From an uncultured Bacteroidales bacterium (GTDB lineage: Bacteria > Bacteroidota > Bacteroidia > Bacteroidales > F082), in NCBI GenBank assembly GCA_905233685.1, contig CAJOEZ010000008.1:1-64000 (forward strand): 64,000 nt of DNA. The letters run 5' to 3'. Below are positions 1 to 64,000 of the stretch, piece by piece. The notes under the pieces are model-generated. The model saw only the letters and a list, made by a program, of their open reading frames with translations. It ran no database searches and had not been told where the DNA came from. Position numbers and translations under genes: made by a program. How positions within the stretch are numbered: position 1 is the stretch's first letter; each line of letters opens with the position of its first letter.

Positions 1-315
1 CATCCCGAGCTTTACAGGACATGGACAATGGTCACCGACACGGTGCCCGTGTTTGGCGACTATTACATTGGCATCGCTGAAAACGAAACCCCGGCAAACA
101 AGGTGAAAGTTTATCCCAATCCGGCCTCTGGCCATGTTTCCATCCAGGGCGCGGAAGCCACCGAGGTGAAGGTCTACAACACTTTGGGCCAATGCGTGAA
201 AACCTTCCAAAACACCAACGAAGTCAGCGTGGAAGGCCTGCCGCAGGGCGTTTACCTGCTGCGCGTGGCCACGAAGGACGGCATGGTGTTTTCGGATAAG
301 GTAATAAAGGAATAA
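1..315 (+). CDS. C-terminal end of a T9SS-secreted protein (partial, 5' end outside window)
   Basis: The frame is open from the first base and ends at TAA 313-315. The visible 104 residues end in a type A T9SS sorting domain: a YPNPASGHVSI motif, then VKVYNTLGQCVKTF, and a GVYLLRV strand with a basic end (DKVIKE). In this family the domain directs the protein through the outer-membrane type IX translocon and is then removed or replaced by an anchor. Nothing of the functional part is visible, so the protein's job cannot be told. A hairpin lies about 25 nt downstream and may end the transcript. Confidence 0.85.
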   Translation, partial: HPELYRTWTMVTDTVPVFGDYYIGIAENETPANKVKVYPNPASGHVSIQGAEATEVKVYNTLGQCVKTFQNTNEVSVEGLPQGVYLLRVATKDGMVFSDKVIKE

Positions 316-338
316 ACAACCTAATCAATTCAATCAAT

Positions 339-379
339 AGTAGTCGGAATCGCACTTTTTTTTCGGGATTCCGACTGCT
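339..379. terminator. Hairpin after the T9SS gene, possible terminator
   Basis: Arms 339-351 (AGTAGTCGGAATC) and 367-379 (GATTCCGACTGCT) pair with one mismatch around a loop that contains a run of eight T. No T-run follows the right arm on the plus strand, so this is not a textbook intrinsic terminator, but the position just after a stop codon fits. Confidence 0.45.
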
Positions 380-521
380 ATCGTTTTAGGTAAGCAGGTT
401 ATTGGGTCAGCAGGTAATACAACCCAACAACAGCTCCAATGCCAATCAGAATGGCAAAATACCTCGGTGCGCCGCTGGCCCGCCTTCCGGGATGCCCTCC
501 GCGCCCATACGCTTGCCGCAC

Positions 522-584
522 AAACTGACACACTTGCGGGCCAAACCGACACACTTACGAGATAAACCGACACACCCACCTTCC
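522..584. repeat. Three 21-bp tandem repeats
   Basis: Units start at 522, 543 and 564. Units one and two share AAACYGACACACTT, and unit three keeps AAACCGACACACCC and then diverges. The array lies between a T9SS gene and a promoter box, in non-coding sequence. Its function is unknown; it may be a slippage-prone locus or a set of binding sites. Confidence 0.75.
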
Positions 585-601
585 AAGAGTTATGAAGGCT
601 G

Positions 602-609
602 TAATTTTG
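602..609 (+). promoter_or_regulatory. -7 promoter box TAATTTTG
   Basis: This matches the Bacteroides sigma-ABfr -7 consensus TAnnTTTG and lies 60 nt before the ATG at 670. No clear TTTG -33 box is seen at the expected spacing. Confidence 0.5.
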
Positions 610-669
610 CAGCCGAAATAACAACTAAATCAAACAATACTTTGTTTTGTAAACAACAAAATCATATTC

Positions 670-1260
670 ATGAGAATAAAACTGATAACGTTGCTTTTGC
701 TTTTCTGCGTATGCGTTTGCGCAAAGGCTCAGAAAAGACAAGAGCATCCAGCTATTGGAGTTTTCATAAAAGCCTCTCTGCCATATTTAAACATTGCAAC
801 CGATAATTCATACAAAGAGAACTTCTTTCAGGGAATGCAGGGTGGGGTCGAATATAAACCCGGCAAGAGGATAGGAATAGAGGTATTGTATGGATACCGA
901 AAAGAAGAATATCAGGGAATAACCGAGTTATCTTCCAAGATAAAAAAGTCAAATACTGTCGTCCCTTCCATACTTTTGTATATTGAGCCCAAGTGCAAAC
1001 TGCATCTTGATTTTGGGACGAAATTCGCTTGGTGTTATTTTGAAAAAAACGCAGAAGGAGAAACCCTTTCGCAACACTATTGGCAAAACAGTTGGTTTTA
1101 TGGATTTGGATACAAAGTGTTTTTATTCAAAAAGAAACGCTTTGGAATAGATATTCGCATTAGACGCAATTTTGTGTTGACGGGAAATGCCGAAGCATGG
1201 ACAGAGGCTTTTTTTGAGAGGTCATTAGATATGGGAGGATTGTTATTTTACAAATTCTAA
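670..1260 (+). CDS. Secreted/outer-membrane beta-barrel-like protein, unknown function
   Basis: The 196-residue product has a hydrophobic signal peptide ending near CAKAQ, typical of Bacteroidota exported proteins. The rest alternates aromatic and polar residues in short strands (for example IGIEVLYGYRKEEY and FGIDIRIRRNF), and it ends in FYKF, with a terminal aromatic residue like outer-membrane barrels. No named family is recognised. It lies 0-12 nt before the next gene and is probably co-transcribed with it from the TAATTTTG box at 602. An eight-strand barrel is an inference from the pattern only. Confidence 0.7.
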   Translation: MRIKLITLLLLFCVCVCAKAQKRQEHPAIGVFIKASLPYLNIATDNSYKENFFQGMQGGVEYKPGKRIGIEVLYGYRKEEYQGITELSSKIKKSNTVVPSILLYIEPKCKLHLDFGTKFAWCYFEKNAEGETLSQHYWQNSWFYGFGYKVFLFKKKRFGIDIRIRRNFVLTGNAEAWTEAFFERSLDMGGLLFYKF

Positions 1261-1272
1261 ATGGATATCCCC

Positions 1273-1890
1273 ATGAAAAGAATGCTTATCATCCTTTTAA
1301 TGCCGTTGTTGTTGGGTTATGGAAGGGCAATGGCTCAAGATACAGTCGTCCCAAACCTGGATAAGAAGCCAGAAAAAGTAGAAAAAGGAAAATCGTGTAT
1401 TTCCGTGATGTTTGATTTCGCCACTTCAAACCAATTATTTTCAAGTAAGAGTTATTTAGGGGTGGAGTCTTGTGCGGATTTTTGGTATGCTTACTTTTTT
1501 GCCAAACGATATGCCTTGTTTTCGGGATTTGGCTATAAAGGTTCGGCATATTCATCATATTCAGGCGGCAACTTAGATGCCCATATTTCTGCCAAAGTGC
1601 GTCGTTATTTTTTTGCAAAAGCAAATTGCTTCGTGGGATTGGGTGTTCAGGCAGGAAGATACTTCAGTGTTGAAAACGCCTCACCCACCGATGTGTTTTT
1701 TTATTGTATGCCCGATATTGAAATTGGATACGAATACCTTCTGACGGATGTACATCCTGCATTGGACAATCATTTGGCTCTCGAGGTATGCGCTTCAACT
1801 CTCATACCCTATAAACAAAAGTATTGGTCAACGGCTCTTCCTTGTTTTCCTGCACTAAAATTACAAGTTGGCATCAGTTATCATCTCTAA
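1273..1890 (+). CDS. Secreted/outer-membrane beta-barrel-like protein, unknown function
   Basis: The product has about 205 residues with a signal peptide ending at RAMAQ. An in-frame ATG at 1261 directly abuts the upstream stop; I prefer 1273 because it puts MKRM at the start of the signal peptide. The body contains glycine/aromatic strands (YALFSGFGYKGSAY, CFVGLGVQAGRYF) and ends KLQVGISYHL, consistent with a small outer-membrane barrel. No catalytic motif is visible. It forms a pair with the preceding gene. Confidence 0.68.
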   Translation: MKRMLIILLMPLLLGYGRAMAQDTVVPNLDKKPEKVEKGKSCISVMFDFATSNQLFSSKSYLGVESCADFWYAYFFAKRYALFSGFGYKGSAYSSYSGGNLDAHISAKVRRYFFAKANCFVGLGVQAGRYFSVENASPTDVFFYCMPDIEIGYEYLLTDVHPALDNHLALEVCASTLIPYKQKYWSTALPCFPALKLQVGISYHL

Positions 1891-2029
1891 TCTGCACAAT
1901 TCACAAATCTTGTCCTTATACTTGAACGACGAAGTCCAAACCGGCGCAATAAATAATTATAGAGGTCGTTCTGTTGAAAAGAATGAAGAGTAAAAAACAT
2001 GAATACAATTATAATGTGAAGAAAAAATC

Positions 2030-2671
2030 ATGTTGAAAAAAGTAATAATTATAATCTGCAGTTGCATTCTGGTGGGGTATTGTTCGTTCGCCCAAAATGC
2101 GGTGAAAATCAATCTCAACACACCCACCCTTAGAGAAAGTGTGATAATTGGCTATTCCAGAACATTTAATCAAGTACATGAAATCGAAGTCGGACTTCGT
2201 ATTCATATTAACAGCCTGATTATGCCTGATGACCAAGAAAGCATATACTATCGGAGAATGTACGCCTCTAATTTTGCGCAACACTTTGGTTTGCAATTGG
2301 GTTACAACTGGTATTTCCTCCCACGACTTGAGCATTTGCAACCCTTTGTGTTTTATGAGCTTCAGGCCGCTTATTCGACCACAAGGAACCATGGCTACGG
2401 ATGGGCATATAATGTCAATGACGGGACATTCATCCCGTTGAAAGAATATTTAGACTATTTTGGCCCGTTCCTTTGGCTACAGAACACCATCGGCGTAGGA
2501 TTCAAAGTCGACATTTGGAAGTCGTGGTATCTTTATGAAAAAATCGGATTCAATGCTACAGAAATCATTGGAAATGATGAAAAGTTGGTTCCGGATCCTT
2601 TTCAATCGTTTCCATGGTTCGTCAATGAATTCGGTTATATGATGATGGCCGGCATTGGATACAGATTTTAA
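2030..2671 (+). CDS. Secreted/outer-membrane beta-barrel-like protein, unknown function
   Basis: The 213-residue product starts MLKKVIIII, and its signal peptide ends near CSFAQ. Strand-like segments (QHFGLQLGYNWYFLP, GVGFKVDIWKSWYLYEKIGF) and a terminal GIGYRF suggest an outer-membrane barrel of about eight strands. A 139-bp gap precedes it, so it may have its own promoter, although I see no good TAnnTTTG box. No enzyme or binding motif is recognised. Confidence 0.68.
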   Translation: MLKKVIIIICSCILVGYCSFAQNAVKINLNTPTLRESVIIGYSRTFNQVHEIEVGLRIHINSLIMPDDQESIYYRRMYASNFAQHFGLQLGYNWYFLPRLEHLQPFVFYELQAAYSTTRNHGYGWAYNVNDGTFIPLKEYLDYFGPFLWLQNTIGVGFKVDIWKSWYLYEKIGFNATEIIGNDEKLVPDPFQSFPWFVNEFGYMMMAGIGYRF

Positions 2672-2710
2672 TAACTATTTTACCCGATTCATAAGTAAAC
2701 CATAATTATC

Positions 2711-3286
2711 ATGACAAAAAGATTCCATCTGCTGGCCTTCCTGCTTCTGCCTTGCATGGCCTTCGCGCAAGAAACTGAACCAAAACGGCTCCCCTTCATC
2801 CGCAACCAAATCAGCATCAATTTGGCTGTAGCGAAACCAAACAAAAGCAATGCCTCTTGGACGAGTTTCCCGTTTTACCCTTCGCTTGGGCTGCACTATG
2901 GCCTTAACGACTGGCTTGAGGTTGGAGCCAGCGCAACGCTCAGAAGTCAGGATATCACAGCCGACAAAAACGTGTTTTTCCAATTCTACAACGCCGAGGC
3001 CAAGGCGCATCTGCTCCCCGCCATCATCAACCCCTCGTTTTATATCGTTGATGTTTATGCCACTGCTCAATTGGGACTGAGCCACTACCCTAGTGGAGGC
3101 ATAGCATCCATCCGTCCGGTGACTAAGTTCTGTTGGGGCGGCAACGCGGGTGTGGCCTTCAATCCATCGCGGCATTTCGGCATATTTGCAGAATATGGCT
3201 ACAATAGCGCAGATTATTTCAAGAACCATTGGTGTTTCGGCCTCAACATCCGCTTCGGCGGGCCGAAGAATTGGCAAAGCAAATGA
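2711..3286 (+). CDS. Secreted outer-membrane barrel-like protein, paralog of the next gene
   Basis: The 191-residue product has a signal peptide ending at CMAFAQ. Its C-terminal half contains NPSRHFGIFAEYGYN and ends in NIRFGGPKNWQSK. The same blocks occur in the product of the next gene (3365-4042), and the two signal peptides are nearly identical (LLPCMAFAQ), so the genes arose by tandem duplication. It has the glycine/aromatic pattern of a porin-like barrel. Function unknown. Together with the neighbours it probably forms an outer-membrane operon leading into the TonB receptor. Confidence 0.72.
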   Translation: MTKRFHLLAFLLLPCMAFAQETEPKRLPFIRNQISINLAVAKPNKSNASWTSFPFYPSLGLHYGLNDWLEVGASATLRSQDITADKNVFFQFYNAEAKAHLLPAIINPSFYIVDVYATAQLGLSHYPSGGIASIRPVTKFCWGGNAGVAFNPSRHFGIFAEYGYNSADYFKNHWCFGLNIRFGGPKNWQSK

Positions 3287-3364
3287 AAAAATCACATTGA
3301 ACTGTAACTTTTTCGGCAGAAGTCCGTATTACATGAAATCATCTAAATCATAAGTACGGTTATC

Positions 3365-4042
3365 ATGAAAAAGAAAGTGTATCTGCTGGCCATCCTGCTG
3401 CTGCCCTGCATGGCCTTCGCGCAAAGCCAAAACGCTCCAAAGCCCTTCAACAAAGGCAATTTCAAAATCGACGTGAGCTATTCCCAATTGATGCAGAAAC
3501 ACTTGTTAGACAACTATCCAGACTTCCGTGTGGGTGTTGGCTATGGCCTCACCGATTGGTGTGTGGCGGGCGTGTTCGGGAGTTTTGGCATCCATGATTA
3601 CGGGTTGAAGACCCCCGGTGAAACAATGGTTGGTGATAGCATTATCTATAATGAGCAGAATGCCTTTGACGGAACAGTGACTGAATGTTACTATCGCTAT
3701 GGCCTCACCTTGGAGTTGCACCCTGTGGCCATTTGGGCTCCGAGCTTCCATTGGATTGACCTATACTGCCGTGGCGAGTTGGGCATGAGAACGGTGACGG
3801 AGCATTACCAACCTGCCTACCACGGCATGTTTGCCGAACCATTCCGCAACAATTTCCTTTGCAGTGGCAGCGTGGGCATCGCCATCAACCCGTCGAGGCA
3901 CTTCGGCGTTTTCTATGAATTGGCCATCGACAACTTGAACAAAGAGCTGGATTTATACACAAACGAAACAAGAATAAAACCCGTCCACCGCTTTGGTATC
4001 AACGTCCGTTTGGACGGGCCGAAAAAATGGCAAAAACAGTAA
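3365..4042 (+). CDS. Secreted outer-membrane barrel-like protein, paralog of the previous gene
   Basis: The 225-residue product has a signal peptide ending CMAFAQ. It shares with the upstream paralog the segment NPSRHFGVFYELAID and the C-terminus NVRLDGPKKWQKQ. It is about 34 residues longer, with an extra loop in the middle (around residues 80-105). It ends only 3 nt before the DUF4249 lipoprotein gene, so the two are surely co-transcribed. A structural role beside the receptor/lipoprotein pair is possible but cannot be shown from sequence. Confidence 0.72.
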   Translation: MKKKVYLLAILLLPCMAFAQSQNAPKPFNKGNFKIDVSYSQLMQKHLLDNYPDFRVGVGYGLTDWCVAGVFGSFGIHDYGLKTPGETMVGDSIIYNEQNAFDGTVTECYYRYGLTLELHPVAIWAPSFHWIDLYCRGELGMRTVTEHYQPAYHGMFAEPFRNNFLCSGSVGIAINPSRHFGVFYELAIDNLNKELDLYTNETRIKPVHRFGINVRLDGPKKWQKQ

Positions 4043-4045
4043 ACC

Positions 4046-4999
4046 ATGAAAAAGACAGTTCTTTTGCTCGTGACGGTCGTGGCGGTCATGATGGGCTGCC
4101 GCAAACAGGTCAGCGACTATGAACGCCCTGATTTTGAACCCGTTCCCACACTGAACGCCATCCTCAGCGAAGGCCAGCCCGTATGGGCGCAAGTCTCTTT
4201 GGCCCAGTGCCTCGATTCGGTGCATCCCGCCGTCTGCACGGATGCCGAAGTGTTGCTCTACGTGGACGGTCAATTCACTGAAAAACTGCAACATGGCGGC
4301 GAAGGCTATTATTTCGGCGAAACCACCGCCGAGGCCCTTCACCAATACGCTTGCAAGGTCGTCATCCCTGGCTTCGACACGCTCTTTGCTCACACCGAAA
4401 TGCCCAAGAAGCCCGTCGTGACCCGCGTGGAAATCATGGACAACGCCACCGTGGACGAAGAGGGCAATTCCTGTCCGGCCTTCCTCATCACCTTCAAGAC
4501 CGAACCCGACAAATCCTTGTTTTACAACACCAGCATTGATGCCTTCTTCATCACTTACTATATGCAAGACAGCATCGTTACAAATTATACTTCCCAAAAA
4601 GGCACCATAACCTCGTCCATCAACACCGACGACCCTGTGCTGCTCAACGAAGGCTCGGACCGACTGCTGTTCAGCAACGAAATCATCATCGACACGGCTT
4701 ATACCTTGAAAGTCAATTCATCGTTCGGCAGTCATGGCTATGGCCACACCGGACAATCTCAGGGCAGCACCATCGTCCGCTCGGGCTGGGCGGTGGTCAG
4801 GATGCAAGGTGTTTCGGAATCGGCCTATCATTACCTGAAAAGCCAAGACGCTTTTGAGGCTCCTGACGGCTACAGCAACCTCTTCCTTGGTGTCGTCACG
4901 CCGCTCAACTTCTACAGCAACGTGGAGAACGGACGAGGCATCTTCGCTGCCATCAATACGATGACTTGCGACACTGTGTTTTTCAACCCCGAAAACTGA
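4046..4999 (+). CDS. DUF4249 family lipoprotein
   Basis: The 317-residue product begins with a lipoprotein signal whose lipobox ends MMGC (Cys18). It continues with the DUF4249 opening (YERPDFEPVPTLNAIL, then WAQVSLAQCLDS), a beta-sandwich family of Bacteroidota. These lipoproteins are usually encoded next to a TonB-dependent receptor, as here, where the receptor starts 6 nt downstream. By analogy it may be a surface or periplasmic partner of that receptor, but the ligand is unknown. The strong linkage makes the family call firm and the function only inferred. Confidence 0.85.
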   Translation: MKKTVLLLVTVVAVMMGCRKQVSDYERPDFEPVPTLNAILSEGQPVWAQVSLAQCLDSVHPAVCTDAEVLLYVDGQFTEKLQHGGEGYYFGETTAEALHQYACKVVIPGFDTLFAHTEMPKKPVVTRVEIMDNATVDEEGNSCPAFLITFKTEPDKSLFYNTSIDAFFITYYMQDSIVTNYTSQKGTITSSINTDDPVLLNEGSDRLLFSNEIIIDTAYTLKVNSSFGSHGYGHTGQSQGSTIVRSGWAVVRMQGVSESAYHYLKSQDAFEAPDGYSNLFLGVVTPLNFYSNVENGRGIFAAINTMTCDTVFFNPEN

Positions 5000-5005
5000 T
5001 TGGTT

Positions 5006-7351
5006 ATGAAGCGTATTTTTCTCATCATAAGCCTGTTGCTTCCGATTTTTGCCACAGCGCAACAAGCCCATATTTCCGGCTTCGTCAGCGATGCCGGCAA
5101 CGGCGAGCGCATCATCGGGGCCAACGTTTATCTCAGCGACCGCTCGAAAGGCGTGGCCACCGATCAGAAAGGCTACTTCAACCTTGCCGTCAGCCTGCCC
5201 GCCGAAATCTGCATCTCCTACATCGGCTATGCCGACACCTGTTTCACCGTAAAGGAAGAGTCTAATGAGCCGCTCAAACTGAGACTGCGCCCTTTGACGG
5301 AAACCCTGAAAACCGTCGAGGTGAGTGCCACCCGCATAGAAACAAAACAGAACTTCAACGTGCTGACTCTCAACGCAAAAAGCATCGAGCAAATCCCCAC
5401 CATAGGCAGTCGCCCAGATATCATCAAGGCGGCGCAGCAACTGCCTGGCATCGAGGCGGCCACCGAAGCCTCCAGCCTGATGATTGTGCGCGGCGGCAAC
5501 CCTGGCGAGAACCTCTATATGCTTGACAACGTGCCGCTTATCTATGTCAACCACTTGGGTGGCTTCATGTCGGTGTTCAACTCCGAGATGATCAACACGA
5601 TGGACATCTACAAGGGCGGTTTTCCGGCGCGCTATGGCGGCAAGCTCTCCTCCATCGTCGACCTCACCGCCAGAAAAGGTGACCCCACAAAGCTGAAAGG
5701 CACACTCAGCGCGGGTCTCACCGACTTGGCTTTTGCCGTGGAAGGCCCTGGCGGACTGAAAAACTCCAGCTTCATCGTCACAGGGCGCAAGACATTCACT
5801 GAGTTGCTGCTGTATGCCTTGAGCGAAATCAGCAAAGGAACTGGCGCTCAGGAATATAACCTCATCTACGGCTTCCATGACATCAACGCGAAATACACCT
5901 GGAGCCCCGACGCCAAAAACAGCTTCGCCTTCAACGTCTACGAGGGCGACGACTATATGCACATCTGGAAAAACAAGAAGAAAAACGGCGAAATTGAGCG
6001 CAACAGCATTGGCAACACGTGGGGCAACCTGCTCGTTTCGGGCCAATGGAACAGCGCCATCAGTTCGAGGCTGTTTGCTGCCAATACGCTGTCGTTCACG
6101 CAATACCGCCTTAAAAACGACATAAAGGCCTATCTTCAAAACTCCAACGACACGACCGATTTCTTCGTCAGGGCCAGTTCGCGCGTCGGCGACCTCTCGC
6201 TTCGTTCCGACTGGAAGCTGTTCGTCAGCAACGCCTACACCTTGGAATACGGTCTTCAGGCCTCCTACCTCAACTATCGTCCCAACCACTATGTCAGCAG
6301 CTATTCCGACAATGTCATCCCCGATGTTTCCAACGTGTTCGACAATTCGCTCTATTTGGACAACAAGCTGAAGTTCGGTAAGTGGTTCGACGGCTCTATC
6401 GGTCTGAGAGTCAACAGTTTCATCAACAAAGACTACCATCATTTCGCCTTTGAGCCGAGGCTGAACCTCAATTTCGGCATCGGCCAAAGCACGATTAACT
6501 TGACCGCCATGCGCGTCACGCAAAACTCGCACCTGTTGATGACGCCCGGCTCCATCATGAACAACGAAATCTGGATTCCCGCCGACGAGCGCATCAAGCC
6601 CGCCACCTCCGACCAAGCCTCAATCGGTTGGCAACGTGACTTTTACGATAGCCACATCAGCGTGGAAGTGGATGCCTACTACAAGTTGCTCCGCGACTTG
6701 GCCACCTACCGCGAGGGCTACAGCACCCTCATCGGCGACTCCGACTGGCGCGGCAAGGTGGAAACCGGCGGCAAGGGCAAATCGTACGGCATTGAGCTGA
6801 TGACCCGCTTCAATTTCAATCGCTTGGACGGCTATTTGGGCTACACTTTCTCGCACACCACACGGCAATTTGAGCACATCAATAACGGCAAGGAATACAT
6901 CTATGAATACGACCGCCCCCATTCCGTCAACATCAACGTGAACTGCCAACTGACCGAGCGTTGGTCGCTGAGCGCCTTGTGGACCTATCAGACGGGGTTG
7001 CCCTACACGCCCGTCATCGGGGAGCAACTGACACCCATCATCACGCCCGAAGGCGAGGTGTATTTTGAGGAGACCGACATCTACGGCGAGCGCAACAGCG
7101 AGCGGATGCGCGACTACCACCGCCTCGACTTGGCCGCCAAGTTCAAGACCAAGACCGAGAAAGGCCGCAAGGCCGAATGGACCTTTTCGATCTACAACGT
7201 GTATTGCCGCCAAAACCCGTATTATTACTACTACGGTGACAAGAAAGGCGACCCTGTTTCGTGGCAGCAATTCCCCGACGAGCCGCAGCAACTCTGGCAG
7301 CGGAGTTTCTTCCCTATCATCCCATCGTTTTCCTACAAAGTGTGGTTTTGA
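5006..7351 (+). CDS. TonB-dependent receptor with carboxypeptidase-regulatory-like N-terminal domain
   Basis: The product has 781 residues. I start it at ATG 5006 (MKRIFLI) rather than at an in-frame TTG at 5000, because the signal peptide ends FATAQ from there. Residues of about 20-95 form a CarboxypepD_reg-like domain (GFVSDAGNGERIIGANVYL). The plug follows, with VEVSATRIE, MIVRGGNPGENLYMLDNVP and YKGGFPARYGGKLSS. The remainder is a 22-strand-type barrel ending in VWF. Such receptors import ligands using TonB energy. The partner lipoprotein lies directly upstream. The substrate cannot be deduced; no SusD-type gene is present. Confidence 0.92.
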   Translation: MKRIFLIISLLLPIFATAQQAHISGFVSDAGNGERIIGANVYLSDRSKGVATDQKGYFNLAVSLPAEICISYIGYADTCFTVKEESNEPLKLRLRPLTETLKTVEVSATRIETKQNFNVLTLNAKSIEQIPTIGSRPDIIKAAQQLPGIEAATEASSLMIVRGGNPGENLYMLDNVPLIYVNHLGGFMSVFNSEMINTMDIYKGGFPARYGGKLSSIVDLTARKGDPTKLKGTLSAGLTDLAFAVEGPGGLKNSSFIVTGRKTFTELLLYALSEISKGTGAQEYNLIYGFHDINAKYTWSPDAKNSFAFNVYEGDDYMHIWKNKKKNGEIERNSIGNTWGNLLVSGQWNSAISSRLFAANTLSFTQYRLKNDIKAYLQNSNDTTDFFVRASSRVGDLSLRSDWKLFVSNAYTLEYGLQASYLNYRPNHYVSSYSDNVIPDVSNVFDNSLYLDNKLKFGKWFDGSIGLRVNSFINKDYHHFAFEPRLNLNFGIGQSTINLTAMRVTQNSHLLMTPGSIMNNEIWIPADERIKPATSDQASIGWQRDFYDSHISVEVDAYYKLLRDLATYREGYSTLIGDSDWRGKVETGGKGKSYGIELMTRFNFNRLDGYLGYTFSHTTRQFEHINNGKEYIYEYDRPHSVNINVNCQLTERWSLSALWTYQTGLPYTPVIGEQLTPIITPEGEVYFEETDIYGERNSERMRDYHRLDLAAKFKTKTEKGRKAEWTFSIYNVYCRQNPYYYYYGDKKGDPVSWQQFPDEPQQLWQRSFFPIIPSFSYKVWF

Positions 7352-7393
7352 AGAAAAATTTCTCCAAACCCCTTGTAAGTCCGAAAAAAGCTG

Positions 7394-7401
7394 TATCTTT
7401 G
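7394..7401 (+). promoter_or_regulatory. Promoter of tRNA-Cys (TTG - 18 nt - TATCTTTG)
   Basis: A TAnnTTTG box lies 36 nt before the tRNA, with TTG at 7373-7375 as the -33 element at 18 nt spacing. This fits the Bacteroides consensus well. Confidence 0.7.
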
Positions 7402-7436
7402 CAGCCGCAAATTGAAAGTTGCACCCAACTTAAAAG

Positions 7437-7507
7437 GGTACCTTGCCCGAGTGGTTAGGGACCGGTCTGCAAAACCGGGGACGGCGGTTCGAGTCCGCCA
7501 GGTACCT
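7437..7507 (+). tRNA. tRNA-Cys (anticodon GCA)
   Basis: The 71-nt gene has acceptor arms GGTACCT and AGGTACC pairing fully, a T-arm containing GGTTCGAGTCC, and an anticodon loop CTGCAAA that reads GCA. CCA is not encoded. A strong terminator follows 5 nt later. Confidence 0.97.
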
Positions 7508-7512
7508 CACAG

Positions 7513-7541
7513 AACCTGCTGAAAATCAGCAGGTTTTTTTT
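7513..7541 (+). terminator. Intrinsic terminator after tRNA-Cys
   Basis: Perfect 10-bp stem AACCTGCTGA / TCAGCAGGTT with a 3-nt loop, followed by a run of T. It is a textbook rho-independent terminator. Confidence 0.9.
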
Positions 7542-7603
7542 GTTGCCTGCCCTTCGCGGAAGGACACAAAAAAAAGAGCCTCGTTTCCGAAACTCTTCGC
7601 TTG

Positions 7604-7676
<73 letters not shown>

Positions 7677-7690
7677 CTCATTTGCGGCTG

Positions 7691-7698
7691 CAAAAATA
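7691..7698 (-). promoter_or_regulatory. Promoter of tRNA-Thr (TATTTTTG on minus strand)
   Basis: TATTTTTG lies 14 nt upstream of the tRNA 5' end, with TTG at 7716-7718 (minus strand) 17 nt further up. It matches the Bacteroides promoter pattern. Confidence 0.65.
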
Positions 7699-7782
7699 GG
7701 AATATTTCGGGAAACCAAGCGCGTTTTTTTGAAAAAAGTGGAAATTTTCGTTGCAAACACCCTTCAAATGGTGGTTTTTCCG

Positions 7783-7790
7783 TACTTTTG
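7783..7790 (+). promoter_or_regulatory. -7 promoter box TACTTTTG
   Basis: It matches TAnnTTTG and lies 24 nt before the preferred start of the MORN-repeat gene. No clear -33 box is visible. Confidence 0.5.
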
Positions 7791-7813
7791 AAGCGCAGAA
7801 AACCCTTATTCGA

Positions 7814-9322
7814 ATGCGAAATACCAAGACAATCCTCATTATCGCCATAGTGCTTTTTTTCGGACTGCGAGCTTTCTCCCAGTCTGAATATCAGCAATAT
7901 ACCTATCCCAACGGACAAGTTTCCAGCGAAGGAACCCTCCGCGACGGCAAGCCCGACGGGCTGTGGAAAACCTATTACGAGAACGGCCAGCTAAAGTCCA
8001 TCGGCAAGCGCACCGACTTCCTTTTGGACAGCACATGGGTCTTCTTTGCCGAAAATGGCGATACCTCCCTGATTATCAACTACAAAAAAGACCTGAAAAA
8101 CGGACCGAAATACACCTATAAAGCAGACGAGATTTTAGAAGAGCCATATATTAATGAGGTGCGCTCGGGCGAGGGAAAGCGTTACGACCGCAAATGGCGC
8201 GTGTTGCAAACGATGAACTTCGTGAACGGTTTCGAGGAAGGCTTCTCGCCCGTTTTCGACACCACAGGACTGCTCAAGGAACTCATCACCTACCGCAAAG
8301 GCTTCATGCTGAAGCGCGAGGCGGTGAACCGTTACGACCGCGAGGGAAAGAAACACGGCTACTGGAAGACCTTCTTCGATGACTGGAGCCTGCACACGGA
8401 ATGTTACTACCGCCACGGCCTCCGCGACGGCTTCTATAAAGAGTACGACGAGAAGGGTAACTTGAAGAGAATCACCAAGTACGTGAACGATGTGGAGCAG
8501 GTGTTGGAAGGCGACCAGAAACCGCTCATCGTGCAGCACGAGTACTATCCCAACGGCAAAGTGCGGCGCGAGGCTTCGTTCCGCGACGGCAAGCGCGAGG
8601 GCGTGTGGCGCGAGTTTGACGAGAAAGGTAACGTCATCAAGTCGCAGACGTACCAAAAAGGCGCGTTGGTGGGCGAAGGCATCGTCGGGACGGACGGCAA
8701 ACGGCGCGGCGACTACAAGGAATTCTACCCCGACAGCACTCTCCGTGCCGAGGGCGTTTTCATCGACGGAGAGCGTTCTGGCCAGTGGAAGTTTTATTAC
8801 CAAAACGGCAAGGTTCAGGAAGTTGGGAGCTACAAGGAAGGCCAGCCCGACGGACTTTGGACTTGGTACTACGACAACGGGCAAAAGCAGATTGAGGAGC
8901 AGTTCTACAAAGGCCAAGCCAACGGGCCTTACAAGGAATACGACACCAAGGGTAACGTCATCGTCAGCGGCACCTATTTCGACGGCATGAAGGCCGGAAA
9001 ATGGACCGAGCAGATTGGCGACATGCGCACCGAGGGCGAATACCGCGCTGATAAGCAAGTGGGCGAATGGACGTCCTATTACGACAACGGCAAAATGGCC
9101 TTCCGAGGCACCTTCAACGCGGGCTACCCCGACGGCGAACATTTCTTCTACTATGAAAACAGCAAGTTGCGCGAGATTCAAAGCTATGCCGCAGGCGTGC
9201 GTCACGGCGACTGGAAAAAATATTGGGATACGGGCGAGTTGTATTTCACTATCACTTACGACCAAGGTGCGGAGGTGAAATACGACGGCGAAGCGCTGGA
9301 AGAATCCGAAATTATAAGATAA
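7814..9322 (+). CDS. MORN-repeat-variant (YwqK-like) exported protein
   Basis: The product has 502 residues. I start it at ATG 7814 because MRNTKTILI begins a signal peptide ending AFSQ; a longer in-frame extension starts with TTG and would sit over the promoter box at 7783. After the signal come roughly fifteen repeats of the type YYxNGKxxxEGxYxxGxxxGxWxxY (for example YYDNGQKQIEEQFYKGQANG), the MORN_2 variant. Such repeats form an elongated beta-hairpin ladder. They are often annotated as YwqK-family antitoxins, but no toxin is adjacent and export argues against that role. The gene overlaps the next one by one base (TAATG), so the two are translationally coupled. Confidence 0.88.
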   Translation: MRNTKTILIIAIVLFFGLRAFSQSEYQQYTYPNGQVSSEGTLRDGKPDGLWKTYYENGQLKSIGKRTDFLLDSTWVFFAENGDTSLIINYKKDLKNGPKYTYKADEILEEPYINEVRSGEGKRYDRKWRVLQTMNFVNGFEEGFSPVFDTTGLLKELITYRKGFMLKREAVNRYDREGKKHGYWKTFFDDWSLHTECYYRHGLRDGFYKEYDEKGNLKRITKYVNDVEQVLEGDQKPLIVQHEYYPNGKVRREASFRDGKREGVWREFDEKGNVIKSQTYQKGALVGEGIVGTDGKRRGDYKEFYPDSTLRAEGVFIDGERSGQWKFYYQNGKVQEVGSYKEGQPDGLWTWYYDNGQKQIEEQFYKGQANGPYKEYDTKGNVIVSGTYFDGMKAGKWTEQIGDMRTEGEYRADKQVGEWTSYYDNGKMAFRGTFNAGYPDGEHFFYYENSKLREIQSYAAGVRHGDWKKYWDTGELYFTITYDQGAEVKYDGEALEESEIIR

Positions 9323-10227
9323 TGAGAGAGATACCTTACTTAAAACAAGGCTCAAAAATAGCCATTGCAGCGCCGGCGCGCAGGGTGACGCCCGAGGAGA
9401 TGGCCTACGGCATCCAGTGGCTGAAAGAGCAAGGTTTTGTCCCCGTTTATGACGACCGGCTTTTTGCCGAGCACCACATCTTTGCCGGTGACGACAGTTT
9501 TCGTGCCGCCGTCTTTCAGGAACACCTTGACAACGAGGAAATTGAGGCCATTTGGTTGGCTCGGGGCGGCTACGGTGGCATTCGCATCATCGACCGATTG
9601 GACTTCACCAAGTTTTCGGCGCACCCGAAATGGATTGCGGGCTTCAGCGACAGCACGGTCATCCACGGCAAATTGCAGCGTTTGGGTATTCCCTCGCTTC
9701 ACGCACCCATGCCTTTTTACTTCGCGAACAAGACCGAAGAGGCCAAACAGTCTTTATTTGATGCGCTGACGGGCAAGCCTTTGCGTTACGAACTGCCCGC
9801 AAACCCATTGAATCGTTTGGGCGAAATGGAAGGTGAAATCGTGGGCGGGAATTTGTCCATCTTGATGGGTATCAACGGCTCCGACATTTTTCCTGAAACG
9901 GACGGAAAAATCCTCCTCATCGAGGAGGTGGATGAGTATATCTACCACATTGACAGGATGATGCGCGGATTGAAACGCGCCGGAAAACTCGCTAATTTAA
10001 AAGGTCTCATCGTGGGCGGCCTGACGCAAATCCATGACAACGCGCATCCTTTCGGCCAAACTGCCGAAGAAGTGATTGCCGAAGTGGTTTCGGAGTATGA
10101 TTATCCTGTGTGTTTCGGTTTCCCCGCCGGGCACTTCGATGATAACCGCGTCCTTGTCTTCGGACAAAAATCAAGGTTGGAAGTTACGAAACAGAGCTCA
10201 GTTTTCTTTGGCAATCTTATCCATTGA
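9322..10227 (+). CDS. Peptidase S66, LD-carboxypeptidase (muramoyltetrapeptide carboxypeptidase-like)
   Basis: The product has 301 residues, the usual size for LdcA. Its ATG overlaps the MORN gene's stop codon. The family cleaves the terminal D-Ala from the murein tetrapeptide during cell-wall recycling. Visible motifs are the N-terminal IAIAAPARRV strand, ARGGYGG (residues 80-86), GFSDST with the likely nucleophile Ser109, VGGNLS near 175, an EEVDE stretch at 201-205 that should supply the catalytic Glu, and PAGH with His271. All of the Ser-Glu-His triad is therefore present. No signal peptide is seen, so it is cytoplasmic. Its last 30 bases overlap the convergent DUF1887 gene. Confidence 0.92.
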   Translation: MREIPYLKQGSKIAIAAPARRVTPEEMAYGIQWLKEQGFVPVYDDRLFAEHHIFAGDDSFRAAVFQEHLDNEEIEAIWLARGGYGGIRIIDRLDFTKFSAHPKWIAGFSDSTVIHGKLQRLGIPSLHAPMPFYFANKTEEAKQSLFDALTGKPLRYELPANPLNRLGEMEGEIVGGNLSILMGINGSDIFPETDGKILLIEEVDEYIYHIDRMMRGLKRAGKLANLKGLIVGGLTQIHDNAHPFGQTAEEVIAEVVSEYDYPVCFGFPAGHFDDNRVLVFGQKSRLEVTKQSSVFFGNLIH

Positions 10228-11358
10228 TTTCAAGAGTGCCTTCAGGTTCTCAGGCTTGGTCAGGTTGAGCCAGTCGCAGAAGGTGATGCCCATGTATTTC
10301 GCCGTCTTTTTCCAGATGCCCTTGGTATCCTTTTTGAGCGAGAAAATGTAGGAATTACTGGTGCCGAGCAGCACTTCCTTCAGCGCGCAAACCTTATACA
10401 CAATCTCGTTGAACAAGCTTTCACTCGTCACGCCGGTCTTGCACTCGATGACAAACAACTTGTTTGCCTTAATGAAACACACATCCAACTCGTTGTTGTG
10501 CTTGATGATGCCGTTGGAGATGTGCACGCCCATGGCAATGTCGTCGGGTTGCAGCACGTTCTTGATGAGCGCATAGACGTATTCCTCGAACCAGCCGCCC
10601 GTAAGATACTCTATCTCATAGCTTTGTAGCGACCCTTTCCTTTCTGGAACGAAGCCGATAAAATCCAGGAACTTGCTCAGATTCGGGATGGCAGTCATGT
10701 AATCCTTGGTCGGGTTTTCCACTTCTGAGATGATGATAAACTTCCAGTTGCGGTATTTTTGGCGCAAGGTTTCCATCACTTGATAGTCGCCTCGGCCGAG
10801 CAGGTTTTGAGAAAACATCGTAAACAAATGCTGCGAGAAAGCCGTTTCCTTGACCATTTTTCGCGGCTGGTCCACGTCGCTTTCAAGCCCGTAGAGCGTG
10901 AAATATTCCTTCAGCGTCATGCGGTGCTTGATGGGGAAAACCTCATCGTCATCATCGTAGATGCTATGGTCGAAAATAGTCTTAACAATCAGGTTCTCAC
11001 GGGTTTGCGTGTAGAAAAACAAGGTATCGAACTCTTCAAAGACATGTTGCACCGAGAGCGTCATGTAACGGTTGCCACCCGCCAAATTAAGGTAATAATG
11101 CTTGTTGGGAACCAAGTTGCCCTTGATGGTGCGGCAGATGCGCTCATACAGAAACTTGTCCTCAAAACGCTTGACGATGATGCTTTTCACCTTTGTTTCA
11201 TCGGCCTCTAAGGCTTTGGTTAACACAGGAATACATTTGGCTTCCTCCTCGGCAGAGATAAAGAGCAACTCGTCGCCATCTTCGTAATATTCCTTGGTAA
11301 ACAGGTAAGCCGGCAGCGGGTTGTTTTTGTCTATGATGTTTACGATGGTTTTGGACAT
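10198..11358 (-). CDS. DUF1887 family CARF-nuclease (Card1/Can2-like)
   Basis: The product has 386 residues. The N-terminal half looks like a CARF sensor fold, with LNLAGGNRYM at 90-99 in the place of the family's NxTGGT-type ligand loop. The C-terminal half is a PD-(D/E)xK nuclease: Glu258/Glu259 in GGWFEEY, ELD at 290-292 and IECKTG at 304-309. This is the architecture of Card1 and Can2, nucleases switched on by cyclic tetra-adenylate in type III CRISPR defence. No cas10, Csm/Cmr gene or CRISPR array is in the window, so the source of any activating signal is unknown. It starts 14 nt after the T9SS protein gene and is probably co-transcribed with it. Its 3' end overlaps the convergent peptidase gene by 30 bp. 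Confidence 0.85.
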   Translation of the reverse strand: MSKTIVNIIDKNNPLPAYLFTKEYYEDGDELLFISAEEEAKCIPVLTKALEADETKVKSIIVKRFEDKFLYERICRTIKGNLVPNKHYYLNLAGGNRYMTLSVQHVFEEFDTLFFYTQTRENLIVKTIFDHSIYDDDDEVFPIKHRMTLKEYFTLYGLESDVDQPRKMVKETAFSQHLFTMFSQNLLGRGDYQVMETLRQKYRNWKFIIISEVENPTKDYMTAIPNLSKFLDFIGFVPERKGSLQSYEIEYLTGGWFEEYVYALIKNVLQPDDIAMGVHISNGIIKHNNELDVCFIKANKLFVIECKTGVTSESLFNEIVYKVCALKEVLLGTSNSYIFSLKKDTKGIWKKTAKYMGITFCDWLNLTKPENLKALLKSMDKIAKEN

Positions 11359-11372
11359 GGTATAAATATTGA

Positions 11373-12806
11373 TTATTCTACAAGAACCTTCTGCGTTGCG
11401 TTGCCTAATTTCACGATATAAAAACCTCGCGGCAATTCAATACTCTCCTTGCCGTCGATTTCTTTGGTTATAATCGTCTGTCCGAGTGCGTTTGTGACAA
11501 TCATCGTTCCCTTGCCTTCCACCGTGAAACGGCCTTGAGCGGGATTCGGCCACACTTCAAAACCAGTATTGTTAGACTCACTTACGCCGTCGTGGTCAAT
11601 GAAGGGAGTATAGTTGACCAAACCCAAACTCGGGTCATCGTGTTGGTGAACAATGTGGCCTTCAATGACTTGCGCCTCAGAAGTGCCCCAATCGTTGCCG
11701 ATGGCCATGATGTCGCAAGCAGAGTTATTATAGAGGTCATAAATCACGCCACTATTGCCGTTGTCGTAGATTTGGTTGTAGCCCCAATCGTCTTCCATGC
11801 CCATATCGACATCGGCAGCATTAATCACCGTGATGCCCCAAAGGTTGCCGGTGATAATGTTGTTGCGCAAAACAGCCTTGTTGTTCTCATCCATGCCGTA
11901 GATACTGATGCCGCTGCCGCCATTCATGGGGTTAGTTTCGAGGTTGTTGTCTATGAAAGAGTTTCCAATGATGGTCGAGCTGAGCCGATAGCCTTGCTGG
12001 TTGTAGCCGTAACGGTGGTTTCCTATGAGGTTGTCTTTCAGAAGGATTTTGGTATCGCCCGTGCCTATCAAGTCAGCAATGGAAATGCCGCCCGATTTTT
12101 CTTGTCCGCTTCCAGCAATATGACAGCCGACGATCCGGATGGTGTCTTGGGAACCAGGGCCGAGGTTGATTTGCGGCTGATTGCTGTTATTCCTCACGTT
12201 GTAGGAAATAATGCAATCCGTGAGTTGCGGCGAGCCTTGCCCATTGACGGGTGAACTGAGGGCTGCACCTTGGTTGAGAAAGAAGGTACATCCCGTGAAC
12301 ACCGGGTCGCAATTCATGAAGTTAACGGCGGACGATTGGGAATAAGCGTCGAAATAGGCAATTTGGCAACGCTCAAAAACCACCTCACTATTGATGATTT
12401 GGATGCCGCTGAGACTGAAAATGTCGCAAAATGTGAAATGGCTGGGGGCGGAAGCATCTTCAAATCGGATGTGGCCGTGCTGGGCATAGACGGGCATTCC
12501 GATGAAATAAGAGCTTTGCTCCATCCCTACCACAACCATCGAGCCTTTTATGGTGAGCGTGAGGTCGTCTTCGTTGAAAAGGAGCGCTGTCGGGGCGTTC
12601 TCTATGCTGATGTTAAGCTGGTCGGTGGCCGAGATGGTGATGTCAGTGGTGATGTTATAAGTGGCATTCGCGTCATCGTGTAGCACACAGCCGATCTCCA
12701 CAAGGTCGTCGAGGGTGTAGGTTGTTCCGTTACCCGGACTCACCCATTGGGCGTTCAGCATCGACCAAAGGCCGATGAATGCAAATAAAAGGAGAAATCT
12801 TTTCAT
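11373..12806 (-). CDS. T9SS-secreted right-handed beta-helix protein
   Basis: The product has 477 residues, with the start chosen at MKRFLLL so that the signal peptide ends LNAQ. An in-frame ATG ten codons upstream lies inside the terminator-like hairpin. Residues of about 70-390 contain the short Asn/Gly-rich repeats of a pectate-lyase-like parallel beta-helix (NNIITGNLWGITVIN, IYDNGNSGVIYDLYNN). The C-terminus is a T9SS sorting domain (EVWPNPAQGRFTVEG, GFYIVKLGN). The protein is therefore likely exported to the cell surface or medium. Binding to or cleavage of a polysaccharide is possible, but catalytic residues cannot be assigned. Confidence 0.87.
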   Translation of the reverse strand: MKRFLLLFAFIGLWSMLNAQWVSPGNGTTYTLDDLVEIGCVLHDDANATYNITTDITISATDQLNISIENAPTALLFNEDDLTLTIKGSMVVVGMEQSSYFIGMPVYAQHGHIRFEDASAPSHFTFCDIFSLSGIQIINSEVVFERCQIAYFDAYSQSSAVNFMNCDPVFTGCTFFLNQGAALSSPVNGQGSPQLTDCIISYNVRNNSNQPQINLGPGSQDTIRIVGCHIAGSGQEKSGGISIADLIGTGDTKILLKDNLIGNHRYGYNQQGYRLSSTIIGNSFIDNNLETNPMNGGSGISIYGMDENNKAVLRNNIITGNLWGITVINAADVDMGMEDDWGYNQIYDNGNSGVIYDLYNNSACDIMAIGNDWGTSEAQVIEGHIVHQHDDPSLGLVNYTPFIDHDGVSESNNTGFEVWPNPAQGRFTVEGKGTMIVTNALGQTIITKEIDGKESIELPRGFYIVKLGNATQKVLVE

Positions 12807-12826
12807 AAATAATTGTTTTAGTTTAT

Positions 12827-12926
12827 AAAAAGCCATGTCATTCTGAGGATTTTGAAGGCATAGATACGCTCACCTAAAGGTTCGGTATGACATGCCTTCA
12901 AAATCCGTGAGAATCTATGGCTTTTT
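12827..12926. repeat. Long imperfect inverted repeat between pgk and the T9SS gene
   Basis: Arms 12827-12861 and 12892-12926 (35 nt each) pair with a few mismatches; both outer ends are AAAAAGCCAT-like and both inner ends read TTTTGAAGGCAT. The loop is 30 nt. The right arm covers the pgk stop codon and gives a run of A/T at both ends, so it can work as a terminator for pgk. Its length suggests a dispersed repeat element rather than a simple terminator. Confidence 0.8.
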
Positions 12927-14175
12927 ACTTCTTAATTGCCGCAATGCCAGGTAGTTCCTTGCCTTCGATGGCTTCGAGCAGGGCGCCGCCGCCAGTGGAG
13001 ACATAGGAAACTTGGTCGGCAAGGCCGAACTTGTTGATGCAGGCCACGGAGTCGCCGCCGCCGATGAGCGAGAACGCGCCAGCCTTGGTGGCAGCCGCGA
13101 TGGCCTCAGCAATGGCTTTGGAACCGACGGCGAAGGTGTCGAACTCAAACACGCCGCAGGGACCGTTCCAGAGGATGGTCTTTGAGCCCTTGATAACGTT
13201 GGCGAAAAGTTCGCGGGTCTTCGGGCCGATGTCCATGCCTTCCCAGCCATCGGGGATGTTCATCGGGTCAACAACCTGAGTGTCAGCATCGTTGCTGAAC
13301 TTGTTGCCTGCAACGCAATCAATGGCGAGCACCAAATTAACGCCCTTTTCTTTGGCCTTGGCGAGGATGTCGAGGGCAAGGTCGAGTTTGTCGTCTTCGC
13401 AAATCGAGTTGCCAATCTTGCCGCCGAGAGCCTTCTTGAAGGTGTAGGTCATGCCACCGCAAAGGATGAGGTTGTCGACCTTAGTGAGCAGGTTTTCAAT
13501 GATTTCAATCTTCGTGGAGACCTTCGAGCCACCCATAATGGCGGTGAAGGGATGCTGGATTTCGTTCATCACTTTGTTCACGGCGGCCACTTCCTTGCCC
13601 ATCAGGTAGCCGAACATCTTGTGGTCGGCGTCGAAGTAGTCGGCGATGAGGGCAGTGGAGGCATGGGCGCGGTGGGCGGTGCCGAAAGCGTCGTTGATGT
13701 AATATTCGCCATAGCCCGCAAGGGTCTTGGTGAATTCCTTCTGCGAGGCTTTCACGGCCTTCTTGGCCTCATCATAACCTTCCTCGCCCTTCTCGATGCC
13801 GCGCGGCTTGCCTTCCTCCTCGGCGTAGAAGCGGAGGTTTTCGAGCACCAAAACTTCACCGGGTTTCATGGCGGCCACTTTATCGGCAGCTTTCATACAG
13901 TCATCGGCGAAGGCTACAGGGCGACCAAGCAATTCTTCCAAGTGCTTGATAATTGGCTTGATGGAGAATTTCGGGTCGGGGTTTTTCTTCGGGCGACCGA
14001 GGTGCGACATCAGCACGACCATGCCTTTGTCGTTCAATACCTTATTAATAGTAGGTAGGGCGGCACGCATACGGGTGTCGTCGGTGATGTTGAAGTTGTC
14101 GTCCAACGGGACGTTGAAATCGACGCGGATAACCACGTGCTTGTTGTTGAAGTTGATTTGATCAATGTTTACCAT
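12925..14175 (-). CDS. pgk: Phosphoglycerate kinase
   Basis: The 416-residue product has the full length and all landmarks of the glycolytic enzyme that makes ATP from 1,3-bisphosphoglycerate. These are VDFNVPLD near residue 19, SHLGRPK near 58, the GGSKVSTKI block, [17 protein letters not shown], the nucleotide loop [13 protein letters not shown], and the closing [19 protein letters not shown]. It is cytoplasmic. It follows the lipid kinase gene after 52 nt on the same strand. Its leader contains the 27-nt AT-rich element also found before an ACP gene, ending 9 nt before the ATG. Confidence 0.98.
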
Positions 14176-14184
14176 GATATATTG

Positions 14185-14211
14185 ATTTAAAGATTTAAAA
14201 TTTCAAGATTT
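14185..14211 (-). repeat. 27-nt AT-rich leader element before pgk
   Basis: On the minus strand this 27-mer begins AAATCTTGAAATTTTAAA and continues TCTTTAAAT. It is identical to 21192-21218, before the first ACP gene. It ends 9 nt before the start codon, where a ribosome-binding site would normally lie. Confidence 0.85.
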
Positions 14212-14227
14212 AAAGATTATTTGGTGT

Positions 14228-15229
14228 TTATTTTTTCTTGAAGCGGCGTTTCTTTTTCTTCTGAGGTTTTTGGCCTCTGTCCTTAGGAATGACCATGTTG
14301 ATGGCTTTCGGCAGCACCTCGAAGTCAAACGGTGAGTTGTTGAGGTTCTCGCCTTCGGTTTCCACCTTTAAGGAATGTGGCGGAATGGAAACAATGTGGA
14401 TTTTCTTTCCTCTGAAAGTCTTTACTTCATCGATTTTATTGATAAAACTGCCATCGTAGACATTTTTTACGTTGGCGGCAAACTTGAAGATAGAGACTTT
14501 CTTGATAACCGTGACATCCAAAAAACCATCGTTGGGGATGGCATTGGGCATAGTCATCATGCCACCTCCGTTGAAACGTCCATTGCCGATGGAAAGGTTG
14601 AGGATATAGTCGTCGAATACGAGCTCATCATCGATGGTGAGTTGGATACGGGTGACTTTGTAAGTCAAAACACATTTCACCAAACTAATCAGATAACGCA
14701 CTGTGCCTCCTTTACCTTGTTGCTTCATGCGGTTGGTCGAGTGGCACACCATCTCGTCAAGTCCGGTTCCGGCGGCATTGAGAAAATAACGGATGCGCGT
14801 GTCGCCGTTGTCATAATAGGTCAGTTTTCCGATGTCGTGCGCATAAGTGTGTCCCTCCTTGATGATTTTGGCTACTTCATCATATTCCAAAGGGATGTCG
14901 AAAGTGCGCCGCCAGTCGTTGCCCGTCCCGATGGGCAGGGCTGCCATGGTGATTTCGGTGGTGGGAACCACGTCTTGGGTGAAAATGCCGTTGATGACTT
15001 CGTTGTTAGTGCCGTCGCCACCCACAGAGATGAACTTGCGATAGCCCTTCTCCACGATGGCATTGCGGACAATTTCAATAGCATGTCGGGGATATTCGGT
15101 CAGTATGTCGTCAAACACAATACCCTCATTGATAAGCATTTGCTTAATCAAAGGCCAGTCTTTTCCTGACTTTCCGACTGAGGCCATTGGGTTGACGACG
15201 ACCAACCATTTGTCGTTTGTTTCGGTCAT
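14228..15229 (-). CDS. Diacylglycerol kinase-family lipid kinase
   Basis: The product has 333 residues. I start at MTETNDK (15229) because the family fold begins with the strand WLVVVNPMAS; the longer frame would run over the promoter. Family motifs are VNPMASVGKSG, the nucleotide site GGDGTNNEVING, and PIGTGNDWRR, followed by the beta-sandwich of DagK/YegS-type enzymes. The C-terminus is very basic (KPQKKKKRRFKKK), which may help membrane contact. Substrates in this family are diacylglycerol or related lipids phosphorylated with ATP. Its position divergent from the lipid-rich polyene cluster may or may not be meaningful. Confidence 0.88.
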   Translation of the reverse strand: MTETNDKWLVVVNPMASVGKSGKDWPLIKQMLINEGIVFDDILTEYPRHAIEIVRNAIVEKGYRKFISVGGDGTNNEVINGIFTQDVVPTTEITMAALPIGTGNDWRRTFDIPLEYDEVAKIIKEGHTYAHDIGKLTYYDNGDTRIRYFLNAAGTGLDEMVCHSTNRMKQQGKGGTVRYLISLVKCVLTYKVTRIQLTIDDELVFDDYILNLSIGNGRFNGGGMMTMPNAIPNDGFLDVTVIKKVSIFKFAANVKNVYDGSFINKIDEVKTFRGKKIHIVSIPPHSLKVETEGENLNNSPFDFEVLPKAINMVIPKDRGQKPQKKKKRRFKKK

Positions 15230-15250
15230 AAACAATGAATTTTTCGGGGT

Positions 15251-15258
15251 CAAAGATA
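15251..15258 (-). promoter_or_regulatory. Promoter of the lipid kinase gene (TTTG - 18 nt - TATCTTTG)
   Basis: On the minus strand TATCTTTG lies 21 nt before the chosen start, with TTTG at 15277-15280 at 18 nt spacing. This is a full match to the Bacteroides -33/-7 pattern and it supports the shorter start. Confidence 0.75.
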
Positions 15259-15333
15259 GGAAATAAATTGATTGGTCAAACCAAATGTTTTGCGCCAAAG
15301 TAAAAAGTCTTGGTTTTACATCGTTTTTTTTTG

Positions 15334-15341
15334 TATTTTTG
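15334..15341 (+). promoter_or_regulatory. Promoter of the polyene cluster (TTG - TATTTTTG)
   Basis: TATTTTTG lies 36 nt before the ammonia-lyase ATG, with TTGG at 15310-15313 about 20 nt upstream. It is the best candidate for the main promoter of the long plus-strand operon. Confidence 0.72.
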
Positions 15342-15377
15342 CGCCCCAATCTTTATATATAAAAGAGGAGTAAAACG

Positions 15378-16916
15378 ATGATAACATTGTTTGACAGAAT
15401 CACTTTGGATGAAGTTGAAAAAGTGCTGTATTCTGGCGAGAAGATAAAAGTTTCGCCCGAATGGATGAACCGCGTGGAGGCCTGTTACCGCTTCTTGGAG
15501 AAGTTCGCCGCCGAAAAGGTCATCTATGGCATCAATACAGGCTTTGGCCCCATGGCGCAATGGCGTGTTGACGACAAATATCTTAATGATTTACAATATA
15601 ATATCATCCGCAGCCATTCCACAGGCGCAGGCGAACCTTTAGAGGATGTGTATGTGAAATCGGCCATGATTGCTCGCCTCGGAACGGTGTTGCAATGCCG
15701 TTCGGGCGTACATTCCGACGTGGTCAGAATCCTTGTGGAGTTCATCAACCATGAGATTTATCCCTTCATTCCCATGCACGGTAGCGTGGGCGCCAGCGGC
15801 GACTTGGTGCAATTGGCACATATCGCGCTGTGCTTAATCGGCGAAGGCGAAGTGCACTACAAAGGCCAATGGAGACCGACTGTTGAAGTGCTGAAGGAAA
15901 ATGGCATCGAGCCGCTGAAAATGCACATCCGAGAGGGACTTTCCATCACTAACGGCACCTCCGTAATGACGGGCATCAGTGTCATCAACCAGTTCTATGC
16001 CGAGACCTTGCTCGATTGGGCGACCTTGGCCGCCGTTTGGATGAACGAAATTGCAGCCTCTTTTGACGACTATATGTCGGAAGGCGAGAACAGCTGCCGC
16101 CGCCACGAAGGCCAACAGGTGATGGCTCGTCGTATGCGCGAACTCTCCAAAGGCTCGCAATGCCTGAAAAAACGCGCCCACGAACTTTACGACTACGGCC
16201 ACTCCGACGTGAAGGTGTTTGAACACAAGGTGCAGGCCTACTATTCGCTGCGCTGCACGCCACAAATTTTGGGTCCCATCTACGATACGCTGAAGTTTAC
16301 CCGCCAAATCCTTGAGGATGAACTCAATTCGGCTTGCGACAACCCCATCGTCGACCCAGAGACGGAGTATGTCTATCACGGCGGCAACTTCCACGGCGAC
16401 TATATCTCATTGGAGGAAGACAAGGTGAAAATCGCCTTAGTGCGCCTTGCCATGACTTCGGAACGACAGTTGAACTACCTGTTCCACGACCGCATCAACG
16501 GCATTCTTCCACCCTTCCTCAACCTCGGCACCCTCGGGCTGAACTACGGTATGCAGGCCTGCCAGTTCACGGCCACCTCGACAACCGCCGAGTGCCAGAC
16601 TTTGGCCATGCCCAACTATGTACACAGCATCCCGAACAACAACGACAACCAAGACATCGTCAGCATGGGCACCAACACCGCCTTGATTTGCAAGCAAGTG
16701 GTGGAAAACTGCTTCCAAGTGATGGCTATCCAATACATCGCCTTGGCGCAGGCCACTGACTGCCTCAAGATTGCCGACAAGCTAGCGCCCACTTCACGCA
16801 AAATGTACGACAAAGTGAGGGAAATCATACCGCTCTTCATTGAGGACACACCCTTCTACAAGGAAATTGCGGCCGTTGAGAACTATCTGAAAACGAACCC
16901 ATTGAAATTGAAATAA
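15378..16916 (+). CDS. Aromatic amino-acid ammonia-lyase (tyrosine/histidine type), polyene starter enzyme
   Basis: The product has 512 residues. The MIO prosthetic group forms from Ala139-Ser140-Gly141 in GSVGASGDLVQLAH, and the catalytic Tyr50 is in VIYGINTGFG. The sequence follows, from memory, the Flavobacterium tyrosine lyase of flexirubin synthesis more closely than HutH: VQL after the MIO loop, NGTSVMTGI, HGGNFHGDYISLE, QFTATSTTAE, HSIPNNNDNQDIVSMGTN. The RSHSTG motif is shared by histidine lyases and that tyrosine lyase, so it does not decide the substrate. No hutU or hutI is nearby, and the next genes are for fatty-acid-type assembly. I infer deamination of tyrosine to 4-coumarate as starter. 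Its stop overlaps the next start (TAATG). Confidence 0.9.
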   Translation: MITLFDRITLDEVEKVLYSGEKIKVSPEWMNRVEACYRFLEKFAAEKVIYGINTGFGPMAQWRVDDKYLNDLQYNIIRSHSTGAGEPLEDVYVKSAMIARLGTVLQCRSGVHSDVVRILVEFINHEIYPFIPMHGSVGASGDLVQLAHIALCLIGEGEVHYKGQWRPTVEVLKENGIEPLKMHIREGLSITNGTSVMTGISVINQFYAETLLDWATLAAVWMNEIAASFDDYMSEGENSCRRHEGQQVMARRMRELSKGSQCLKKRAHELYDYGHSDVKVFEHKVQAYYSLRCTPQILGPIYDTLKFTRQILEDELNSACDNPIVDPETEYVYHGGNFHGDYISLEEDKVKIALVRLAMTSERQLNYLFHDRINGILPPFLNLGTLGLNYGMQACQFTATSTTAECQTLAMPNYVHSIPNNNDNQDIVSMGTNTALICKQVVENCFQVMAIQYIALAQATDCLKIADKLAPTSRKMYDKVREIIPLFIEDTPFYKEIAAVENYLKTNPLKLK

Positions 16917-17644
16917 TGAAATACGCACTCATCACCGGCGCCTCTCGAGGATTGGGAAAAGCCATCGCCCTGCGCTTGGCCAAGGACGGTTTTGCCGTCG
17001 TTATCAACTACCAGTCGAACCGCGAGGCCGCCGAAGATACTTTGAAGCAAGTCCAAGAAGCCGGAGGCACGGGCGAACTGCTGCCTTTCGACGTTTCCAA
17101 TCCGCAAACCATCGAAACGGCTTTGGATTCGTGGTCGGCAAGCCACCCTGACGATTATATTTCCGTTTTGGTCAACAATGCGGGTATCCGTCAAGATAAC
17201 TTGATGATTTTCATGCAGGATGAACAATGGAACAAGGTCCTCGACACCACTTTGAACGGCTTCTTCTACATCACGCGCCGCCTGCTGAAGGACATGATGA
17301 CCCACCGCAACGGGCGCGTCATCAACATGGCTTCGCTGTCGGGACTGAAAGGCTTGCCCGGACAAACCAACTACTCTGCTGCTAAGGCTGCCCTCATCGG
17401 AGCCACCAAGGCCTTGGCACAAGAAGTGGCCGCTCGCAAGGTGACCGTCAACGCCATCGCCCCAGGTTTCATCACTTCCGACATGACCAAGGAGCTCAAC
17501 GAGGCCGAACTGAAGAAACTCATCCCGTTAGGTCGTTTCGGCAAACCTGAGGAAGTGGCTGCTTTGACCAGTTTCCTCGCCTCCGACGAGGCCGCCTATA
17601 TCACCGGACAAGTCATCTCCATCAACGGAGGTCTATACACCTAA
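16916..17644 (+). CDS. fabG: 3-oxoacyl-ACP reductase (FabG-type SDR)
   Basis: The 242-residue product is a classical short-chain dehydrogenase. It has the NADP-binding TGASRGLGKAIA, the NNAG motif at 87-90, and the catalytic Ser140, Tyr153 and Lys157 (NYSAAK), and it ends GQVISINGGLYT. In this cluster it would reduce each beta-keto group on the ACP-bound aryl chain before dehydration to the conjugated double bond. It is translationally coupled to the lyase. It could also serve ordinary fatty-acid synthesis, but the linkage favours the polyene pathway. Confidence 0.93.
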   Translation: MKYALITGASRGLGKAIALRLAKDGFAVVINYQSNREAAEDTLKQVQEAGGTGELLPFDVSNPQTIETALDSWSASHPDDYISVLVNNAGIRQDNLMIFMQDEQWNKVLDTTLNGFFYITRRLLKDMMTHRNGRVINMASLSGLKGLPGQTNYSAAKAALIGATKALAQEVAARKVTVNAIAPGFITSDMTKELNEAELKKLIPLGRFGKPEEVAALTSFLASDEAAYITGQVISINGGLYT

Positions 17645-17676
17645 AAAACAACTAAATAACTAAACAACTAATCACT

Positions 17677-18231
17677 ATGAAAAAAACTATTTTAACCATC
17701 GTCATGGCCATTTTCGCCATCACCGTATTCGCACAGAACGAAGAAACCAAGAGTTTTGTTCCCAACGGCTATCAAGGATTCCTTGAAGAAAGCAATTCGT
17801 GGCATTTCGACCAGAATTTAGCCACCACCATCCAGCTTTCGACCACACACGGTTTCTACTTCAACGACCATATTTACGCAGGTCTTGGCTTGGGTGTGGA
17901 ATTCAATTCAAATCTTTTCCTGATGCCTTTCTACACCAATTTCCGCTACATTTTCATCAACAAAAGTGCAGTCAGTCCTTTCATAAGCTTGCGCCTCGGT
18001 TCCTATGTTTCCAGCAATATGGGAGCCTACGGTGACCTGGCTCTTGGCGTGCGCTTTTCATCAAAGAGAGACTTTGCCGTCAGCGTGTTAGTGGCTGGTA
18101 CATATTATGACAAAATAACCCGCGAATATTATGATGAATTTGTCGATAACCAGGGCATTTGGCATAATGAGTGGGTGGTAAGACAAATCAACCCTTCGGG
18201 CATTTCCCTGAGAATTGGTATTGAATGGTAA
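17677..18231 (+). CDS. Exported outer-membrane barrel-like protein within the polyene cluster
   Basis: The 184-residue product has a clear signal peptide ending TVFAQ. Alternating strands follow (HIYAGLGLGVEFN, FISLRLGSYV, GDLALGVRF, DFAVSVLVAGTYY), ending SLRIGIEW with a terminal aromatic residue. This is the pattern of a small outer-membrane barrel. The leader is repetitive (AACAACTAAATAACTAAACAACTAA). Its place between fabG and a ketosynthase suggests a link to placing the pigment in the outer membrane. That is inference only, and no named family is recognised. Confidence 0.75.
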   Translation: MKKTILTIVMAIFAITVFAQNEETKSFVPNGYQGFLEESNSWHFDQNLATTIQLSTTHGFYFNDHIYAGLGLGVEFNSNLFLMPFYTNFRYIFINKSAVSPFISLRLGSYVSSNMGAYGDLALGVRFSSKRDFAVSVLVAGTYYDKITREYYDEFVDNQGIWHNEWVVRQINPSGISLRIGIEW

Positions 18232-18252
18232 TTATTTGAACAAAAAACATTT

Positions 18253-19485
18253 ATGGCAAGAAGAGTCGTCATCACAGGCATGGGCATTTGGTCGTGCCTT
18301 GGAAAGAACAAGGAAGAAGTTGAAGCCTCGTTGCGCGAAGGCCGTTCGGGCATTGGCATCGATCCTCAACGTGTCGAATACGGCTATCGCTCGCCTTTGA
18401 CAGGCATTGTGGAACAGCCACAACTGAAAGGCAAACTCGACCGCAAGCTGCGTATGTATTTGGCCGAAGAGGGCGAATATGCCTATATGGCCACCTTGGA
18501 GGCTTTCCAACAAGCAGGGGTTGATGATGCCTATCTGTTGGAAAACGAAGTCGGTGTGTTGTTTGGCAACGATTCGTCGGCCAAGGCAGTATTAGAGGCT
18601 CACGAAATAGCCATGGAAAAGAAAGACACCACCTTAATTGGTTCTGCCGCTATTTTCCGTTCGATGAACTCCACGGTGACGATGAACCTTTCCACCATCT
18701 TCCACCTGAAAGGCATCAACATGACCATCAGTGCAGCCTGCGCCAGCGGCTCCCATTCCATCGGATTGGGTGCTATGCTGATTCGCAACGGCTTGCAGGA
18801 CATGGTGCTTTGCGGTGGCGCACAAGAAACCAACTATCTCTCGATGGGCAGCTTCGACGGCATCAGCGCGTTCTCGATTCGCATCGACGAACCCGCCAAA
18901 GCCTCACGCCCCTTCGACCGCGACCGCGATGGACTGGTGCCAAGCGGTGGTGCGGCGGCCTTGGTTTTAGAGGATTATGACCATGCTGTTGCCCGAGGCG
19001 CCACCATTTTGGCTGAGGTGTCTGGCTACGGGTTTTCTTCCAATGGCGAAATCCACATCTCGCAGCCCAGTGAGGACGGCTGCTATCGTGCCATGACCCG
19101 CTCAATGAAAGAAGCTGGAATCGAGCCGGCCGATGTTGACTATGTGAACGCTCACGCCACCTCTACGCCACAAGGCGACATGTTTGAGGCTTTAGCTTTG
19201 AAACGGCTCTTTGGCAAAACCCAAACGCCCATCTCGTCCACCAAATCCATGACTGGCCACGAGTGCTGGATGGCAGGCGCCAGCGAAATCGTCTATTCCA
19301 TCCTGATGATGCAAGGCGGCTTCATCGCCCCGAACATCAATTTCGAGCACCCCGACGAATACTCCAAAGGCTTGAATATCATCAATACCACGACCAACAA
19401 GGAGCTCAATGTCATCCTCTCCAATTCCTTTGGCTTTGGAGGAACCAACTCGGCATTGGTGATTAAAAAAACAAATAATAACTAA
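18253..19485 (+). CDS. Beta-ketoacyl-ACP synthase (FabB/FabF type)
   Basis: The 410-residue product has the complete Cys-His-His triad: Cys163 in SAACASGSHS, His301 in VNAHATSTPQGD and His336 in STKSMTGHE. It ends SNSFGFGGTNSALVI. It should condense malonyl-ACP with the aryl or polyenoyl-ACP. It is one of three ketosynthase genes with full triads in the cluster. A secreted-protein gene lies on each side, but all run in the same direction with small gaps. Confidence 0.93.
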   Translation: MARRVVITGMGIWSCLGKNKEEVEASLREGRSGIGIDPQRVEYGYRSPLTGIVEQPQLKGKLDRKLRMYLAEEGEYAYMATLEAFQQAGVDDAYLLENEVGVLFGNDSSAKAVLEAHEIAMEKKDTTLIGSAAIFRSMNSTVTMNLSTIFHLKGINMTISAACASGSHSIGLGAMLIRNGLQDMVLCGGAQETNYLSMGSFDGISAFSIRIDEPAKASRPFDRDRDGLVPSGGAAALVLEDYDHAVARGATILAEVSGYGFSSNGEIHISQPSEDGCYRAMTRSMKEAGIEPADVDYVNAHATSTPQGDMFEALALKRLFGKTQTPISSTKSMTGHECWMAGASEIVYSILMMQGGFIAPNINFEHPDEYSKGLNIINTTTNKELNVILSNSFGFGGTNSALVIKKTNNN

Positions 19486-19501
19486 TCAAAACACAAGCAC
19501 T

Positions 19502-20023
19502 ATGAAGCGTTTATTCTTAATGGCATTCATGGCCGTATTTGCCACGGCTGCATTTGCAGGAAACCATATTAAAGTGATTAACGGAGACAAGAAGTTCTTC
19601 AAGTCAGCGGAAGGAAATGTCTATTTAGAAGTGAAATATGACGGTGCTTTATTCGATGACGAGATGCCTTTGACCGAAAAATACAACGATGTTGAAGCCA
19701 AGACAACCATTTCTTATAATGGCTTCATCGAGGAGTTCAAAGACAACAATAAAAAGTTGGATTTCGTTACGACAGAATCCGAGGCAACCTACAAGATGAC
19801 CATCCAAGTAACAAAAATAGATGAGTTTATCAATGTAATGGGTTGGATTCCTGGCCCCTGCATCCGTGTTTGGGGAACCTTGACTGTTACCAATGCCAAG
19901 AGTGGAGAGACTCTATTAGTCGTTGAAATTGATGAAGTTGATGGCGGATCTGCCACTACGACCGATAAAGCTTTCAATGACGCATTTGGGAAACTTGGAG
20001 AAAAAATTGCCAAACTGAAGTAA
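19502..20023 (+). CDS. Exported protein of unknown function within the polyene cluster
   Basis: The 173-residue product has a signal peptide ending AAFAG. The mature part is mostly beta and alternating charged (NGDKKFFKSAEGNVYLEVKYD). It has a GWIPGPCIRVWGTLTV segment near residue 118 and a helical, Lys-rich end. I recognise no family. It is probably periplasmic, since it lacks a lipobox and does not end in an aromatic residue. It may assist lipid or pigment handling, judged only from its position between a ketosynthase and a methyltransferase. Confidence 0.7.
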   Translation: MKRLFLMAFMAVFATAAFAGNHIKVINGDKKFFKSAEGNVYLEVKYDGALFDDEMPLTEKYNDVEAKTTISYNGFIEEFKDNNKKLDFVTTESEATYKMTIQVTKIDEFINVMGWIPGPCIRVWGTLTVTNAKSGETLLVVEIDEVDGGSATTTDKAFNDAFGKLGEKIAKLK

Positions 20024-20045
20024 TTCAATAAACACTGTAAAATAC

Positions 20046-21155
20046 ATGCATCTTACTCCTACATTAAAAGAAGCCTACAGTAAGGAACATATGACCGCTC
20101 GTGAGGCACAAGTTAAGGCCGAATGGATCGCTTGGGGGCCCATCGTGTTCCAAGTGAGCCGCTTGATGAAAAAATTCGGCATCTTCGAGATGTTGCGCAA
20201 CAGCGACAACGGCATGACTGATACCGAGGTGGCCCAGGAAGCCAACATTAGTGGCTATGCTGCCAAGGTGATGCTCGAAGCGAGTCTGTGCATTGGCACG
20301 GTGCTCATCGACCCTGAAACCGATCGTTACACCTTAAGCAAGACGGGCTGGTTCTTCATCACCGACCGTGCTACCGATGTGAACACCGAGTTCAACCACG
20401 ATGTGAACTACGAAGGTTGGTTCCGCCTTGAAGAAAGTCTGAAAGAGGGCCGTCCCGTTGGACTGGAGCATTTCGGTCCATGGCCTACGATGTACGAAGG
20501 TCTCTCGCAGTTGCCGCCTCAAGTGCAAAAAAGCTGGTTTGGCTTCGACCATTTCTATAGCGACAGCTCATTCCAACAAGCCTTGGAAATCATATTCGCC
20601 AACAAGCCCAAGACCTTGCTTGACGTGGGTGGCAACACAGGTCGCTGGGCCTTGCAGTGCGTGGGCTTCGACCAAGAGGTAAAGGTGACCATCGTGGACC
20701 TGCCGCAACAGCTTGACATGATGCGCCGCAATACTGCCGGCAAGCCTGGGGCCGACCGCATCGACGATTATAGCATGAACCTGTTGGATGCTTCGCAAGC
20801 CTTCCCGACAAACAAGCATTACGACGCCATTTGGATGAGCCAATTCCTCGACTGCTTTGGCGAGGATGAGATTGTCAGCATCGTGAGCCGCGCCGCCAAG
20901 ATTATGGACGGTAATAGCCGCTTATATATCATGGAAACCTTTTGGGACCGTCAGCGCTTCGAGCCTGCTGCCTTCTGCCTCACCATGACGAGCCTCTATT
21001 TCACCGCCATCGCCAACGGTAACAGCAAGATGTATCATTCCGACGATATGGAACGCTTGGTTAAAAAAGCAGGCTTGGAAGTGGAACAAATCCATGACGG
21101 CCTCGGACACGGACACAGTATTATGGTTTGCAAAAAATGCGGTATGCGGAATTAG
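20046..21155 (+). CDS. SAM-dependent methyltransferase (O-methyltransferase-like)
   Basis: The 369-residue product has an N-terminal helical/winged-helix dimerisation region (residues of about 10-110, with GMTDTEVAQEANISGYAAKVML) typical of plant-type small-molecule O-methyltransferases. The class I SAM fold follows, with motif I LLDVGGNTGRWAL near 190 and the acidic strand VTIVDLPQQ. A methyl group on the aryl ring is a common decoration of aryl polyenes, so this is the likely reaction. C- versus O-methylation cannot be settled by eye. Confidence 0.85.
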   Translation: MHLTPTLKEAYSKEHMTAREAQVKAEWIAWGPIVFQVSRLMKKFGIFEMLRNSDNGMTDTEVAQEANISGYAAKVMLEASLCIGTVLIDPETDRYTLSKTGWFFITDRATDVNTEFNHDVNYEGWFRLEESLKEGRPVGLEHFGPWPTMYEGLSQLPPQVQKSWFGFDHFYSDSSFQQALEIIFANKPKTLLDVGGNTGRWALQCVGFDQEVKVTIVDLPQQLDMMRRNTAGKPGADRIDDYSMNLLDASQAFPTNKHYDAIWMSQFLDCFGEDEIVSIVSRAAKIMDGNSRLYIMETFWDRQRFEPAAFCLTMTSLYFTAIANGNSKMYHSDDMERLVKKAGLEVEQIHDGLGHGHSIMVCKKCGMRN

Positions 21156-21163
21156 GAAATCGA

Positions 21164-21181
21164 AGATTCAACGAAGTTAAT
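21164..21181 (+). repeat. 18-nt dispersed repeat, copy 1
   Basis: The sequence AGATTCAACGAAGTTAAT occurs identically at 39065-39082. Both copies lie in the leader of a cluster gene (the ACP here, the CoA-ligase-like gene there). It can fold as GATTCAAC/GTTAATC with a one-base bulge. Confidence 0.8.
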
Positions 21182-21191
21182 GCGGAATACG

Positions 21192-21218
21192 AAATCTTGA
21201 AATTTTAAATCTTTAAAT
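21192..21218 (+). repeat. 27-nt AT-rich leader element before the first ACP gene
   Basis: Identical over 27 nt to the element before pgk (14185-14211, minus strand). It ends 7 nt before the ACP start codon. Confidence 0.85.
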
Positions 21219-21225
21219 AAAAAAC

Positions 21226-21468
21226 ATGGAAAGACAAGAAATAGAAGCAAAAGTCAGGGAGTTCCTCATCGAAGACCTTGAAATTGAAGAAGAAAAGATA
21301 CAGCCGGATGCCCGTTTGAAGGAAGACATTGGCATCGACAGTCTCGACTTCATCGACATTGTAGTGATTGTCGAGAAGAAATTTGGCTTCAAAATCAAGA
21401 CCGAAGAGATGGCTAATGTGAAGACGTTCAGCCAATTCTGTGACTATATCGAAACAAAGGTTGCCTAA
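21226..21468 (+). CDS. Acyl carrier protein
   Basis: The 80-residue acidic four-helix protein has the phosphopantetheine site GIDSLDFI with Ser39. It carries the growing chain as a thioester. It is one of two carriers in the cluster; the other has a DSID motif, so the two may serve different enzymes (for example starter loading versus elongation). The start at 21226 follows the AT-rich leader. The next gene begins 7 nt after its stop. Confidence 0.95.
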   Translation: MERQEIEAKVREFLIEDLEIEEEKIQPDARLKEDIGIDSLDFIDIVVIVEKKFGFKIKTEEMANVKTFSQFCDYIETKVA

Positions 21469-21475
21469 ACGACCG

Positions 21476-22366
21476 ATGGCCGACTCTTTTCAACATAAAG
21501 AATGGTCGGGTAAGACTGACGGCTTGCCGTGGATGCAACGCTCTCTCATCGTGATGCTCCGTATACTGCCCTTGTGGTTGCTTTACGGAGTTATGGCTTT
21601 GGTAGTGCCGTTTTATTTGCTTTTTGGCAAGAGTTTCAGGCCGACATATAGATTCTTTCGAGAAGGGTTGGGTTATGGGAAACTGAAGGCGTTTTGGAAA
21701 GTCTACGTGAACCATTTCTATTTTGGGCAAGTCGTTTTAGACCGCTTTGGCGTATATGCAGGCAAGCAATATGATTTTGTTGTTGATGGTCAGTCCTTGT
21801 CTGATGAATTGGAGCAAAGCCCCGAAGGTTTCATGCAGTTAAGTTGTCATGTGGGAAATTATGAGATGTCAGGCTATTTTGTTCATCCAAAACACAAAAA
21901 AATCCATATGCTGTCATACAGCGGTGAAACCGAGACCATAATGGATAACCGCCGGCGCATCTTTGCTCAACACAACGTGGAGATGATTTTGGTGAAAGAA
22001 GACCTCTCGCATTTGTTTACTCTGAATTCCGTCCTCGACAATGGCGATATTGTCAGCATGATGGCCGATAGGGTTTTCGGATCGCAAAAAACCGTTGAGT
22101 GTCAGTTTTTTTCAAAGCCCGCAGACTTCCCCGCCGGGCCGTTTTCCATTGCAGTCCAAAAAAATGTCCCCGTTTTGGCTGTTTTCGTAATGAAAGATGG
22201 CATGAAGAAATACCATATCTTCATCAAGAGGCTTAACTGGGACACTACGTTAAACAAACGCGAACAAGTAGCACAATTAGCACAAACATTTGTTTCGACA
22301 CTTGAAGAAATGGTTCGGCAATACCCGATACAATGGTTCAATTACTATGATATTTGGAAACAATGA
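21476..22366 (+). CDS. LpxL/HtrB-type lipid A-like acyltransferase
   Basis: The product has about 296 residues. I place the start at ATG 21476, just after the ACP stop; a longer frame would overlap the ACP. There is an N-terminal membrane helix (residues 28-50). The catalytic HX4E motif is HVGNYE at 125-130, and there is a VSMMADRVFG block near 195-205. Members of this family move an acyl chain from ACP to a hydroxyl on a lipid at the inner membrane. Aryl polyene clusters carry such an enzyme, thought to attach the polyene chain to its anchor. It overlaps the next gene by ATGA. Confidence 0.9.
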   Translation: MADSFQHKEWSGKTDGLPWMQRSLIVMLRILPLWLLYGVMALVVPFYLLFGKSFRPTYRFFREGLGYGKLKAFWKVYVNHFYFGQVVLDRFGVYAGKQYDFVVDGQSLSDELEQSPEGFMQLSCHVGNYEMSGYFVHPKHKKIHMLSYSGETETIMDNRRRIFAQHNVEMILVKEDLSHLFTLNSVLDNGDIVSMMADRVFGSQKTVECQFFSKPADFPAGPFSIAVQKNVPVLAVFVMKDGMKKYHIFIKRLNWDTTLNKREQVAQLAQTFVSTLEEMVRQYPIQWFNYYDIWKQ

Positions 22367-22815
22367 GCATATCCATAAATGAAATAAACGTAAGAGAATT
22401 GTTGCCTCAACAACCGCCTTTTGTCATGGTTGATAGGCTGCTGTCTTGTGACGACAAATCTTCGGTGACCGAATTGAAAATCCGCAGCGACAATGTCTTC
22501 TTTAGTGAGGATTGCCTTTTGACGGCAGGTTTGGTCGAGAATATTGCCCAGACTTGTGCCGCTGGTATCGGATACAGGAATATGAACCGTAGCGGTAGTA
22601 TTAAGATTGGTGTTATTGGAGCACTCAACAATCTTGAGGTCAATAGATTACCTAAAAATGGTGAAAAAATCACAACTACTGTGAATTGTGTGGAAGAAGT
22701 GTTTCAAATGATGATGTTTGATGCCGTTGTGAAAAGTGGAGAAGAAGTGTTGGCTACAACATCCATAAAAACTGCTTTGACGGACATCGAGGCTAAAAAC
22801 GAAGGCGATGAATAA
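22363..22815 (+). CDS. FabZ-like hotdog dehydratase homolog lacking the catalytic His
   Basis: The 150-residue product starts at ATG 22363, overlapping the previous stop. It has the FabZ opening LLPQQPPFVMVDRL at 13-26. In FabZ this reads LLPHR..., so the catalytic His is replaced by Gln16. The second catalytic position is kept as Glu59 in GLVENIAQ. The fold and the ACP-facing strand are otherwise recognisable. It may be the dehydratase of chain elongation working with another subunit, or a non-catalytic partner. It overlaps the thioesterase-like gene by 8 nt. Confidence 0.83.
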   Translation: MSISINEINVRELLPQQPPFVMVDRLLSCDDKSSVTELKIRSDNVFFSEDCLLTAGLVENIAQTCAAGIGYRNMNRSGSIKIGVIGALNNLEVNRLPKNGEKITTTVNCVEEVFQMMMFDAVVKSGEEVLATTSIKTALTDIEAKNEGDE

Positions 22816-23242
22816 GGAACATGAATTATTTGCAACAAAGGAAGTAGAGATTCGTTTCAGCGAGGTTGACTCGATGGGCGTGGTGTGGCACGGCCATTAT
22901 GCCATGTATTTCGAGGATGCCCGTGAGGAGTTCGGCAAAAAGTACGATTTGGGCTATCTGATGATGTATGACAAAGGCTTTTTCGAGCCTTTGGTGGAGC
23001 TGACTTTCAAGTATAAGCGTCCTTTGGTTTACGGCATGAAGCCTGAAATCTACATTGTCTATCGCCCTTGTGATGCCGCCAAAATCATCTTCGATTACGA
23101 AATCCGCGACCCCGAGACCAAGGAAATCTTTGCGACCGGGCATTCCATTCAGGTGTTTATGGACAAAAACACCTATCAATTGGTGTTGACCAATCCCGAG
23201 TTTTATGAGGATTGGAAAAAGCGTTGGGAGGTAAGTGCATGA
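22808..23242 (+). CDS. 4HBT-type thioesterase (YbgC/FadM-like hotdog)
   Basis: The 144-residue product has the family signature FSEVDSMGVVWHGHYAMYFEDARE, in which Asp18 of the VDSMG turn is the usual catalytic Asp. A single hotdog domain follows. Such enzymes hydrolyse acyl-CoA or acyl-ACP thioesters. In an aryl polyene pathway it may release stalled or finished chains. It overlaps its neighbours by 8 nt upstream and by ATGA downstream, so it is made together with the assembly enzymes. Confidence 0.9.
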   Translation: MNKEHELFATKEVEIRFSEVDSMGVVWHGHYAMYFEDAREEFGKKYDLGYLMMYDKGFFEPLVELTFKYKRPLVYGMKPEIYIVYRPCDAAKIIFDYEIRDPETKEIFATGHSIQVFMDKNTYQLVLTNPEFYEDWKKRWEVSA

Positions 23243-24384
23243 TAGTTTGCATGGCAAATAGCATCCTTTCTCCATTGGGCATGACCACGGCTGAGAATTA
23301 TGCTGCGGTCAAGGCGGGGCGGTCGGCACTTAGGCTTTATGAAGGCTTGTGGGACTTGCCCGAGCCTTTTGTGGCCTCTCTGATGGACCGGGAAAAGGTG
23401 GAAGATGCCTTTGCCGCATGGGCCGACAATAGGAAATATACCTTCTTCGAGAAGATGATTATCCTTTCGGCAAAGAAGGCTTTGGAGCAAACCGACATCG
23501 ACCCGACTTCAGACAAAGTGCTGTTTATCCTTTCCACCACCAAAGGCAACGTGTTCCTTTTGGATGAGCGCGAAACGGGGTTCCCGCAGGAAAGGGTTTT
23601 GCTTGGCGCCGCCGCCCGACAGATGACGGAATTTTTCCACAATCCTAATACACCGATTGTGGTTTCAAACGCTTGTATTTCAGGTGTATGCGCACAAATT
23701 GAAGCCATGCGCAATTTAGAAAACGGTTGCTTCGACTATGTGGTGGTTGTGGGCTGCGATGTGCAGTCGGCTTTCATTGTTTCGGGGTTCCAGTCGTTCA
23801 AGGCTTTGTCGACGGAACCTTGCAAGCCTTTCGATGCCAACCGTACTGGACTGAATCTCGGTGATGCCGCCGCGACCATCATCTATACCAAAAAAGACAA
23901 AGTGAACGAAAATGAGTGGGTGGCTTGTCGTGGTGCCATTCGCAACGACGCCAACCACATCAGCGGGCCGTCGCGCACGGGCGAAGGCAGCTACAGGGCT
24001 TTGAAAGTCGCGCTTGGCGAGGTCAAACCCGAGCAAATCGCCTTCATCAATGCGCATGGAACGGCTACTTTATATAATGACGAAATGGAGTCGGTGGCCA
24101 TCGAAAGGGCTGGACTTTCGCAAGTTACGGTCAACGGGCTGAAAGGCTACTACGGTCACACGATGGGTGCGGCTGGCGTACTCGAAACCATCCTATCGAT
24201 GTGTGCCGTCGACGACAACAATATATTAGCTACCAAAGGCTACGAAACCATGGGCGTGACCCATCCTTTGGTGCTTTCCAACCAAAACCAACCGACCTCA
24301 AAGCGGGCTTTCATCAAGCTGCTTTCAGGCTTTGGCGGCTGCAATGCGGCCTTGCTGATGGCGAAAGGAGGTGAGCCATGCTAA
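23239..24384 (+). CDS. Beta-ketoacyl synthase family protein
   Basis: The product has 381 residues, with its start overlapping the thioesterase stop (ATGA). It is divergent from FabF but keeps Cys146 in SNACISGVCAQ, His273 in NAHGTATLYND, and His307 in GYYGHTMGAAGVLE. It lacks the long N-terminal MGxxSPLG glycine pattern of FabF but starts with an equivalent strand. With a full triad it should be active. It may act early, on the starter. It overlaps the next gene by 7 nt. Confidence 0.88.
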   Translation: MIVCMANSILSPLGMTTAENYAAVKAGRSALRLYEGLWDLPEPFVASLMDREKVEDAFAAWADNRKYTFFEKMIILSAKKALEQTDIDPTSDKVLFILSTTKGNVFLLDERETGFPQERVLLGAAARQMTEFFHNPNTPIVVSNACISGVCAQIEAMRNLENGCFDYVVVVGCDVQSAFIVSGFQSFKALSTEPCKPFDANRTGLNLGDAAATIIYTKKDKVNENEWVACRGAIRNDANHISGPSRTGEGSYRALKVALGEVKPEQIAFINAHGTATLYNDEMESVAIERAGLSQVTVNGLKGYYGHTMGAAGVLETILSMCAVDDNNILATKGYETMGVTHPLVLSNQNQPTSKRAFIKLLSGFGGCNAALLMAKGGEPC

Positions 24385-24947
24385 AGGTTTATATCAATCC
24401 TGAGACGGTGATGATCAACGGCAAAGCATTGGAACACAAGGAAAAAGGCTCCGCTTTGCTGACAGAAGTGTATCGTACCTATGTCGGCGATTATCCCAAG
24501 TTCTTCAAGATGGACACCTTGAGCAAGTTGGGTTTTGTGGCTTCGGAATTGCTGTTGCAAGCAGAGGGCAAACCGCGTTTCGAGCCTTGCGAAGACCGTG
24601 CCGTCGTGTTGTTCAACTGCTGTGCCTCGTTGCAGGCCGACACGGCTTATCAAGCCACGATACAAGACCCTGAGCATTTCTTCCCCAGTCCGGCGGCGTT
24701 CGTCTATACTTTGCCCAACATCGTGACGGGCGAAATCGCCATCCGAAACAAATATTTTGGCGAGACTTCCTTCATGGTCTTGCCTGAGCGCGACCCGCAA
24801 ATCATGGCACAACAATTGCAGAACGCCTTCCTCGACCCGATGACCACAAGCATCCTCGGCGGTTGGCTCGATTGCAGCGACGAGTCGCATTTTGAAGCAG
24901 AATTATTCATCATCAAATCTTTGAATTTTAAATCTTTGAATCTTTGA
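24378..24947 (+). CDS. Ketosynthase-like small protein (no active-site Cys seen)
   Basis: The 189-residue product resembles the N-terminal half of a ketosynthase fold, with VLFNCCASLQADTAYQ and SPAAFVYTLPNIVTGEIAIRN. It lacks the C-terminal His motifs and cannot form a normal triad. Homologues in similar Bacteroidota clusters are, as I recall, annotated as 3-oxoacyl-ACP synthase-like. It may be a structural partner like a chain-length factor. Its last codons run into the AT-rich repeat, giving a repetitive tail KSLNFKSLNL that is probably not functional. Confidence 0.7.
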   Translation: MLKVYINPETVMINGKALEHKEKGSALLTEVYRTYVGDYPKFFKMDTLSKLGFVASELLLQAEGKPRFEPCEDRAVVLFNCCASLQADTAYQATIQDPEHFFPSPAAFVYTLPNIVTGEIAIRNKYFGETSFMVLPERDPQIMAQQLQNAFLDPMTTSILGGWLDCSDESHFEAELFIIKSLNFKSLNL

Positions 24948-24964
24948 ATTTTAAATCTTTAAAT
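24916..24964 (+). repeat. Duplicated AT-rich leader element before the second ACP gene
   Basis: A 22-nt unit starting AATCTTTGAATTTT occurs perfectly at 24916-24937 and 24939-24960. The second copy and the following AAAT form a near match to the 27-nt leaders at 21192 and 14185. The downstream end is 9 nt before the ACP ATG. The first copy is inside the coding end of the upstream gene. Confidence 0.85.
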
Positions 24965-24973
24965 AACAAAATC

Positions 24974-25231
24974 ATGGACGAGTTAATTTACACCCTAAAA
25001 CAGCAGATCATCGAGGCCCTGAACCTTGAAGATATGAAACCCGAAGACATCGACGAAAACGCTTCCCTGTTTGGCGAAGGTCTCGGTCTTGATTCCATTG
25101 ACGCGCTTGAACTTATCGTGCTGATGGAGAAGAACTACGGCATCAAGCTGCAAGACCCGTCGCAAGGCAAGGAAATCTTCAAGTCGGTGGCTGTGATGGC
25201 CGATTACATCCAGAAGAACCGTACCAAATAA
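24974..25231 (+). CDS. Acyl carrier protein, second copy
   Basis: The 85-residue product carries the phosphopantetheine site GLGLDSIDALEL with Ser41 and has the acidic four-helix pattern. The start at ATG 24974 is chosen over an in-frame ATG at 24944, which lies in the repeat. It resembles the specialised ACPs of flexirubin and aryl polyene clusters (LGLDSIDALEL). It lies 4 nt before the KS-KS gene, so it is likely the elongation carrier for that enzyme. Confidence 0.95.
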   Translation: MDELIYTLKQQIIEALNLEDMKPEDIDENASLFGEGLGLDSIDALELIVLMEKNYGIKLQDPSQGKEIFKSVAVMADYIQKNRTK

Positions 25232-25235
25232 CGCG

Positions 25236-27566
25236 ATGGAGCCGATTCTGATCACGGGCATGGGAGTCGTTTCGGCGATTGGCTTGGGCAAGGCCCAGAC
25301 GTTGGAGGCTTTGCTGAACAACCGCTCGGGAGTGGGTCCGCTGTATTATTTGGAGACGGAACACAAGGAGTTTCCCGTCGGTGAGGTGAAGTTGACCAAC
25401 GCCGAGATGTGCTCCAAATTGGGTCTTCCCGAAAACGCATTGGCCGTCAGGACTTCCCTGATGGGTATGTTGGCTTTGGGCGAGGCTTTGGAAGAAGCCG
25501 CTCTCACACCCGACATGCTGTCCAAGGTAGGTTTCATTTCGGGCACCACGGTGGGCGGCATGGACAAAAGCGAACAGTATTATCTCGATTATCTCGAAGG
25601 CGATGTCCACAAGGAGTATATCGCCGCTCACGATTGCGGCAGCTGCTCCGAGAGGATTGCCGACCATTTCGGGAAGTTCGCTTTTGTGACCACTTTGTCC
25701 ACAGCCTGTTCCTCAGCGGCTAACGCCATTATATTGGGTGCCAACATGATACGCTGCGGCGAAGCCGACATCGTAGTGGTGGGAGGCAGCGAGTGCATCA
25801 CCAAATTCCATCTCAACGGCTTCAATTCGCTGATGATTCTCGACACCAAGCCCTGTCGTCCCTTCGATGCCACACGCAATGGCTTGAATCTGGGCGAAGG
25901 AGCGGCTTATTTGGTTCTGGAATCGGCGGAAAGCGCAAGAAAACGCGGTGTGAAAGCCCAAGCCTTGCTTTCGGGCTACGGCAACGCCTGCGACGCTTTC
26001 CATCAAACGGCCTCCTCACCCGACGGCGAAGGTGCTTATCTTGCGATGAAAGAGGCACTTGAACTGGCCCAAATGCAGCCTTCGGAGATTGATTACATCA
26101 ATGCGCACGGCACTGGAACGCCCAACAATGATGTCAGCGAAAGCCAAGCCATGAGGCGACTTTTCAGCGAGCAAGTGCCGCCGGTGTCGTCCACCAAACC
26201 GTTCACCGGACATACCACCAGTGCTTCGGGCTCCATTGAGGCGGTGTTCTGCATCTTGGCTTTGCAAAACGGCTTTTTGCCCGTCAACTTGAATTGGTCG
26301 CAGGCAATGGACGACGGCATCATTCCCGTTTCACAGCCGACCAAGAAAACGCTGAAACATGTGTTGTGCAACGCTTTTGGTTTCGGTGGAAACGATTCCT
26401 CGTTGTTACTGTCAAGTGCTAAGGTCCCTGAGCTTGTCGAAGGGCCGACCCATTCAGACGGTGCTTCGACAGACTCAGCAACCTGCTATATCTTATCCGC
26501 CAAGCAAATCTCCATCCAGCAACCTTTGAACGAGGATTGGATGGACAGCCCCGTGGTGTATGACCAGCCTTACATCCGTTCCATTGACCCGAGTTTCAAA
26601 GACTATGTGTCGCCCATCGAGGCCCGGCGCATGGGAAAGATATTGAAACGCGCCATGGCCACCTCGAAAGAAGCCTTGAAAGCCGCCGGTTTGGAATCAG
26701 TCGAGGCCATTATTACGGGCACGGGTTTCGGTTGCGTCGAAAACACTGAGCTTTTCCTTGACGCCCTGACCAAAGAAGGAGAACAGTTGCTGAAGCCGAC
26801 CTATTTCATGCAGTCGACGCACAACACCATTAGTTCGTTGGTGGCCATCCAGACCAAGAACCATGGTTACAACGTCACCTACGCGCACAAAGGCATATCG
26901 TTTGAAAGCGCCCTGCAGGATGCTTGGCTGCAATTCAGGCTCGGCAAGATTGGCTCTGCCTTGGTGGGTGGCCACGACGAGATGACGGAAACCTTCTTTC
27001 ACATCCTGAAAAAAGGCGGCGTGCTCGGCAACGACGATGAAATCTGCGGCGAAACCGCTGTTTCTGTGGTACTTTCCCGTAAATTGGAGTCGCAGGTCAT
27101 TGAGCCTGTCGAAATGCCGTCACAGAATCAGTCGGCCCTTCGACAAGCTCAGGGTCCTCAGGCATTATGCAAACTCATAGGCTTCAAAATGCTGCATCGA
27201 CCCACGACAAACGAATTGAAAGAAACTGTAACAAATTTGTTACAAGAATCTGGGAAATCCGTGTCCGACATCGATTTCATCCTTACGGGCATCAGCGGGA
27301 ACCACAAAAATGACAAGGCCTATTTGGAGGAGACAAAGCTGCTCTTTGGCGACAAACCCTTGCTGAAATACAAACACCTTTTCGGCGAGAGTTTCACCGT
27401 TTCGGGCATCGGGTTTTATGTGGCGGCGCAGTGTTTAGCCCATCATCGAGTGCCGGAGGCCTTGTTTGTCAACTCTTCGGAAAACAAGGCTGTCCAACCG
27501 CATTGTATTCTGATTTACAACCGTTCAGACGGCGAGAATGTCGCTTTGACCCTTTTGGAGGATTGA
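25236..27566 (+). CDS. Fused ketosynthase + ketosynthase-like (KS-KS2) protein
   Basis: The product has 776 residues. Residues 1-395 form a complete ketosynthase with Cys158 (STACSSA), His291 (NAHGTGTPNND) and His326 (KPFTGHTTSASG). Residues of about 418-775 form a second, ketosynthase-2-like half with PTYFMQSTHNTISS near 525, where no Cys nucleophile is present. This resembles a KS/chain-length-factor pair made as one chain. Two REP-like inverted repeats are inserted in frame: one at the domain junction (residues 397-416) and one in the second half (residues of about 620-641). Neither breaks the frame. Aryl polyene systems are known to use KS/CLF heterodimers, and here the pair appears fused. 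Confidence 0.87.
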   Translation: MEPILITGMGVVSAIGLGKAQTLEALLNNRSGVGPLYYLETEHKEFPVGEVKLTNAEMCSKLGLPENALAVRTSLMGMLALGEALEEAALTPDMLSKVGFISGTTVGGMDKSEQYYLDYLEGDVHKEYIAAHDCGSCSERIADHFGKFAFVTTLSTACSSAANAIILGANMIRCGEADIVVVGGSECITKFHLNGFNSLMILDTKPCRPFDATRNGLNLGEGAAYLVLESAESARKRGVKAQALLSGYGNACDAFHQTASSPDGEGAYLAMKEALELAQMQPSEIDYINAHGTGTPNNDVSESQAMRRLFSEQVPPVSSTKPFTGHTTSASGSIEAVFCILALQNGFLPVNLNWSQAMDDGIIPVSQPTKKTLKHVLCNAFGFGGNDSSLLLSSAKVPELVEGPTHSDGASTDSATCYILSAKQISIQQPLNEDWMDSPVVYDQPYIRSIDPSFKDYVSPIEARRMGKILKRAMATSKEALKAAGLESVEAIITGTGFGCVENTELFLDALTKEGEQLLKPTYFMQSTHNTISSLVAIQTKNHGYNVTYAHKGISFESALQDAWLQFRLGKIGSALVGGHDEMTETFFHILKKGGVLGNDDEICGETAVSVVLSRKLESQVIEPVEMPSQNQSALRQAQGPQALCKLIGFKMLHRPTTNELKETVTNLLQESGKSVSDIDFILTGISGNHKNDKAYLEETKLLFGDKPLLKYKHLFGESFTVSGIGFYVAAQCLAHHRVPEALFVNSSENKAVQPHCILIYNRSDGENVALTLLED
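26423..26483. repeat. REP-like inverted repeat in the KS-KS2 linker
   Basis: Arm 26423-26446 reads GGTCCCTGAGCTTGTCGAAG plus GGCC. Arm 26460-26483, reverse-complemented, reads GGTTGCTGAGTCTGTCGAAG plus CACC. The loop is 13 nt. The element encodes KVPELVEGP...ASTDSATC, which is foreign to ketosynthases. Confidence 0.88.
27095..27157. repeat. Second REP-like inverted repeat, in the KS2 half
   Basis: Arm 27095-27118 reads GGTCATTGAGCCTGTCGAAA plus TGCC. Arm 27134-27157, reverse-complemented, reads GGACCCTGAGCTTGTCGAAG plus GGCC. The loop is 15 nt. It encodes VIEPVEMP...ALRQAQGP, in frame. Confidence 0.88.
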
Positions 27567-27569
27567 GTT

Positions 27570-27923
27570 ATGTGGAAATTGTTAGGCTTGGTTTCGTTGC
27601 AGACAATCTTCCTTTCGGGAGGACAGGTATTGCTCAAGTTGGCCATGGAGAAAATGGGCAAGTTCGAGTGGACATGGACCTATTTTAAAACCCTCTTGAC
27701 CAACTGGTGGCTATTGGCCTGTGGCATCAGTTTCAGCATTTGCACGGTGCTGTGGCTCTACATTCTGAAGAAATTCCCCTTCAGCCAGGCCTATCCTTTG
27801 ACGAGTCTGTCCTTCGTGTTTGGCATGATAGCCGCATGGCTTGTCTTTGGTGAGAGCATCCCGCTTTCACGGTGGCTTGGCCTGATTCTTGTAGTGTCGG
27901 GTTGTTTCCTAATCATGAAATAA
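27570..27923 (+). CDS. Small four-helix DMT-family membrane protein (EamA/EmrE-like)
   Basis: The 117-residue product has four hydrophobic helices (residues of about 2-20, 40-60, 68-88 and 96-116). It has the DMT features GGQVLLKLAM in helix 1, FPFSQAYPLTSLSFVFGMIAA in helix 3 and FGESIPLSRWLG before helix 4. It is the size of the EmrE and ArnE/ArnF subunits. In this setting it could move a lipid-linked intermediate across the inner membrane, as ArnE/F do. It is packed between the KS-KS2 and LolA-like genes with 3-nt gaps. Confidence 0.82.
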   Translation: MWKLLGLVSLQTIFLSGGQVLLKLAMEKMGKFEWTWTYFKTLLTNWWLLACGISFSICTVLWLYILKKFPFSQAYPLTSLSFVFGMIAAWLVFGESIPLSRWLGLILVVSGCFLIMK

Positions 27924-27926
27924 GTT

Positions 27927-28556
27927 ATGAAGAAGTTCTTGTTGTCCGTACTTTTCGCCATGGTGGGCGGTTGGGTTTTTGCTCAATCGCAACTTTCTGA
28001 TACACAGAGTCAAGAGTTGATAAAACAACTGACGCAAACGGCCGCATCGATGCAAACCATGCAATGCCATTTTGTACAGGAGAAAACCATGGCCATGCTG
28101 GCCGAGCCCTCGGTAGCCGAAGGCACGATGCTTTTTGCCGCACCCGACAAGATGCGGTGGGAATACACCAAACCGTATGCTTCCGCCCTGATTGTCAACG
28201 GCGAACATATCATCAAGGTAACGGAGGGCAAGGCCGAGATTTTGGATGCCCAATCGAACCGTATGTATCAAGGCATGATTAGTTTGATTATGGGCAGCGC
28301 CTCGGGCAAAAAGTTGTTTGACACTTCGGCGTTTGATGTGGCGCTTTACGACGACAACGGGTTTTGGCGTGCTGAAATGACCCCCAAACGCCGCGAGATG
28401 AAACGAATGTTCAGCCAGTTGGTGTTCCTTTTCGACAAGCAAACCAGGGGCATCCGTCGCGTCGAGTTTGTGGAAGCCGGCGGCGATGTCACTTCAATTC
28501 GTTTTGAGGAAATCAAGATAGACGAGGCAATAGAAGATAGGCTGTTTTTGGAATAA
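27927..28556 (+). CDS. LolA-like outer-membrane lipoprotein carrier family protein
   Basis: The 209-residue product has a signal peptide ending WVFAQ. The periplasmic LolA fold is indicated by MQCHFVQEKTMAML, GTMLFAAPDKMRWEYTKPYA and VEAGGDVTSIRFEEIKID. LolA shells hold acyl chains in a hydrophobic cavity during transfer to the outer membrane. Such proteins accompany aryl polyene clusters and may carry the finished aryl-polyene lipid. A second, more divergent LolA-like gene lies at 41515. Confidence 0.88.
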   Translation: MKKFLLSVLFAMVGGWVFAQSQLSDTQSQELIKQLTQTAASMQTMQCHFVQEKTMAMLAEPSVAEGTMLFAAPDKMRWEYTKPYASALIVNGEHIIKVTEGKAEILDAQSNRMYQGMISLIMGSASGKKLFDTSAFDVALYDDNGFWRAEMTPKRREMKRMFSQLVFLFDKQTRGIRRVEFVEAGGDVTSIRFEEIKIDEAIEDRLFLE

Positions 28557-28602
28557 AAGTGCATTTTTGCTTTTTGTCGGCCTCACTTTGGGACGAAATC
28601 CG

Positions 28603-28610
28603 TACTTTTG
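28603..28610 (+). promoter_or_regulatory. -7 promoter box TACTTTTG inside the cluster
   Basis: It matches TAnnTTTG in the 76-nt gap before the second dehydratase-like gene, 22 nt before its ATG. No TTTG is found at 18-21 nt spacing, so this is a weak internal promoter candidate. It also argues for the start at 28633. Confidence 0.45.
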
Positions 28611-28632
28611 CCTTTTCATAAACGGATTTACC

Positions 28633-29010
28633 ATGCCTTTTTTAGACAACCTTTTCATCATAGCATCGATGGACGACACCGAAAGTGGCTTCACAGCCAG
28701 ACTGCTCTGCAATCCTTCGCATCCGGTTCATCAGGCGCATTTTCCGGGCAATCCCATCACGCCAGGCGCTTGTTTGGTGCAGACGGCCTGCGATGTGCTC
28801 CAAAAGAAATTGGGACGACCGCTTAGTTTGAAAGCATCGAAAAGCATCAAATTTCTCAATCAACTCGTGCCCACCGAGGGGAGAGAGGTGAGTCTCAACT
28901 ATTCGCATCTCGAAAGGACTGAAACCGAATGCAAGACACAAGTTGTCATCGCGGACGAATCCACCGTTTTTTCCAAAATGTCGCTGACTTTCAGCTATGA
29001 ATCCCTCTGA
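28633..29010 (+). CDS. FabA/FabZ-like hotdog protein (ApeP-like), catalytic residues replaced
   Basis: The 125-residue product starts at ATG 28633; a TTG further up would overlap the promoter box. It contains AHFPGNPITPGACLVQTACDVL at 35-56, the FabZ central helix block, but the catalytic Glu position is Gln50. The N-terminus (PFLDNLFIIAS) lacks the LPHR histidine. It is therefore probably not active alone. Aryl polyene systems in Xenorhabdus are reported to use paired hotdog dehydratases, so this may pair with the product of 22363-22815. Confidence 0.8.
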   Translation: MPFLDNLFIIASMDDTESGFTARLLCNPSHPVHQAHFPGNPITPGACLVQTACDVLQKKLGRPLSLKASKSIKFLNQLVPTEGREVSLNYSHLERTETECKTQVVIADESTVFSKMSLTFSYESL

Positions 29011-29773
29011 TGACATAGCGGTACGGGCCAAAATGCAGCAAAGGAAAGTCTGCGCGGTGATGCCGACCTACAACAATGGCGGCACGCTGCGCGATGTGGT
29101 GGAACGAGTATTGGTTTATTGCCCTGATGTCATCGTTGTCAATGATGGCTGCACCGACAATTCCACTGAAATTTTGGCTTCCTTTGGACGTCGTATCACT
29201 ATGGTCGATTACGGCAAAAACCGAGGCAAAGGCTATGCCCTAAAACAAGGTTTCCAGAAAGCCAAAAGCATGGGTTTCCAGTATGCCCTCACCATCGACA
29301 GCGACGGGCAGCATTTCCCTGAAGACATCCCGCTTTTTATTGAAGCATTGGAGCAGCACCCCGAGGCCTTGATTGTGGGCAGCCGCAATTTGAGCCAAGA
29401 TAATATGCCGGGCGGCAACACTTTTGCTAACAAGTTTTCAAATTTTTGGTTCAGGCTACAGACGGGCATCAACCTGCCTGATACGCAGACCGGCTTTCGG
29501 CTTTATCCTTTGCCAAAGTTGCCGCATATTTTCAGCGCACGCTACGAGGCCGAGTTGTCGCTGTTGGTCTTTTCCGCTTGGCGTGGCATTGAATTGGTGC
29601 CCATCAAAGTGAATGTGTTCTATCCCAAGGCCGAGGAGCGCGTCACGCATTTCCGGCCGTTTTGGGATTTCTTCCGCATCAGCGTGCTGAACACCATCCT
29701 CTGTTTTGGGGCCGTTTTCTATGGATGGCCTGCACGGCTCATTCGTCAACTGAGAAGGAGGAAACAGGCATGA
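28997..29773 (+). CDS. Family 2 glycosyltransferase (DPM1-like)
   Basis: The 258-residue product has a GT-A fold with VCAVMPTYNNGGTLRDVV, VVNDGCTDNSTE, the metal-binding TIDSDGQHFPED, and GSRNLSQDNMPGG. The hydrophobic C-terminal part (SVLNTILCFGAVFYGWP) suggests membrane contact. DPM1-like enzymes transfer a sugar from a nucleotide donor to a lipid carrier or lipid-like acceptor. Aryl polyene and flexirubin clusters usually contain one. The start may instead be ATG 29033 (MQQRKVCAV). It overlaps the dehydratase-like gene by 14 nt and the exporter gene by ATGA. Confidence 0.9.
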   Translation: MNPSDDIAVRAKMQQRKVCAVMPTYNNGGTLRDVVERVLVYCPDVIVVNDGCTDNSTEILASFGRRITMVDYGKNRGKGYALKQGFQKAKSMGFQYALTIDSDGQHFPEDIPLFIEALEQHPEALIVGSRNLSQDNMPGGNTFANKFSNFWFRLQTGINLPDTQTGFRLYPLPKLPHIFSARYEAELSLLVFSAWRGIELVPIKVNVFYPKAEERVTHFRPFWDFFRISVLNTILCFGAVFYGWPARLIRQLRRRKQA

Positions 29774-32700
29774 AAAAGTTTTTCCTTTCCGTCTACGACC
29801 GCCTTTCGCAAAACAAGCCACTTTCAGTAGCTTTATTGCTGTTTATCACGGCTTTATGCGTTTTTTCGGCACTGCGTTTGGACTATAAGGAAAACATCGC
29901 CGATTTTTTGCCCACAGACTCAGAAAAGGAGCGCTACACCTCGGTTTACAATGATTTAGGCAACCAAGGCCAGATAACGGTCATCTTTAGTTCCGTAAGC
30001 GACGAGGCCATTGATGCCCAAGACGCCATCATCGAGGCCATGGATGACTTTGAAAGCCATTGGAAGGCATTGGATACCGTCCAGTTAGTCAATAACTTGC
30101 AATGCCGCGTCGACGGCGGCAAAGTGCTGGATGCCATCGATTTCATCCGCGAAAACCAGGCATTGTTTCTCACGGAAAGTGATTACCTTCGCATGGATTC
30201 CCTTTTGGCCAACCCCGACCATGTTTCCACGAGCATGGAAAACATCAAGCGGATACTTTCCATGCCCACGGCAGGTGTCATCGTAGAAGGCATTCAGGCC
30301 GACCCGCTCAACCTTTATTCCCCTGTTTTGCAGCGGTTGAATGCCCTCAATCCTACCGAGGGCTACCGCATGGAGGACGAATACCTCTTCAACGAGCTCG
30401 GCGACAAAGGTTTTGCCTTTTTCTCGTCACCGTTTTCGAGCAGCGATACAAAAGGCAACACTCAGATTGTCAGTTTATTGGACAAAGCCATCGAACAAAC
30501 CGAGCACGAAAATCCACAAGTGCAGATTTCGGCTATCGGGGCTCCGACCATCGCTGTCACCAATGCACAGCAAATCAAGAAGGACAGTTTTCTTTCTATT
30601 TCTCTTGCTATCGTGCTGATTTTCGGCATTTTGATGTTCACCATGGCCCGGAAGCGCAACTTGCTGTGGTTAGGTTTGGCCATCCTTTTCGGCTGGATTT
30701 TCGCCTTGGCGGTCATCGCCTTGTTTAAATCGAGCATTTCCATCATCGTGGTGGGCATCGGGTCGGTCATTGTGGGCATCGCGGTCAACTATCCGCTGCA
30801 TTACCTCGACCACATCAAGCAGGAACCCAACAAGCGCGAGGCTTTGAAAGACGTCATCCAGCCTTTGGTCATCGGCAATCTCACCACCGTGGCGGCTTTC
30901 GCCTGCCTGATGTTCGTGAAGGCCGAAGCCATGCGCGACCTCGGGCTTTTCGGAGCCTTGACGCTGATAGGCACCATCCTTTTCGTGATGGTGTTTTTGC
31001 CTTTGTTTGCCGTCACCCCAAAAAAAACCAAGAAACTTTTCGTCGACGATGGCAAAGCCCCTTCGGAAACTTGGCGCAAAGTCAAGTTGTATGCTTTTTG
31101 GCCTTTGGTTATCATCACATTGATACTCAGTTATTTCAGCCAAGAAACCGCTTTCGATGCCGACTTGCACAATATCAACTACATGACCCGACAACAGCAA
31201 GAGGATTTGGCCTTGCTGAGCGAGTCGCTGCAAAAGGAAGGCGAAACAGATTTGATTTATCTTGTTTCAGAAGCCACTGATTTTCAGGATGCTGTAAGGC
31301 AAAATGAAAAGATAATTGCCGAAATCCAAAATACGGTTCCCGACAGCATCGAGTACAACATTTCGGGTTTGGACGCCTTGCTGCCTTCGGTGGAAAAACA
31401 GGAAAAGTCACTTGAAATGTGGCAAGATTTCTGGCAACGCCATCCCAATCTCGCCGAGCAAGTCAAGGCGGAGGCGGTGAAAGCGGGGTTCAGGGAAAAC
31501 GCCTTCGCCACCTTCACTGACGGTATTTCAAAGACATACAAACCCTTGACGGAGAGCGAGATGCTGCCGTTGTTGGCCTTATGCGGCAATTATGTTTTGC
31601 ATCATGATTCTCTTATGCGGGTGGTCAATTTTGTTCAGGTTCCCGTCGCAGATTCCGAGCCTTTGAAACAGCAGTTGAGGCAGGTTTTGAGTACAATGGA
31701 CGACCCTTCGATGTTTCGACCTTGCTCAACAACCTCAGGCTCAGGGATCTTAAACGGTTTCGCGTTCAGTATCAGCGATGTAGGCAATAATTTGGTCAGT
31801 GCGCTCTCTTCGGATTTCGACTACATCCTTTATGTGTGCAGCATTGTGGTGTTCCTATTCCTCTGCCTTTCGTTTGGTCGTTTGGAGCTGGCTTTGTTGG
31901 CCTTCCTTCCGTTGACCGTCGGCTGGACTTGGATTCTGGGAATCATGCACTTAGGAGGAATCAAGTTCAACATCGTCAACATCATTTTGGCCACGTTCAT
32001 CTTTGGGCAGGGCGATGACTATACGATTTTCATCACAGAAGGTTTACTCTACGAATACACCTACGGCAAAAAAATGCTGAAAAACTACCGCAATAGTGTC
32101 ATTCTCAGCGGAATACTAATGTTTATCGGTATCGGAACGCTGATTTTCGCCAAGCATCCCGCCATGCGCTCCTTGGCCGAAGTGGCCATCATCGGCATGG
32201 CCGTTGTGGTTTTGATGGCCTGCTATTTGCCTCCCGTCATTTTCAATTGGCTGACCAAAAAGAAAGGCCAAATCCGTGAAGTGCCGCTCACCTTGAAGCG
32301 GTTGGTTTATACCTTCTTGATGTTTATTGTGTATATTTTCAGCGCATTCCTCATCGTCACGCCTTTGACTTTCCTATACAAGTACCTGTGGCCCGATTCG
32401 GAGAAGAAACGTTACCGCTACCACCAAATGATAGCCGCTGTCATGCGTTTGGCCATGAAAATACTGCCCGGCGTGAAATTCAGCATGAACAACGAGGTGG
32501 GCGAAACTTTCGAGAAGCCTGCGGTCATCATCGCCAATCATCAGTCGTCGCTCGATTTGATTACGCTCATGATGCTGCATCCCAAGTTGATTTTGCTGAC
32601 CACGGACTGGGTTTGGAAGAACCCGTTTTATGGCATCATCATTCGCTTTGCCGAGTTTTATCCCATTTCGGACGGCTACGAAAAGAACGAGGAACGTTTG

Positions 32701-33372
32701 AAAGACTTGGTGAGTCGCGGTTATTCCGTAGTGGTTTTCCCGGAGGGCACGCGCTCCATGACAGGCGAAATCATCCGTTTCCACAAAGGTGCTTTCCAAC
32801 TGGCGCAGACCCTGAAAGTCGATATCCTGCCCGTTTTCATTCACGGCGCCTATCACGCCATGCCCAAGAAGGATTTCTTTGTGCTTCGCGAAGGTAGTGT
32901 TTATGTAGAAATTGGGAAGAGGATGGCGGCGGAAGCGGTGCAAGCCGAAGATGCCCGCGCCCTCACTTCGCAATTCCACAAGCTATATTTAGAGCATTAT
33001 GGCGAAATCCGCCGTCAGCGCGAAGACACGATGTACGTGCTGCCGTATGTGCGCTATAAGTACATCTACAAAGGCAACAACGTGGAACGCGAATGGCGCC
33101 AAAGCATCAGTCGCATCCGCGCCCATGCGGCGGAAATTGACGCTTTGCAGCATAAAAGTATTTTATTGAAAAACAGTGGATTGGGAGAATTGGCTTGGAC
33201 GATGGCCCTGGTTCACAAGGATTCACAAATCTATGCCGTCGAGGCGGATGAGGACAAGTATCTGATTGCCTCGCATTGTAGTTACATCCCAGACAACTTG
33301 CATTTCGTGAAAGAGGAAACGGGATTGCCCAATTGCGATTATGTTATTGATAATCAAATGTTTTTGAAATGA
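29770..33372 (+). CDS. MMPL/RND-family exporter fused to a PlsC acyltransferase and a methyltransferase-like tail
   Basis: The product has 1200 residues, starting at ATG 29770 inside the previous stop. It has a first membrane helix (about 18-37), a large periplasmic loop, a block of five helices (about 275-420), a second loop, and a second block (about 690-880) including GQGDDYTIFITEG. This is the MMPL exporter layout. A PlsC domain follows, with NHQSSLDL near 922 and FPEGTRSMTGE near 991. The last 75 residues (LLKNSGLGELAWTMALVHKDSQIYAVEADEDK) look like a degraded class I methyltransferase. MMPL proteins are standard in aryl polyene clusters; the fused acyltransferase would couple lipid acylation to export. 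The gene also carries a REP-like sequence at 31702-31749. Confidence 0.9.
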   Translation: MKKFFLSVYDRLSQNKPLSVALLLFITALCVFSALRLDYKENIADFLPTDSEKERYTSVYNDLGNQGQITVIFSSVSDEAIDAQDAIIEAMDDFESHWKALDTVQLVNNLQCRVDGGKVLDAIDFIRENQALFLTESDYLRMDSLLANPDHVSTSMENIKRILSMPTAGVIVEGIQADPLNLYSPVLQRLNALNPTEGYRMEDEYLFNELGDKGFAFFSSPFSSSDTKGNTQIVSLLDKAIEQTEHENPQVQISAIGAPTIAVTNAQQIKKDSFLSISLAIVLIFGILMFTMARKRNLLWLGLAILFGWIFALAVIALFKSSISIIVVGIGSVIVGIAVNYPLHYLDHIKQEPNKREALKDVIQPLVIGNLTTVAAFACLMFVKAEAMRDLGLFGALTLIGTILFVMVFLPLFAVTPKKTKKLFVDDGKAPSETWRKVKLYAFWPLVIITLILSYFSQETAFDADLHNINYMTRQQQEDLALLSESLQKEGETDLIYLVSEATDFQDAVRQNEKIIAEIQNTVPDSIEYNISGLDALLPSVEKQEKSLEMWQDFWQRHPNLAEQVKAEAVKAGFRENAFATFTDGISKTYKPLTESEMLPLLALCGNYVLHHDSLMRVVNFVQVPVADSEPLKQQLRQVLSTMDDPSMFRPCSTTSGSGILNGFAFSISDVGNNLVSALSSDFDYILYVCSIVVFLFLCLSFGRLELALLAFLPLTVGWTWILGIMHLGGIKFNIVNIILATFIFGQGDDYTIFITEGLLYEYTYGKKMLKNYRNSVILSGILMFIGIGTLIFAKHPAMRSLAEVAIIGMAVVVLMACYLPPVIFNWLTKKKGQIREVPLTLKRLVYTFLMFIVYIFSAFLIVTPLTFLYKYLWPDSEKKRYRYHQMIAAVMRLAMKILPGVKFSMNNEVGETFEKPAVIIANHQSSLDLITLMMLHPKLILLTTDWVWKNPFYGIIIRFAEFYPISDGYEKNEERLKDLVSRGYSVVVFPEGTRSMTGEIIRFHKGAFQLAQTLKVDILPVFIHGAYHAMPKKDFFVLREGSVYVEIGKRMAAEAVQAEDARALTSQFHKLYLEHYGEIRRQREDTMYVLPYVRYKYIYKGNNVEREWRQSISRIRAHAAEIDALQHKSILLKNSGLGELAWTMALVHKDSQIYAVEADEDKYLIASHCSYIPDNLHFVKEETGLPNCDYVIDNQMFLK
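31702..31749. repeat. REP-like arm split by a 24-bp insertion, inside the MMPL gene
   Basis: GACCCTTCGA (31702-31711) and CAGGCTCAGGGATC (31736-31749) together match the 24-nt REP arm seen at 39015 with two differences. The 24 nt between them (31712-31735) themselves resemble an arm (reverse complement GGTTGTTGAGCAAGGTCGAA). The frame is kept. Confidence 0.6.
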
Positions 33373-36365
33373 AAAAGTGTGTTATTATAGGCAGCGGTCT
33401 GGGTGGACTTTCAACAGGAGTCATTTTGGCGAAAAATGGCTACAAGGTGACCATTTTGGAGCAATCCGCCCAAATCGGGGGATGCCTTCAGTGCTTTTGG
33501 CGGGATGGAGTGAAGTTTGAGACCGGAATGCACATTGTGGGCAGTTTGGATGACGGACAAATACTTTCCAATTATTTCAACTACTTGGAAATCAAGGACA
33601 AGATTGAGCTGAACCGACTTGACACCGATGCCTACGACATCTTCTTGCTGCATGGCGAGAAATTCACCATCCCAAACGGACGCAAGGCGTTTGTCGAATA
33701 CTTCTCGAAGCGTTTCCCGACGCAACGAGAAAACTTGGAGCGGTATTGTGACATGGTGGAGCAAGTGTCGACAATGACACCGTTTCACGACTTGCAGCAT
33801 TACAGGGAAGATGCTTTTGTAGACGGGGATTTGTTTGTCAAGAGCTTGAATGAGGTTATAGACCAGACGATTACCGACCCCTTGCTGCGCGAGGCACTTC
33901 TCGGCAACATCACATTGTATGCCGGCGAAAAAGACAAGACCGCCTTTGCGACACACGCCTTCATTTCTGACTTTTATAACAAAAGCGCTTTTCGCATTGT
34001 AGGCGGAAGCGACAGGATAGCTTCGGCTTTGGCAGAGGTGCTGCTGGCGCATGGCGGAAGAATACTGACACGGAAAAAAGTGGTCAGGGTTCTCGTTGAC
34101 GAGAAAATGGCTACAGGAGTAATGACTGATGACGAAGAAGTCTTTCCCGCCGATGTGGTCATTTCGGACATACACCCTAAGCAATTGGTAAAAATCGTTG
34201 ATGAACAGGCGTTTACTCCTGCCTATATCTCGCGTGTCAACAGCATCCCTGACACGACTTCCGTTTTCTCGCTGTTTCTCCGCTTCAAGAAAGACAAGCT
34301 TCCTTATCTCAATTCCAATGTCTTTGGCTTTTGCAACAGCACGCCTTGGACAGTGAACGGTGTGGTTGACAAGGCCTGGCCATCAGGGTATTTTTATTTG
34401 CATCACTGCCACGAGCCGAACCCAATGTATGCCACGGGCGGTGTCATTTTTGCCTATATGGATATGGGTGCGCTGCGGCAATGGGAAGACACGACGATAG
34501 GAAAACGGGGCAAGGAATACGAAGCCTTCAAGCATGAAATGGCCGAGCGTTTGTTGGATGCCGTTGAGAAAGATTTCCCCGGTTTGCGCGAGGCCGTTGA
34601 AAGCTATTATGCAGCCACTCCCCTCACCTATCGCGATTATACCTCGACCCCCGATGGGGCCATGTACGGCCAAATCAAGGATGTCAGGACGGGCGTTGCA
34701 GGTAGGGTTTCGTTCAAGACGAAGGTGCCAAACTTGTTATTAGTGGGACAAAACATCAACTCACACGGCATGTTGGGTGTGTTGGTCGGGACGATTACGG
34801 TTTGCCAGCATCTGCTTGGCGAAGAGGAAGTGATGAAACAGATGATGGAAGCCAACCGAAAGTCTGTCGTCGTCATCGGTGGCGGAATTGGCGGCTTGGT
34901 TTCAGGCGCGCTGCTTGCTAAAGAAGGCTACAAAGTGACGGTTTTGGAAAAGAACGCCATCATCGGCGGCGGGCTGCAGTCTTTCAAGAGAAACGGCCTG
35001 AGTTTTCCGACGGGAATGCATGTCTTCGGCGGCTTTCAGGAGGACGGTGTACTGCGCAAGCTATTCTCCTATCTTGGCATTATGGACCAACTCTCGCTTT
35101 CACCAATGGATGAAAACGCCAACGACATTGTGATGATTGAGAGCGACCACACCGAATACAGGTTTCCGCGTGGTCGTGAAAACTATGTGAACTATCTGGC
35201 TTCGATGTTTCCAAAAGAAAAGGATAATATCAAGGCCTACATTGAAAAACTGAGGGAACTGTCGAAAGAGGAACCCTTGCTTTACCTTCGCGAAACTGAT
35301 AATCCAAATTACGAGCATACTGAAGATTTCTTTGTCACTTTCAACGACCTCATCAACAAATACATTCAACATCCCAAATTGAGGGCGCTGCTTCATTATT
35401 TGGCTCCCATGTTTAGTGGTGTCGACGGCCAAACTCCCGCTTTCTTGAATGCGTTGACCAGCATGATGCATATTGAAGGCACATGCCAATTCATGGGTGG
35501 TAGCCAACAAATGGCCGACTTGCTGGCAAAGGTGATTGAAGAGGCTGGCGGAAAGGTGCTGTCTAATAAAAAGGTTGTTGAAATCAAGGTGGAGGATCAT
35601 AGGGTAACGGAGGTGATTGCCCAAGACGGAACCACATACCATGCCGATAATTACATTTCTGCTGTTCATCCGAAAGTATTATTGGACATTATTGACCAAA
35701 AAGCCTTTACAAAGGCCTATTTCAACAGGTTGCGACAAGTTGAGGAGACCATCTCTTGCTTCAAAGTATTTGTTGAGTTTAAGGAAAACACCTTCCCTTA
35801 TCTGAACCACACGAGTTACTTCGTAAGCGATTACGACCAATATTCCAAGATGTCTTCTGTGGAGCCGAAAGAATGGCCGCAGGGCCTCATGTATATAACG
35901 CCTCCGCCTCAAGACGGCCCATACGCGCGAACAATGGTCATCAATTGCATGATGGACTATGCTTGGGTAAAGCCTTGGGAAAACACCACAGTAGGCCATC
36001 GGGGAGCGGAATATGAGACATGGAAACGACTTCAAACGGAAAAAGTGCTTGATGTTATGGAGAAGATTTACCCTGATTTCCGAAGCTGCATCAAGCGTGT
36101 TTTTGCCTCGTCGCCGCTGACCATCAGGGATTACTACGGCAACAAGGATGGCTCGATGTATGGCTTCCATCGTGATGGCAACAACATGATGCAGTCACAG
36201 ATTGCCGTGTTCACAAAAGTCAAGAACTTGTTCCTTACGGGACAGAATGTCAATTCGCATGGTTTGTGCGGCGTTTCCATGACGGCCATCGAGACGGCTG
36301 AGGCCATTGTCGGGCATAATGCCATCGTGCATCACATCAATAAATTTGTAGGATTCGAGGAATAA
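33369..36365 (+). CDS. Tandem-fused FAD/NAD(P)-dependent oxidoreductase (phytoene-desaturase-like, two copies)
   Basis: The product has 998 residues. Copy 1 begins VIIGSGLGGLSTGVILAKNG, and copy 2 begins at about 498 with VVVIGGGIGGLVSGALLAKEG. Each continues with IGGxLQxFxRxGxxFxTGMHxxG and ends with a matching second FAD block (LLLVGQNINSHGMLG, then LFLTGQNVNSHGLCG). Each half is about the size of a CrtI/CrtISO-type desaturase or isomerase. Such enzymes act on conjugated polyenes, so desaturation or cis-trans isomerisation of the aryl polyene is plausible. No stop or frame break separates the halves. It overlaps the exporter gene by ATGA. Confidence 0.9.
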   Translation: MKKCVIIGSGLGGLSTGVILAKNGYKVTILEQSAQIGGCLQCFWRDGVKFETGMHIVGSLDDGQILSNYFNYLEIKDKIELNRLDTDAYDIFLLHGEKFTIPNGRKAFVEYFSKRFPTQRENLERYCDMVEQVSTMTPFHDLQHYREDAFVDGDLFVKSLNEVIDQTITDPLLREALLGNITLYAGEKDKTAFATHAFISDFYNKSAFRIVGGSDRIASALAEVLLAHGGRILTRKKVVRVLVDEKMATGVMTDDEEVFPADVVISDIHPKQLVKIVDEQAFTPAYISRVNSIPDTTSVFSLFLRFKKDKLPYLNSNVFGFCNSTPWTVNGVVDKAWPSGYFYLHHCHEPNPMYATGGVIFAYMDMGALRQWEDTTIGKRGKEYEAFKHEMAERLLDAVEKDFPGLREAVESYYAATPLTYRDYTSTPDGAMYGQIKDVRTGVAGRVSFKTKVPNLLLVGQNINSHGMLGVLVGTITVCQHLLGEEEVMKQMMEANRKSVVVIGGGIGGLVSGALLAKEGYKVTVLEKNAIIGGGLQSFKRNGLSFPTGMHVFGGFQEDGVLRKLFSYLGIMDQLSLSPMDENANDIVMIESDHTEYRFPRGRENYVNYLASMFPKEKDNIKAYIEKLRELSKEEPLLYLRETDNPNYEHTEDFFVTFNDLINKYIQHPKLRALLHYLAPMFSGVDGQTPAFLNALTSMMHIEGTCQFMGGSQQMADLLAKVIEEAGGKVLSNKKVVEIKVEDHRVTEVIAQDGTTYHADNYISAVHPKVLLDIIDQKAFTKAYFNRLRQVEETISCFKVFVEFKENTFPYLNHTSYFVSDYDQYSKMSSVEPKEWPQGLMYITPPPQDGPYARTMVINCMMDYAWVKPWENTTVGHRGAEYETWKRLQTEKVLDVMEKIYPDFRSCIKRVFASSPLTIRDYYGNKDGSMYGFHRDGNNMMQSQIAVFTKVKNLFLTGQNVNSHGLCGVSMTAIETAEAIVGHNAIVHHINKFVGFEE

Positions 36366-36369
36366 TTTG

Positions 36370-36377
36370 TAATTTTG
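36370..36377 (+). promoter_or_regulatory. Internal promoter (TTTG - 21 nt - TAATTTTG)
   Basis: TAATTTTG lies 19 nt before the radical SAM gene, with TTTG at 36345-36348. It fits the Bacteroides pattern and may start a second transcript of the cluster. Confidence 0.65.
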
Positions 36378-36396
36378 CGACATCAATTATTTAAAC

Positions 36397-37701
36397 ATGG
36401 ACACGATAAAACTGAAATTGATTTATCCCAAGTGGAACAAACTGCCCGGGCAGACCACCTTTAACCTGCCGCCTCATGGCCCCGTGGCGTTTGCGGCCAC
36501 TTTGCCTGAATATGTCGACATCTCGTTCACCGACGAGAACGTGGAACCCATTGACTTTGATGAGGAATGCGACCTCGTGGCCCTCTCGATGATGCTCACT
36601 ACGCAGGTGAAGCGCGGCTGGGCCATCGCCGAAGAGTACCACAAACGCGGCAAAACCGTATTGGCTGGCGGCATTTCCACCATGCTTCACGCCGAAGAAA
36701 TGGTCAACCATGTGGACAGCGTCTTTTTGGGCGAGTCGGAAGGCCGCTCCGAGCAGGTCATCTTGGACTGGAAAAACGGTTGTCTGAAAAAAATCTATAA
36801 CTTTATGGGCAACCAGCCTGACATCGCCTCGGTGGGTCCCTGCCGCCGCGACCTTTACAAGCGCGAGCTGTATAACCATAAGGGCGTTCAGATGGTCGAT
36901 TTGTTCAACGCCTCACGTGGCTGTCGCTTTAGTTGCTATCCTTGCGCAGTGTCGTATCTTGGTGGACGTAAGTTCCGTCCGCGCCCCGTCGATAAGGTGG
37001 TGGAGGATATGGCCGGCATCGACAACAACCGCTTGTTTATCGTCGATAACTCGTTGGCACAAGACAAACAATGGGAAATGGAATTGTTCAAAGCCATCGC
37101 GCCATTGAAGAAGAAATGGATCAGTCACACGATTGAGGACGACCCCGAAGTGCTCGACTTGGCCGCCAAGGCGGGTGCTTGGTATGTGTATCAGGCCGTT
37201 TACGATACTTCCGACTACATCAAGGAACGCGTAAAACGCTATCACGACTATGGCATCGGCGTGGAAGGCACCATTCTTTTCGGCCTTGACAACCAAACGG
37301 AAGACGACATCAAGCGGCTCATCGACTTCTTGGGCGAAATCGACCTCGATTTGGCCGAGTTCACCATTTTTGCGCCTTTCCCGCACACCAAGGGTCACGA
37401 CGACCTGTTGCGCCAAGGTCGCATCTTCGACTTTGACTGGGATCATTACAACGCTGGTCAGGTGGTGTATCAACCCAAGCACATGTCGCCGGAGAAATTG
37501 CAAGACCTTTACGATTACGCATGGAAGAGTTTCTATGCCAGCGAAACTCAAGAGGCCAAAATGTTCCGCCTGTTCTGCAACGTGGCCTTGCGCGAGATGG
37601 AAGAAGGCACCTATCGCCCCCGCGACCGCAGGTTAATCAACAAGTCGTTTGGCCGCGATGTGGACCGCAGCAAACGCAATGTCAATGTCCGCGTGAATTA
37701 A
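36397..37701 (+). CDS. B12-binding-domain radical SAM protein
   Basis: The 434-residue product has an N-terminal cobalamin-binding-like Rossmann region (about 55-120: LVALSMMLTTQVKRGWAIAEE, VLAGGISTMLH, VDSVFLGESEG). The radical SAM core carries the cluster motif GCRFSCYPC with Cys176, Cys180 and Cys183. It resembles the BchE-like group, which performs methylations and oxidative cyclisations. It has its own promoter box, so it may belong to a later-acting module. Its substrate is unknown; the polyene or the lipid anchor are candidates. A GC-rich hairpin follows the stop. Confidence 0.88.
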   Translation: MDTIKLKLIYPKWNKLPGQTTFNLPPHGPVAFAATLPEYVDISFTDENVEPIDFDEECDLVALSMMLTTQVKRGWAIAEEYHKRGKTVLAGGISTMLHAEEMVNHVDSVFLGESEGRSEQVILDWKNGCLKKIYNFMGNQPDIASVGPCRRDLYKRELYNHKGVQMVDLFNASRGCRFSCYPCAVSYLGGRKFRPRPVDKVVEDMAGIDNNRLFIVDNSLAQDKQWEMELFKAIAPLKKKWISHTIEDDPEVLDLAAKAGAWYVYQAVYDTSDYIKERVKRYHDYGIGVEGTILFGLDNQTEDDIKRLIDFLGEIDLDLAEFTIFAPFPHTKGHDDLLRQGRIFDFDWDHYNAGQVVYQPKHMSPEKLQDLYDYAWKSFYASETQEAKMFRLFCNVALREMEEGTYRPRDRRLINKSFGRDVDRSKRNVNVRVN

Positions 37702-37706
37702 CGTAG

Positions 37707-37728
37707 GGGCGGACCTGCGTGTCCGCCC
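37707..37728. repeat. GC-rich palindrome (REP-type) after the radical SAM gene
   Basis: GGGCGGAC and GTCCGCCC pair perfectly around CTGCGT, and the flanking ACG/CGT also pair in part. No T-run follows. Short GGGCGGAC...GTCCGCCC palindromes occur dispersed in many bacterial genomes. Confidence 0.75.
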
Positions 37729-37772
37729 GTTAAAACAAATGTCCACCCTCAACTATTAAACAACAACAGAAA

Positions 37773-38135
37773 ATGAAAGTATCCCCAGAATATTACGACG
37801 AAATTTTCCCCTTCAAAGGCGAATGGGATATGGAATCCACCTGTGGCCTGAAAATCAGGGAAGTAGATGGCAAAAAGTATGTCATCGTGACCGAATTGTA
37901 TCAAGACAATCCAGGTACTTCGGTAACCTATGCCGGACGCAAGCTCGCCGACCAGATTTGCGAGGCAAAAAACCTGAAATTGGAAGACATCGTCTATTTG
38001 GAATGCACACCCAACACCAACTCGAAGCTGTCGTTCTACGATGAAGAATATTTCCAAGTGGATTTCTTCGCCGACATGCAACACAAATATCGCCAACTTT
38101 CCAAAGAGGAAGTGATGAAAATCTTAAGCAAATGA
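37773..38135 (+). CDS. Small cytoplasmic protein of unknown function
   Basis: The 120-residue product has no signal peptide or membrane helix. It begins MKVSPEYYDEIFPFKGEWDM and is rich in acidic and aromatic residues, with a helical C-terminus. I recognise no family. It overlaps the esterase gene by ATGA, so it belongs to the same transcript. The base composition matches its neighbours. Confidence 0.7.
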   Translation: MKVSPEYYDEIFPFKGEWDMESTCGLKIREVDGKKYVIVTELYQDNPGTSVTYAGRKLADQICEAKNLKLEDIVYLECTPNTNSKLSFYDEEYFQVDFFADMQHKYRQLSKEEVMKILSK

Positions 38136-39055
38136 TAAAAGGTAAAGCATTGGTTTTCGGTTTGTTACTGCTTTTCTTCGGACAAGCCCTTGCCCAAGAA
38201 AGCATCCCGCTTTGGGAAGGGTATCACGTGCCTCACGGCAAGCAAGTCACACTGACGCCCTATTTGGCTGACAGTAATGAGATGGGGCTTGCCATCATCG
38301 TGTGTCCGGGCGGAAGTTATTTCTGGCTCGACGAAAAGACCGAAGGCGACGGCGTGGCGCAGTGGTTGCAAAAAAACGGCATTTCTGCCTTCGTGTTGCG
38401 CTATCGGGCGGCGGGTTTCGGCGCTTTCTTTTGGCATCACCGCGCCATTTTCCGAGGCAAGCAATACCCTGACATGCTCATCGATGCACAACGTGCCCTG
38501 CAATGGGTACGCGAACACGCCGAGGAATACAAAATCGACCCCAACAAAGTGGGCATGATGGGCTTTTCGGCAGGCGGCCATTTGGTGATGTCGGCAGCTT
38601 GTTTCAATGAAACCAACTTCTTGAAAGAAAACGGAATAGACACGGAAGCCAGCCTCTGCCCCGCCTTCGTCGCCCCGATTTATCCTGTGGTGACGATGCA
38701 CGAGCCATACGTTCACAAGCGCTCGCGCAGGGCCTTGCTCGGCGAGAAGCAACAACACAACCCGACAATGATTGACTCCCTTTCATTGGAACAACACATT
38801 CCCACCGATTGCCCGCCCGTTTTCCTAATCAACTGTGCCGACGATCCTGTAGTAGACTACCACAACTCCATCCTCCTCGACTCCGCCTTGACTGTCAATA
38901 ACATTAGCCATCAATATATCCGCTACTATACCGGCGGCCACGGTTTCGGTGCGAGCGAAGAAAAAGGCACGCCAGAATGCAGGGCCTGGAAAAATGAGTT
39001 TCTCAATTGGGTTAGGTCCCTGAGCCTGTCGAAGGGCCGTCATGACAACAATTAA
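38132..39055 (+). CDS. Exported alpha/beta-hydrolase esterase
   Basis: The 307-residue product has a signal peptide ending ALAQ. The oxyanion region is ICPGGSY-like (IVCPGGSYFWLD), the nucleophile elbow is GFSAGGHL, the acid lies in NCADDPVVDYHN, and the His lies in GGHGFG. This matches the acetyl-xylan-esterase/BD-FAE-like group of Bacteroidota. In the cluster it may trim an acyl or ester bond of the exported lipid, or it may be a passenger gene. The last residues (RSLSLSKGRHDNN) are encoded by a REP-like sequence (39015-39038), so the natural C-terminus has been replaced or extended. Confidence 0.85.
   Translation: MIKGKALVFGLLLLFFGQALAQESIPLWEGYHVPHGKQVTLTPYLADSNEMGLAIIVCPGGSYFWLDEKTEGDGVAQWLQKNGISAFVLRYRAAGFGAFFWHHRAIFRGKQYPDMLIDAQRALQWVREHAEEYKIDPNKVGMMGFSAGGHLVMSAACFNETNFLKENGIDTEASLCPAFVAPIYPVVTMHEPYVHKRSRRALLGEKQQHNPTMIDSLSLEQHIPTDCPPVFLINCADDPVVDYHNSILLDSALTVNNISHQYIRYYTGGHGFGASEEKGTPECRAWKNEFLNWVRSLSLSKGRHDNN
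39015..39038. repeat. Single REP arm at the esterase 3' end
   Basis: GGTCCCTGAGCCTGTCGAAG plus GGCC, followed by the palindrome GTCATGAC. It is the same family as the arms at 26423 and 27134. No partner arm is seen nearby. Confidence 0.85.
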
Positions 39056-39064
39056 ACAAATCAC

Positions 39065-39082
39065 AGATTCAACGAAGTTAAT
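39065..39082 (+). repeat. 18-nt dispersed repeat, copy 2
   Basis: Identical to 21164-21181. It lies 13 nt before the CoA-ligase-like start codon and just after the REP arm. Confidence 0.8.
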
Positions 39083-39095
39083 CAACGCTATAATA

Positions 39096-40397
39096 ATGAT
39101 TACCAACGATATAGAATACAAACCCATAGAAGAAATTAAGGCCTATCAAGAAGGTTTGCTGCATGAGGCTTTGGCCTATCTGCAAGCCCATTCGCCGTAC
39201 TATCAGCGGATGTTCAAAAGCTATGGCATCAACATCGAAAAGATTCGGCATATTGAGGATTTGGTGAAGATTCCGTTCACCGAGAAGAAGGATTTGCAAC
39301 TGTTCAACGACGAGTTCCTTTGCTGCCCGAAGGAGAAAATCATCGACTATATCACCACTTCCGGCACCCTCGGCGACCCCGTTACCTTTGGCTGCACCGA
39401 AAAGGATTTGCAACGCTTGGCCTACAACGAGAAAAAGTCGTTTGAATGCGCGGGCGTGAAACCAGGCAATGTGGTGCAACTGATGACCACCTTGGACAAG
39501 CGTTTCATGGCGGGACTGGCCTATTTCCTGGGTTTGCGCGAACTCGGCGCAGGCGTCATTCGCGTAGGCAACGGCATCCCCGAATTGCAGTGGGACACCA
39601 TCCGCCGCATCAAGCCCGACACCATTATGTGTGTGCCTTCGTTCATTCTGAAACTGATACAATACGCTGAGGAACACGGCATTGACTACCACAACAGCAG
39701 CATCCGCCGCATCATCGGTATCGGTGAAGGTTTGCGCGAGCAGAACTTCGAGCTCAACCTGCTGGGCCGTAAAATCAAGGAGAAATGGGACGTGCAACTC
39801 TTCGCCACCTATTCCTCGACAGAGATGGGCGCGACATTCTCGGAGTGCGAATACGGGCAAGGCGGCCACGTGCATCCCGAACTCATCATCGTGGAAATCA
39901 TCGGTGATGATGGTCTGCCTGTTCCCGACGGTCAACCGGGTGAAATCGTGGTCACCACTTTGGGTGTGGAGGCCATGCCGCTGCTGCGTTTCCGCACGGG
40001 CGACATCGCCGCCAAAATCGTCGACCAATGCCGATGCGGGCGCAATTCCTACCGCCTCACGCCGCTCGTGGGCCGCAAGAACAACATGATTAAGTTGAAA
40101 GGCACAACACTCTATCCACCAGCGATTAACGATGTTCTCGACAACACTGATTATGTCGAAAATTATGTCATCGAAGTGCGCCAAAGCGAGGCTGGCACGG
40201 ATGATGTGGTAGTGAAAATCGGATTGAAGTATCAACCTGATTTTGACGTGGTCAAAATACTGAAAGACAGTTTCCGCTCACGTATCCGCGTGGCACCGCA
40301 AATCGAAATCCTTCCCACCGAGATGATTCAGAAAATCAACTATCCCGCCAAGAGTCGCAAACCCATCAAATTCATTGACTTTAGGAACAAGGAATGA
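39096..40397 (+). CDS. AMP-dependent ligase (phenylacetate-CoA-ligase-like)
   Basis: The product has 433 residues; the start at ATG 39096 avoids an N-terminal extension encoded by the repeats. Visible are YITTSGTLGDPVTFG (the AMP-binding loop), FATYSSTEMGATFSECEYG, GEIVVTTLGVEAMPLLRFRTGDIA and the C-terminal lid, the order seen in PaaK-like adenylating enzymes. It should activate an aryl acid as an acyl adenylate and then pass it to CoA or ACP. The ammonia-lyase product (coumarate or similar) is the obvious candidate, making this the starter-loading enzyme. It overlaps the next gene by ATGA. Confidence 0.88.
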   Translation: MITNDIEYKPIEEIKAYQEGLLHEALAYLQAHSPYYQRMFKSYGINIEKIRHIEDLVKIPFTEKKDLQLFNDEFLCCPKEKIIDYITTSGTLGDPVTFGCTEKDLQRLAYNEKKSFECAGVKPGNVVQLMTTLDKRFMAGLAYFLGLRELGAGVIRVGNGIPELQWDTIRRIKPDTIMCVPSFILKLIQYAEEHGIDYHNSSIRRIIGIGEGLREQNFELNLLGRKIKEKWDVQLFATYSSTEMGATFSECEYGQGGHVHPELIIVEIIGDDGLPVPDGQPGEIVVTTLGVEAMPLLRFRTGDIAAKIVDQCRCGRNSYRLTPLVGRKNNMIKLKGTTLYPPAINDVLDNTDYVENYVIEVRQSEAGTDDVVVKIGLKYQPDFDVVKILKDSFRSRIRVAPQIEILPTEMIQKINYPAKSRKPIKFIDFRNKE

Positions 40398-41518
40398 GCA
40401 ATTTCGATGACATCAGGCCCTATTACCCCGAAGAAATACCTGCGGCGACTCAACGTATGGCCGACAGCGAGGTGATTCCTGCCATCGCCCAATTTTTAGG
40501 TAAATCCCCCATGATGCTTCGCGAAAGAATCCGAGGTATCAAAACCGTTTCGGAATTCCAGCTGGGGCTGCTTCGGGATGTGATAGAAACCCTGGTGAAA
40601 AAGACCACTACAGGTTTTGATTGGTCGGGGGTGGAGAACATATACGAGAAGAAGCCTTACCTTTTCGTCTCCAACCACCGTGACATCGTGCTTGATGCCA
40701 TGTTTCTGCAATATATTCTTTGCAATATGGGGCAAAACACCTGCCAGATTACCTTCGGAAGCAACCTGATGTCACACCCTTTTGTCATCGATTTCGGCAA
40801 GGTGAACAAGATGTTCCGCACCGAGCGTGGTGGAACACCCAAGGAGTTCTACAACAGCATGTTGCATATGTCGGAATATATGCGCCATGTCATTACTGAA
40901 GTGCATGAGTCGGTGTGGATTGCCCAGCGCAACGGTCGCACCAAGGACGGCATTGACGCCACTGACCCCGCCATCATCAAGATGTTTGGCATGAGCCGCT
41001 GCGACGACAGGGTGGCTTCGTTAGCTGAACTGAACATTGTTCCCGTGGCGGTGTCCTACGAATGGGAGTCGTGCGACAAGCTGAAGACCCTGGAACTTTA
41101 TGCCCGCCGCAAAAACGGCCATTACGAGAAGCAACCCAACGAAGACATCAACAGCATCCTGACGGGCATCATGCAACCCAAGGGTTATGTACATTTCCAT
41201 ATTTGCCCAATGGTCACGGAAGCGGATTTGGTTTCATTGAACGACTGCAACTCAAGCGATTACTACAAGCGCGTGGCCGAGCTGATGGACAGCCGCATCA
41301 ACCCGAATTATTATCTCCATCCCAACAACTACATTGCCCACGATCTACGCAGCGGAACGGAGACCTACGCAAGCCGATACACCGCCGAGCAAAAGGCACA
41401 GTTTTTGCGTTATATGGACTGGATGAACGACTATCCCGACATGGACCGCAAGGTGTTGGAAGAGATTTTCCTTGGGATTTATGCTAATCCAATAAAGAGC
41501 GTAAATAAAACAAAATGA
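40394..41518 (+). CDS. PlsB/PlsC-like glycerolipid acyltransferase
   Basis: The 374-residue product has an acyltransferase core with FVSNHRDIVLD at 91-101 (motif I, His95), FRTERGG (motif II-like) and ESVWIAQRNGRTKDG (motif III). The region after it (KTLELYARRKNGHYEKQP) resembles the larger glycerophosphate acyltransferases. Motif I reads H-X5-D rather than H-X4-D if Asp101 is the acid. It may acylate a glycerol phosphate made available by the GpsA encoded at the end of the cluster. No membrane helix is obvious. Confidence 0.8.
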   Translation: MSNFDDIRPYYPEEIPAATQRMADSEVIPAIAQFLGKSPMMLRERIRGIKTVSEFQLGLLRDVIETLVKKTTTGFDWSGVENIYEKKPYLFVSNHRDIVLDAMFLQYILCNMGQNTCQITFGSNLMSHPFVIDFGKVNKMFRTERGGTPKEFYNSMLHMSEYMRHVITEVHESVWIAQRNGRTKDGIDATDPAIIKMFGMSRCDDRVASLAELNIVPVAVSYEWESCDKLKTLELYARRKNGHYEKQPNEDINSILTGIMQPKGYVHFHICPMVTEADLVSLNDCNSSDYYKRVAELMDSRINPNYYLHPNNYIAHDLRSGTETYASRYTAEQKAQFLRYMDWMNDYPDMDRKVLEEIFLGIYANPIKSVNKTK

Positions 41519-42084
41519 AAAAGTTAATACTGATATTGTTGTTATCGATCAGTTATGCAGCCTTTACCCAGGAACCTGTTCGCCAATCGGTGGTTGATGC
41601 AGAAAAGGCCGCCTTACTGAAAGAAATAAACAAACAGCAGAAATCGTTCAGCTGCCATTTTGTGGAGGAAAAAAACATTGCCGTTTTAGACGAAACGGTG
41701 GTGTCGAAAGGCATCATCACTTACGAGGCTGCCAAACAATTGACCTGCGAATACACCGAGCCGGAATCGTTGATACTGAGCAAAGACGCCAATGGCAACC
41801 TCAGCGTGACCAAAAATGGTAAACCCATGAAAGCCAACATGATGCACAAGCAGATGATGGACATGATGGAAACCTTTGTCAGCGGGAAAGCCGTGGGGCA
41901 GTCAAACGAATATGAAGCGGAGGTGTGGTCATGCGACAAGGACTATATTGTCAGCTTGACGCCAAAAGCCGCCTCAAGGTTCAGTGTGATAGAGCTATAT
42001 CTCAACAAAGAGTCCAAAAGGATAGAAAAAACGGTCTTGAAAGAGACGAGAGGCGACTGCACCACCATCACCATGTCGGAGTAG
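41515..42084 (+). CDS. Divergent LolA-like periplasmic protein
   Basis: The 189-residue product has a signal peptide ending AAFTQ. The LolA pattern is FSCHFVEEKNIAVLDETVVSKG, then ITYEAAKQLTCEYTEPESLIL and a final strand series ending DCTTITM. It is more divergent than the LolA-like protein at 27927 and has a Met-rich segment (MMHKQMMDMMETF) near residue 105. It overlaps the acyltransferase gene by ATGA and lies before the ABC exporter. A role as periplasmic carrier for the lipid exported by that system is likely but unproven. Confidence 0.8.
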   Translation: MKKLILILLLSISYAAFTQEPVRQSVVDAEKAALLKEINKQQKSFSCHFVEEKNIAVLDETVVSKGIITYEAAKQLTCEYTEPESLILSKDANGNLSVTKNGKPMKANMMHKQMMDMMETFVSGKAVGQSNEYEAEVWSCDKDYIVSLTPKAASRFSVIELYLNKESKRIEKTVLKETRGDCTTITMSE

Positions 42085-42109
42085 CCATGATTGTCAAAAA
42101 CAAGGAAAG

Positions 42110-42868
42110 ATGTCATCAGCGATTCTGAATATTGAAAAACTTACCAAGTCATATCCCGACCTGAACAAGCAGGTGCTTACCGGGCTTTGCTTAAAGGTGG
42201 AGAAAGGTGAAATTTACGGCTTTCTGGGCCCCAATGGCGCGGGCAAAACCACCACGGTGAACATCATTTCTGGACTGTTGAAAGGCGATTCGGGCCAGAT
42301 TGAAATGTTTGGCAGACCTTACAACGAGAACAGAAATTACATCAAACACCACATGGGTTTGGTGCCGCAAAACATTGCCGTTTTTCCCGAGTTGACCGCC
42401 TACGAAAACTTGAAAATTTTCGGAGCCATCTATGGCATGGAAAACAAAGCGTTGAAAAGCAGAATTGACGAACTGCTTGAGCTGTTCGGCCTGATGAATT
42501 TCAAGAACAAGAAAGTGGCCTCGTTTTCAGGAGGCATGAAGCGTAGCGTCAATCTGATGGTGGGCATATTGCACAAGCCTGATTTACTGATTCTTGACGA
42601 ACCAACAGTCGGCATTGATGTCCAGTCGAAAATGGTCATTTTGGAAAATCTGAAAAGCCTCAACAAGGAAGGCGTTTCCATTTTGTACACCTCGCACGAC
42701 ATGGAAGAGGCCCAGCACCTTTGCACGCGGGTCGGCATCATCGACGGCGGAAAGTTGGTGGCTGAAGATACGCCTTCGGGGTTGATAGCCGCCCATGAGG
42801 GTTGCGACGACCTCGAATCGGTTTATCTTCGCTTGACCGGAAGAAAACTCAGAAACATGGAGGATTAA
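42110..42868 (+). CDS. ABC transporter ATP-binding protein
   Basis: The 252-residue product has all nucleotide-binding motifs: Walker A GPNGAGKTT, the Q-loop in LVPQNIAVFPELTAYENL, signature FSGGMKRSVNL, Walker B LLILDEPTVGID and the switch His in YTSHDMEEAQ. The subfamily is that of ABC-2 exporters (DrrA/CcmA-like). The permease gene starts 4 nt downstream. Export of a lipid or pigment precursor is inferred from the cluster. Confidence 0.94.
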   Translation: MSSAILNIEKLTKSYPDLNKQVLTGLCLKVEKGEIYGFLGPNGAGKTTTVNIISGLLKGDSGQIEMFGRPYNENRNYIKHHMGLVPQNIAVFPELTAYENLKIFGAIYGMENKALKSRIDELLELFGLMNFKNKKVASFSGGMKRSVNLMVGILHKPDLLILDEPTVGIDVQSKMVILENLKSLNKEGVSILYTSHDMEEAQHLCTRVGIIDGGKLVAEDTPSGLIAAHEGCDDLESVYLRLTGRKLRNMED

Positions 42869-42872
42869 AGGG

Positions 42873-44147
42873 ATGAAGAGACTCATTAATTTGATATACA
42901 AAGACTTCCTTTTGCTCGTCCGTGACAAGGCAGGCTTGGTTTTTCTGTTTGTCATGCCTTTGGTTTTAGTGTTGGTGATGACGGGTATGCAGGAAGGAGC
43001 GTTGGAAAGCGCAACGAAAAACTCGATTTCACTAATTGTCTTAGATTCGGACAAGGACGAAATCGGACTGACCGTCGAGAAGGAACTGCAAGAAAAAGAC
43101 ATGTTCGACGTCAAAATTGCCGATGCATCGATGACAGAAGCCGAAGTGCAGAATTTGGTCAGGAAGGGCACCTATCTGATAGGCGTTTACATCCCCGAAA
43201 ACACCACGGCGAAGATCCAAGGCAATGTGCAGAAAAGCATTGCGGCGGCGTTTGCAGGTTTGCCAGCCTCTGTGACTGAAGGAAAAATGGACACGGTCTC
43301 CATCAAAGTCTTCCTTGACCCAACCATCAACAGCACATTCCGCACCACCTTGATGAGTTATTTGCGCGAAGCGTCGAACCAAATCGAGAACGAATACATG
43401 TTTGCCAAAATTTCGGAGGAGGTAAACGAAAGGGCGATGCTGCCCATGGGTGAGTTCAGCCTGTCGGCGGCCCAACCCGTGGGCATTGAGGAAATCACCT
43501 ATTCCAACCATGACGACGCGAAAGCAAACTTCGACGCAGCCGCACACAATGTACCAGCTTGGACCTTGTTCGCCATCTTTTTCATTGTCATTTCTTTGTC
43601 GGGGAGCATCATCAAGGAGCGGGAGGACGGCAGTTTTGCCCGCCTGATGACCATGCCTTGCCCCTATTCTTTATATCTGTTGAGCAAGGTGATTGTTTAT
43701 GTGGCGGTCTGCCTCGCCCAGTTCTTAGTGGTCATGCTCATGGGCAAATGGTTGTTCCCGCTAATAGGTTTACCCGTGTTCGACATGCACGGGACTTTCT
43801 TCTATTGCCTGATTGTGGTGTTTTGTGCGGCTTTGGCGGCCATCGGCTTCGGTTTGCTCATCAGCACATTTGCCACTACACACCAGCAGGCGGCCATCTT
43901 CGGCGCGGTTTCGGTCGTGATACTTTCCGCCATCGGCGGTATCTGGGTGCCAACGTTCCTTATGCCGAAATTCTTGAAGGCGTTGAGTATGATTTCGCCG
44001 CTCAATTGGGGCATTGAGGCCTTCTACGGGCTCATCTTGCGCGGTGGAAGCTTCGTTTCGGTACTGCCTCAGTGTTTACTGCTACTGGCTTTCGCGGCAG
44101 TGTGCTTCGTCATCTCCTTGTTGGCTCAAGGTAAAAAGAGCTTTTGA
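42873..44147 (+). CDS. ABC-2 type transporter permease
   Basis: The 424-residue product has one N-terminal helix (about 22-40), a large extracytoplasmic domain (about 45-215), and five or six C-terminal helices from about 230 (WTLFAIFFIVISLSGSIIKEREDG). This is the ABC2_membrane_3 layout. The motif after the second helix, EREDGSFARLMTMP, is the usual coupling segment. It pairs with the upstream ATPase. This system is additional to the MMPL exporter, so the cluster has two export routes. Confidence 0.92.
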   Translation: MKRLINLIYKDFLLLVRDKAGLVFLFVMPLVLVLVMTGMQEGALESATKNSISLIVLDSDKDEIGLTVEKELQEKDMFDVKIADASMTEAEVQNLVRKGTYLIGVYIPENTTAKIQGNVQKSIAAAFAGLPASVTEGKMDTVSIKVFLDPTINSTFRTTLMSYLREASNQIENEYMFAKISEEVNERAMLPMGEFSLSAAQPVGIEEITYSNHDDAKANFDAAAHNVPAWTLFAIFFIVISLSGSIIKEREDGSFARLMTMPCPYSLYLLSKVIVYVAVCLAQFLVVMLMGKWLFPLIGLPVFDMHGTFFYCLIVVFCAALAAIGFGLLISTFATTHQQAAIFGAVSVVILSAIGGIWVPTFLMPKFLKALSMISPLNWGIEAFYGLILRGGSFVSVLPQCLLLLAFAAVCFVISLLAQGKKSF

Positions 44148-44192
44148 AGGGCTTGTTGATTGAAAAACTGCGCGCTGAAAGAGGAAAAATTG

Positions 44193-44200
44193 TACTTTTG
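44193..44200 (+). promoter_or_regulatory. -7 promoter box TACTTTTG before the BtrH-like gene
   Basis: It matches TAnnTTTG in the 97-nt gap before the ATG at 44245. No good -33 box is seen. Confidence 0.5.
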
Positions 44201-44244
44201 CAACCCCTAATGCCATACAGCCTTACCTATAATTACAAACTGGT

Positions 44245-45279
44245 ATGATAGAGAATTATCCCAATGAGAGAAGAATGCATTGCGAGACCGGCGTGCTGGT
44301 CAACATGCTGGAGTATTATGGTTACAACATCAGCGAACCGATGACCTTCGGCATTGGCGGTGGCATGTATTTTCTGTATTTTCCGTGGATGAAACTATAC
44401 GGCTTCGTGCTGCCCGTGCTGCGGTCGAAACCCACCAATATCATGCGTCGTTTCACCAAAAGGATGTATATAGGCTACCACGAGAAGTCGTATGGTAACA
44501 ACCGAGAAAAAGCCAAACAAGAGCTCGACGAACTCGTTGCCAAGGGTATCCCTGTTGGTTTGAGAGTCAATTTGGTAGGACTGAAATATCTAAACGACAT
44601 CGGTTTCGACCTGGATTATAACGGCCACCATATTGCTGTAATTGGCAAGGAGGGGCGAGATTATATCATTGCTGACATTGATGAAAAATTGCCCAACGAT
44701 GACTTGGTCACCTTGGATGAGACCCGCATGTCTTTGGTGAGATTCAGGAGCGGTATTGCAGCACCTCATGGGTGCATGTTTTACATCGATCCTTTGCCAG
44801 CCAACTATGCCAAAACCGTGGATTTGAAATCCGCCATCATCGAAGGATTGAAAGAAGCCTGCCGCAACATGCTCTCGATTCCCATGCCGTGGTTTGGAAG
44901 CAAGGGCATTCATTTCATGGCCAACGGCATGCGGAAATGGGAAAAGAAACACGACCAAGAGCTCATCGACCTCACCCTCCTGTGGTATTACAGGCTTATT
45001 GAACAGGCGGGCACGGGCGGCTCGGGCTACCGTTATATATTTGCCGACTTCCTGAAAGAATCTGCTGAAATCTTCCAAAGCGAAGTGCTTGCGGACAGTA
45101 GTGACATCATGCGCAAGGCCGCCGATTGCTGGAGAGCCTTCACCGTGGATTGCAACCGCTATCTCAACAAGACTGGTGTCACGCTGAACGAGATGGCCGA
45201 CATCATTGACGAGGCGGGAAACAACGAATATAAAGCCTTCAAGAAGCTGAAAAACGACTTTTTGAAGAAAAACAAATAA
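44245..45279 (+). CDS. BtrH-N-terminal-domain protein, possible ACP-dependent acyltransferase
   Basis: The 344-residue product begins with the BtrH_N pattern RRMHCETGVLVNMLEYYG, followed by SEPMTFGIGGGMYFLYFP. The Cys in HCETG (Cys13) is the likely nucleophile, and HIAVIGKEGRDYIIADI should supply the His/Asp part of a papain-like fold. The C-terminal half resembles DUF4872. BtrH moves an acyl group from an ACP to an amine in butirosin synthesis. Here it may move the aryl-polyenoyl chain or another acyl group from an ACP. It lies 3 nt before gpsA. Confidence 0.82.
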   Translation: MIENYPNERRMHCETGVLVNMLEYYGYNISEPMTFGIGGGMYFLYFPWMKLYGFVLPVLRSKPTNIMRRFTKRMYIGYHEKSYGNNREKAKQELDELVAKGIPVGLRVNLVGLKYLNDIGFDLDYNGHHIAVIGKEGRDYIIADIDEKLPNDDLVTLDETRMSLVRFRSGIAAPHGCMFYIDPLPANYAKTVDLKSAIIEGLKEACRNMLSIPMPWFGSKGIHFMANGMRKWEKKHDQELIDLTLLWYYRLIEQAGTGGSGYRYIFADFLKESAEIFQSEVLADSSDIMRKAADCWRAFTVDCNRYLNKTGVTLNEMADIIDEAGNNEYKAFKKLKNDFLKKNK

Positions 45280-45282
45280 GAC

Positions 45283-46299
45283 ATGGAAACGAAGAACAAG
45301 CTTGATACGAACTCACGTTGCGCCGTCATAGGCCACGGCAGTTGGGCAACAGCAATTGTCAAAGTATTGACAATGAAAGGGCTGTCTGTCGTTTGGTATA
45401 TTCGCAACACCGAAGTGTTGGAATCATTGCGCACCGAAGGGCGCAATTGCCGCTATCTCCCTGATGTTGAGTTTGATACAAGCCTTATCCATCTTTCCGA
45501 CGATGTGAACGAAGCAGTGAAGGACGCCGATACCATCCTTTTGGTCACGCCGGCAGCCTACCTGAAAAGCAGCCTTTCCGATTTGAAAGTTTCACTGAAG
45601 GACAAGTTTGTTGTTTCGGCTATCAAAGGCATTATTCCCAATGAAAAACAACTAGTTACCGATTATCTGAAGAAAACCTACGGCCTGTCGGGAGCGCAGG
45701 TGTGCTTTATCGGTGGTCCAACCCATGCTGAAGAGGTGGCGCATGGAAGACTCACCTATTTGACCTTAGCCTGCGCCAATGTCGGCAAGGCCCGTGCCTT
45801 TGGCGAGAAGCTGCAAACGCCTTACCTCAAAGTGAACTATGTTCGGGGTATGCGCTATTTGGAACGTGCCGCCGTGTTGAAAAACATCTACGCCGTCATG
45901 GTGGGCATGGCCGTGGGCTTGGGCTACGGCGACAACTTCATCTCCGTTTTGGTGTCAAACTGCATCAAGGAGATGTTCTTCCTGCTCGACCCAAAAAGCG
46001 TCAACGACCTCTTTAAATTCAATCCATCCAATTTCTTCGGTGATTTGTTGGCCTCGTGCTATTCAAGCCACAGTCGCAACCGCCAGTTGGGTATGCTCAT
46101 CGGACGCGGCAACACCGTGAAAACCGCCCTCAACGAGATGACAATGGTGGCCGAGGGTTATTTCGCCTCAGCTATGCTACCTCTTATTATTAATGAGCAA
46201 AAAGTACAACTCCCAATTGCCGAAACCGCCTACCAAGTGCTGCATCAAGGCTTGCCAGCACGCAAGGCAATGAAAAGCTTAGAAGACCTTTTGGCGTAA
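45283..46299 (+). CDS. gpsA: NAD(P)-dependent glycerol-3-phosphate dehydrogenase
   Basis: The 338-residue product has the nucleotide motif VIGHGSWATAIVKVL and the family blocks VSAIKGIIPNEKQLVTDYL and CFIGGPTHAEEVAHGR. The catalytic Lys region lies near LERAAVLKNIYAVMVGMAVGLGYGDN. It reduces dihydroxyacetone phosphate to sn-glycerol 3-phosphate, the backbone for phospholipids. It may be the housekeeping copy, but its place directly after the polyene genes suggests backbone supply for an aryl-polyene glycerolipid. Confidence 0.93.
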   Translation: METKNKLDTNSRCAVIGHGSWATAIVKVLTMKGLSVVWYIRNTEVLESLRTEGRNCRYLPDVEFDTSLIHLSDDVNEAVKDADTILLVTPAAYLKSSLSDLKVSLKDKFVVSAIKGIIPNEKQLVTDYLKKTYGLSGAQVCFIGGPTHAEEVAHGRLTYLTLACANVGKARAFGEKLQTPYLKVNYVRGMRYLERAAVLKNIYAVMVGMAVGLGYGDNFISVLVSNCIKEMFFLLDPKSVNDLFKFNPSNFFGDLLASCYSSHSRNRQLGMLIGRGNTVKTALNEMTMVAEGYFASAMLPLIINEQKVQLPIAETAYQVLHQGLPARKAMKSLEDLLA

Positions 46300-46382
46300 C
46301 ATGAAACACAGGGTCGCAAACCTGTTTGATATATTTTTTTCTCAAAAAACTAAAAAAATAGTTGTTTGTTCAAAATATTCTG

Positions 46383-46390
46383 TATATTTG
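46383..46390 (+). promoter_or_regulatory. Promoter of the LRR lipoprotein gene (TTG - 18 nt - TATATTTG)
   Basis: TATATTTG lies 19 nt before the ATG at 46410, with TTG at 46362-46364 at 18 nt spacing. Confidence 0.68.
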
Positions 46391-46409
46391 CAGCGTTATA
46401 ATTATTGAA

Positions 46410-47651
46410 ATGAAACGTTTAATTTACATATTGGTTTGCTTGACAGCAGGTTGCGTGTTTTTCTCGTGCTCAACCAAGCCTGTAGCGAAGCCCGATTACT
46501 ACGGCTTTTATACCGAGGAACAGCTGCGCGAGATGCGCGAAAACGGTCGTGCACAGGCCAAGGCTTACTTCCAAGAACTGGAAACCCGCCACCCCGACTC
46601 GGTCAAGGTACTCAATCTCAGTTGGGCGCACTTGGACACGCTACCGGACCTCTCCAAATATAATAAGGTGGAAATTATCGACTTTTCGGGCAACGAGACA
46701 CCACGAGTCGACAAGTCGCTGTTTACGTCCGACAGCCTCAGAATAGTCCGCCTGGACAGATGCGGCATCCGCGAAATCGACTTTCCCGAGGGCAACCACA
46801 TCAAGAGCTTGAACCTGACCAACAACCAGCTCGACCGCATCCCCGCAAGCATCAGGAAATGCAAAAATCTCAGGTCGCTTAACCTCGAAGGCAACCACAT
46901 CAGGCACATCCCGAGATGGCTTTTGGAACTCGACAGCTTGGAAGACATTAACCTAAATTTCAACCAGTTGAAACTCAGAAAGTCAGATATTCGCCGCCTC
47001 GCAAAGGTTCAACAGCTTCTGATAGCTGGCAACAACATTGAGCGGCTTCCCTCCAACATCGTGAAACTGCGTTGCGAGAGTATGAATTTGGCCAAAAACA
47101 AGCTCCATGCGCTGCCCAAGTCATTCGCCCAACTGAAACAACTGAAAAGCGTCATTTTCTACGAAAACAACTTTGAAAACATCCCCGAACTCCTGACCGA
47201 TTTTAAGAACTTGAAGCACCTCGACTTCTACAAAAACAATCTCACGGAAATCCCTGATTTTGTGGGCACTATGGAGAACTTGGAGCAGCTTTACGTGTCA
47301 TACAACAAAATCGAGAAGATTCCCGACACGTTGCGCCACTTGCGCCGCCTGAAGCACCTTTATATCCACCACAACGAGCTGCATTTCCTGCCCGAATGGT
47401 TGGCCGAAATGGACTCGATAGAACGCTTGGGCGTGGGCTTCAACCATTTGTTGGTCCTGCCTGACCTGTCGGGAATGAAGTCACTCATAGAATTCGACTG
47501 CGAGAAAAACCTGCTCGAACGCATTCCTTGGGAACTGATTGAAAAGCCTGAAATAGAGATGATTGTGATTCGCAACAACGATTTCACTTTGACTCCAGAG
47601 GAGGAAGCCAAACTCAAAAAAGCCAGCAAAACAAAAACAATTGTATATTAA
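46410..47651 (+). CDS. Leucine-rich-repeat lipoprotein
   Basis: The product has 413 residues. The start is ATG 46410, because MKRLIYILV begins a lipoprotein signal ending FFSCS; a longer TTG-started frame would include the promoter. About a dozen LRRs of 22-23 residues run from about 65 to 395 (for example LKHLDFYKNNLTEIPDFVGTMEN), of the bacterial type with xIPxxxxxLxxLxxLxLxxN. It is probably anchored in a membrane facing the periplasm or the surface and binds a protein or glycan. It sits 20 nt before the BlaI-type gene and may be co-transcribed with it. Confidence 0.9.
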   Translation: MKRLIYILVCLTAGCVFFSCSTKPVAKPDYYGFYTEEQLREMRENGRAQAKAYFQELETRHPDSVKVLNLSWAHLDTLPDLSKYNKVEIIDFSGNETPRVDKSLFTSDSLRIVRLDRCGIREIDFPEGNHIKSLNLTNNQLDRIPASIRKCKNLRSLNLEGNHIRHIPRWLLELDSLEDINLNFNQLKLRKSDIRRLAKVQQLLIAGNNIERLPSNIVKLRCESMNLAKNKLHALPKSFAQLKQLKSVIFYENNFENIPELLTDFKNLKHLDFYKNNLTEIPDFVGTMENLEQLYVSYNKIEKIPDTLRHLRRLKHLYIHHNELHFLPEWLAEMDSIERLGVGFNHLLVLPDLSGMKSLIEFDCEKNLLERIPWELIEKPEIEMIVIRNNDFTLTPEEEAKLKKASKTKTIVY

Positions 47652-47671
47652 TCGATTAAAACACATTGAAT

Positions 47672-48046
47672 ATGAAAGAGCTAACAAAAGGAGAAGAACA
47701 AGTGATGCAAGTCATTTGGAACATTGGACAGGGGTTTGCCAATGAGATTATGGCGGCCTTTCCCGAACCTAAGCCAGCCTACAACACCGTGCTGACGGTC
47801 ATCAAGATTTTGGAGCAAAAGGGCTTCGTGAAGCACGAAACCTTCTGTCGCGCCCACCGCTACTATCCCGCCGTCAGCAAGGAGGACTACTCGCACCACT
47901 TCTTGGGCAGTGTGGTGGAACGCTACTTCAACAACTCCTACCTTGACCTTGTTTCGGCCTTCGCCAAAAAGGAGAATTTCAGCATCGAAGAATTAGAGGA
48001 TATGAAAAAAGCCATCGACGAGGCCATTGCCTCAGAAAGGAAATAA
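47672..48046 (+). CDS. BlaI/MecI-family transcriptional repressor
   Basis: The 124-residue product has a winged helix at about 5-75 (LTKGEEQVMQVIWNIGQGF, AYNTVLTVIKILEQKGFVKHE) and a helical dimer tail with the BlaI cleavage/dimer region. It represses its own operon until the membrane protease encoded next removes it. I start at ATG 47672 rather than at an in-frame TTG at 47666. The protease gene begins 3 nt after its stop. Target sites other than its own promoter are unknown. No beta-lactamase gene is near. Confidence 0.93.
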   Translation: MKELTKGEEQVMQVIWNIGQGFANEIMAAFPEPKPAYNTVLTVIKILEQKGFVKHETFCRAHRYYPAVSKEDYSHHFLGSVVERYFNNSYLDLVSAFAKKENFSIEELEDMKKAIDEAIASERK

Positions 48047-48049
48047 GCC

Positions 48050-50884
48050 ATGAACACACAAGAATTAATCATCGGTCACCTGCTGCCCATCGCGGTCACC
48101 ATTGCGGTGCTTTGGCTGGTGTATCGACTATTGTTCCGTAACAGCAACCGGCTGTGTTTCAACCGTTTCTTCCTTTTAACGAGCCTGCTGATAGCCTTGG
48201 CCATGCCCTTGCTCGGCCTGCTTTCGGGGATGGAATCCCAGCAGATGGTGGTGTTGAAGCAAAACCTGTTTGGCGGCGGAATCATGCTGAACGAGGTCAT
48301 CGTCACGCCCGACGGCCAGCCCATGCTGCCCGAAGTGACGGTGACAACCAACTCCACGCCCTCGCGTTTCAGTGTGTGGCAAGTGGTTGGCGGCATTTAT
48401 CTAATAGGTGTCGGCGTGATGACGCTGCTGTTTCTCTTCAAGTTGGGGAAACTTGTCGCGCTCATCATCCGCTCGCCGAAGCGCAAGATGAGCGGTTTCA
48501 CGGCGGTGTTCACCGGCCGTGACCAAGGCTCGTTCTCCTTCTTCCGTTATGCCTTTTTCCCCAATGAAAACGTGGATCCCGACATCATGCGGCATGAGAT
48601 GAGCCACATCAGTCACCACCATTCGTGGGACATCCTTTTCGCCGAAGTGATGATGATTCTGCAATGGTTCAATCCTTTCATCTATCTGTATAAGAAGGAA
48701 TTGCAGAGCCTTCACGAATACCAGGCCGACCGCGATGTGGTGGCCACTGGCGTTGACAAAAAGAACTATATGATGCTGATTTTGCAGCAGTGCACGGCCG
48801 TCGATTTCAGCAAAATGAGTAATAATTTCAGTTTAATTCTAACTAAAAAACGAATCAAGATGATTACAAAAAATGAAAAGGCCAAGGGCCTCTGGTGGAG
48901 GCTGTTGGCAACCTTGCCCGTGCTGGCTTTCTTGTTGGTTGCCAACACGAAACTGACAGCGCAAGATGCTTCGAATAGGCTCAGCAACCCAGCCGACGAC
49001 AAGCCTATTACAATCGAGCTAGGCCAGTTTGAGATTTTCGGCGACGACGGTCTCCCGATGCAACTGAAAGACACGGTCATCTACTCCGACGACGGTTCCT
49101 ACGTCAAATTCGAGACTTCCGATGCTTTCCAGCCAGAGTCAGGAGAGCCGTGCAAAAAAGTGACCGTCACTTCTTACGATGCTGACGGAACCCCTCGAAA
49201 CAATTTCTTTATCACTGAGACGGAAAGAAGAGGCGACACGGCAACCTACAGTATCGAACCATTTACCCTCTCCGAAAGTGTTTTTGAATCGCTGTTAGAC
49301 ATTGCTACTTCTAATGAAGACCCTGTTTATCAGTCTGTTGACAAAATGCCAGAGTTTCCAGGCGGCATTGAGGCACTCATGCAATACGTTGTCATCAGGG
49401 TGAAGTTCCCGAGAGAAGCCATCGAAAACAAGGTTTCGGGGCGTGTGCTCGTGGGCTTTGTGATTGAGAAAGACGGCAGTGTTTCCAATGTCAATGTCGT
49501 GAGCGGCTTGGGCTACGGCTGCGACGAGGAGGCGGTCAGGGTGGTGCGTTCCATGCCGAAGTGGTATCATGGCTGGAAAGACGGCCAGCCCGTGCGGGTG
49601 AGCTACAATTTGCCCATCAAGTTCGATGCCCGTGACTTGACTGGCGACGGCATAGCCGATGCCGCCATGGTGCGCATGGAAGACGAAGAGGGCCATTCCT
49701 TCCACATCGACAGGTCGGTGGACTTGACTATCCCGGAGTCGACGAGTCAGGACAGCATCTTCCAGGTCGTTGACCAAATGCCTGAATTTCCTGGAGGTAT
49801 GGACGCAATGATGGAGTTTATCTCGACCAGCATCAAGTATCCTGAAGATGCCGTCGACGAGGGCAAGGAAGGCAGGGTGTTTGTTTCCTTTGTCGTGGAA
49901 AAAGACGGTAGCGTTTCCAACATCAAGGTGCTTAGGGGCGTTTGCAAAAGCATCGATGAGGAAGCTTCTCGCGTGGTTCGTGCCATGCCGAAATGGAAAC
50001 CTGGTATGAAAGACGGCAAGCCAGTTCGAGTATCGTTCCAGCTTCCTATCACGTTTAAACTCGGACAAACAAATGGTGAACACAAAACCACAGTGAAAAC
50101 GGTTATTGCAGGTGATGACGAACATGCAAGCAAGACTTCTACGGCAACAATCCCAGACAATCCAGAAAAAGCCGACATGAAACCTGACAAAAACGGTGTC
50201 TATCAAATCGTTGAAGAAATGCCCGAGTTTCCGGGTGGCGTGGATGCTTTGATGCAGTTTCTCTCCAAAAACATCAAGTACCCGGAGAAGGCAAAGGATG
50301 AAAACATTTCTGGCCGCGTGTTCCTCGGTTTCGTGGTCGAGAAAGACGGTAGCATCGGCGAGGTGAAAGTGCTTCGTGGCATCGGCGGCGGCTGCGACGA
50401 GGAGGCCGTGCGCGTGGTGAAAGCCATGCCGAAATGGAAGCCGGGCAAGATGGAGGGACAGCCTGTCCGCGTGAGCTACCAGATTCCCATCAACTTCAAG
50501 TTGGATAGCCCTACGACAAACGGGCTTGAAAACACGACATGGGAAGGTTCTGGGACAGGTACACTAGACGGCACCAAATACACTATGAGCATGACCATGG
50601 AGTTTGAGTCGGACAAGGCGGGCTATTTTGTCATGACGCTGACGGCGAACAAGGAAGGACAAACGGCTAAAGTGTTTGAGGATGTTGGTCTTCCTTTCAA
50701 CTATACCTTCGATGGCAAATCAATCGGTTCCATACAGCCCAAGAACCCTGATGGCAGCGATTTGGGCGAAAAGCCTCAACCGCCTTATGGTTTCCTCGTG
50801 AACAAAGATGGCACCATCACCGTCAGTTTCTATGATTTCAAGGAAGATATTGGTGTTGAGAAGATAGTTTTCAAGAAGCAGTAA
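48050..50884 (+). CDS. BlaR1-type M56 membrane metallopeptidase with three TonB C-terminal domains
   Basis: The product has 944 residues. Three membrane helices (about 10-28, 42-58 and 113-131) come before the zinc site HEMSH at 182-186 with Glu223 in LHEYQAD. A fourth helix lies at about 285-300. The exported part has three TonB_C domains, at about 426-525, 570-669 and 716-817, each beginning MPEFPGG and containing EKDGS and MPKW. The last 120 residues (TWEGSGTGTLDGTKYTMSM) look like a beta-rich lipid-binding-type domain. The protease should inactivate the BlaI-type repressor. The TonB domains may sense the wall or contact outer-membrane receptors. Confidence 0.92.
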   Translation: MNTQELIIGHLLPIAVTIAVLWLVYRLLFRNSNRLCFNRFFLLTSLLIALAMPLLGLLSGMESQQMVVLKQNLFGGGIMLNEVIVTPDGQPMLPEVTVTTNSTPSRFSVWQVVGGIYLIGVGVMTLLFLFKLGKLVALIIRSPKRKMSGFTAVFTGRDQGSFSFFRYAFFPNENVDPDIMRHEMSHISHHHSWDILFAEVMMILQWFNPFIYLYKKELQSLHEYQADRDVVATGVDKKNYMMLILQQCTAVDFSKMSNNFSLILTKKRIKMITKNEKAKGLWWRLLATLPVLAFLLVANTKLTAQDASNRLSNPADDKPITIELGQFEIFGDDGLPMQLKDTVIYSDDGSYVKFETSDAFQPESGEPCKKVTVTSYDADGTPRNNFFITETERRGDTATYSIEPFTLSESVFESLLDIATSNEDPVYQSVDKMPEFPGGIEALMQYVVIRVKFPREAIENKVSGRVLVGFVIEKDGSVSNVNVVSGLGYGCDEEAVRVVRSMPKWYHGWKDGQPVRVSYNLPIKFDARDLTGDGIADAAMVRMEDEEGHSFHIDRSVDLTIPESTSQDSIFQVVDQMPEFPGGMDAMMEFISTSIKYPEDAVDEGKEGRVFVSFVVEKDGSVSNIKVLRGVCKSIDEEASRVVRAMPKWKPGMKDGKPVRVSFQLPITFKLGQTNGEHKTTVKTVIAGDDEHASKTSTATIPDNPEKADMKPDKNGVYQIVEEMPEFPGGVDALMQFLSKNIKYPEKAKDENISGRVFLGFVVEKDGSIGEVKVLRGIGGGCDEEAVRVVKAMPKWKPGKMEGQPVRVSYQIPINFKLDSPTTNGLENTTWEGSGTGTLDGTKYTMSMTMEFESDKAGYFVMTLTANKEGQTAKVFEDVGLPFNYTFDGKSIGSIQPKNPDGSDLGEKPQPPYGFLVNKDGTITVSFYDFKEDIGVEKIVFKKQ

Positions 50885-50912
50885 TGATTTGGTTTTGTGG
50901 GGTTTTCGTACC

Positions 50913-50952
50913 ACGTTTGTAGGGCTGTCATGTTATGGCAGCCCTACAACGT
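50913..50952. terminator. Long hairpin after the BlaR1-type gene
   Basis: Arms 50913-50931 and 50935-50952 pair over about 18 bp (core GTAGGGCTG/CAGCCCTAC) with a 3-nt loop. No strong T-run follows, so it may be a terminator aided by other factors or a dispersed palindrome. Confidence 0.65.
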
Positions 50953-51011
50953 TTAATAATTCAGTCCGAAAGCCCAAATAGGAATCACGGTGCCATAGCC
51001 GAATTAATGCC

Positions 51012-51045
51012 AAAAAAAGGGCGACACCCCAAAAGGATGTCGCCC
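51012..51045 (-). terminator. Intrinsic terminator of the giant T9SS gene
   Basis: On the minus strand a GGGCGACAT.../...GTGTCGCCC stem is followed by seven T. It lies 32 nt after the stop codon. Confidence 0.9.
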
Positions 51046-51076
51046 AATTTTTAGCGGAAATCAATTCCGCAGTGGT

Positions 51077-54000
51077 TTATTTCACCACGGTCACACGTTG
51101 CGTGCTGACACCGTTCTCGGTGACGATGCGAACCACATAGACACCAGTGTTGAACTGAGCCATGTTGAGTTCGAGTTCGTCAGCGTTGACGTCGGCGTCA
51201 TACACCATGATCTTCACGTTGCCGTTAGTCGGGTTCGGGTAGATGGCCACGTTGGCAGTGTTCTCGCCAATGGCGTCGACATAAACCTCCACATAGTCCA
51301 CAGTCGGGTTGTCGAAGGCGGGAGCGGGTTCAGACTCGCAACCGTTTTCGTACACGGCAGTGACTTGGTAATAGTAGGTGCCGATTGACACTTCATCATC
51401 ATACCATTCGTAGTATGTCTGGCCAGCAACGGCGGGCACAACGGCGATCAGGTCATAAGGACCAGTCACGTCAGAGGCGCGGTACACGTTGTAGGTAATA
51501 ATCTCGCTACGAGTGTTGTTGTTCATGAAGCTCAGGTCAGCGGTCTTATGGGCATTCAAACCAGCGACGTGCAGCTCAGCATTGACGTTCTCCGTCACAG
51601 CGGGCTTCACGTTCTCGATTGCAATGTTTTCAACCATACCACCACGTTGGTTGGTCACGAAGCCACGGATCATCCAAGTGTAGTCCAGACCATAAGCGGC
51701 TACATCTTCCCATGACACACCGTCAGTGCTGATCCAACGTCCGTTGGCATCACCAGTATCGGTGCAACCAGTGGCAGGATAGGTGCCGTATTCGCTATAC
51801 ACAATCCACACGTTCTGCGTGCCGTCGATGGCCACAGGCGTGTTCAGCGTCACCTCATGGAAGCCTTCAGTGCCCATCGGGTTGAAGGTCTGAGTGCTCA
51901 CTGAAGTCTGAGGAGCAGTGGTGCCGCCCAAGTAGATGGTGACGGTAATGGCTTGAATGTTCAAGGAAGGATCTTCATACATGGCGACCTTGGTCAGGTT
52001 CGTTCCAACATAAGGAGTCAACACATTGGCCGGGAACATGCAGGCCCAGTAGACCGTCGAGCCACCCGTTCCGATAGCATCATCATAGACGCCATCGTCG
52101 TAGTACAGCCATTCCTCAACAGGAACAATCGGAGGAACTTGCTCGCCCCACCAAATCAGAGCGCCAAAGTCATCATAGTCGTTCCAAACATAGTCGCCGT
52201 GGATGGCTTCGCCAGGCTCGCAGGTGATATCGCCACCAGTGCTTTCGCAGACCGGGCAACCCATTGACCAGCCGTAGTTGTGGTCGGGCAGGGTCATTTC
52301 ACCAGGATAGATCGGGCGGACGCAATACTCATGGTCGCCATATTCGCCAACGTGAGTGTATTCACGCACGGTCGGGCCGACGATGTCTAAGTACTCGCCA
52401 TCGAGGGTGATCAAGAAGCCGATGATGTCAACAGGAGGCAGGATGCCGCAGTCGGTGTCGCCGCTGCCGGCCACCTTGCTGAAGTTGATGTTGCAAGTCT
52501 GGTTCGAGTAGTTGGTGATCACGAGGATGTAGTACTCGCCAGTCTGAGCGTTAGCAGGAATCATGCAGTGCTCAGTCGGGTTGGCAGAGTAGCTGCAGCT
52601 CACCACCTTGTCGGAGGTCAGGCCGTTCGGGCAAGGAGCGGTCGGGTCGTCGAAGGGACCCCAGCAGCAGAAGTCGATGTCAACGGCAGGCGTGCTGTAC
52701 ATATAGATGTCGATGTCGCCCGGGTTGCCTATACGCATGTAGTACCAAGCCGGGTTAGGCGTGGTGTAGAGGCAGTCGTAGTAAGGACCAGTTTCACCGC
52801 TACCAGCATTGACGCCAGCCGGGAACTCGTACATACCGTTGTCGGTGCAGAACGGATCGGCAAGAGCGCAGAGGTTGTTCTCACGCGACTTGGCGTAGAT
52901 GTCCATCATCAGGGAGTTGGCGAACTCCTTCGGCAGGGCGGGCTTGAAGGCTTGAGCTCTTTCAGCAGCGCTCACCTTATCCATCATGGCAAACTCGTTG
53001 GTGGTCTTCCAGATGAAGTCGGAGAAGTTTTCTTCAAGATCCATGTTTTCGTAAGCCGTGCTGGCCGTGACGATGAACTTGCCGCTTTCTTCGCTGGCGA
53101 TGACGTCGAACTGACCGTCATTCAACAGGTTGTAGAGGAAGTAGACACGCTCGTCGAAATTGGCGATATTGGTGATGTCGAATTCGGCGCTTTCACCAAT
53201 CATCGTGAAGTCGAAGGCTGAAGCCACGCGCGTAATCGGGGTGTCGTCGCCACCCTTGGCACCAGCAGTCAGCTCAATATCGTCCAAGCACATGATGTAC
53301 TGGTCGGTGCAGTTGAAGTGACGGAAGGCAATGTACTTCTGACCGGCATAGCCGCTCAGGTCAACACTGTAGTTGTACCAAGTGCCGAGTCTGAGACCTT
53401 CGCCGTTGCGTGAAGCAGCGCCGCCAATCAAACCGCTCTTCTTGGCGGTCAGCGTCCACTCCTGAACCGAAGTCCAGTTGGTCATGTCGTCGGAGACGAA
53501 CACACCGAAGTGGTCAGCAGGATAGCTGGCGTCAGTGGCAGCAGCCCAGAAGCTCAGTTGCGAACCGTTGGCAATGTTCACCAGAGGTGAAACGAAGTAT
53601 TCGTTCGGAGTCAGGGCACCCACACCGTTGATGTAGGAACCGCTGCAGATGGCGTTGATGCCACCGTGGTACCAGTCAAGCGTCAAGCTTGCATAGTAAG
53701 TCCAAGTGGTCGGGATGGCGCTGGTCAAGCACCAAGTCCAGCCGTCGTTGTTGCCGTCGATGACAGTCCAGCCTTCAGGCATACCGCTTTCGAAGTCAAC
53801 GCTGAAGGTGCCGGCACCGCCAGGACCAGGAGTATCGCCACCGTAGGGGTTGAAGCCGTGTTCAAACACCCACTCAATGTGGTTACCTTCGATGATGGTA
53901 GAAGCTTCAACTTCATCAACAGGTCCCCAGTGGTCGCAAGGTTCATAGACCCATTCCACAGGTTCGCACCATTCGCTTTGGCCAGTGCTGTAAACAGCGG

Positions 54001-57000
54001 CAATCTTCACGAGGTAGTGGTCGCCTTCAACGAGCGGAGCCATGAAGGGTTCGTCGGTGGACAGCTGGCACATCGGGATGACCGTGTTGTGGTTATAGAT
54101 CGGCACACCGTCGATGGAGGTGCACATCACCTTGAAGAACTCGAAGTGACGAGTCTCTTCTTCGGCGCGGCCAGCGCTGAAGCTGATGTTGTCAACGAAC
54201 ATGGCATCGCCAGTCGGATTCACGCTACCGTCCTTGGTGTATTCCCAACGGAAGGTGTGCGAACCAGCGCTGACAGGATAGCTGTACTCGTTCCAACCAG
54301 AAACGTGAGCGCCGTAGGCAAACTGTTGGACACCGTCGATGGAGAAGATGCACTTATCCCAAGCAGTGGAAGTGCCTTCACCCATGCAGAGGGCTGCGAA
54401 GCTCACGGTACCGTCGGAGGCGTAGTTGTGCGTAGCCTCGATGGCGGAGGTGGTGCTGGCAGCACCGCTGTTGGTGCTCTTCATGCAGTAGGTGCCTTGG
54501 TAGGCGTTAGTGGACGTGACAGCCCAAGGATAGTTGCTGACAGTGTTGTCGAACACATATTGGCTCAGGTCGCCAGTCTCGAAGTCGATGAGCTCGTTGC
54601 CAGTCGGGTCGCCGGGGATGGTGGTAGTTCTATCCCACATGGCCCAGCCAGTACGCGATACATAGACGTTCTCAACACCGAAGAGGATTTCGGTCATCAC
54701 ATAACGGAGGTCAGTCGGATTCCAGATGCTCACGCTGTCGGTGATGGTGTAGTAACCATCATGTTCAACGGTCACTTGGTATTCGCCCTTACGGAACGTG
54801 TCGTAGGCATAGAAGCCAGACTCGTCAAGAGTGACACCAGGCATCGGGTAAGTCTGCTGTTCGTATTCATTGTAGTTGCGGAAGCTGACCGTGGTGCCTT
54901 CCGGACTGTCGGCGCTGTTGAGCAGCACAGTGACGGTCACATCGTTGAGGTACATGTCCTTATCCAAGCAGTTGGACCAGATGATGACACTCTCGCGAGG
55001 CAGCTGGATGGGCTCGCCGCCAGCAGCATAGTTGTCGTTGCCGCCACCACCGCCGCCAGTGCCACCAGCGAAGGTGACATTGTCAACGAAGAAGGCATCT
55101 TCAGTCGGGTTCACGCTGCTGTCCTTAGTGTAGCTCCACTTGAAGGTGTGGCTACCAGCAGAAACGTTAAACGAGTAAGTATTCCAGCTTTGGAGGGCAC
55201 CATTGCTGAATTGTTGTGCGCCGTCGATGTAGAATTCGCACTTATCCCAGATGGTCGAGGTACCTTCGCCCCAGCAGCCACCTTCGAAGCTGACCGTACC
55301 AGCTTCGCTGTAGTCAACCGTGCATTGGATAGCTGAAGATGAGCTGGCCACGCCACCGTTACCACTCTTCAGGCAGTGACCAGTGTGGCTCGGGGCATTG
55401 GTGACAACGGTCCAAGGATAGGTAGCATCGTTGGTCCAGCCAGCAGGAATTTGACCGTCTTCGAAGTCATAGGTTTCGTCGCGGTTGGCCATGTCACGAG
55501 TGGCAGGCTTCACGCTGATAGGTTCGCTCCAAGTAATCGGGCTTTCGGTCATTTCACCGCGGTTGCCAGTATAGACCGTACCGACACCCCACTTGTAAAC
55601 GCCAGGAGCGGCATCCGGCCAATCCACATCGATGTAGATGGTGTCAGGCACCCAAACAGAGGCCAGAAGCAGGGTGTTCTCCTCGGTGTAAGGACCATCG
55701 TTGTAGCAGCTGGTACGATACACTCTGTAGTAGTCGAGGCTACGTGTCTCAGCCACGCCCTTACCAGCTTCGCCGATGAGAACGTCATCGAGGCACATGA
55801 TGAACTGGTCGGTGCAGCCGAAGTGACGGATAGCCACCCAAATTTGCTGACCAGCATAGGCGCTCAGGTCGCAGGTGAAGTTGTACCAGTCACCGGCAGC
55901 CACGGCGCGGTTGCCACGGCCAAGGCCGCTAGGTTTGCCACCGCCCTTGGCGCTCAACGTCCATTCTTGGATGGTCGTGAAGGCCGAAGCGCTGGTGTTG
56001 CTTGTCGTCGAAACGGCCACGCCGAAATGCTCAGCAGCATAGCTGGCATCTTGTGCGCAAGCCCAGAAGGAAATCATGGAGTGGTTGGTAGCGGCATACA
56101 TCTGCGGGCTAACGAGGTAGTCGTCAGGAGTCAAAGCACCGCCAGCGTTGCAGTAGCTTTCACCCATGAGGTGGCCAGTGCCGCTGTGCGAGTCGATGGC
56201 AGCCGTGCTGTGGTTGCCAGCTTCACTACTGTGATACCAAACGTGACCGTCGCCGTCGGCGTCGATGTTGGTCCAGCCTTCCAAGCCATTTTCAAAGCCG
56301 TAGACATTGCCAGTGGGTTGCGGAGCGGGTTGACGGTAGAAGGTGATGTAGTCGACATAGAAGCAGTCGTCATTGCTGTTCACGCTGCCGTCCTTCGTAT
56401 ATCTCCACTGGAAGGTGTGCTCGCCAGAGGTGATGTTGAAGACTCTCTCAGTCCAGCTGCCAGCACCAGTGTACTGACCCATTTGCTGGCCGTCGATGTA
56501 GAAGTAACCGTAGTCCCAGTTGTTTTCGCAGGAAATCTTGCCGTAGAAGCTCATTTCACCATCGTTCGGGATGTCAACCGTGACGGTCATGTTGCTGACG
56601 ACATTGGCCACGCCAGCGCCGCCGCTCTTCATGCAGTATTCGCCTTCATAGGGGTTGTTGGTGGTGATGGTCCAAGGATAGGTGCCATCCAACTGCCAAT
56701 CAAACTTGCTGAAGTCGCCGGTCTCGAAGTCCTCAATGATTTCGCTACCGGGCAGGCCGCAGCCCCAGTAAACCTTCACATACGGGCTGTTCGGGTCAAG
56801 GCTGTCGGGATAGTACTCAGCAATGACTTGGCAAACAGGATAGAAGTTCTCGTCAAGCATGTAGTTGACGGGCTCAGTCTCAAAGTCATAGAACACATCG
56901 ACAGGGTTGATGAACGGGAGCATGGGCGAAGTGACGGTTTGATAACCGGACTTGCTGGCTTCTCCGTTGTATTCACCGGCATAGACGGTACCCGTGTAGT

Positions 57001-59761
57001 AACCGTAGTCGTTCGTGGTGAAGCTGTAGGTGTGAGGATCGCCAAACTCGTCGACGCCAGTGTAAGTCACAGTGGCACCAGGGACGGGTTGGTCATAGTC
57101 TTGTTCATAGACATAACCGCTGATTTCGCCATAGCCGCTCACTTTCACCACGACGGGATCGGACAGGGCCGATTCACCCTCATCGTACATGGCGCTCACC
57201 TGGAACATGTAACCATTCATGTTGTAGGCGAGAGGACCAATCTCATAGGAGAGGTGGGCTTCCGGATCGGGAGTGATGGAGGTGTTACCAATCAACTCGC
57301 CATCCATATAGATGCGATAGGTGCGGAAGGTACGGTCAACGATGGCGCTCCAATGCAACGTGGTGGTTTCATCATCAAAGATGGTTTCGTCATCCACATA
57401 GAGGCCAGAGGGCACGTTGAGGTGGGTGGTGAATCCCCAGGTTTCACCGGTAGTGATGCCGCCAGGGCAGCCAGCGCCAGTGTTCATCTCATCCACTCTC
57501 CAGAAGTAGTGGGTGTTGTTCCACAGGTTGTGGACAATGAAGCTCTGGGCAAGTTCGGTGGTGAAGCTGCCGTCTTCAGGATACATAATGGTCTGCGGGT
57601 GGTTGGGATCCGGGAAGTAGGTGGTACCAATGATGATACGCCATGCAGTGGTGCCTTCGCCAAGGTGCCACTTCAGTTCCACAGTACCAGGTTCCACAGC
57701 GACTTCGCCGTCAGCCGGAACAGGATTGTAGGCCGGTTCGGGGCAGGGCAGGTCGGCAGCGTTGATGGTCACCTCGAAGTCCATGTCGGTGGAAGAAGCC
57801 ACAAGGTAGTAGCGACCAGCTTGGACGGGCATATCCACGATTTCAGGAGCAGCTTCATAGCGAACCTCGGCAACATCGCGATTGCCACGGCCACCGCCAT
57901 TCATAATAATGATAGGACGGTTGGACGAGGTGGAAAGATCGTAGGTTCCGGTCATGGAATTGAACACGGTGTAGTCGTCATAGTCGTAAGCAACTGCGGT
58001 GAAGCCAGCGTTTTGGGCCTTCCAGCTCGGACCGCTGTGCCACTCGGTATCGTTACGGTTGGTGCAGATAAGCACGTTGCTGTGACCGTCCCAGGCGAAG
58101 CTGCCTTGGTTGAAGACGAACTCGTTCCAACCCGCGACAGGAGTGTTGTCGCCAGAATAGACAAGGGTCATGCCGCTTGTGTTGTGGGAGGTCGTAGTCA
58201 GCTCGGTGTCGCTCACATTGGCCATCCAAATCTTAAGGCCGTGAGCCTCGTAGCTGGCATTGCTGTTGGCATACCAGCTCAGGCTGGTCATGCTGGCGGA
58301 AGTCACACCAGCTTCCTCAAGTTCACTGGCGAGGAAGAGGCACTCACTAATGCTGTTGTAGTACAATTGGTAATAAGGGAAGTAACTGAGGCTCGAAGTG
58401 CTGCTCTCATCGCCAATCTGGGCTAAGAAAGGCGTTGCGCTGCCTCCACCGCCACCGCTACCACCACTCATAGGGCCGTTGTAAGCGTTGTCGGCCATGG
58501 GGCCGCCTTCACCGTTGAAGTCCTCGCGATAGAGAGCCACCTTACCATCTGCACCAGCAGTGACAGCAGCGCTCAGCAGGACATCATTTTCAAACTCGAG
58601 CTTGTAAACGGCATCGTAGCCTTCCGGAATCTCGGGGAAGGGCAGCGTGTAGTCGTTGTGAAGCACTGCGGTAGGATCAGAGGTTTGGAGCGTCACCAAA
58701 GGAACGTTCACAAAAGGCCAACCCGTGGTCACAGGATCCACATTCAGGGCAAGCTCATAAATGTCGGGGCAGTAGGGTGAGTAAACGTCAGCCGAGATGG
58801 GCCATACCATGGCCGTGCGGGTGCCGTTGTAAATGGCCACGAACTGACGCTCAAGAAGCGTACCCGTCACATCGGGAGTGGCATACAACTTGATACCCAG
58901 GGCCACGGAATCGTGGGCGGCAATCGTGAAGGGCTCGCCGTCCCAGGTCTCAACAACGAATAGACCGTCGCTGGGGGTGAAGTCGAGCACGCTGATTTCG
59001 TAAGGCGTGTCGTTGTCGTTCACCAGATAAACAGTCTTGGGCTCCATCCAAGCCGGACCTTGCCAGTTGGGGGAAACGATGGCATCGACATAACCCGGAA
59101 GAGCGCCAAGGTAGAGGTCGTTAACCTCGTTACCATTGTACGACAGGGTCAGAATGTCGGCAGTGCCGCCGCCACCACCACCGTAAGTAAAGGTGGTCTT
59201 GGGCAGGAAGTCGCGCTGATTGAAAGTAGCGTTGGCAGCGCTGGAGCCGTTGTAACCACTGGCAGAGGCGCCAGTAACACTTTCACCATACCAATAGGCA
59301 GAGCTGTAAGAACCCTCTACGGTTTGGTAGATACCCACGAGAAGGTTGCCGCCGTTGTAGTGGTAAGGCGTGGTGAAATTAATGGTTACTTGTCTCTCAC
59401 CACCTTCTGCATCAATGCTACCTTCGTACACGACAGTAGCTCCTGTCATGCCGATGTAGTCATTCAGCGTGGTGTTGGTCACTTCCTTCAGATAGACTTG
59501 GAAGGAAGCCGCACCCCACGAACTCGTGGAGTTCGAACTCTTGTAGAAGGACAGACTGTTGATGTCTCCACCATTCATGGAGCTCAACTCAGCGGCTGGA
59601 TAAACCAACTCGCTTCTTGTGAAGTCGTCCACCCACAAGCCGTAGAACGGAACATAACTGTTGGTGGTAGTACCATCATGGACAGTCAGTTCCTGCGCTC
59701 TCACAATGCTAGTAACGGCCAGTAAGAGCGTCATCATCAAAGAAAATACTTTCTTCTTCAT
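51077..59761 (-). CDS. Giant T9SS-secreted multidomain adhesin with cleaved-adhesin domains
   Basis: The product has 2894 residues, with a signal peptide ending SIVRAQ. Two N-terminal units (about 24-190 and 450-620) share a carbohydrate-binding-like pattern. A fibronectin-like region (about 680-800) and a carboxypeptidase-regulatory-like domain (about 890-970) follow. Two gingipain/HagA-type cleaved-adhesin domains lie at about 1155-1325 and 1988-2162, each with a GALTPxxYxVSP block and a CLDD end. Between them are three related jelly-roll units (about 1010, 1433 and 1725) of the DFETG...YPWxVxTxNxY...CMKS type. The end is a T9SS domain (AIYPNPTNGNVKIMV). It is likely a surface adhesin binding host or glycan targets. 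The 5' leader is about 250 nt. Confidence 0.93.
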   Translation of the reverse strand: MKKKVFSLMMTLLLAVTSIVRAQELTVHDGTTTNSYVPFYGLWVDDFTRSELVYPAAELSSMNGGDINSLSFYKSSNSTSSWGAASFQVYLKEVTNTTLNDYIGMTGATVVYEGSIDAEGGERQVTINFTTPYHYNGGNLLVGIYQTVEGSYSSAYWYGESVTGASASGYNGSSAANATFNQRDFLPKTTFTYGGGGGGTADILTLSYNGNEVNDLYLGALPGYVDAIVSPNWQGPAWMEPKTVYLVNDNDTPYEISVLDFTPSDGLFVVETWDGEPFTIAAHDSVALGIKLYATPDVTGTLLERQFVAIYNGTRTAMVWPISADVYSPYCPDIYELALNVDPVTTGWPFVNVPLVTLQTSDPTAVLHNDYTLPFPEIPEGYDAVYKLEFENDVLLSAAVTAGADGKVALYREDFNGEGGPMADNAYNGPMSGGSGGGGGSATPFLAQIGDESSTSSLSYFPYYQLYYNSISECLFLASELEEAGVTSASMTSLSWYANSNASYEAHGLKIWMANVSDTELTTTSHNTSGMTLVYSGDNTPVAGWNEFVFNQGSFAWDGHSNVLICTNRNDTEWHSGPSWKAQNAGFTAVAYDYDDYTVFNSMTGTYDLSTSSNRPIIIMNGGGRGNRDVAEVRYEAAPEIVDMPVQAGRYYLVASSTDMDFEVTINAADLPCPEPAYNPVPADGEVAVEPGTVELKWHLGEGTTAWRIIIGTTYFPDPNHPQTIMYPEDGSFTTELAQSFIVHNLWNNTHYFWRVDEMNTGAGCPGGITTGETWGFTTHLNVPSGLYVDDETIFDDETTTLHWSAIVDRTFRTYRIYMDGELIGNTSITPDPEAHLSYEIGPLAYNMNGYMFQVSAMYDEGESALSDPVVVKVSGYGEISGYVYEQDYDQPVPGATVTYTGVDEFGDPHTYSFTTNDYGYYTGTVYAGEYNGEASKSGYQTVTSPMLPFINPVDVFYDFETEPVNYMLDENFYPVCQVIAEYYPDSLDPNSPYVKVYWGCGLPGSEIIEDFETGDFSKFDWQLDGTYPWTITTNNPYEGEYCMKSGGAGVANVVSNMTVTVDIPNDGEMSFYGKISCENNWDYGYFYIDGQQMGQYTGAGSWTERVFNITSGEHTFQWRYTKDGSVNSNDDCFYVDYITFYRQPAPQPTGNVYGFENGLEGWTNIDADGDGHVWYHSSEAGNHSTAAIDSHSGTGHLMGESYCNAGGALTPDDYLVSPQMYAATNHSMISFWACAQDASYAAEHFGVAVSTTSNTSASAFTTIQEWTLSAKGGGKPSGLGRGNRAVAAGDWYNFTCDLSAYAGQQIWVAIRHFGCTDQFIMCLDDVLIGEAGKGVAETRSLDYYRVYRTSCYNDGPYTEENTLLLASVWVPDTIYIDVDWPDAAPGVYKWGVGTVYTGNRGEMTESPITWSEPISVKPATRDMANRDETYDFEDGQIPAGWTNDATYPWTVVTNAPSHTGHCLKSGNGGVASSSSAIQCTVDYSEAGTVSFEGGCWGEGTSTIWDKCEFYIDGAQQFSNGALQSWNTYSFNVSAGSHTFKWSYTKDSSVNPTEDAFFVDNVTFAGGTGGGGGGNDNYAAGGEPIQLPRESVIIWSNCLDKDMYLNDVTVTVLLNSADSPEGTTVSFRNYNEYEQQTYPMPGVTLDESGFYAYDTFRKGEYQVTVEHDGYYTITDSVSIWNPTDLRYVMTEILFGVENVYVSRTGWAMWDRTTTIPGDPTGNELIDFETGDLSQYVFDNTVSNYPWAVTSTNAYQGTYCMKSTNSGAASTTSAIEATHNYASDGTVSFAALCMGEGTSTAWDKCIFSIDGVQQFAYGAHVSGWNEYSYPVSAGSHTFRWEYTKDGSVNPTGDAMFVDNISFSAGRAEEETRHFEFFKVMCTSIDGVPIYNHNTVIPMCQLSTDEPFMAPLVEGDHYLVKIAAVYSTGQSEWCEPVEWVYEPCDHWGPVDEVEASTIIEGNHIEWVFEHGFNPYGGDTPGPGGAGTFSVDFESGMPEGWTVIDGNNDGWTWCLTSAIPTTWTYYASLTLDWYHGGINAICSGSYINGVGALTPNEYFVSPLVNIANGSQLSFWAAATDASYPADHFGVFVSDDMTNWTSVQEWTLTAKKSGLIGGAASRNGEGLRLGTWYNYSVDLSGYAGQKYIAFRHFNCTDQYIMCLDDIELTAGAKGGDDTPITRVASAFDFTMIGESAEFDITNIANFDERVYFLYNLLNDGQFDVIASEESGKFIVTASTAYENMDLEENFSDFIWKTTNEFAMMDKVSAAERAQAFKPALPKEFANSLMMDIYAKSRENNLCALADPFCTDNGMYEFPAGVNAGSGETGPYYDCLYTTPNPAWYYMRIGNPGDIDIYMYSTPAVDIDFCCWGPFDDPTAPCPNGLTSDKVVSCSYSANPTEHCMIPANAQTGEYYILVITNYSNQTCNINFSKVAGSGDTDCGILPPVDIIGFLITLDGEYLDIVGPTVREYTHVGEYGDHEYCVRPIYPGEMTLPDHNYGWSMGCPVCESTGGDITCEPGEAIHGDYVWNDYDDFGALIWWGEQVPPIVPVEEWLYYDDGVYDDAIGTGGSTVYWACMFPANVLTPYVGTNLTKVAMYEDPSLNIQAITVTIYLGGTTAPQTSVSTQTFNPMGTEGFHEVTLNTPVAIDGTQNVWIVYSEYGTYPATGCTDTGDANGRWISTDGVSWEDVAAYGLDYTWMIRGFVTNQRGGMVENIAIENVKPAVTENVNAELHVAGLNAHKTADLSFMNNNTRSEIITYNVYRASDVTGPYDLIAVVPAVAGQTYYEWYDDEVSIGTYYYQVTAVYENGCESEPAPAFDNPTVDYVEVYVDAIGENTANVAIYPNPTNGNVKIMVYDADVNADELELNMAQFNTGVYVVRIVTENGVSTQRVTVVK

Positions 59762-60010
59762 AATGAGTAAATTAAGTTAATAAATGAGTGAATTGATTTG
59801 ATTGATTTCGATAAAATGAGAATTGCACCGCCGCATGGCGCGACAGTGGCATTAAGACTGCGATTTGGTAGCTTTTAAATACCATTGACTAGTCAGTTTT
59901 TTAGATTGTCGACACCTTATAGACGCGCAACCTTCGTTTTACCCTTAGTCGAAAAGAAAATTTTTTAAAAATATCAGTCATCGACGCGAATCCTATTATT
60001 TAATAAGGTG

Positions 60011-60018
60011 CAAAAGTA
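60011..60018 (-). promoter_or_regulatory. Candidate -7 box of the giant adhesin gene (TACTTTTG, minus strand)
   Basis: It is the only TAnnTTTG match I find on this strand between the genes, 250 nt before the adhesin start codon. No TTTG -33 box is apparent. Confidence 0.5.
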
Positions 60019-60071
60019 GTAAAAAAATCGTTCGCATGAAAATATTTGAAAAACAATCCCAATAAAAAACC

Positions 60072-60079
60072 TATCTTTG
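60072..60079 (+). promoter_or_regulatory. Promoter of purL (TATCTTTG)
   Basis: TATCTTTG lies 32 nt before the purL ATG. A TTTG at 60045-60048 is at 23 nt spacing, a little long. Confidence 0.62.
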
Positions 60080-60111
60080 CGCCATCGTTTTATGCATAAA
60101 ACCTTGCGCTT

Positions 60112-63100
60112 ATGATATGCTTTTTCCAATCTGATAATCAAAAAGTTATCGCTGTTGATTCCAAATCCGAACTTTCTGAGGAAACCGTTTCCAAACTCAC
60201 TTGGCTTTTCGGGAAGGCCGAACTGATTCAAAAAGACACGGTGAAGGGCCACTTCGTCGGGCCGCGCCGCGAGATGATTACGCCTTGGAGCACCAACGCC
60301 GTCGAAATCACCCAAAACATGGGCATCAAGGGCATTGTGCGCATTGAGGAATTTCAAAAGGTGGAGTCGAAGGACGCGCCTTTTGACCCGATGCTCCAAA
60401 ACCGTTACAAGGACCTCGACCAGAACGTGTTCGCCATCGACCGCAAGCCGGAACCGCTGAAATACATCGACGACATTGAGGCCTACAACCAGCAGGAAGG
60501 CTTGGCTTTGAGCGCAGAGGAGATGGACTATCTGAAAGGCATATCCGCAAAGATTGGGCGCAAACTTACTGACAGTGAGGTATATGGATTTGCGCAAGTG
60601 AACTCCGAACACTGCCGCCACAAGATTTTCAACGGTACTTTTGTCATCGACGGCAAGCGGATGCCCAATACGCTTTTCGCCCTTATCAAGAAGACCTCGA
60701 AGATGAACCCGAACCGCCTCGTGTCGGCCTACAAAGACAATGTGGCGTTCATCCTTGGTCCCAAGGTGGAGCAGTTCGCTCCCGCCGAGCCAAACAAGCC
60801 TTCGGCCTTCCAAATCAAGCCCATCGAGACGGTGATTTCGCTGAAGGCCGAAACCCACAACTTCCCGACCACCGTAGAGCCTTTCAACGGTGCGGCCACG
60901 GGCAGCGGCGGCGAGATTCGCGACCGTTTGGCTGGCGGTCAGGGCAGTCTGCCGCTGGCGGGCACGGCCGTTTACATGACTTCCTATCCCCGCACGGAGC
61001 AAGGCCGCGACTGGGAGAAGGACATCGAGCCGCGTAAGTGGCTCTATCAGACTCCGGAGGAAATCCTCATCAAGTCCTCCAACGGTGCCTCCGACTTCGG
61101 CAACAAGTTCGGCCAGCCGCTGATTAACGGCAGTCTGCTAACCTTTGAACATTGCGAAAAAGAAACTTTGGGCTATGACAAGGTCATTATGCTGGCGGGT
61201 GGCATCGGATTTGCTAAGGTGAAGGATGCTAAGAAGTTGGAACCCGAAGAGGGCGATGTCATCATCGTTTTGGGCGGCGACAACTACCGCATCGGTATGG
61301 GTGGCGGTGCCGTTTCAAGCGTCGATACGGGCCAATACAGCAACGCCATCGAGTTGAATGCCGTGCAGCGCGCCAACCCCGAGATGCAGAAGCGCGTGAG
61401 CAACGTCATTCGTGCCATGGCCGAGAGCAACGCCAACCCCATCCGCAGCATCCATGACCACGGCGCGGGCGGTCACCTCAACTGCCTCTCTGAACTCATC
61501 GAGGACGCGGGCGGCGTGGTCTATGTCGACAACCTGCCCGTCGGCGACCCGACTTTGTCCGACAAGGAAATCATCGGCAACGAGTCGCAAGAACGTATGG
61601 GTTTGTTAGTCAATAAGAAAGATAAGGACATTATCAAAGAAACCGCCGAGCGCGAAAGAGCCCCTTATTATGAAGTGGGTGAGGTGACTGGCGACGAGCG
61701 GCTGCGTTTCGTCCGCAAGAAAGGCAAAGCACCCATCGACTTGGCCATCTCCGACTTCTTCGGCAGCGCGCCCAAGACGATACTGAAAGACAAGACCAAG
61801 CCTCATCATTTCAAAAAAATCAGTTACACCAAACGCGATATTCACAAGTACCTTAACAACGTGCTGCAAATGGAAGCCGTGGCCTGCAAGGACTGGCTCA
61901 CTAACAAGGTGGACCGCTCCGTGACGGGTCGCGTGGCGCAGCAGCAGTGCGTGGGCGAGGTGCAATTGCCTTTGAGCAACCTCGGTATCAGTGCTTTAGA
62001 CTACAACGGCAAGCGCGGCATCGCCACAGCCTTGGGTCACGCCCCGATTGCGGGCCTCATCGATCCAGCCGCCGCATCGCGCCTTTCGGTTTCCGAGGCT
62101 TTGACCAACATCCTTTGGGCACCGATTGAGGGCAATCTCGAAGGCATTTCGTTGAGTGCCAACTGGATGTGGCCCGCCAAACAAGAAGGCGAAACCGCCC
62201 GACTCTACGAAGCCGTGAAGGCTTTGAGCGACTACTGCGTGGCTTTGGGCATCAATGTGCCGACGGGTAAGGACAGCCTATCCATGACGCAGAAATACCC
62301 TGACGGTGAGAAAGTTGTGGCTCCAGGAACGGTCATCATCTCCGCTGCGGGCGAGGTTTCCAACATCCGTCAAGTGGTTCGCCCGGTGATGAAAGCCGAC
62401 GAGAACACAGAACTCCTTTACATCGACTTCTCGAAAGACGGCTTCGAACTCGGCGGCAGCAGTTTCGCGCAGAGCATCGGTGCCATCGGTCAAGCGGTGC
62501 CGGATGTGAAGAGCGTGAACTACTTCAAGAAGTGCTTTAACGCCATCCAGAAACTCATCGAGCACAACCTTATTTTGGCCGGTCATGACGTTTCGGCGGG
62601 TGGCCTGATTACCACGCTGTTGGAGATGAACTTCGCCAACACGACCTACGGCATGAACCTCGATTTGAGCGCGTTTGATGCAGAAGACCTGATGGCCGTG
62701 CTGTTTTGCGAGAAACCCTCAGTGGTGATTCAAGTCTCCAACGACGGCATCGCCAACCGCATGTTGCGCGAACTTGGCATTAGTTTCAAGATGATTGGCA
62801 AACCTCAAGCCAAACGGCAAATCAACATCCTGCACGCCGACCACAACTATATCTTCGACATCGACGCGCTGCGCGACACATGGTTCAAGTCGTCCTACCT
62901 CCTCGACCGCAAGCAAAGCGGTCCGCGCAAGGCCATGGAACGCTTCATGAACTACAAGAAACAGTACCTGCACTATAGTTTCGGGCGCAACTTCACCGGC
63001 ACGGCGGCCAGCCTGGGCATCGACCTGCACCGCCGGAAGCCCACGGGCATCAATGCAGCTATCATCCGCGAAAAAGGCTGCCAGTGCGACCGTGAGATGG

Positions 63101-63801
63101 CCTACGCCCTTTATCTCGCTGGCTTCGATGTGCGCGATGTCACGATGACCGACCTTGCCACAGGCCGCGAAACCTTACAAGATGTGAACATGATTGCCTT
63201 CGTGGGCGGCTTCTCCAATTCCGATGTGCTTGGCTCGGCCAAAGGCTGGGCGGGTGCGTTCCTTTATAATAAGAAGGCCAAGAAAGCCCTCGACGATTTC
63301 TACGCCCGCGAGGACACATTGAGCCTTGGCGTGTGCAACGGCTGCCAACTGATGATGGAACTCGGCCTGCTCTATCCCGACCATGAGGAGCATCCCGTGA
63401 TGATGCACAACGACTCGCACAAGTTCGAGTCGGGCTTCCTCAACGTGGAGATTGCCCAAAACGAGAGCGTGATGCTCAAGTCGCTGTCGGGCAGACGTTT
63501 AGGCGTTTGGATTGCCCACGGCGAGGGTCGTTTCTACTTCCCCTGCTACCGCGACAAGTACAAGATTGTGATGAGCTACGGTCAGGATGAATACCCGGGT
63601 AACCCCAACGGCAGCGACTGGTCCACGGCGGGCATCTGCTCCAACGACGGACGTCATCTCGCCATGATGCCACACCTTGAACGCGCTTTCCTGCCATGGC
63701 AGTGGGCCTTCTATCCCGACGAGCGCAAGAATGACGAGGTTTCGCCTTGGATGGAGGCATTTGTGAATGCTAGAATTTGGGTGGAAGAACACAGAAAATA
63801 A
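60112..63801 (+). CDS. purL: Phosphoribosylformylglycinamidine synthase (single-chain)
   Basis: The 1229-residue product is the large, single-chain enzyme of purine synthesis. It uses glutamine and ATP to turn FGAR into FGAM. The N-terminal PurS-like part is followed by the synthetase domains, with FAQVNSEHCRHKIFNG, KAETHNFPTTVEPFNGAATGSGGEIRD and SIHDHGAGGHLNCLSELIE. The C-terminal glutaminase has GVCNGCQLMMELG (nucleophile Cys) and the His/Glu in AHGEGRF. Its length is slightly below that of the enterobacterial enzyme (about 1295). It stands alone behind its own promoter. Confidence 0.98.
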   Translation: MICFFQSDNQKVIAVDSKSELSEETVSKLTWLFGKAELIQKDTVKGHFVGPRREMITPWSTNAVEITQNMGIKGIVRIEEFQKVESKDAPFDPMLQNRYKDLDQNVFAIDRKPEPLKYIDDIEAYNQQEGLALSAEEMDYLKGISAKIGRKLTDSEVYGFAQVNSEHCRHKIFNGTFVIDGKRMPNTLFALIKKTSKMNPNRLVSAYKDNVAFILGPKVEQFAPAEPNKPSAFQIKPIETVISLKAETHNFPTTVEPFNGAATGSGGEIRDRLAGGQGSLPLAGTAVYMTSYPRTEQGRDWEKDIEPRKWLYQTPEEILIKSSNGASDFGNKFGQPLINGSLLTFEHCEKETLGYDKVIMLAGGIGFAKVKDAKKLEPEEGDVIIVLGGDNYRIGMGGGAVSSVDTGQYSNAIELNAVQRANPEMQKRVSNVIRAMAESNANPIRSIHDHGAGGHLNCLSELIEDAGGVVYVDNLPVGDPTLSDKEIIGNESQERMGLLVNKKDKDIIKETAERERAPYYEVGEVTGDERLRFVRKKGKAPIDLAISDFFGSAPKTILKDKTKPHHFKKISYTKRDIHKYLNNVLQMEAVACKDWLTNKVDRSVTGRVAQQQCVGEVQLPLSNLGISALDYNGKRGIATALGHAPIAGLIDPAAASRLSVSEALTNILWAPIEGNLEGISLSANWMWPAKQEGETARLYEAVKALSDYCVALGINVPTGKDSLSMTQKYPDGEKVVAPGTVIISAAGEVSNIRQVVRPVMKADENTELLYIDFSKDGFELGGSSFAQSIGAIGQAVPDVKSVNYFKKCFNAIQKLIEHNLILAGHDVSAGGLITTLLEMNFANTTYGMNLDLSAFDAEDLMAVLFCEKPSVVIQVSNDGIANRMLRELGISFKMIGKPQAKRQINILHADHNYIFDIDALRDTWFKSSYLLDRKQSGPRKAMERFMNYKKQYLHYSFGRNFTGTAASLGIDLHRRKPTGINAAIIREKGCQCDREMAYALYLAGFDVRDVTMTDLATGRETLQDVNMIAFVGGFSNSDVLGSAKGWAGAFLYNKKAKKALDDFYAREDTLSLGVCNGCQLMMELGLLYPDHEEHPVMMHNDSHKFESGFLNVEIAQNESVMLKSLSGRRLGVWIAHGEGRFYFPCYRDKYKIVMSYGQDEYPGNPNGSDWSTAGICSNDGRHLAMMPHLERAFLPWQWAFYPDERKNDEVSPWMEAFVNARIWVEEHRK

Positions 63802-63834
63802 ATGAATTTTTGAGCCATAATTCATGAAAAACAC

Positions 63835-63865
63835 AAATCGGAAGGGCTTTTCGCTCTACCGATTT
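63835..63865 (+). terminator. Hairpin after purL
   Basis: AAATCGGAAGGGC pairs with GCTCTACCGATTT apart from two mismatches, with a short T-rich loop, 34 nt after the stop. No long T-run follows. Confidence 0.55.
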
Positions 63866-63942
63866 CATTTATGGAACTGCTTTTGAAACCGCTGCGGTCG
63901 GATAGCTTTTTTGTGCTTTGCTTGAATGTTCGGGAAAAATTG

Positions 63943-63950
63943 TAATTTTG
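63943..63950 (+). promoter_or_regulatory. Promoter for a gene beyond the window (TTG - 18 nt - TAATTTTG)
   Basis: TAATTTTG with TTG at 63922-63924. No coding frame starts before the window ends. The last bases contain the palindromes TTGTTGCAACAA and GGTTACTGTAACC. Confidence 0.6.
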
Positions 63951-64000
63951 CAGCGTTAATTGTTGTTGCAACAAAGGTTACTGTAACCGATGTTGCAATA

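What the first reader, a model, noticed from the sequence alone, without database searches (positions are those of the whole stretch)
15378..46299. 30-gene aryl-polyene-type cluster that looks built to make a glycerolipid-anchored polyene
Seen: a lyase, a CoA-ligase-like enzyme, two ACPs, three ketosynthase genes, a reductase, two dehydratase-like proteins, a methyltransferase, a glycosyltransferase, an LpxL acyltransferase, an MMPL exporter and LolA proteins, the usual aryl polyene set. Unusual additions are a PlsC domain on the exporter, a separate PlsB/PlsC-like enzyme, a BtrH-like protein, an ABC exporter and gpsA at the end. Inference: the polyene chain is esterified to a glycerol-phosphate backbone made by GpsA. 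The anchor of aryl polyene lipids is still incompletely described, so this set of genes is informative.
Basis: partly seen in the sequence, partly recalled or inferred. Interest (0 to 1): 0.82.

Follow-up and report, generated by a model that had tools for sequence, protein, structure and literature searches.

The report
Aryl-polyene pigment cluster with glycerolipid genes
A gut Bacteroidales genome carries a known type of yellow-pigment (aryl polyene) gene cluster that lacks the usual flexirubin partner genes and instead ends in a lineage-specific enzyme that looks like a glycerol-phosphate acyltransferase, with the only glycerol-phosphate-making gene found in that genome close by, which makes a glycerol-anchored pigment plausible but unproven.

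The parts
15378..16916 (+). g1 tyrosine ammonia-lyase FlxA
   Evidence: NCBIfam NF053541 840.6 bits, cut-off 700; PF00221
16916..17644 (+). g2 ketoreductase FlxB
   Evidence: NF053542 410.7, cut-off 340; 45% to the E. coli APE FabG
17677..18231 (+). g3 secreted protein, outer-membrane-protein-like by eye only
   Evidence: no Pfam match; signal-like N-terminus
18253..19485 (+). g4 ketosynthase
   Evidence: PF00109/PF02801; 35% to E. coli C_RS05565
19502..20023 (+). g5 secreted-type hypothetical protein
   Evidence: no Pfam match
20046..21155 (+). g6 methyltransferase FlxJ family
   Evidence: NF053543 598.1, cut-off 560; 42% to the E. coli APE methyltransferase
21226..21468 (+). g7 acyl carrier protein 1
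   Evidence: PF00550
21440..22366 (+). g8 LpxL-type acyltransferase; matches the C-terminal half of E. coli ApeJ
   Evidence: PF03279; blastp 1.8e-19
22354..22815 (+). g9 FabZ-like dehydratase
   Evidence: NCBIfam FabZ models, below cut-off
22808..23242 (+). g10 4HBT thioesterase (ApeK-like)
   Evidence: PF13279; 33% to E. coli
23212..24384 (+). g11 ketosynthase
   Evidence: PF00109/PF02801
24378..24947 (+). g12 conserved cluster protein, no family
   Evidence: no Pfam/NCBIfam match
24944..25231 (+). g13 acyl carrier protein 2
   Evidence: PF00550; 49% to an E. coli APE ACP
25236..27566 (+). g14 fused KS-CLF, 776 aa
   Evidence: Pfam; active Cys only in the N-terminal half
27570..27923 (+). 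g15 EamA small membrane protein
   Evidence: PF00892
27927..28556 (+). g16 LolA carrier
   Evidence: PF03548
28567..29010 (+). g17 FabA-like dehydratase
   Evidence: PF07977
28997..29773 (+). g18 GT2 glycosyltransferase; matches the N-terminal half of E. coli ApeJ
   Evidence: PF00535; 3.2e-34
29770..33372 (+). g19 MMPL exporter fused to a PlsC acyltransferase (ApeM+ApeD)
   Evidence: PF03176+PF01553; E. coli MMPL 4e-6, ApeD 1.9e-15
33369..36365 (+). g20 fused pair of CrtI-type FAD oxidoreductases
   Evidence: PF01593/PF13450, two stretches each; halves 35% identical
36397..37701 (+). g21 B12-binding radical SAM protein
   Evidence: PF04055 (over cut-off), PF02310 (below cut-off)
37773..38135 (+). 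g22 hypothetical, conserved with g21
   Evidence: 37 of 80 loci, as for g21
38132..39055 (+). g23 alpha/beta hydrolase with signal-like N-terminus
   Evidence: PF20434; 79 of 80 loci
39042..40397 (+). g24 aryl-CoA ligase FlxY
   Evidence: NF053551 699, cut-off 520
40394..41518 (+). g25 GPAT1/PlsB-like acyltransferase, lineage-specific cluster member
41515..42084 (+). g26 second LolA-like protein; not recognised in the near relatives
   Evidence: NF053544 LolA2_flexi 88, below cut-off 125; 0 of 75 loci
42110..42868 (+). g27 ABC ATPase, dar-cluster type
   Evidence: PF00005; 42-52% to ABC ATPases beside BtrH
42873..44147 (+). g28 ABC-2 permease
   Evidence: PF12698
44245..45279 (+). g29 BtrH/DarH-like acyltransferase, C13-H128-D144 intact
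   Evidence: PF14399+PF16169; NF053550 DarH 253.6, below cut-off 300; alignment A2; fold
45283..46299 (+). g30 GpsA, the only gpsA found in the genome
   Evidence: PF01210/PF07479; copy number

Best explanation
This is a flx-type aryl-polyene lipid cluster of (mostly ruminant-gut) Bacteroidales in which the dialkylresorcinol genes are not found, so it is not a flexirubin cluster proper. Inferred pathway: FlxA makes 4-coumarate from tyrosine; FlxY activates it; KS/KS-CLF, FlxB and the two dehydratases extend it to a polyene on an ACP; FlxJ methylates it. The polyene acid is then built into an outer-membrane lipid by the LpxL, GT2 and PlsC activities and moved by the MMPL domain and LolA proteins. 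In this lineage a GPAT1/PlsB-type enzyme (g25) sits next to FlxY. Its most likely role is to acylate glycerol-3-phosphate, so that g25 and the PlsC domain of g19 together can build a phosphatidate-like anchor that carries the polyene. GpsA (g30) is the cell's ordinary and apparently only G3P dehydrogenase, kept near g25 in the nearest species; it would supply the G3P but is not a pigment-specific copy. Shown here: gene content, family membership, conservation, gpsA copy number, predicted fold. Inferred: every reaction of g25, g29 and g19 in this organism, and the glycerol anchor itself.
Against: No substrate evidence for any late enzyme. gpsA is not near g24 in 51 of 69 assessable named loci and in none of 29 flx regions of wider relatives, so glycerol supply is not a general part. 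g25 is missing in 6 of 78 loci and in 23 of the 29 wider regions (four of these 20 kb or shorter). Comparison of g25 with E. coli PlsB is not significant (hhalign probability 2%), no PDB sequence matches it, and its motif reads H-x5-D, not H-x4-D. g25 and g30 could be housekeeping: PlsY was not found in G000, and none of the other PF01553 proteins of this genome resembles g25 in sequence. The adjacency of a g25-like gene to gpsA outside the cluster was seen in only two genomes (79 gpsA loci held, some genes twice).
Confidence: 0.5

Rival explanations
1. Housekeeping neighbours: g25 and g30 start ordinary phospholipid synthesis in this lineage and merely sit at the end of the pigment operon. 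The polyene is anchored as in other aryl-polyene bacteria, by PlsC/LpxL/GT2 only.
For: g30 is the only gpsA found in G000 and in each of the 18 relatives that have it there and groups among ordinary gpsA. PlsY was found in only 3 of 38 chosen genomes and not in G000. None of the other PF01553 proteins of G000 resembles g25 in sequence. In several relatives a gene on the other strand, AMP-ligase-like by eye, lies between g25 and gpsA.
Against: G724 and G725 keep two g25-like genes, one against gpsA and one in the pigment cluster. g25 stays after FlxY, with a 4-bp overlap in the window, over relatives down to about 42% identity. Other PF01553 proteins of G000, such as the frame at C5:87779, are alternative housekeeping candidates whose activity is unknown.
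Confidence: 0.3
2. BtrH (g29) is the attachment enzyme: it moves the polyene from its ACP to an amine or hydroxyl of a non-resorcinol acceptor, as DarH may do in flexirubin makers. g25 and g30 are secondary.
Against: BtrH is absent from 59 of 69 assessable relatives' loci, including 8 of the 18 with gpsA, so it cannot be the general attachment step.
Confidence: 0.15
3. A real flexirubin producer whose dar genes lie in the missing 14% of the assembly.
For: g26-g29 resemble dar/flexirubin-cluster parts (LolA2, ABC pair, DarH-like). The genome is 85.9% complete.
Against: No DarA in G000 nor in genus relatives G676, G494, G592, all 99% complete (these three have no BtrH either). g29 falls with the 10 relatives' BtrH proteins, apart from the DAR-linked ones, in a midpoint-rooted FastTree whose support values I did not examine, and is below the DarH cut-off.
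Confidence: 0.05

Closest known systems
Chitinophaga pinensis flx cluster (Cpin_1853-1877; PMC3992019)
   Same: tyrosine ammonia-lyase, coumarate ligase, type-II synthases, a phospholipid/glycerol acyltransferase, LolA, glycosyltransferase and exporter, as the paper lists them
   Different: C. pinensis has darA/darB at another locus and makes flexirubin; here no DarA was found, and a GPAT1-like gene and gpsA lie at the end
E. coli CFT073 APE cluster (C_RS05565-05650)
   Same: 13 of 30 window proteins hit it at E<=0.01, 12 of them at 1e-5 or better, including matches to ApeD, ApeM, ApeJ, ApeB, ApeK and ACPs
   Different: no lyase annotated there; its ligase gave no hit to g24; no hits for g20-g25 or g29; ApeD and ApeM are separate genes, GT2 and LpxL are fused
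dar cluster of Azoarcus (darA, B, E, F, I; PMC3949708)
   Same: BtrH-like protein with an ABC ATPase and permease
   Different: darA and darB are not found here; g29 scores below the DarH cut-off
Human GPAT1 / bacterial PlsB glycerol-3-phosphate acyltransferases
   Different: 374 aa, H-x5-D motif, no significant sequence match

Membership tests
flx (flexirubin-type) aryl-polyene cluster | FlxA lyase, FlxB reductase, FlxJ methyltransferase, FlxY ligase above curated cut-offs | tested here: met
   840.6/700, 410.7/340, 598.1/560, 699/520
Flexirubin biosynthesis proper | DarA and DarB for the dialkylresorcinol half | tested here: not met
   no DarA in G000 at E<=1e-10; no KASIII hit of G000 on the BtrH contig; neither in the window. 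Caveat: genome 86% complete; DarB was not searched genome-wide with its own sequence
Aryl-polyene lipid cluster (E. coli ape type) | homologues of ApeD, ApeJ, ApeK, ApeL, ApeM and the type-II synthase | tested here: met
Aryl-polyene lipid cluster (E. coli ape type) | product is a polyene-bearing outer-membrane lipid | not testable with these tools
   needs chemistry
DarH (BtrH-related acyltransferase, NCBIfam equivalog) | score at or above the curated cut-off of 300 | tested here: not met
   253.6 bits
BtrH-fold carrier-protein acyltransferases | fold and Cys-His-Asp triad | tested here: met
GPAT1/PlsB glycerol-3-phosphate acyltransferases | fold of the GPAT/PlsC superfamily, nearest to GPAT1 | tested here: met
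GPAT1/PlsB glycerol-3-phosphate acyltransferases | significant sequence homology and H-x4-D motif | tested here: inconclusive
   hhalign 2% probability but the HR..D and G.NL stretches line up; motif is NHRDIVLD
GPAT1/PlsB glycerol-3-phosphate acyltransferases | acylation of G3P | not testable with these tools
   needs enzyme assay
GpsA dedicated to the pathway | a second gpsA besides the housekeeping one | tested here: not met
   one gpsA in G000 and in each of 18 relatives by PF07479

The most novel reading that the evidence does not exclude
In ruminant Bacteroidales the resorcinol of flexirubin has been replaced by glycerol phosphate: a pigment-specific GPAT (g25) puts the aryl polyene on G3P, the exporter's PlsC domain completes a polyenyl phosphatidate, and the cell's single gpsA is held at the pigment operon, tying G3P synthesis to pigment-lipid synthesis.
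Probability: 0.25. Interest if true: 0.72.

Novelty: new variant of a known kind. Interest (0 to 1): 0.47.

Why it matters
What holds aryl polyenes in the outer membrane is known only in part. A lineage in which the resorcinol half is not found, the polyene half is kept, and a G3P-acyltransferase-like enzyme is conserved beside the ligase gives a concrete, testable candidate for a glycerol anchor. It also means that flx clusters in this order should not be annotated as flexirubin clusters without darA/darB: of 48 lyase-positive order genomes tested for DarA, 18 had none (48 of 60, not chosen at random).

Tried and rejected
GpsA as a dedicated extra copy: rejected by copy number. A lysS-gpsA-pgi housekeeping neighbourhood (a recalled arrangement): not seen; LRR, BlaI-like and M56/TonB proteins follow g30. 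Early reading that gpsA is never near flx clusters: 0 of 29 regions was true only for the genomes drawn; the named relatives overturned it for the nearest clade, and I changed the conclusion. PlsC-on-exporter as a special feature: rejected. g26-g28 as conserved members of the near relatives: not borne out (g26 in 0 of 75 loci, g28 in 0 and g27 in 1 of 69); short secreted-type ORFs lie between g25 and gpsA in 13 of the 18 loci but match g26 only at E 1.1. Sequence searches of g25 against solved structures: nothing at E<=1; of g29: only weak or coiled-coil/unrelated rows. First E. coli stretch missed the APE cluster. Literature: ten searches showed in their listings no paper on gpsA or a GPAT in a Bacteroidales polyene cluster; full texts were not read for this, and the library lacks most subscription papers. 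The published structure of an aryl polyene lipid (Grammbitter et al., bioRxiv 2020) is known to me only from its mention in PMC8253772 and the reference list of PMC9966250; I did not read it.
Full report
OBSERVATION. Thirty ORFs of one strand fill 15378-46299 with gaps of -31 to +97 bp. Its nearest named relatives by FlxY are Bacteroidales/Bacteroidia assemblies, mostly from ruminant guts by their titles.

WHAT IT IS. NCBIfam equivalogs place it in the flx family of polyene clusters: FlxA 840.6 bits (cut-off 700), FlxB 410.7 (340), FlxJ 598.1 (560), FlxY 699 (520). In Chitinophaga pinensis FlxA was shown to be a tyrosine ammonia-lyase, and the abstract reports the characterization of a 4-coumarate-CoA ligase, FlxY in the text (PMC3992019; first of five parts of the text, and passages). 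Against the E. coli CFT073 APE cluster, g18 and g8 match the two halves of ApeJ, and g19 matches both ApeM (4e-6) and ApeD (1.9e-15). So the PlsC domain is core machinery, differently fused. Gene letters Ape* are assigned by me from Table 1 of PMC8253772, products and gene order.

FLEXIRUBIN OR NOT. Flexirubin needs darA and darB. A DarA search of 65 chosen genomes found it in 40: 40 of the 54 with BtrH and 0 of the 11 without. G000 and its genus relatives G676, G494 and G592 have none. Neither DarA nor DarB is in the window or within the 80 named loci. Reading the coordinates together, a DarB-type synthase lies within about 5 kb of BtrH in 16 of the 23 BtrH-positive genomes, not in G000. In the order sample BtrH goes with the lyase: 38 of 60 lyase-positive and 10 of 235 lyase-negative genomes have it. 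BtrH plus an ABC pair is already listed in the Azoarcus dar cluster (darE, darF, darI; PMC3949708, passages). So g27-g29 are relatives of known dar companions, without the dar pair.

GPSA. g30 is the only match to the GpsA C-terminal family in G000; a second N-terminal-domain hit, 26.7 bits and just over cut-off, lies in a 438-aa frame elsewhere. Of 69 named loci with at least 5.5 kb downstream, 18 have gpsA near g25. These are exactly the 18 whose g25 is at least 75% identical to the window's; gaps 11-3,658 bp, same strand; none of the other 51 has it. In a nineteenth genome (G703, behind L242, too short for the count) the gpsA contig carries an end of g25 too. Each of the 18 genomes has one gpsA (40 of 42 genomes searched there had one, two had none). 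The next-closest, G676-type species keep one gpsA not within the fetched loci; the four compared are 24-25% identical to g30 and sit on a deep branch. g30 groups with ordinary Bacteroidales gpsA such as G402 (53%), G505 and G604, genomes with no lyase match and no BtrH match. So the location is a conserved trait of one clade, but the gene is not an added copy. PlsY was not found in 35 of 38 chosen genomes, G000 among them, so these bacteria need some other first acylation enzyme, which keeps the housekeeping rival alive.

MECHANISM. Shown: content, order, families, copy number, predicted folds. Inferred: tyrosine to coumarate (FlxA), activation (FlxY), elongation and dehydration on ACPs, methylation (FlxJ), attachment by PlsC/LpxL/GT2 activities, transport by MMPL and LolA. 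In this lineage g25 probably acylates G3P; with the PlsC domain this would yield a phosphatidate-like anchor. Whether either acyl group is the polyene is unknown. A glycerophospholipid-derived intermediate was already proposed for E. coli APE (PMC8253772), so the idea is not new; the lineage-specific GPAT-like gene and the gpsA placement are what I did not see in print in the ten searches listed.

VERDICT. New variant of a known kind.

Noticed in passing
25236-27566: KS and chain-length factor are one fused protein here; they are separate genes in the same-class genome G025. By a script test 3 of 32 named loci with KS3 hits showed a fused frame, some of the others being cut by the locus end.
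   Followed up: partly
36397-38135: g21 (B12 radical SAM) and g22 are more conserved (85-98% and 70-98% identity) than most enzymes around them, and occur together in 37 of 80 loci; substrate unknown.
   Followed up: no
33369-36365: Two CrtI-type oxidoreductases fused in one 998-aa protein; a 505-aa frame at the corresponding place in G025.
   Followed up: no
L321 and L327 (gpsA loci of G725 and G724): gpsA overlapped by 1 bp by a GPAT1-like gene outside any polyene cluster: a possible gpsA-GPAT phospholipid pair.
   Followed up: partly
L239:2813-9194 (G618): ABC pair, BtrH, ACP and a g25-like gene together in a genome without a match to the lyase or DarA: a lipid cluster of unknown product.
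   Followed up: no
G592 (same genus): A 99%-complete genus member with neither the polyene lyase nor any gpsA match.
   Followed up: no
10201-11358 (-): Card1-like CARF nuclease.
   Followed up: no
48050-50884: M56 peptidase with TonB C-terminal domains (three stretches) after a BlaI-like repressor.
   Followed up: no
51077-59761 (-): Very large ORF of 2,894 aa, not annotated.
   Followed up: no
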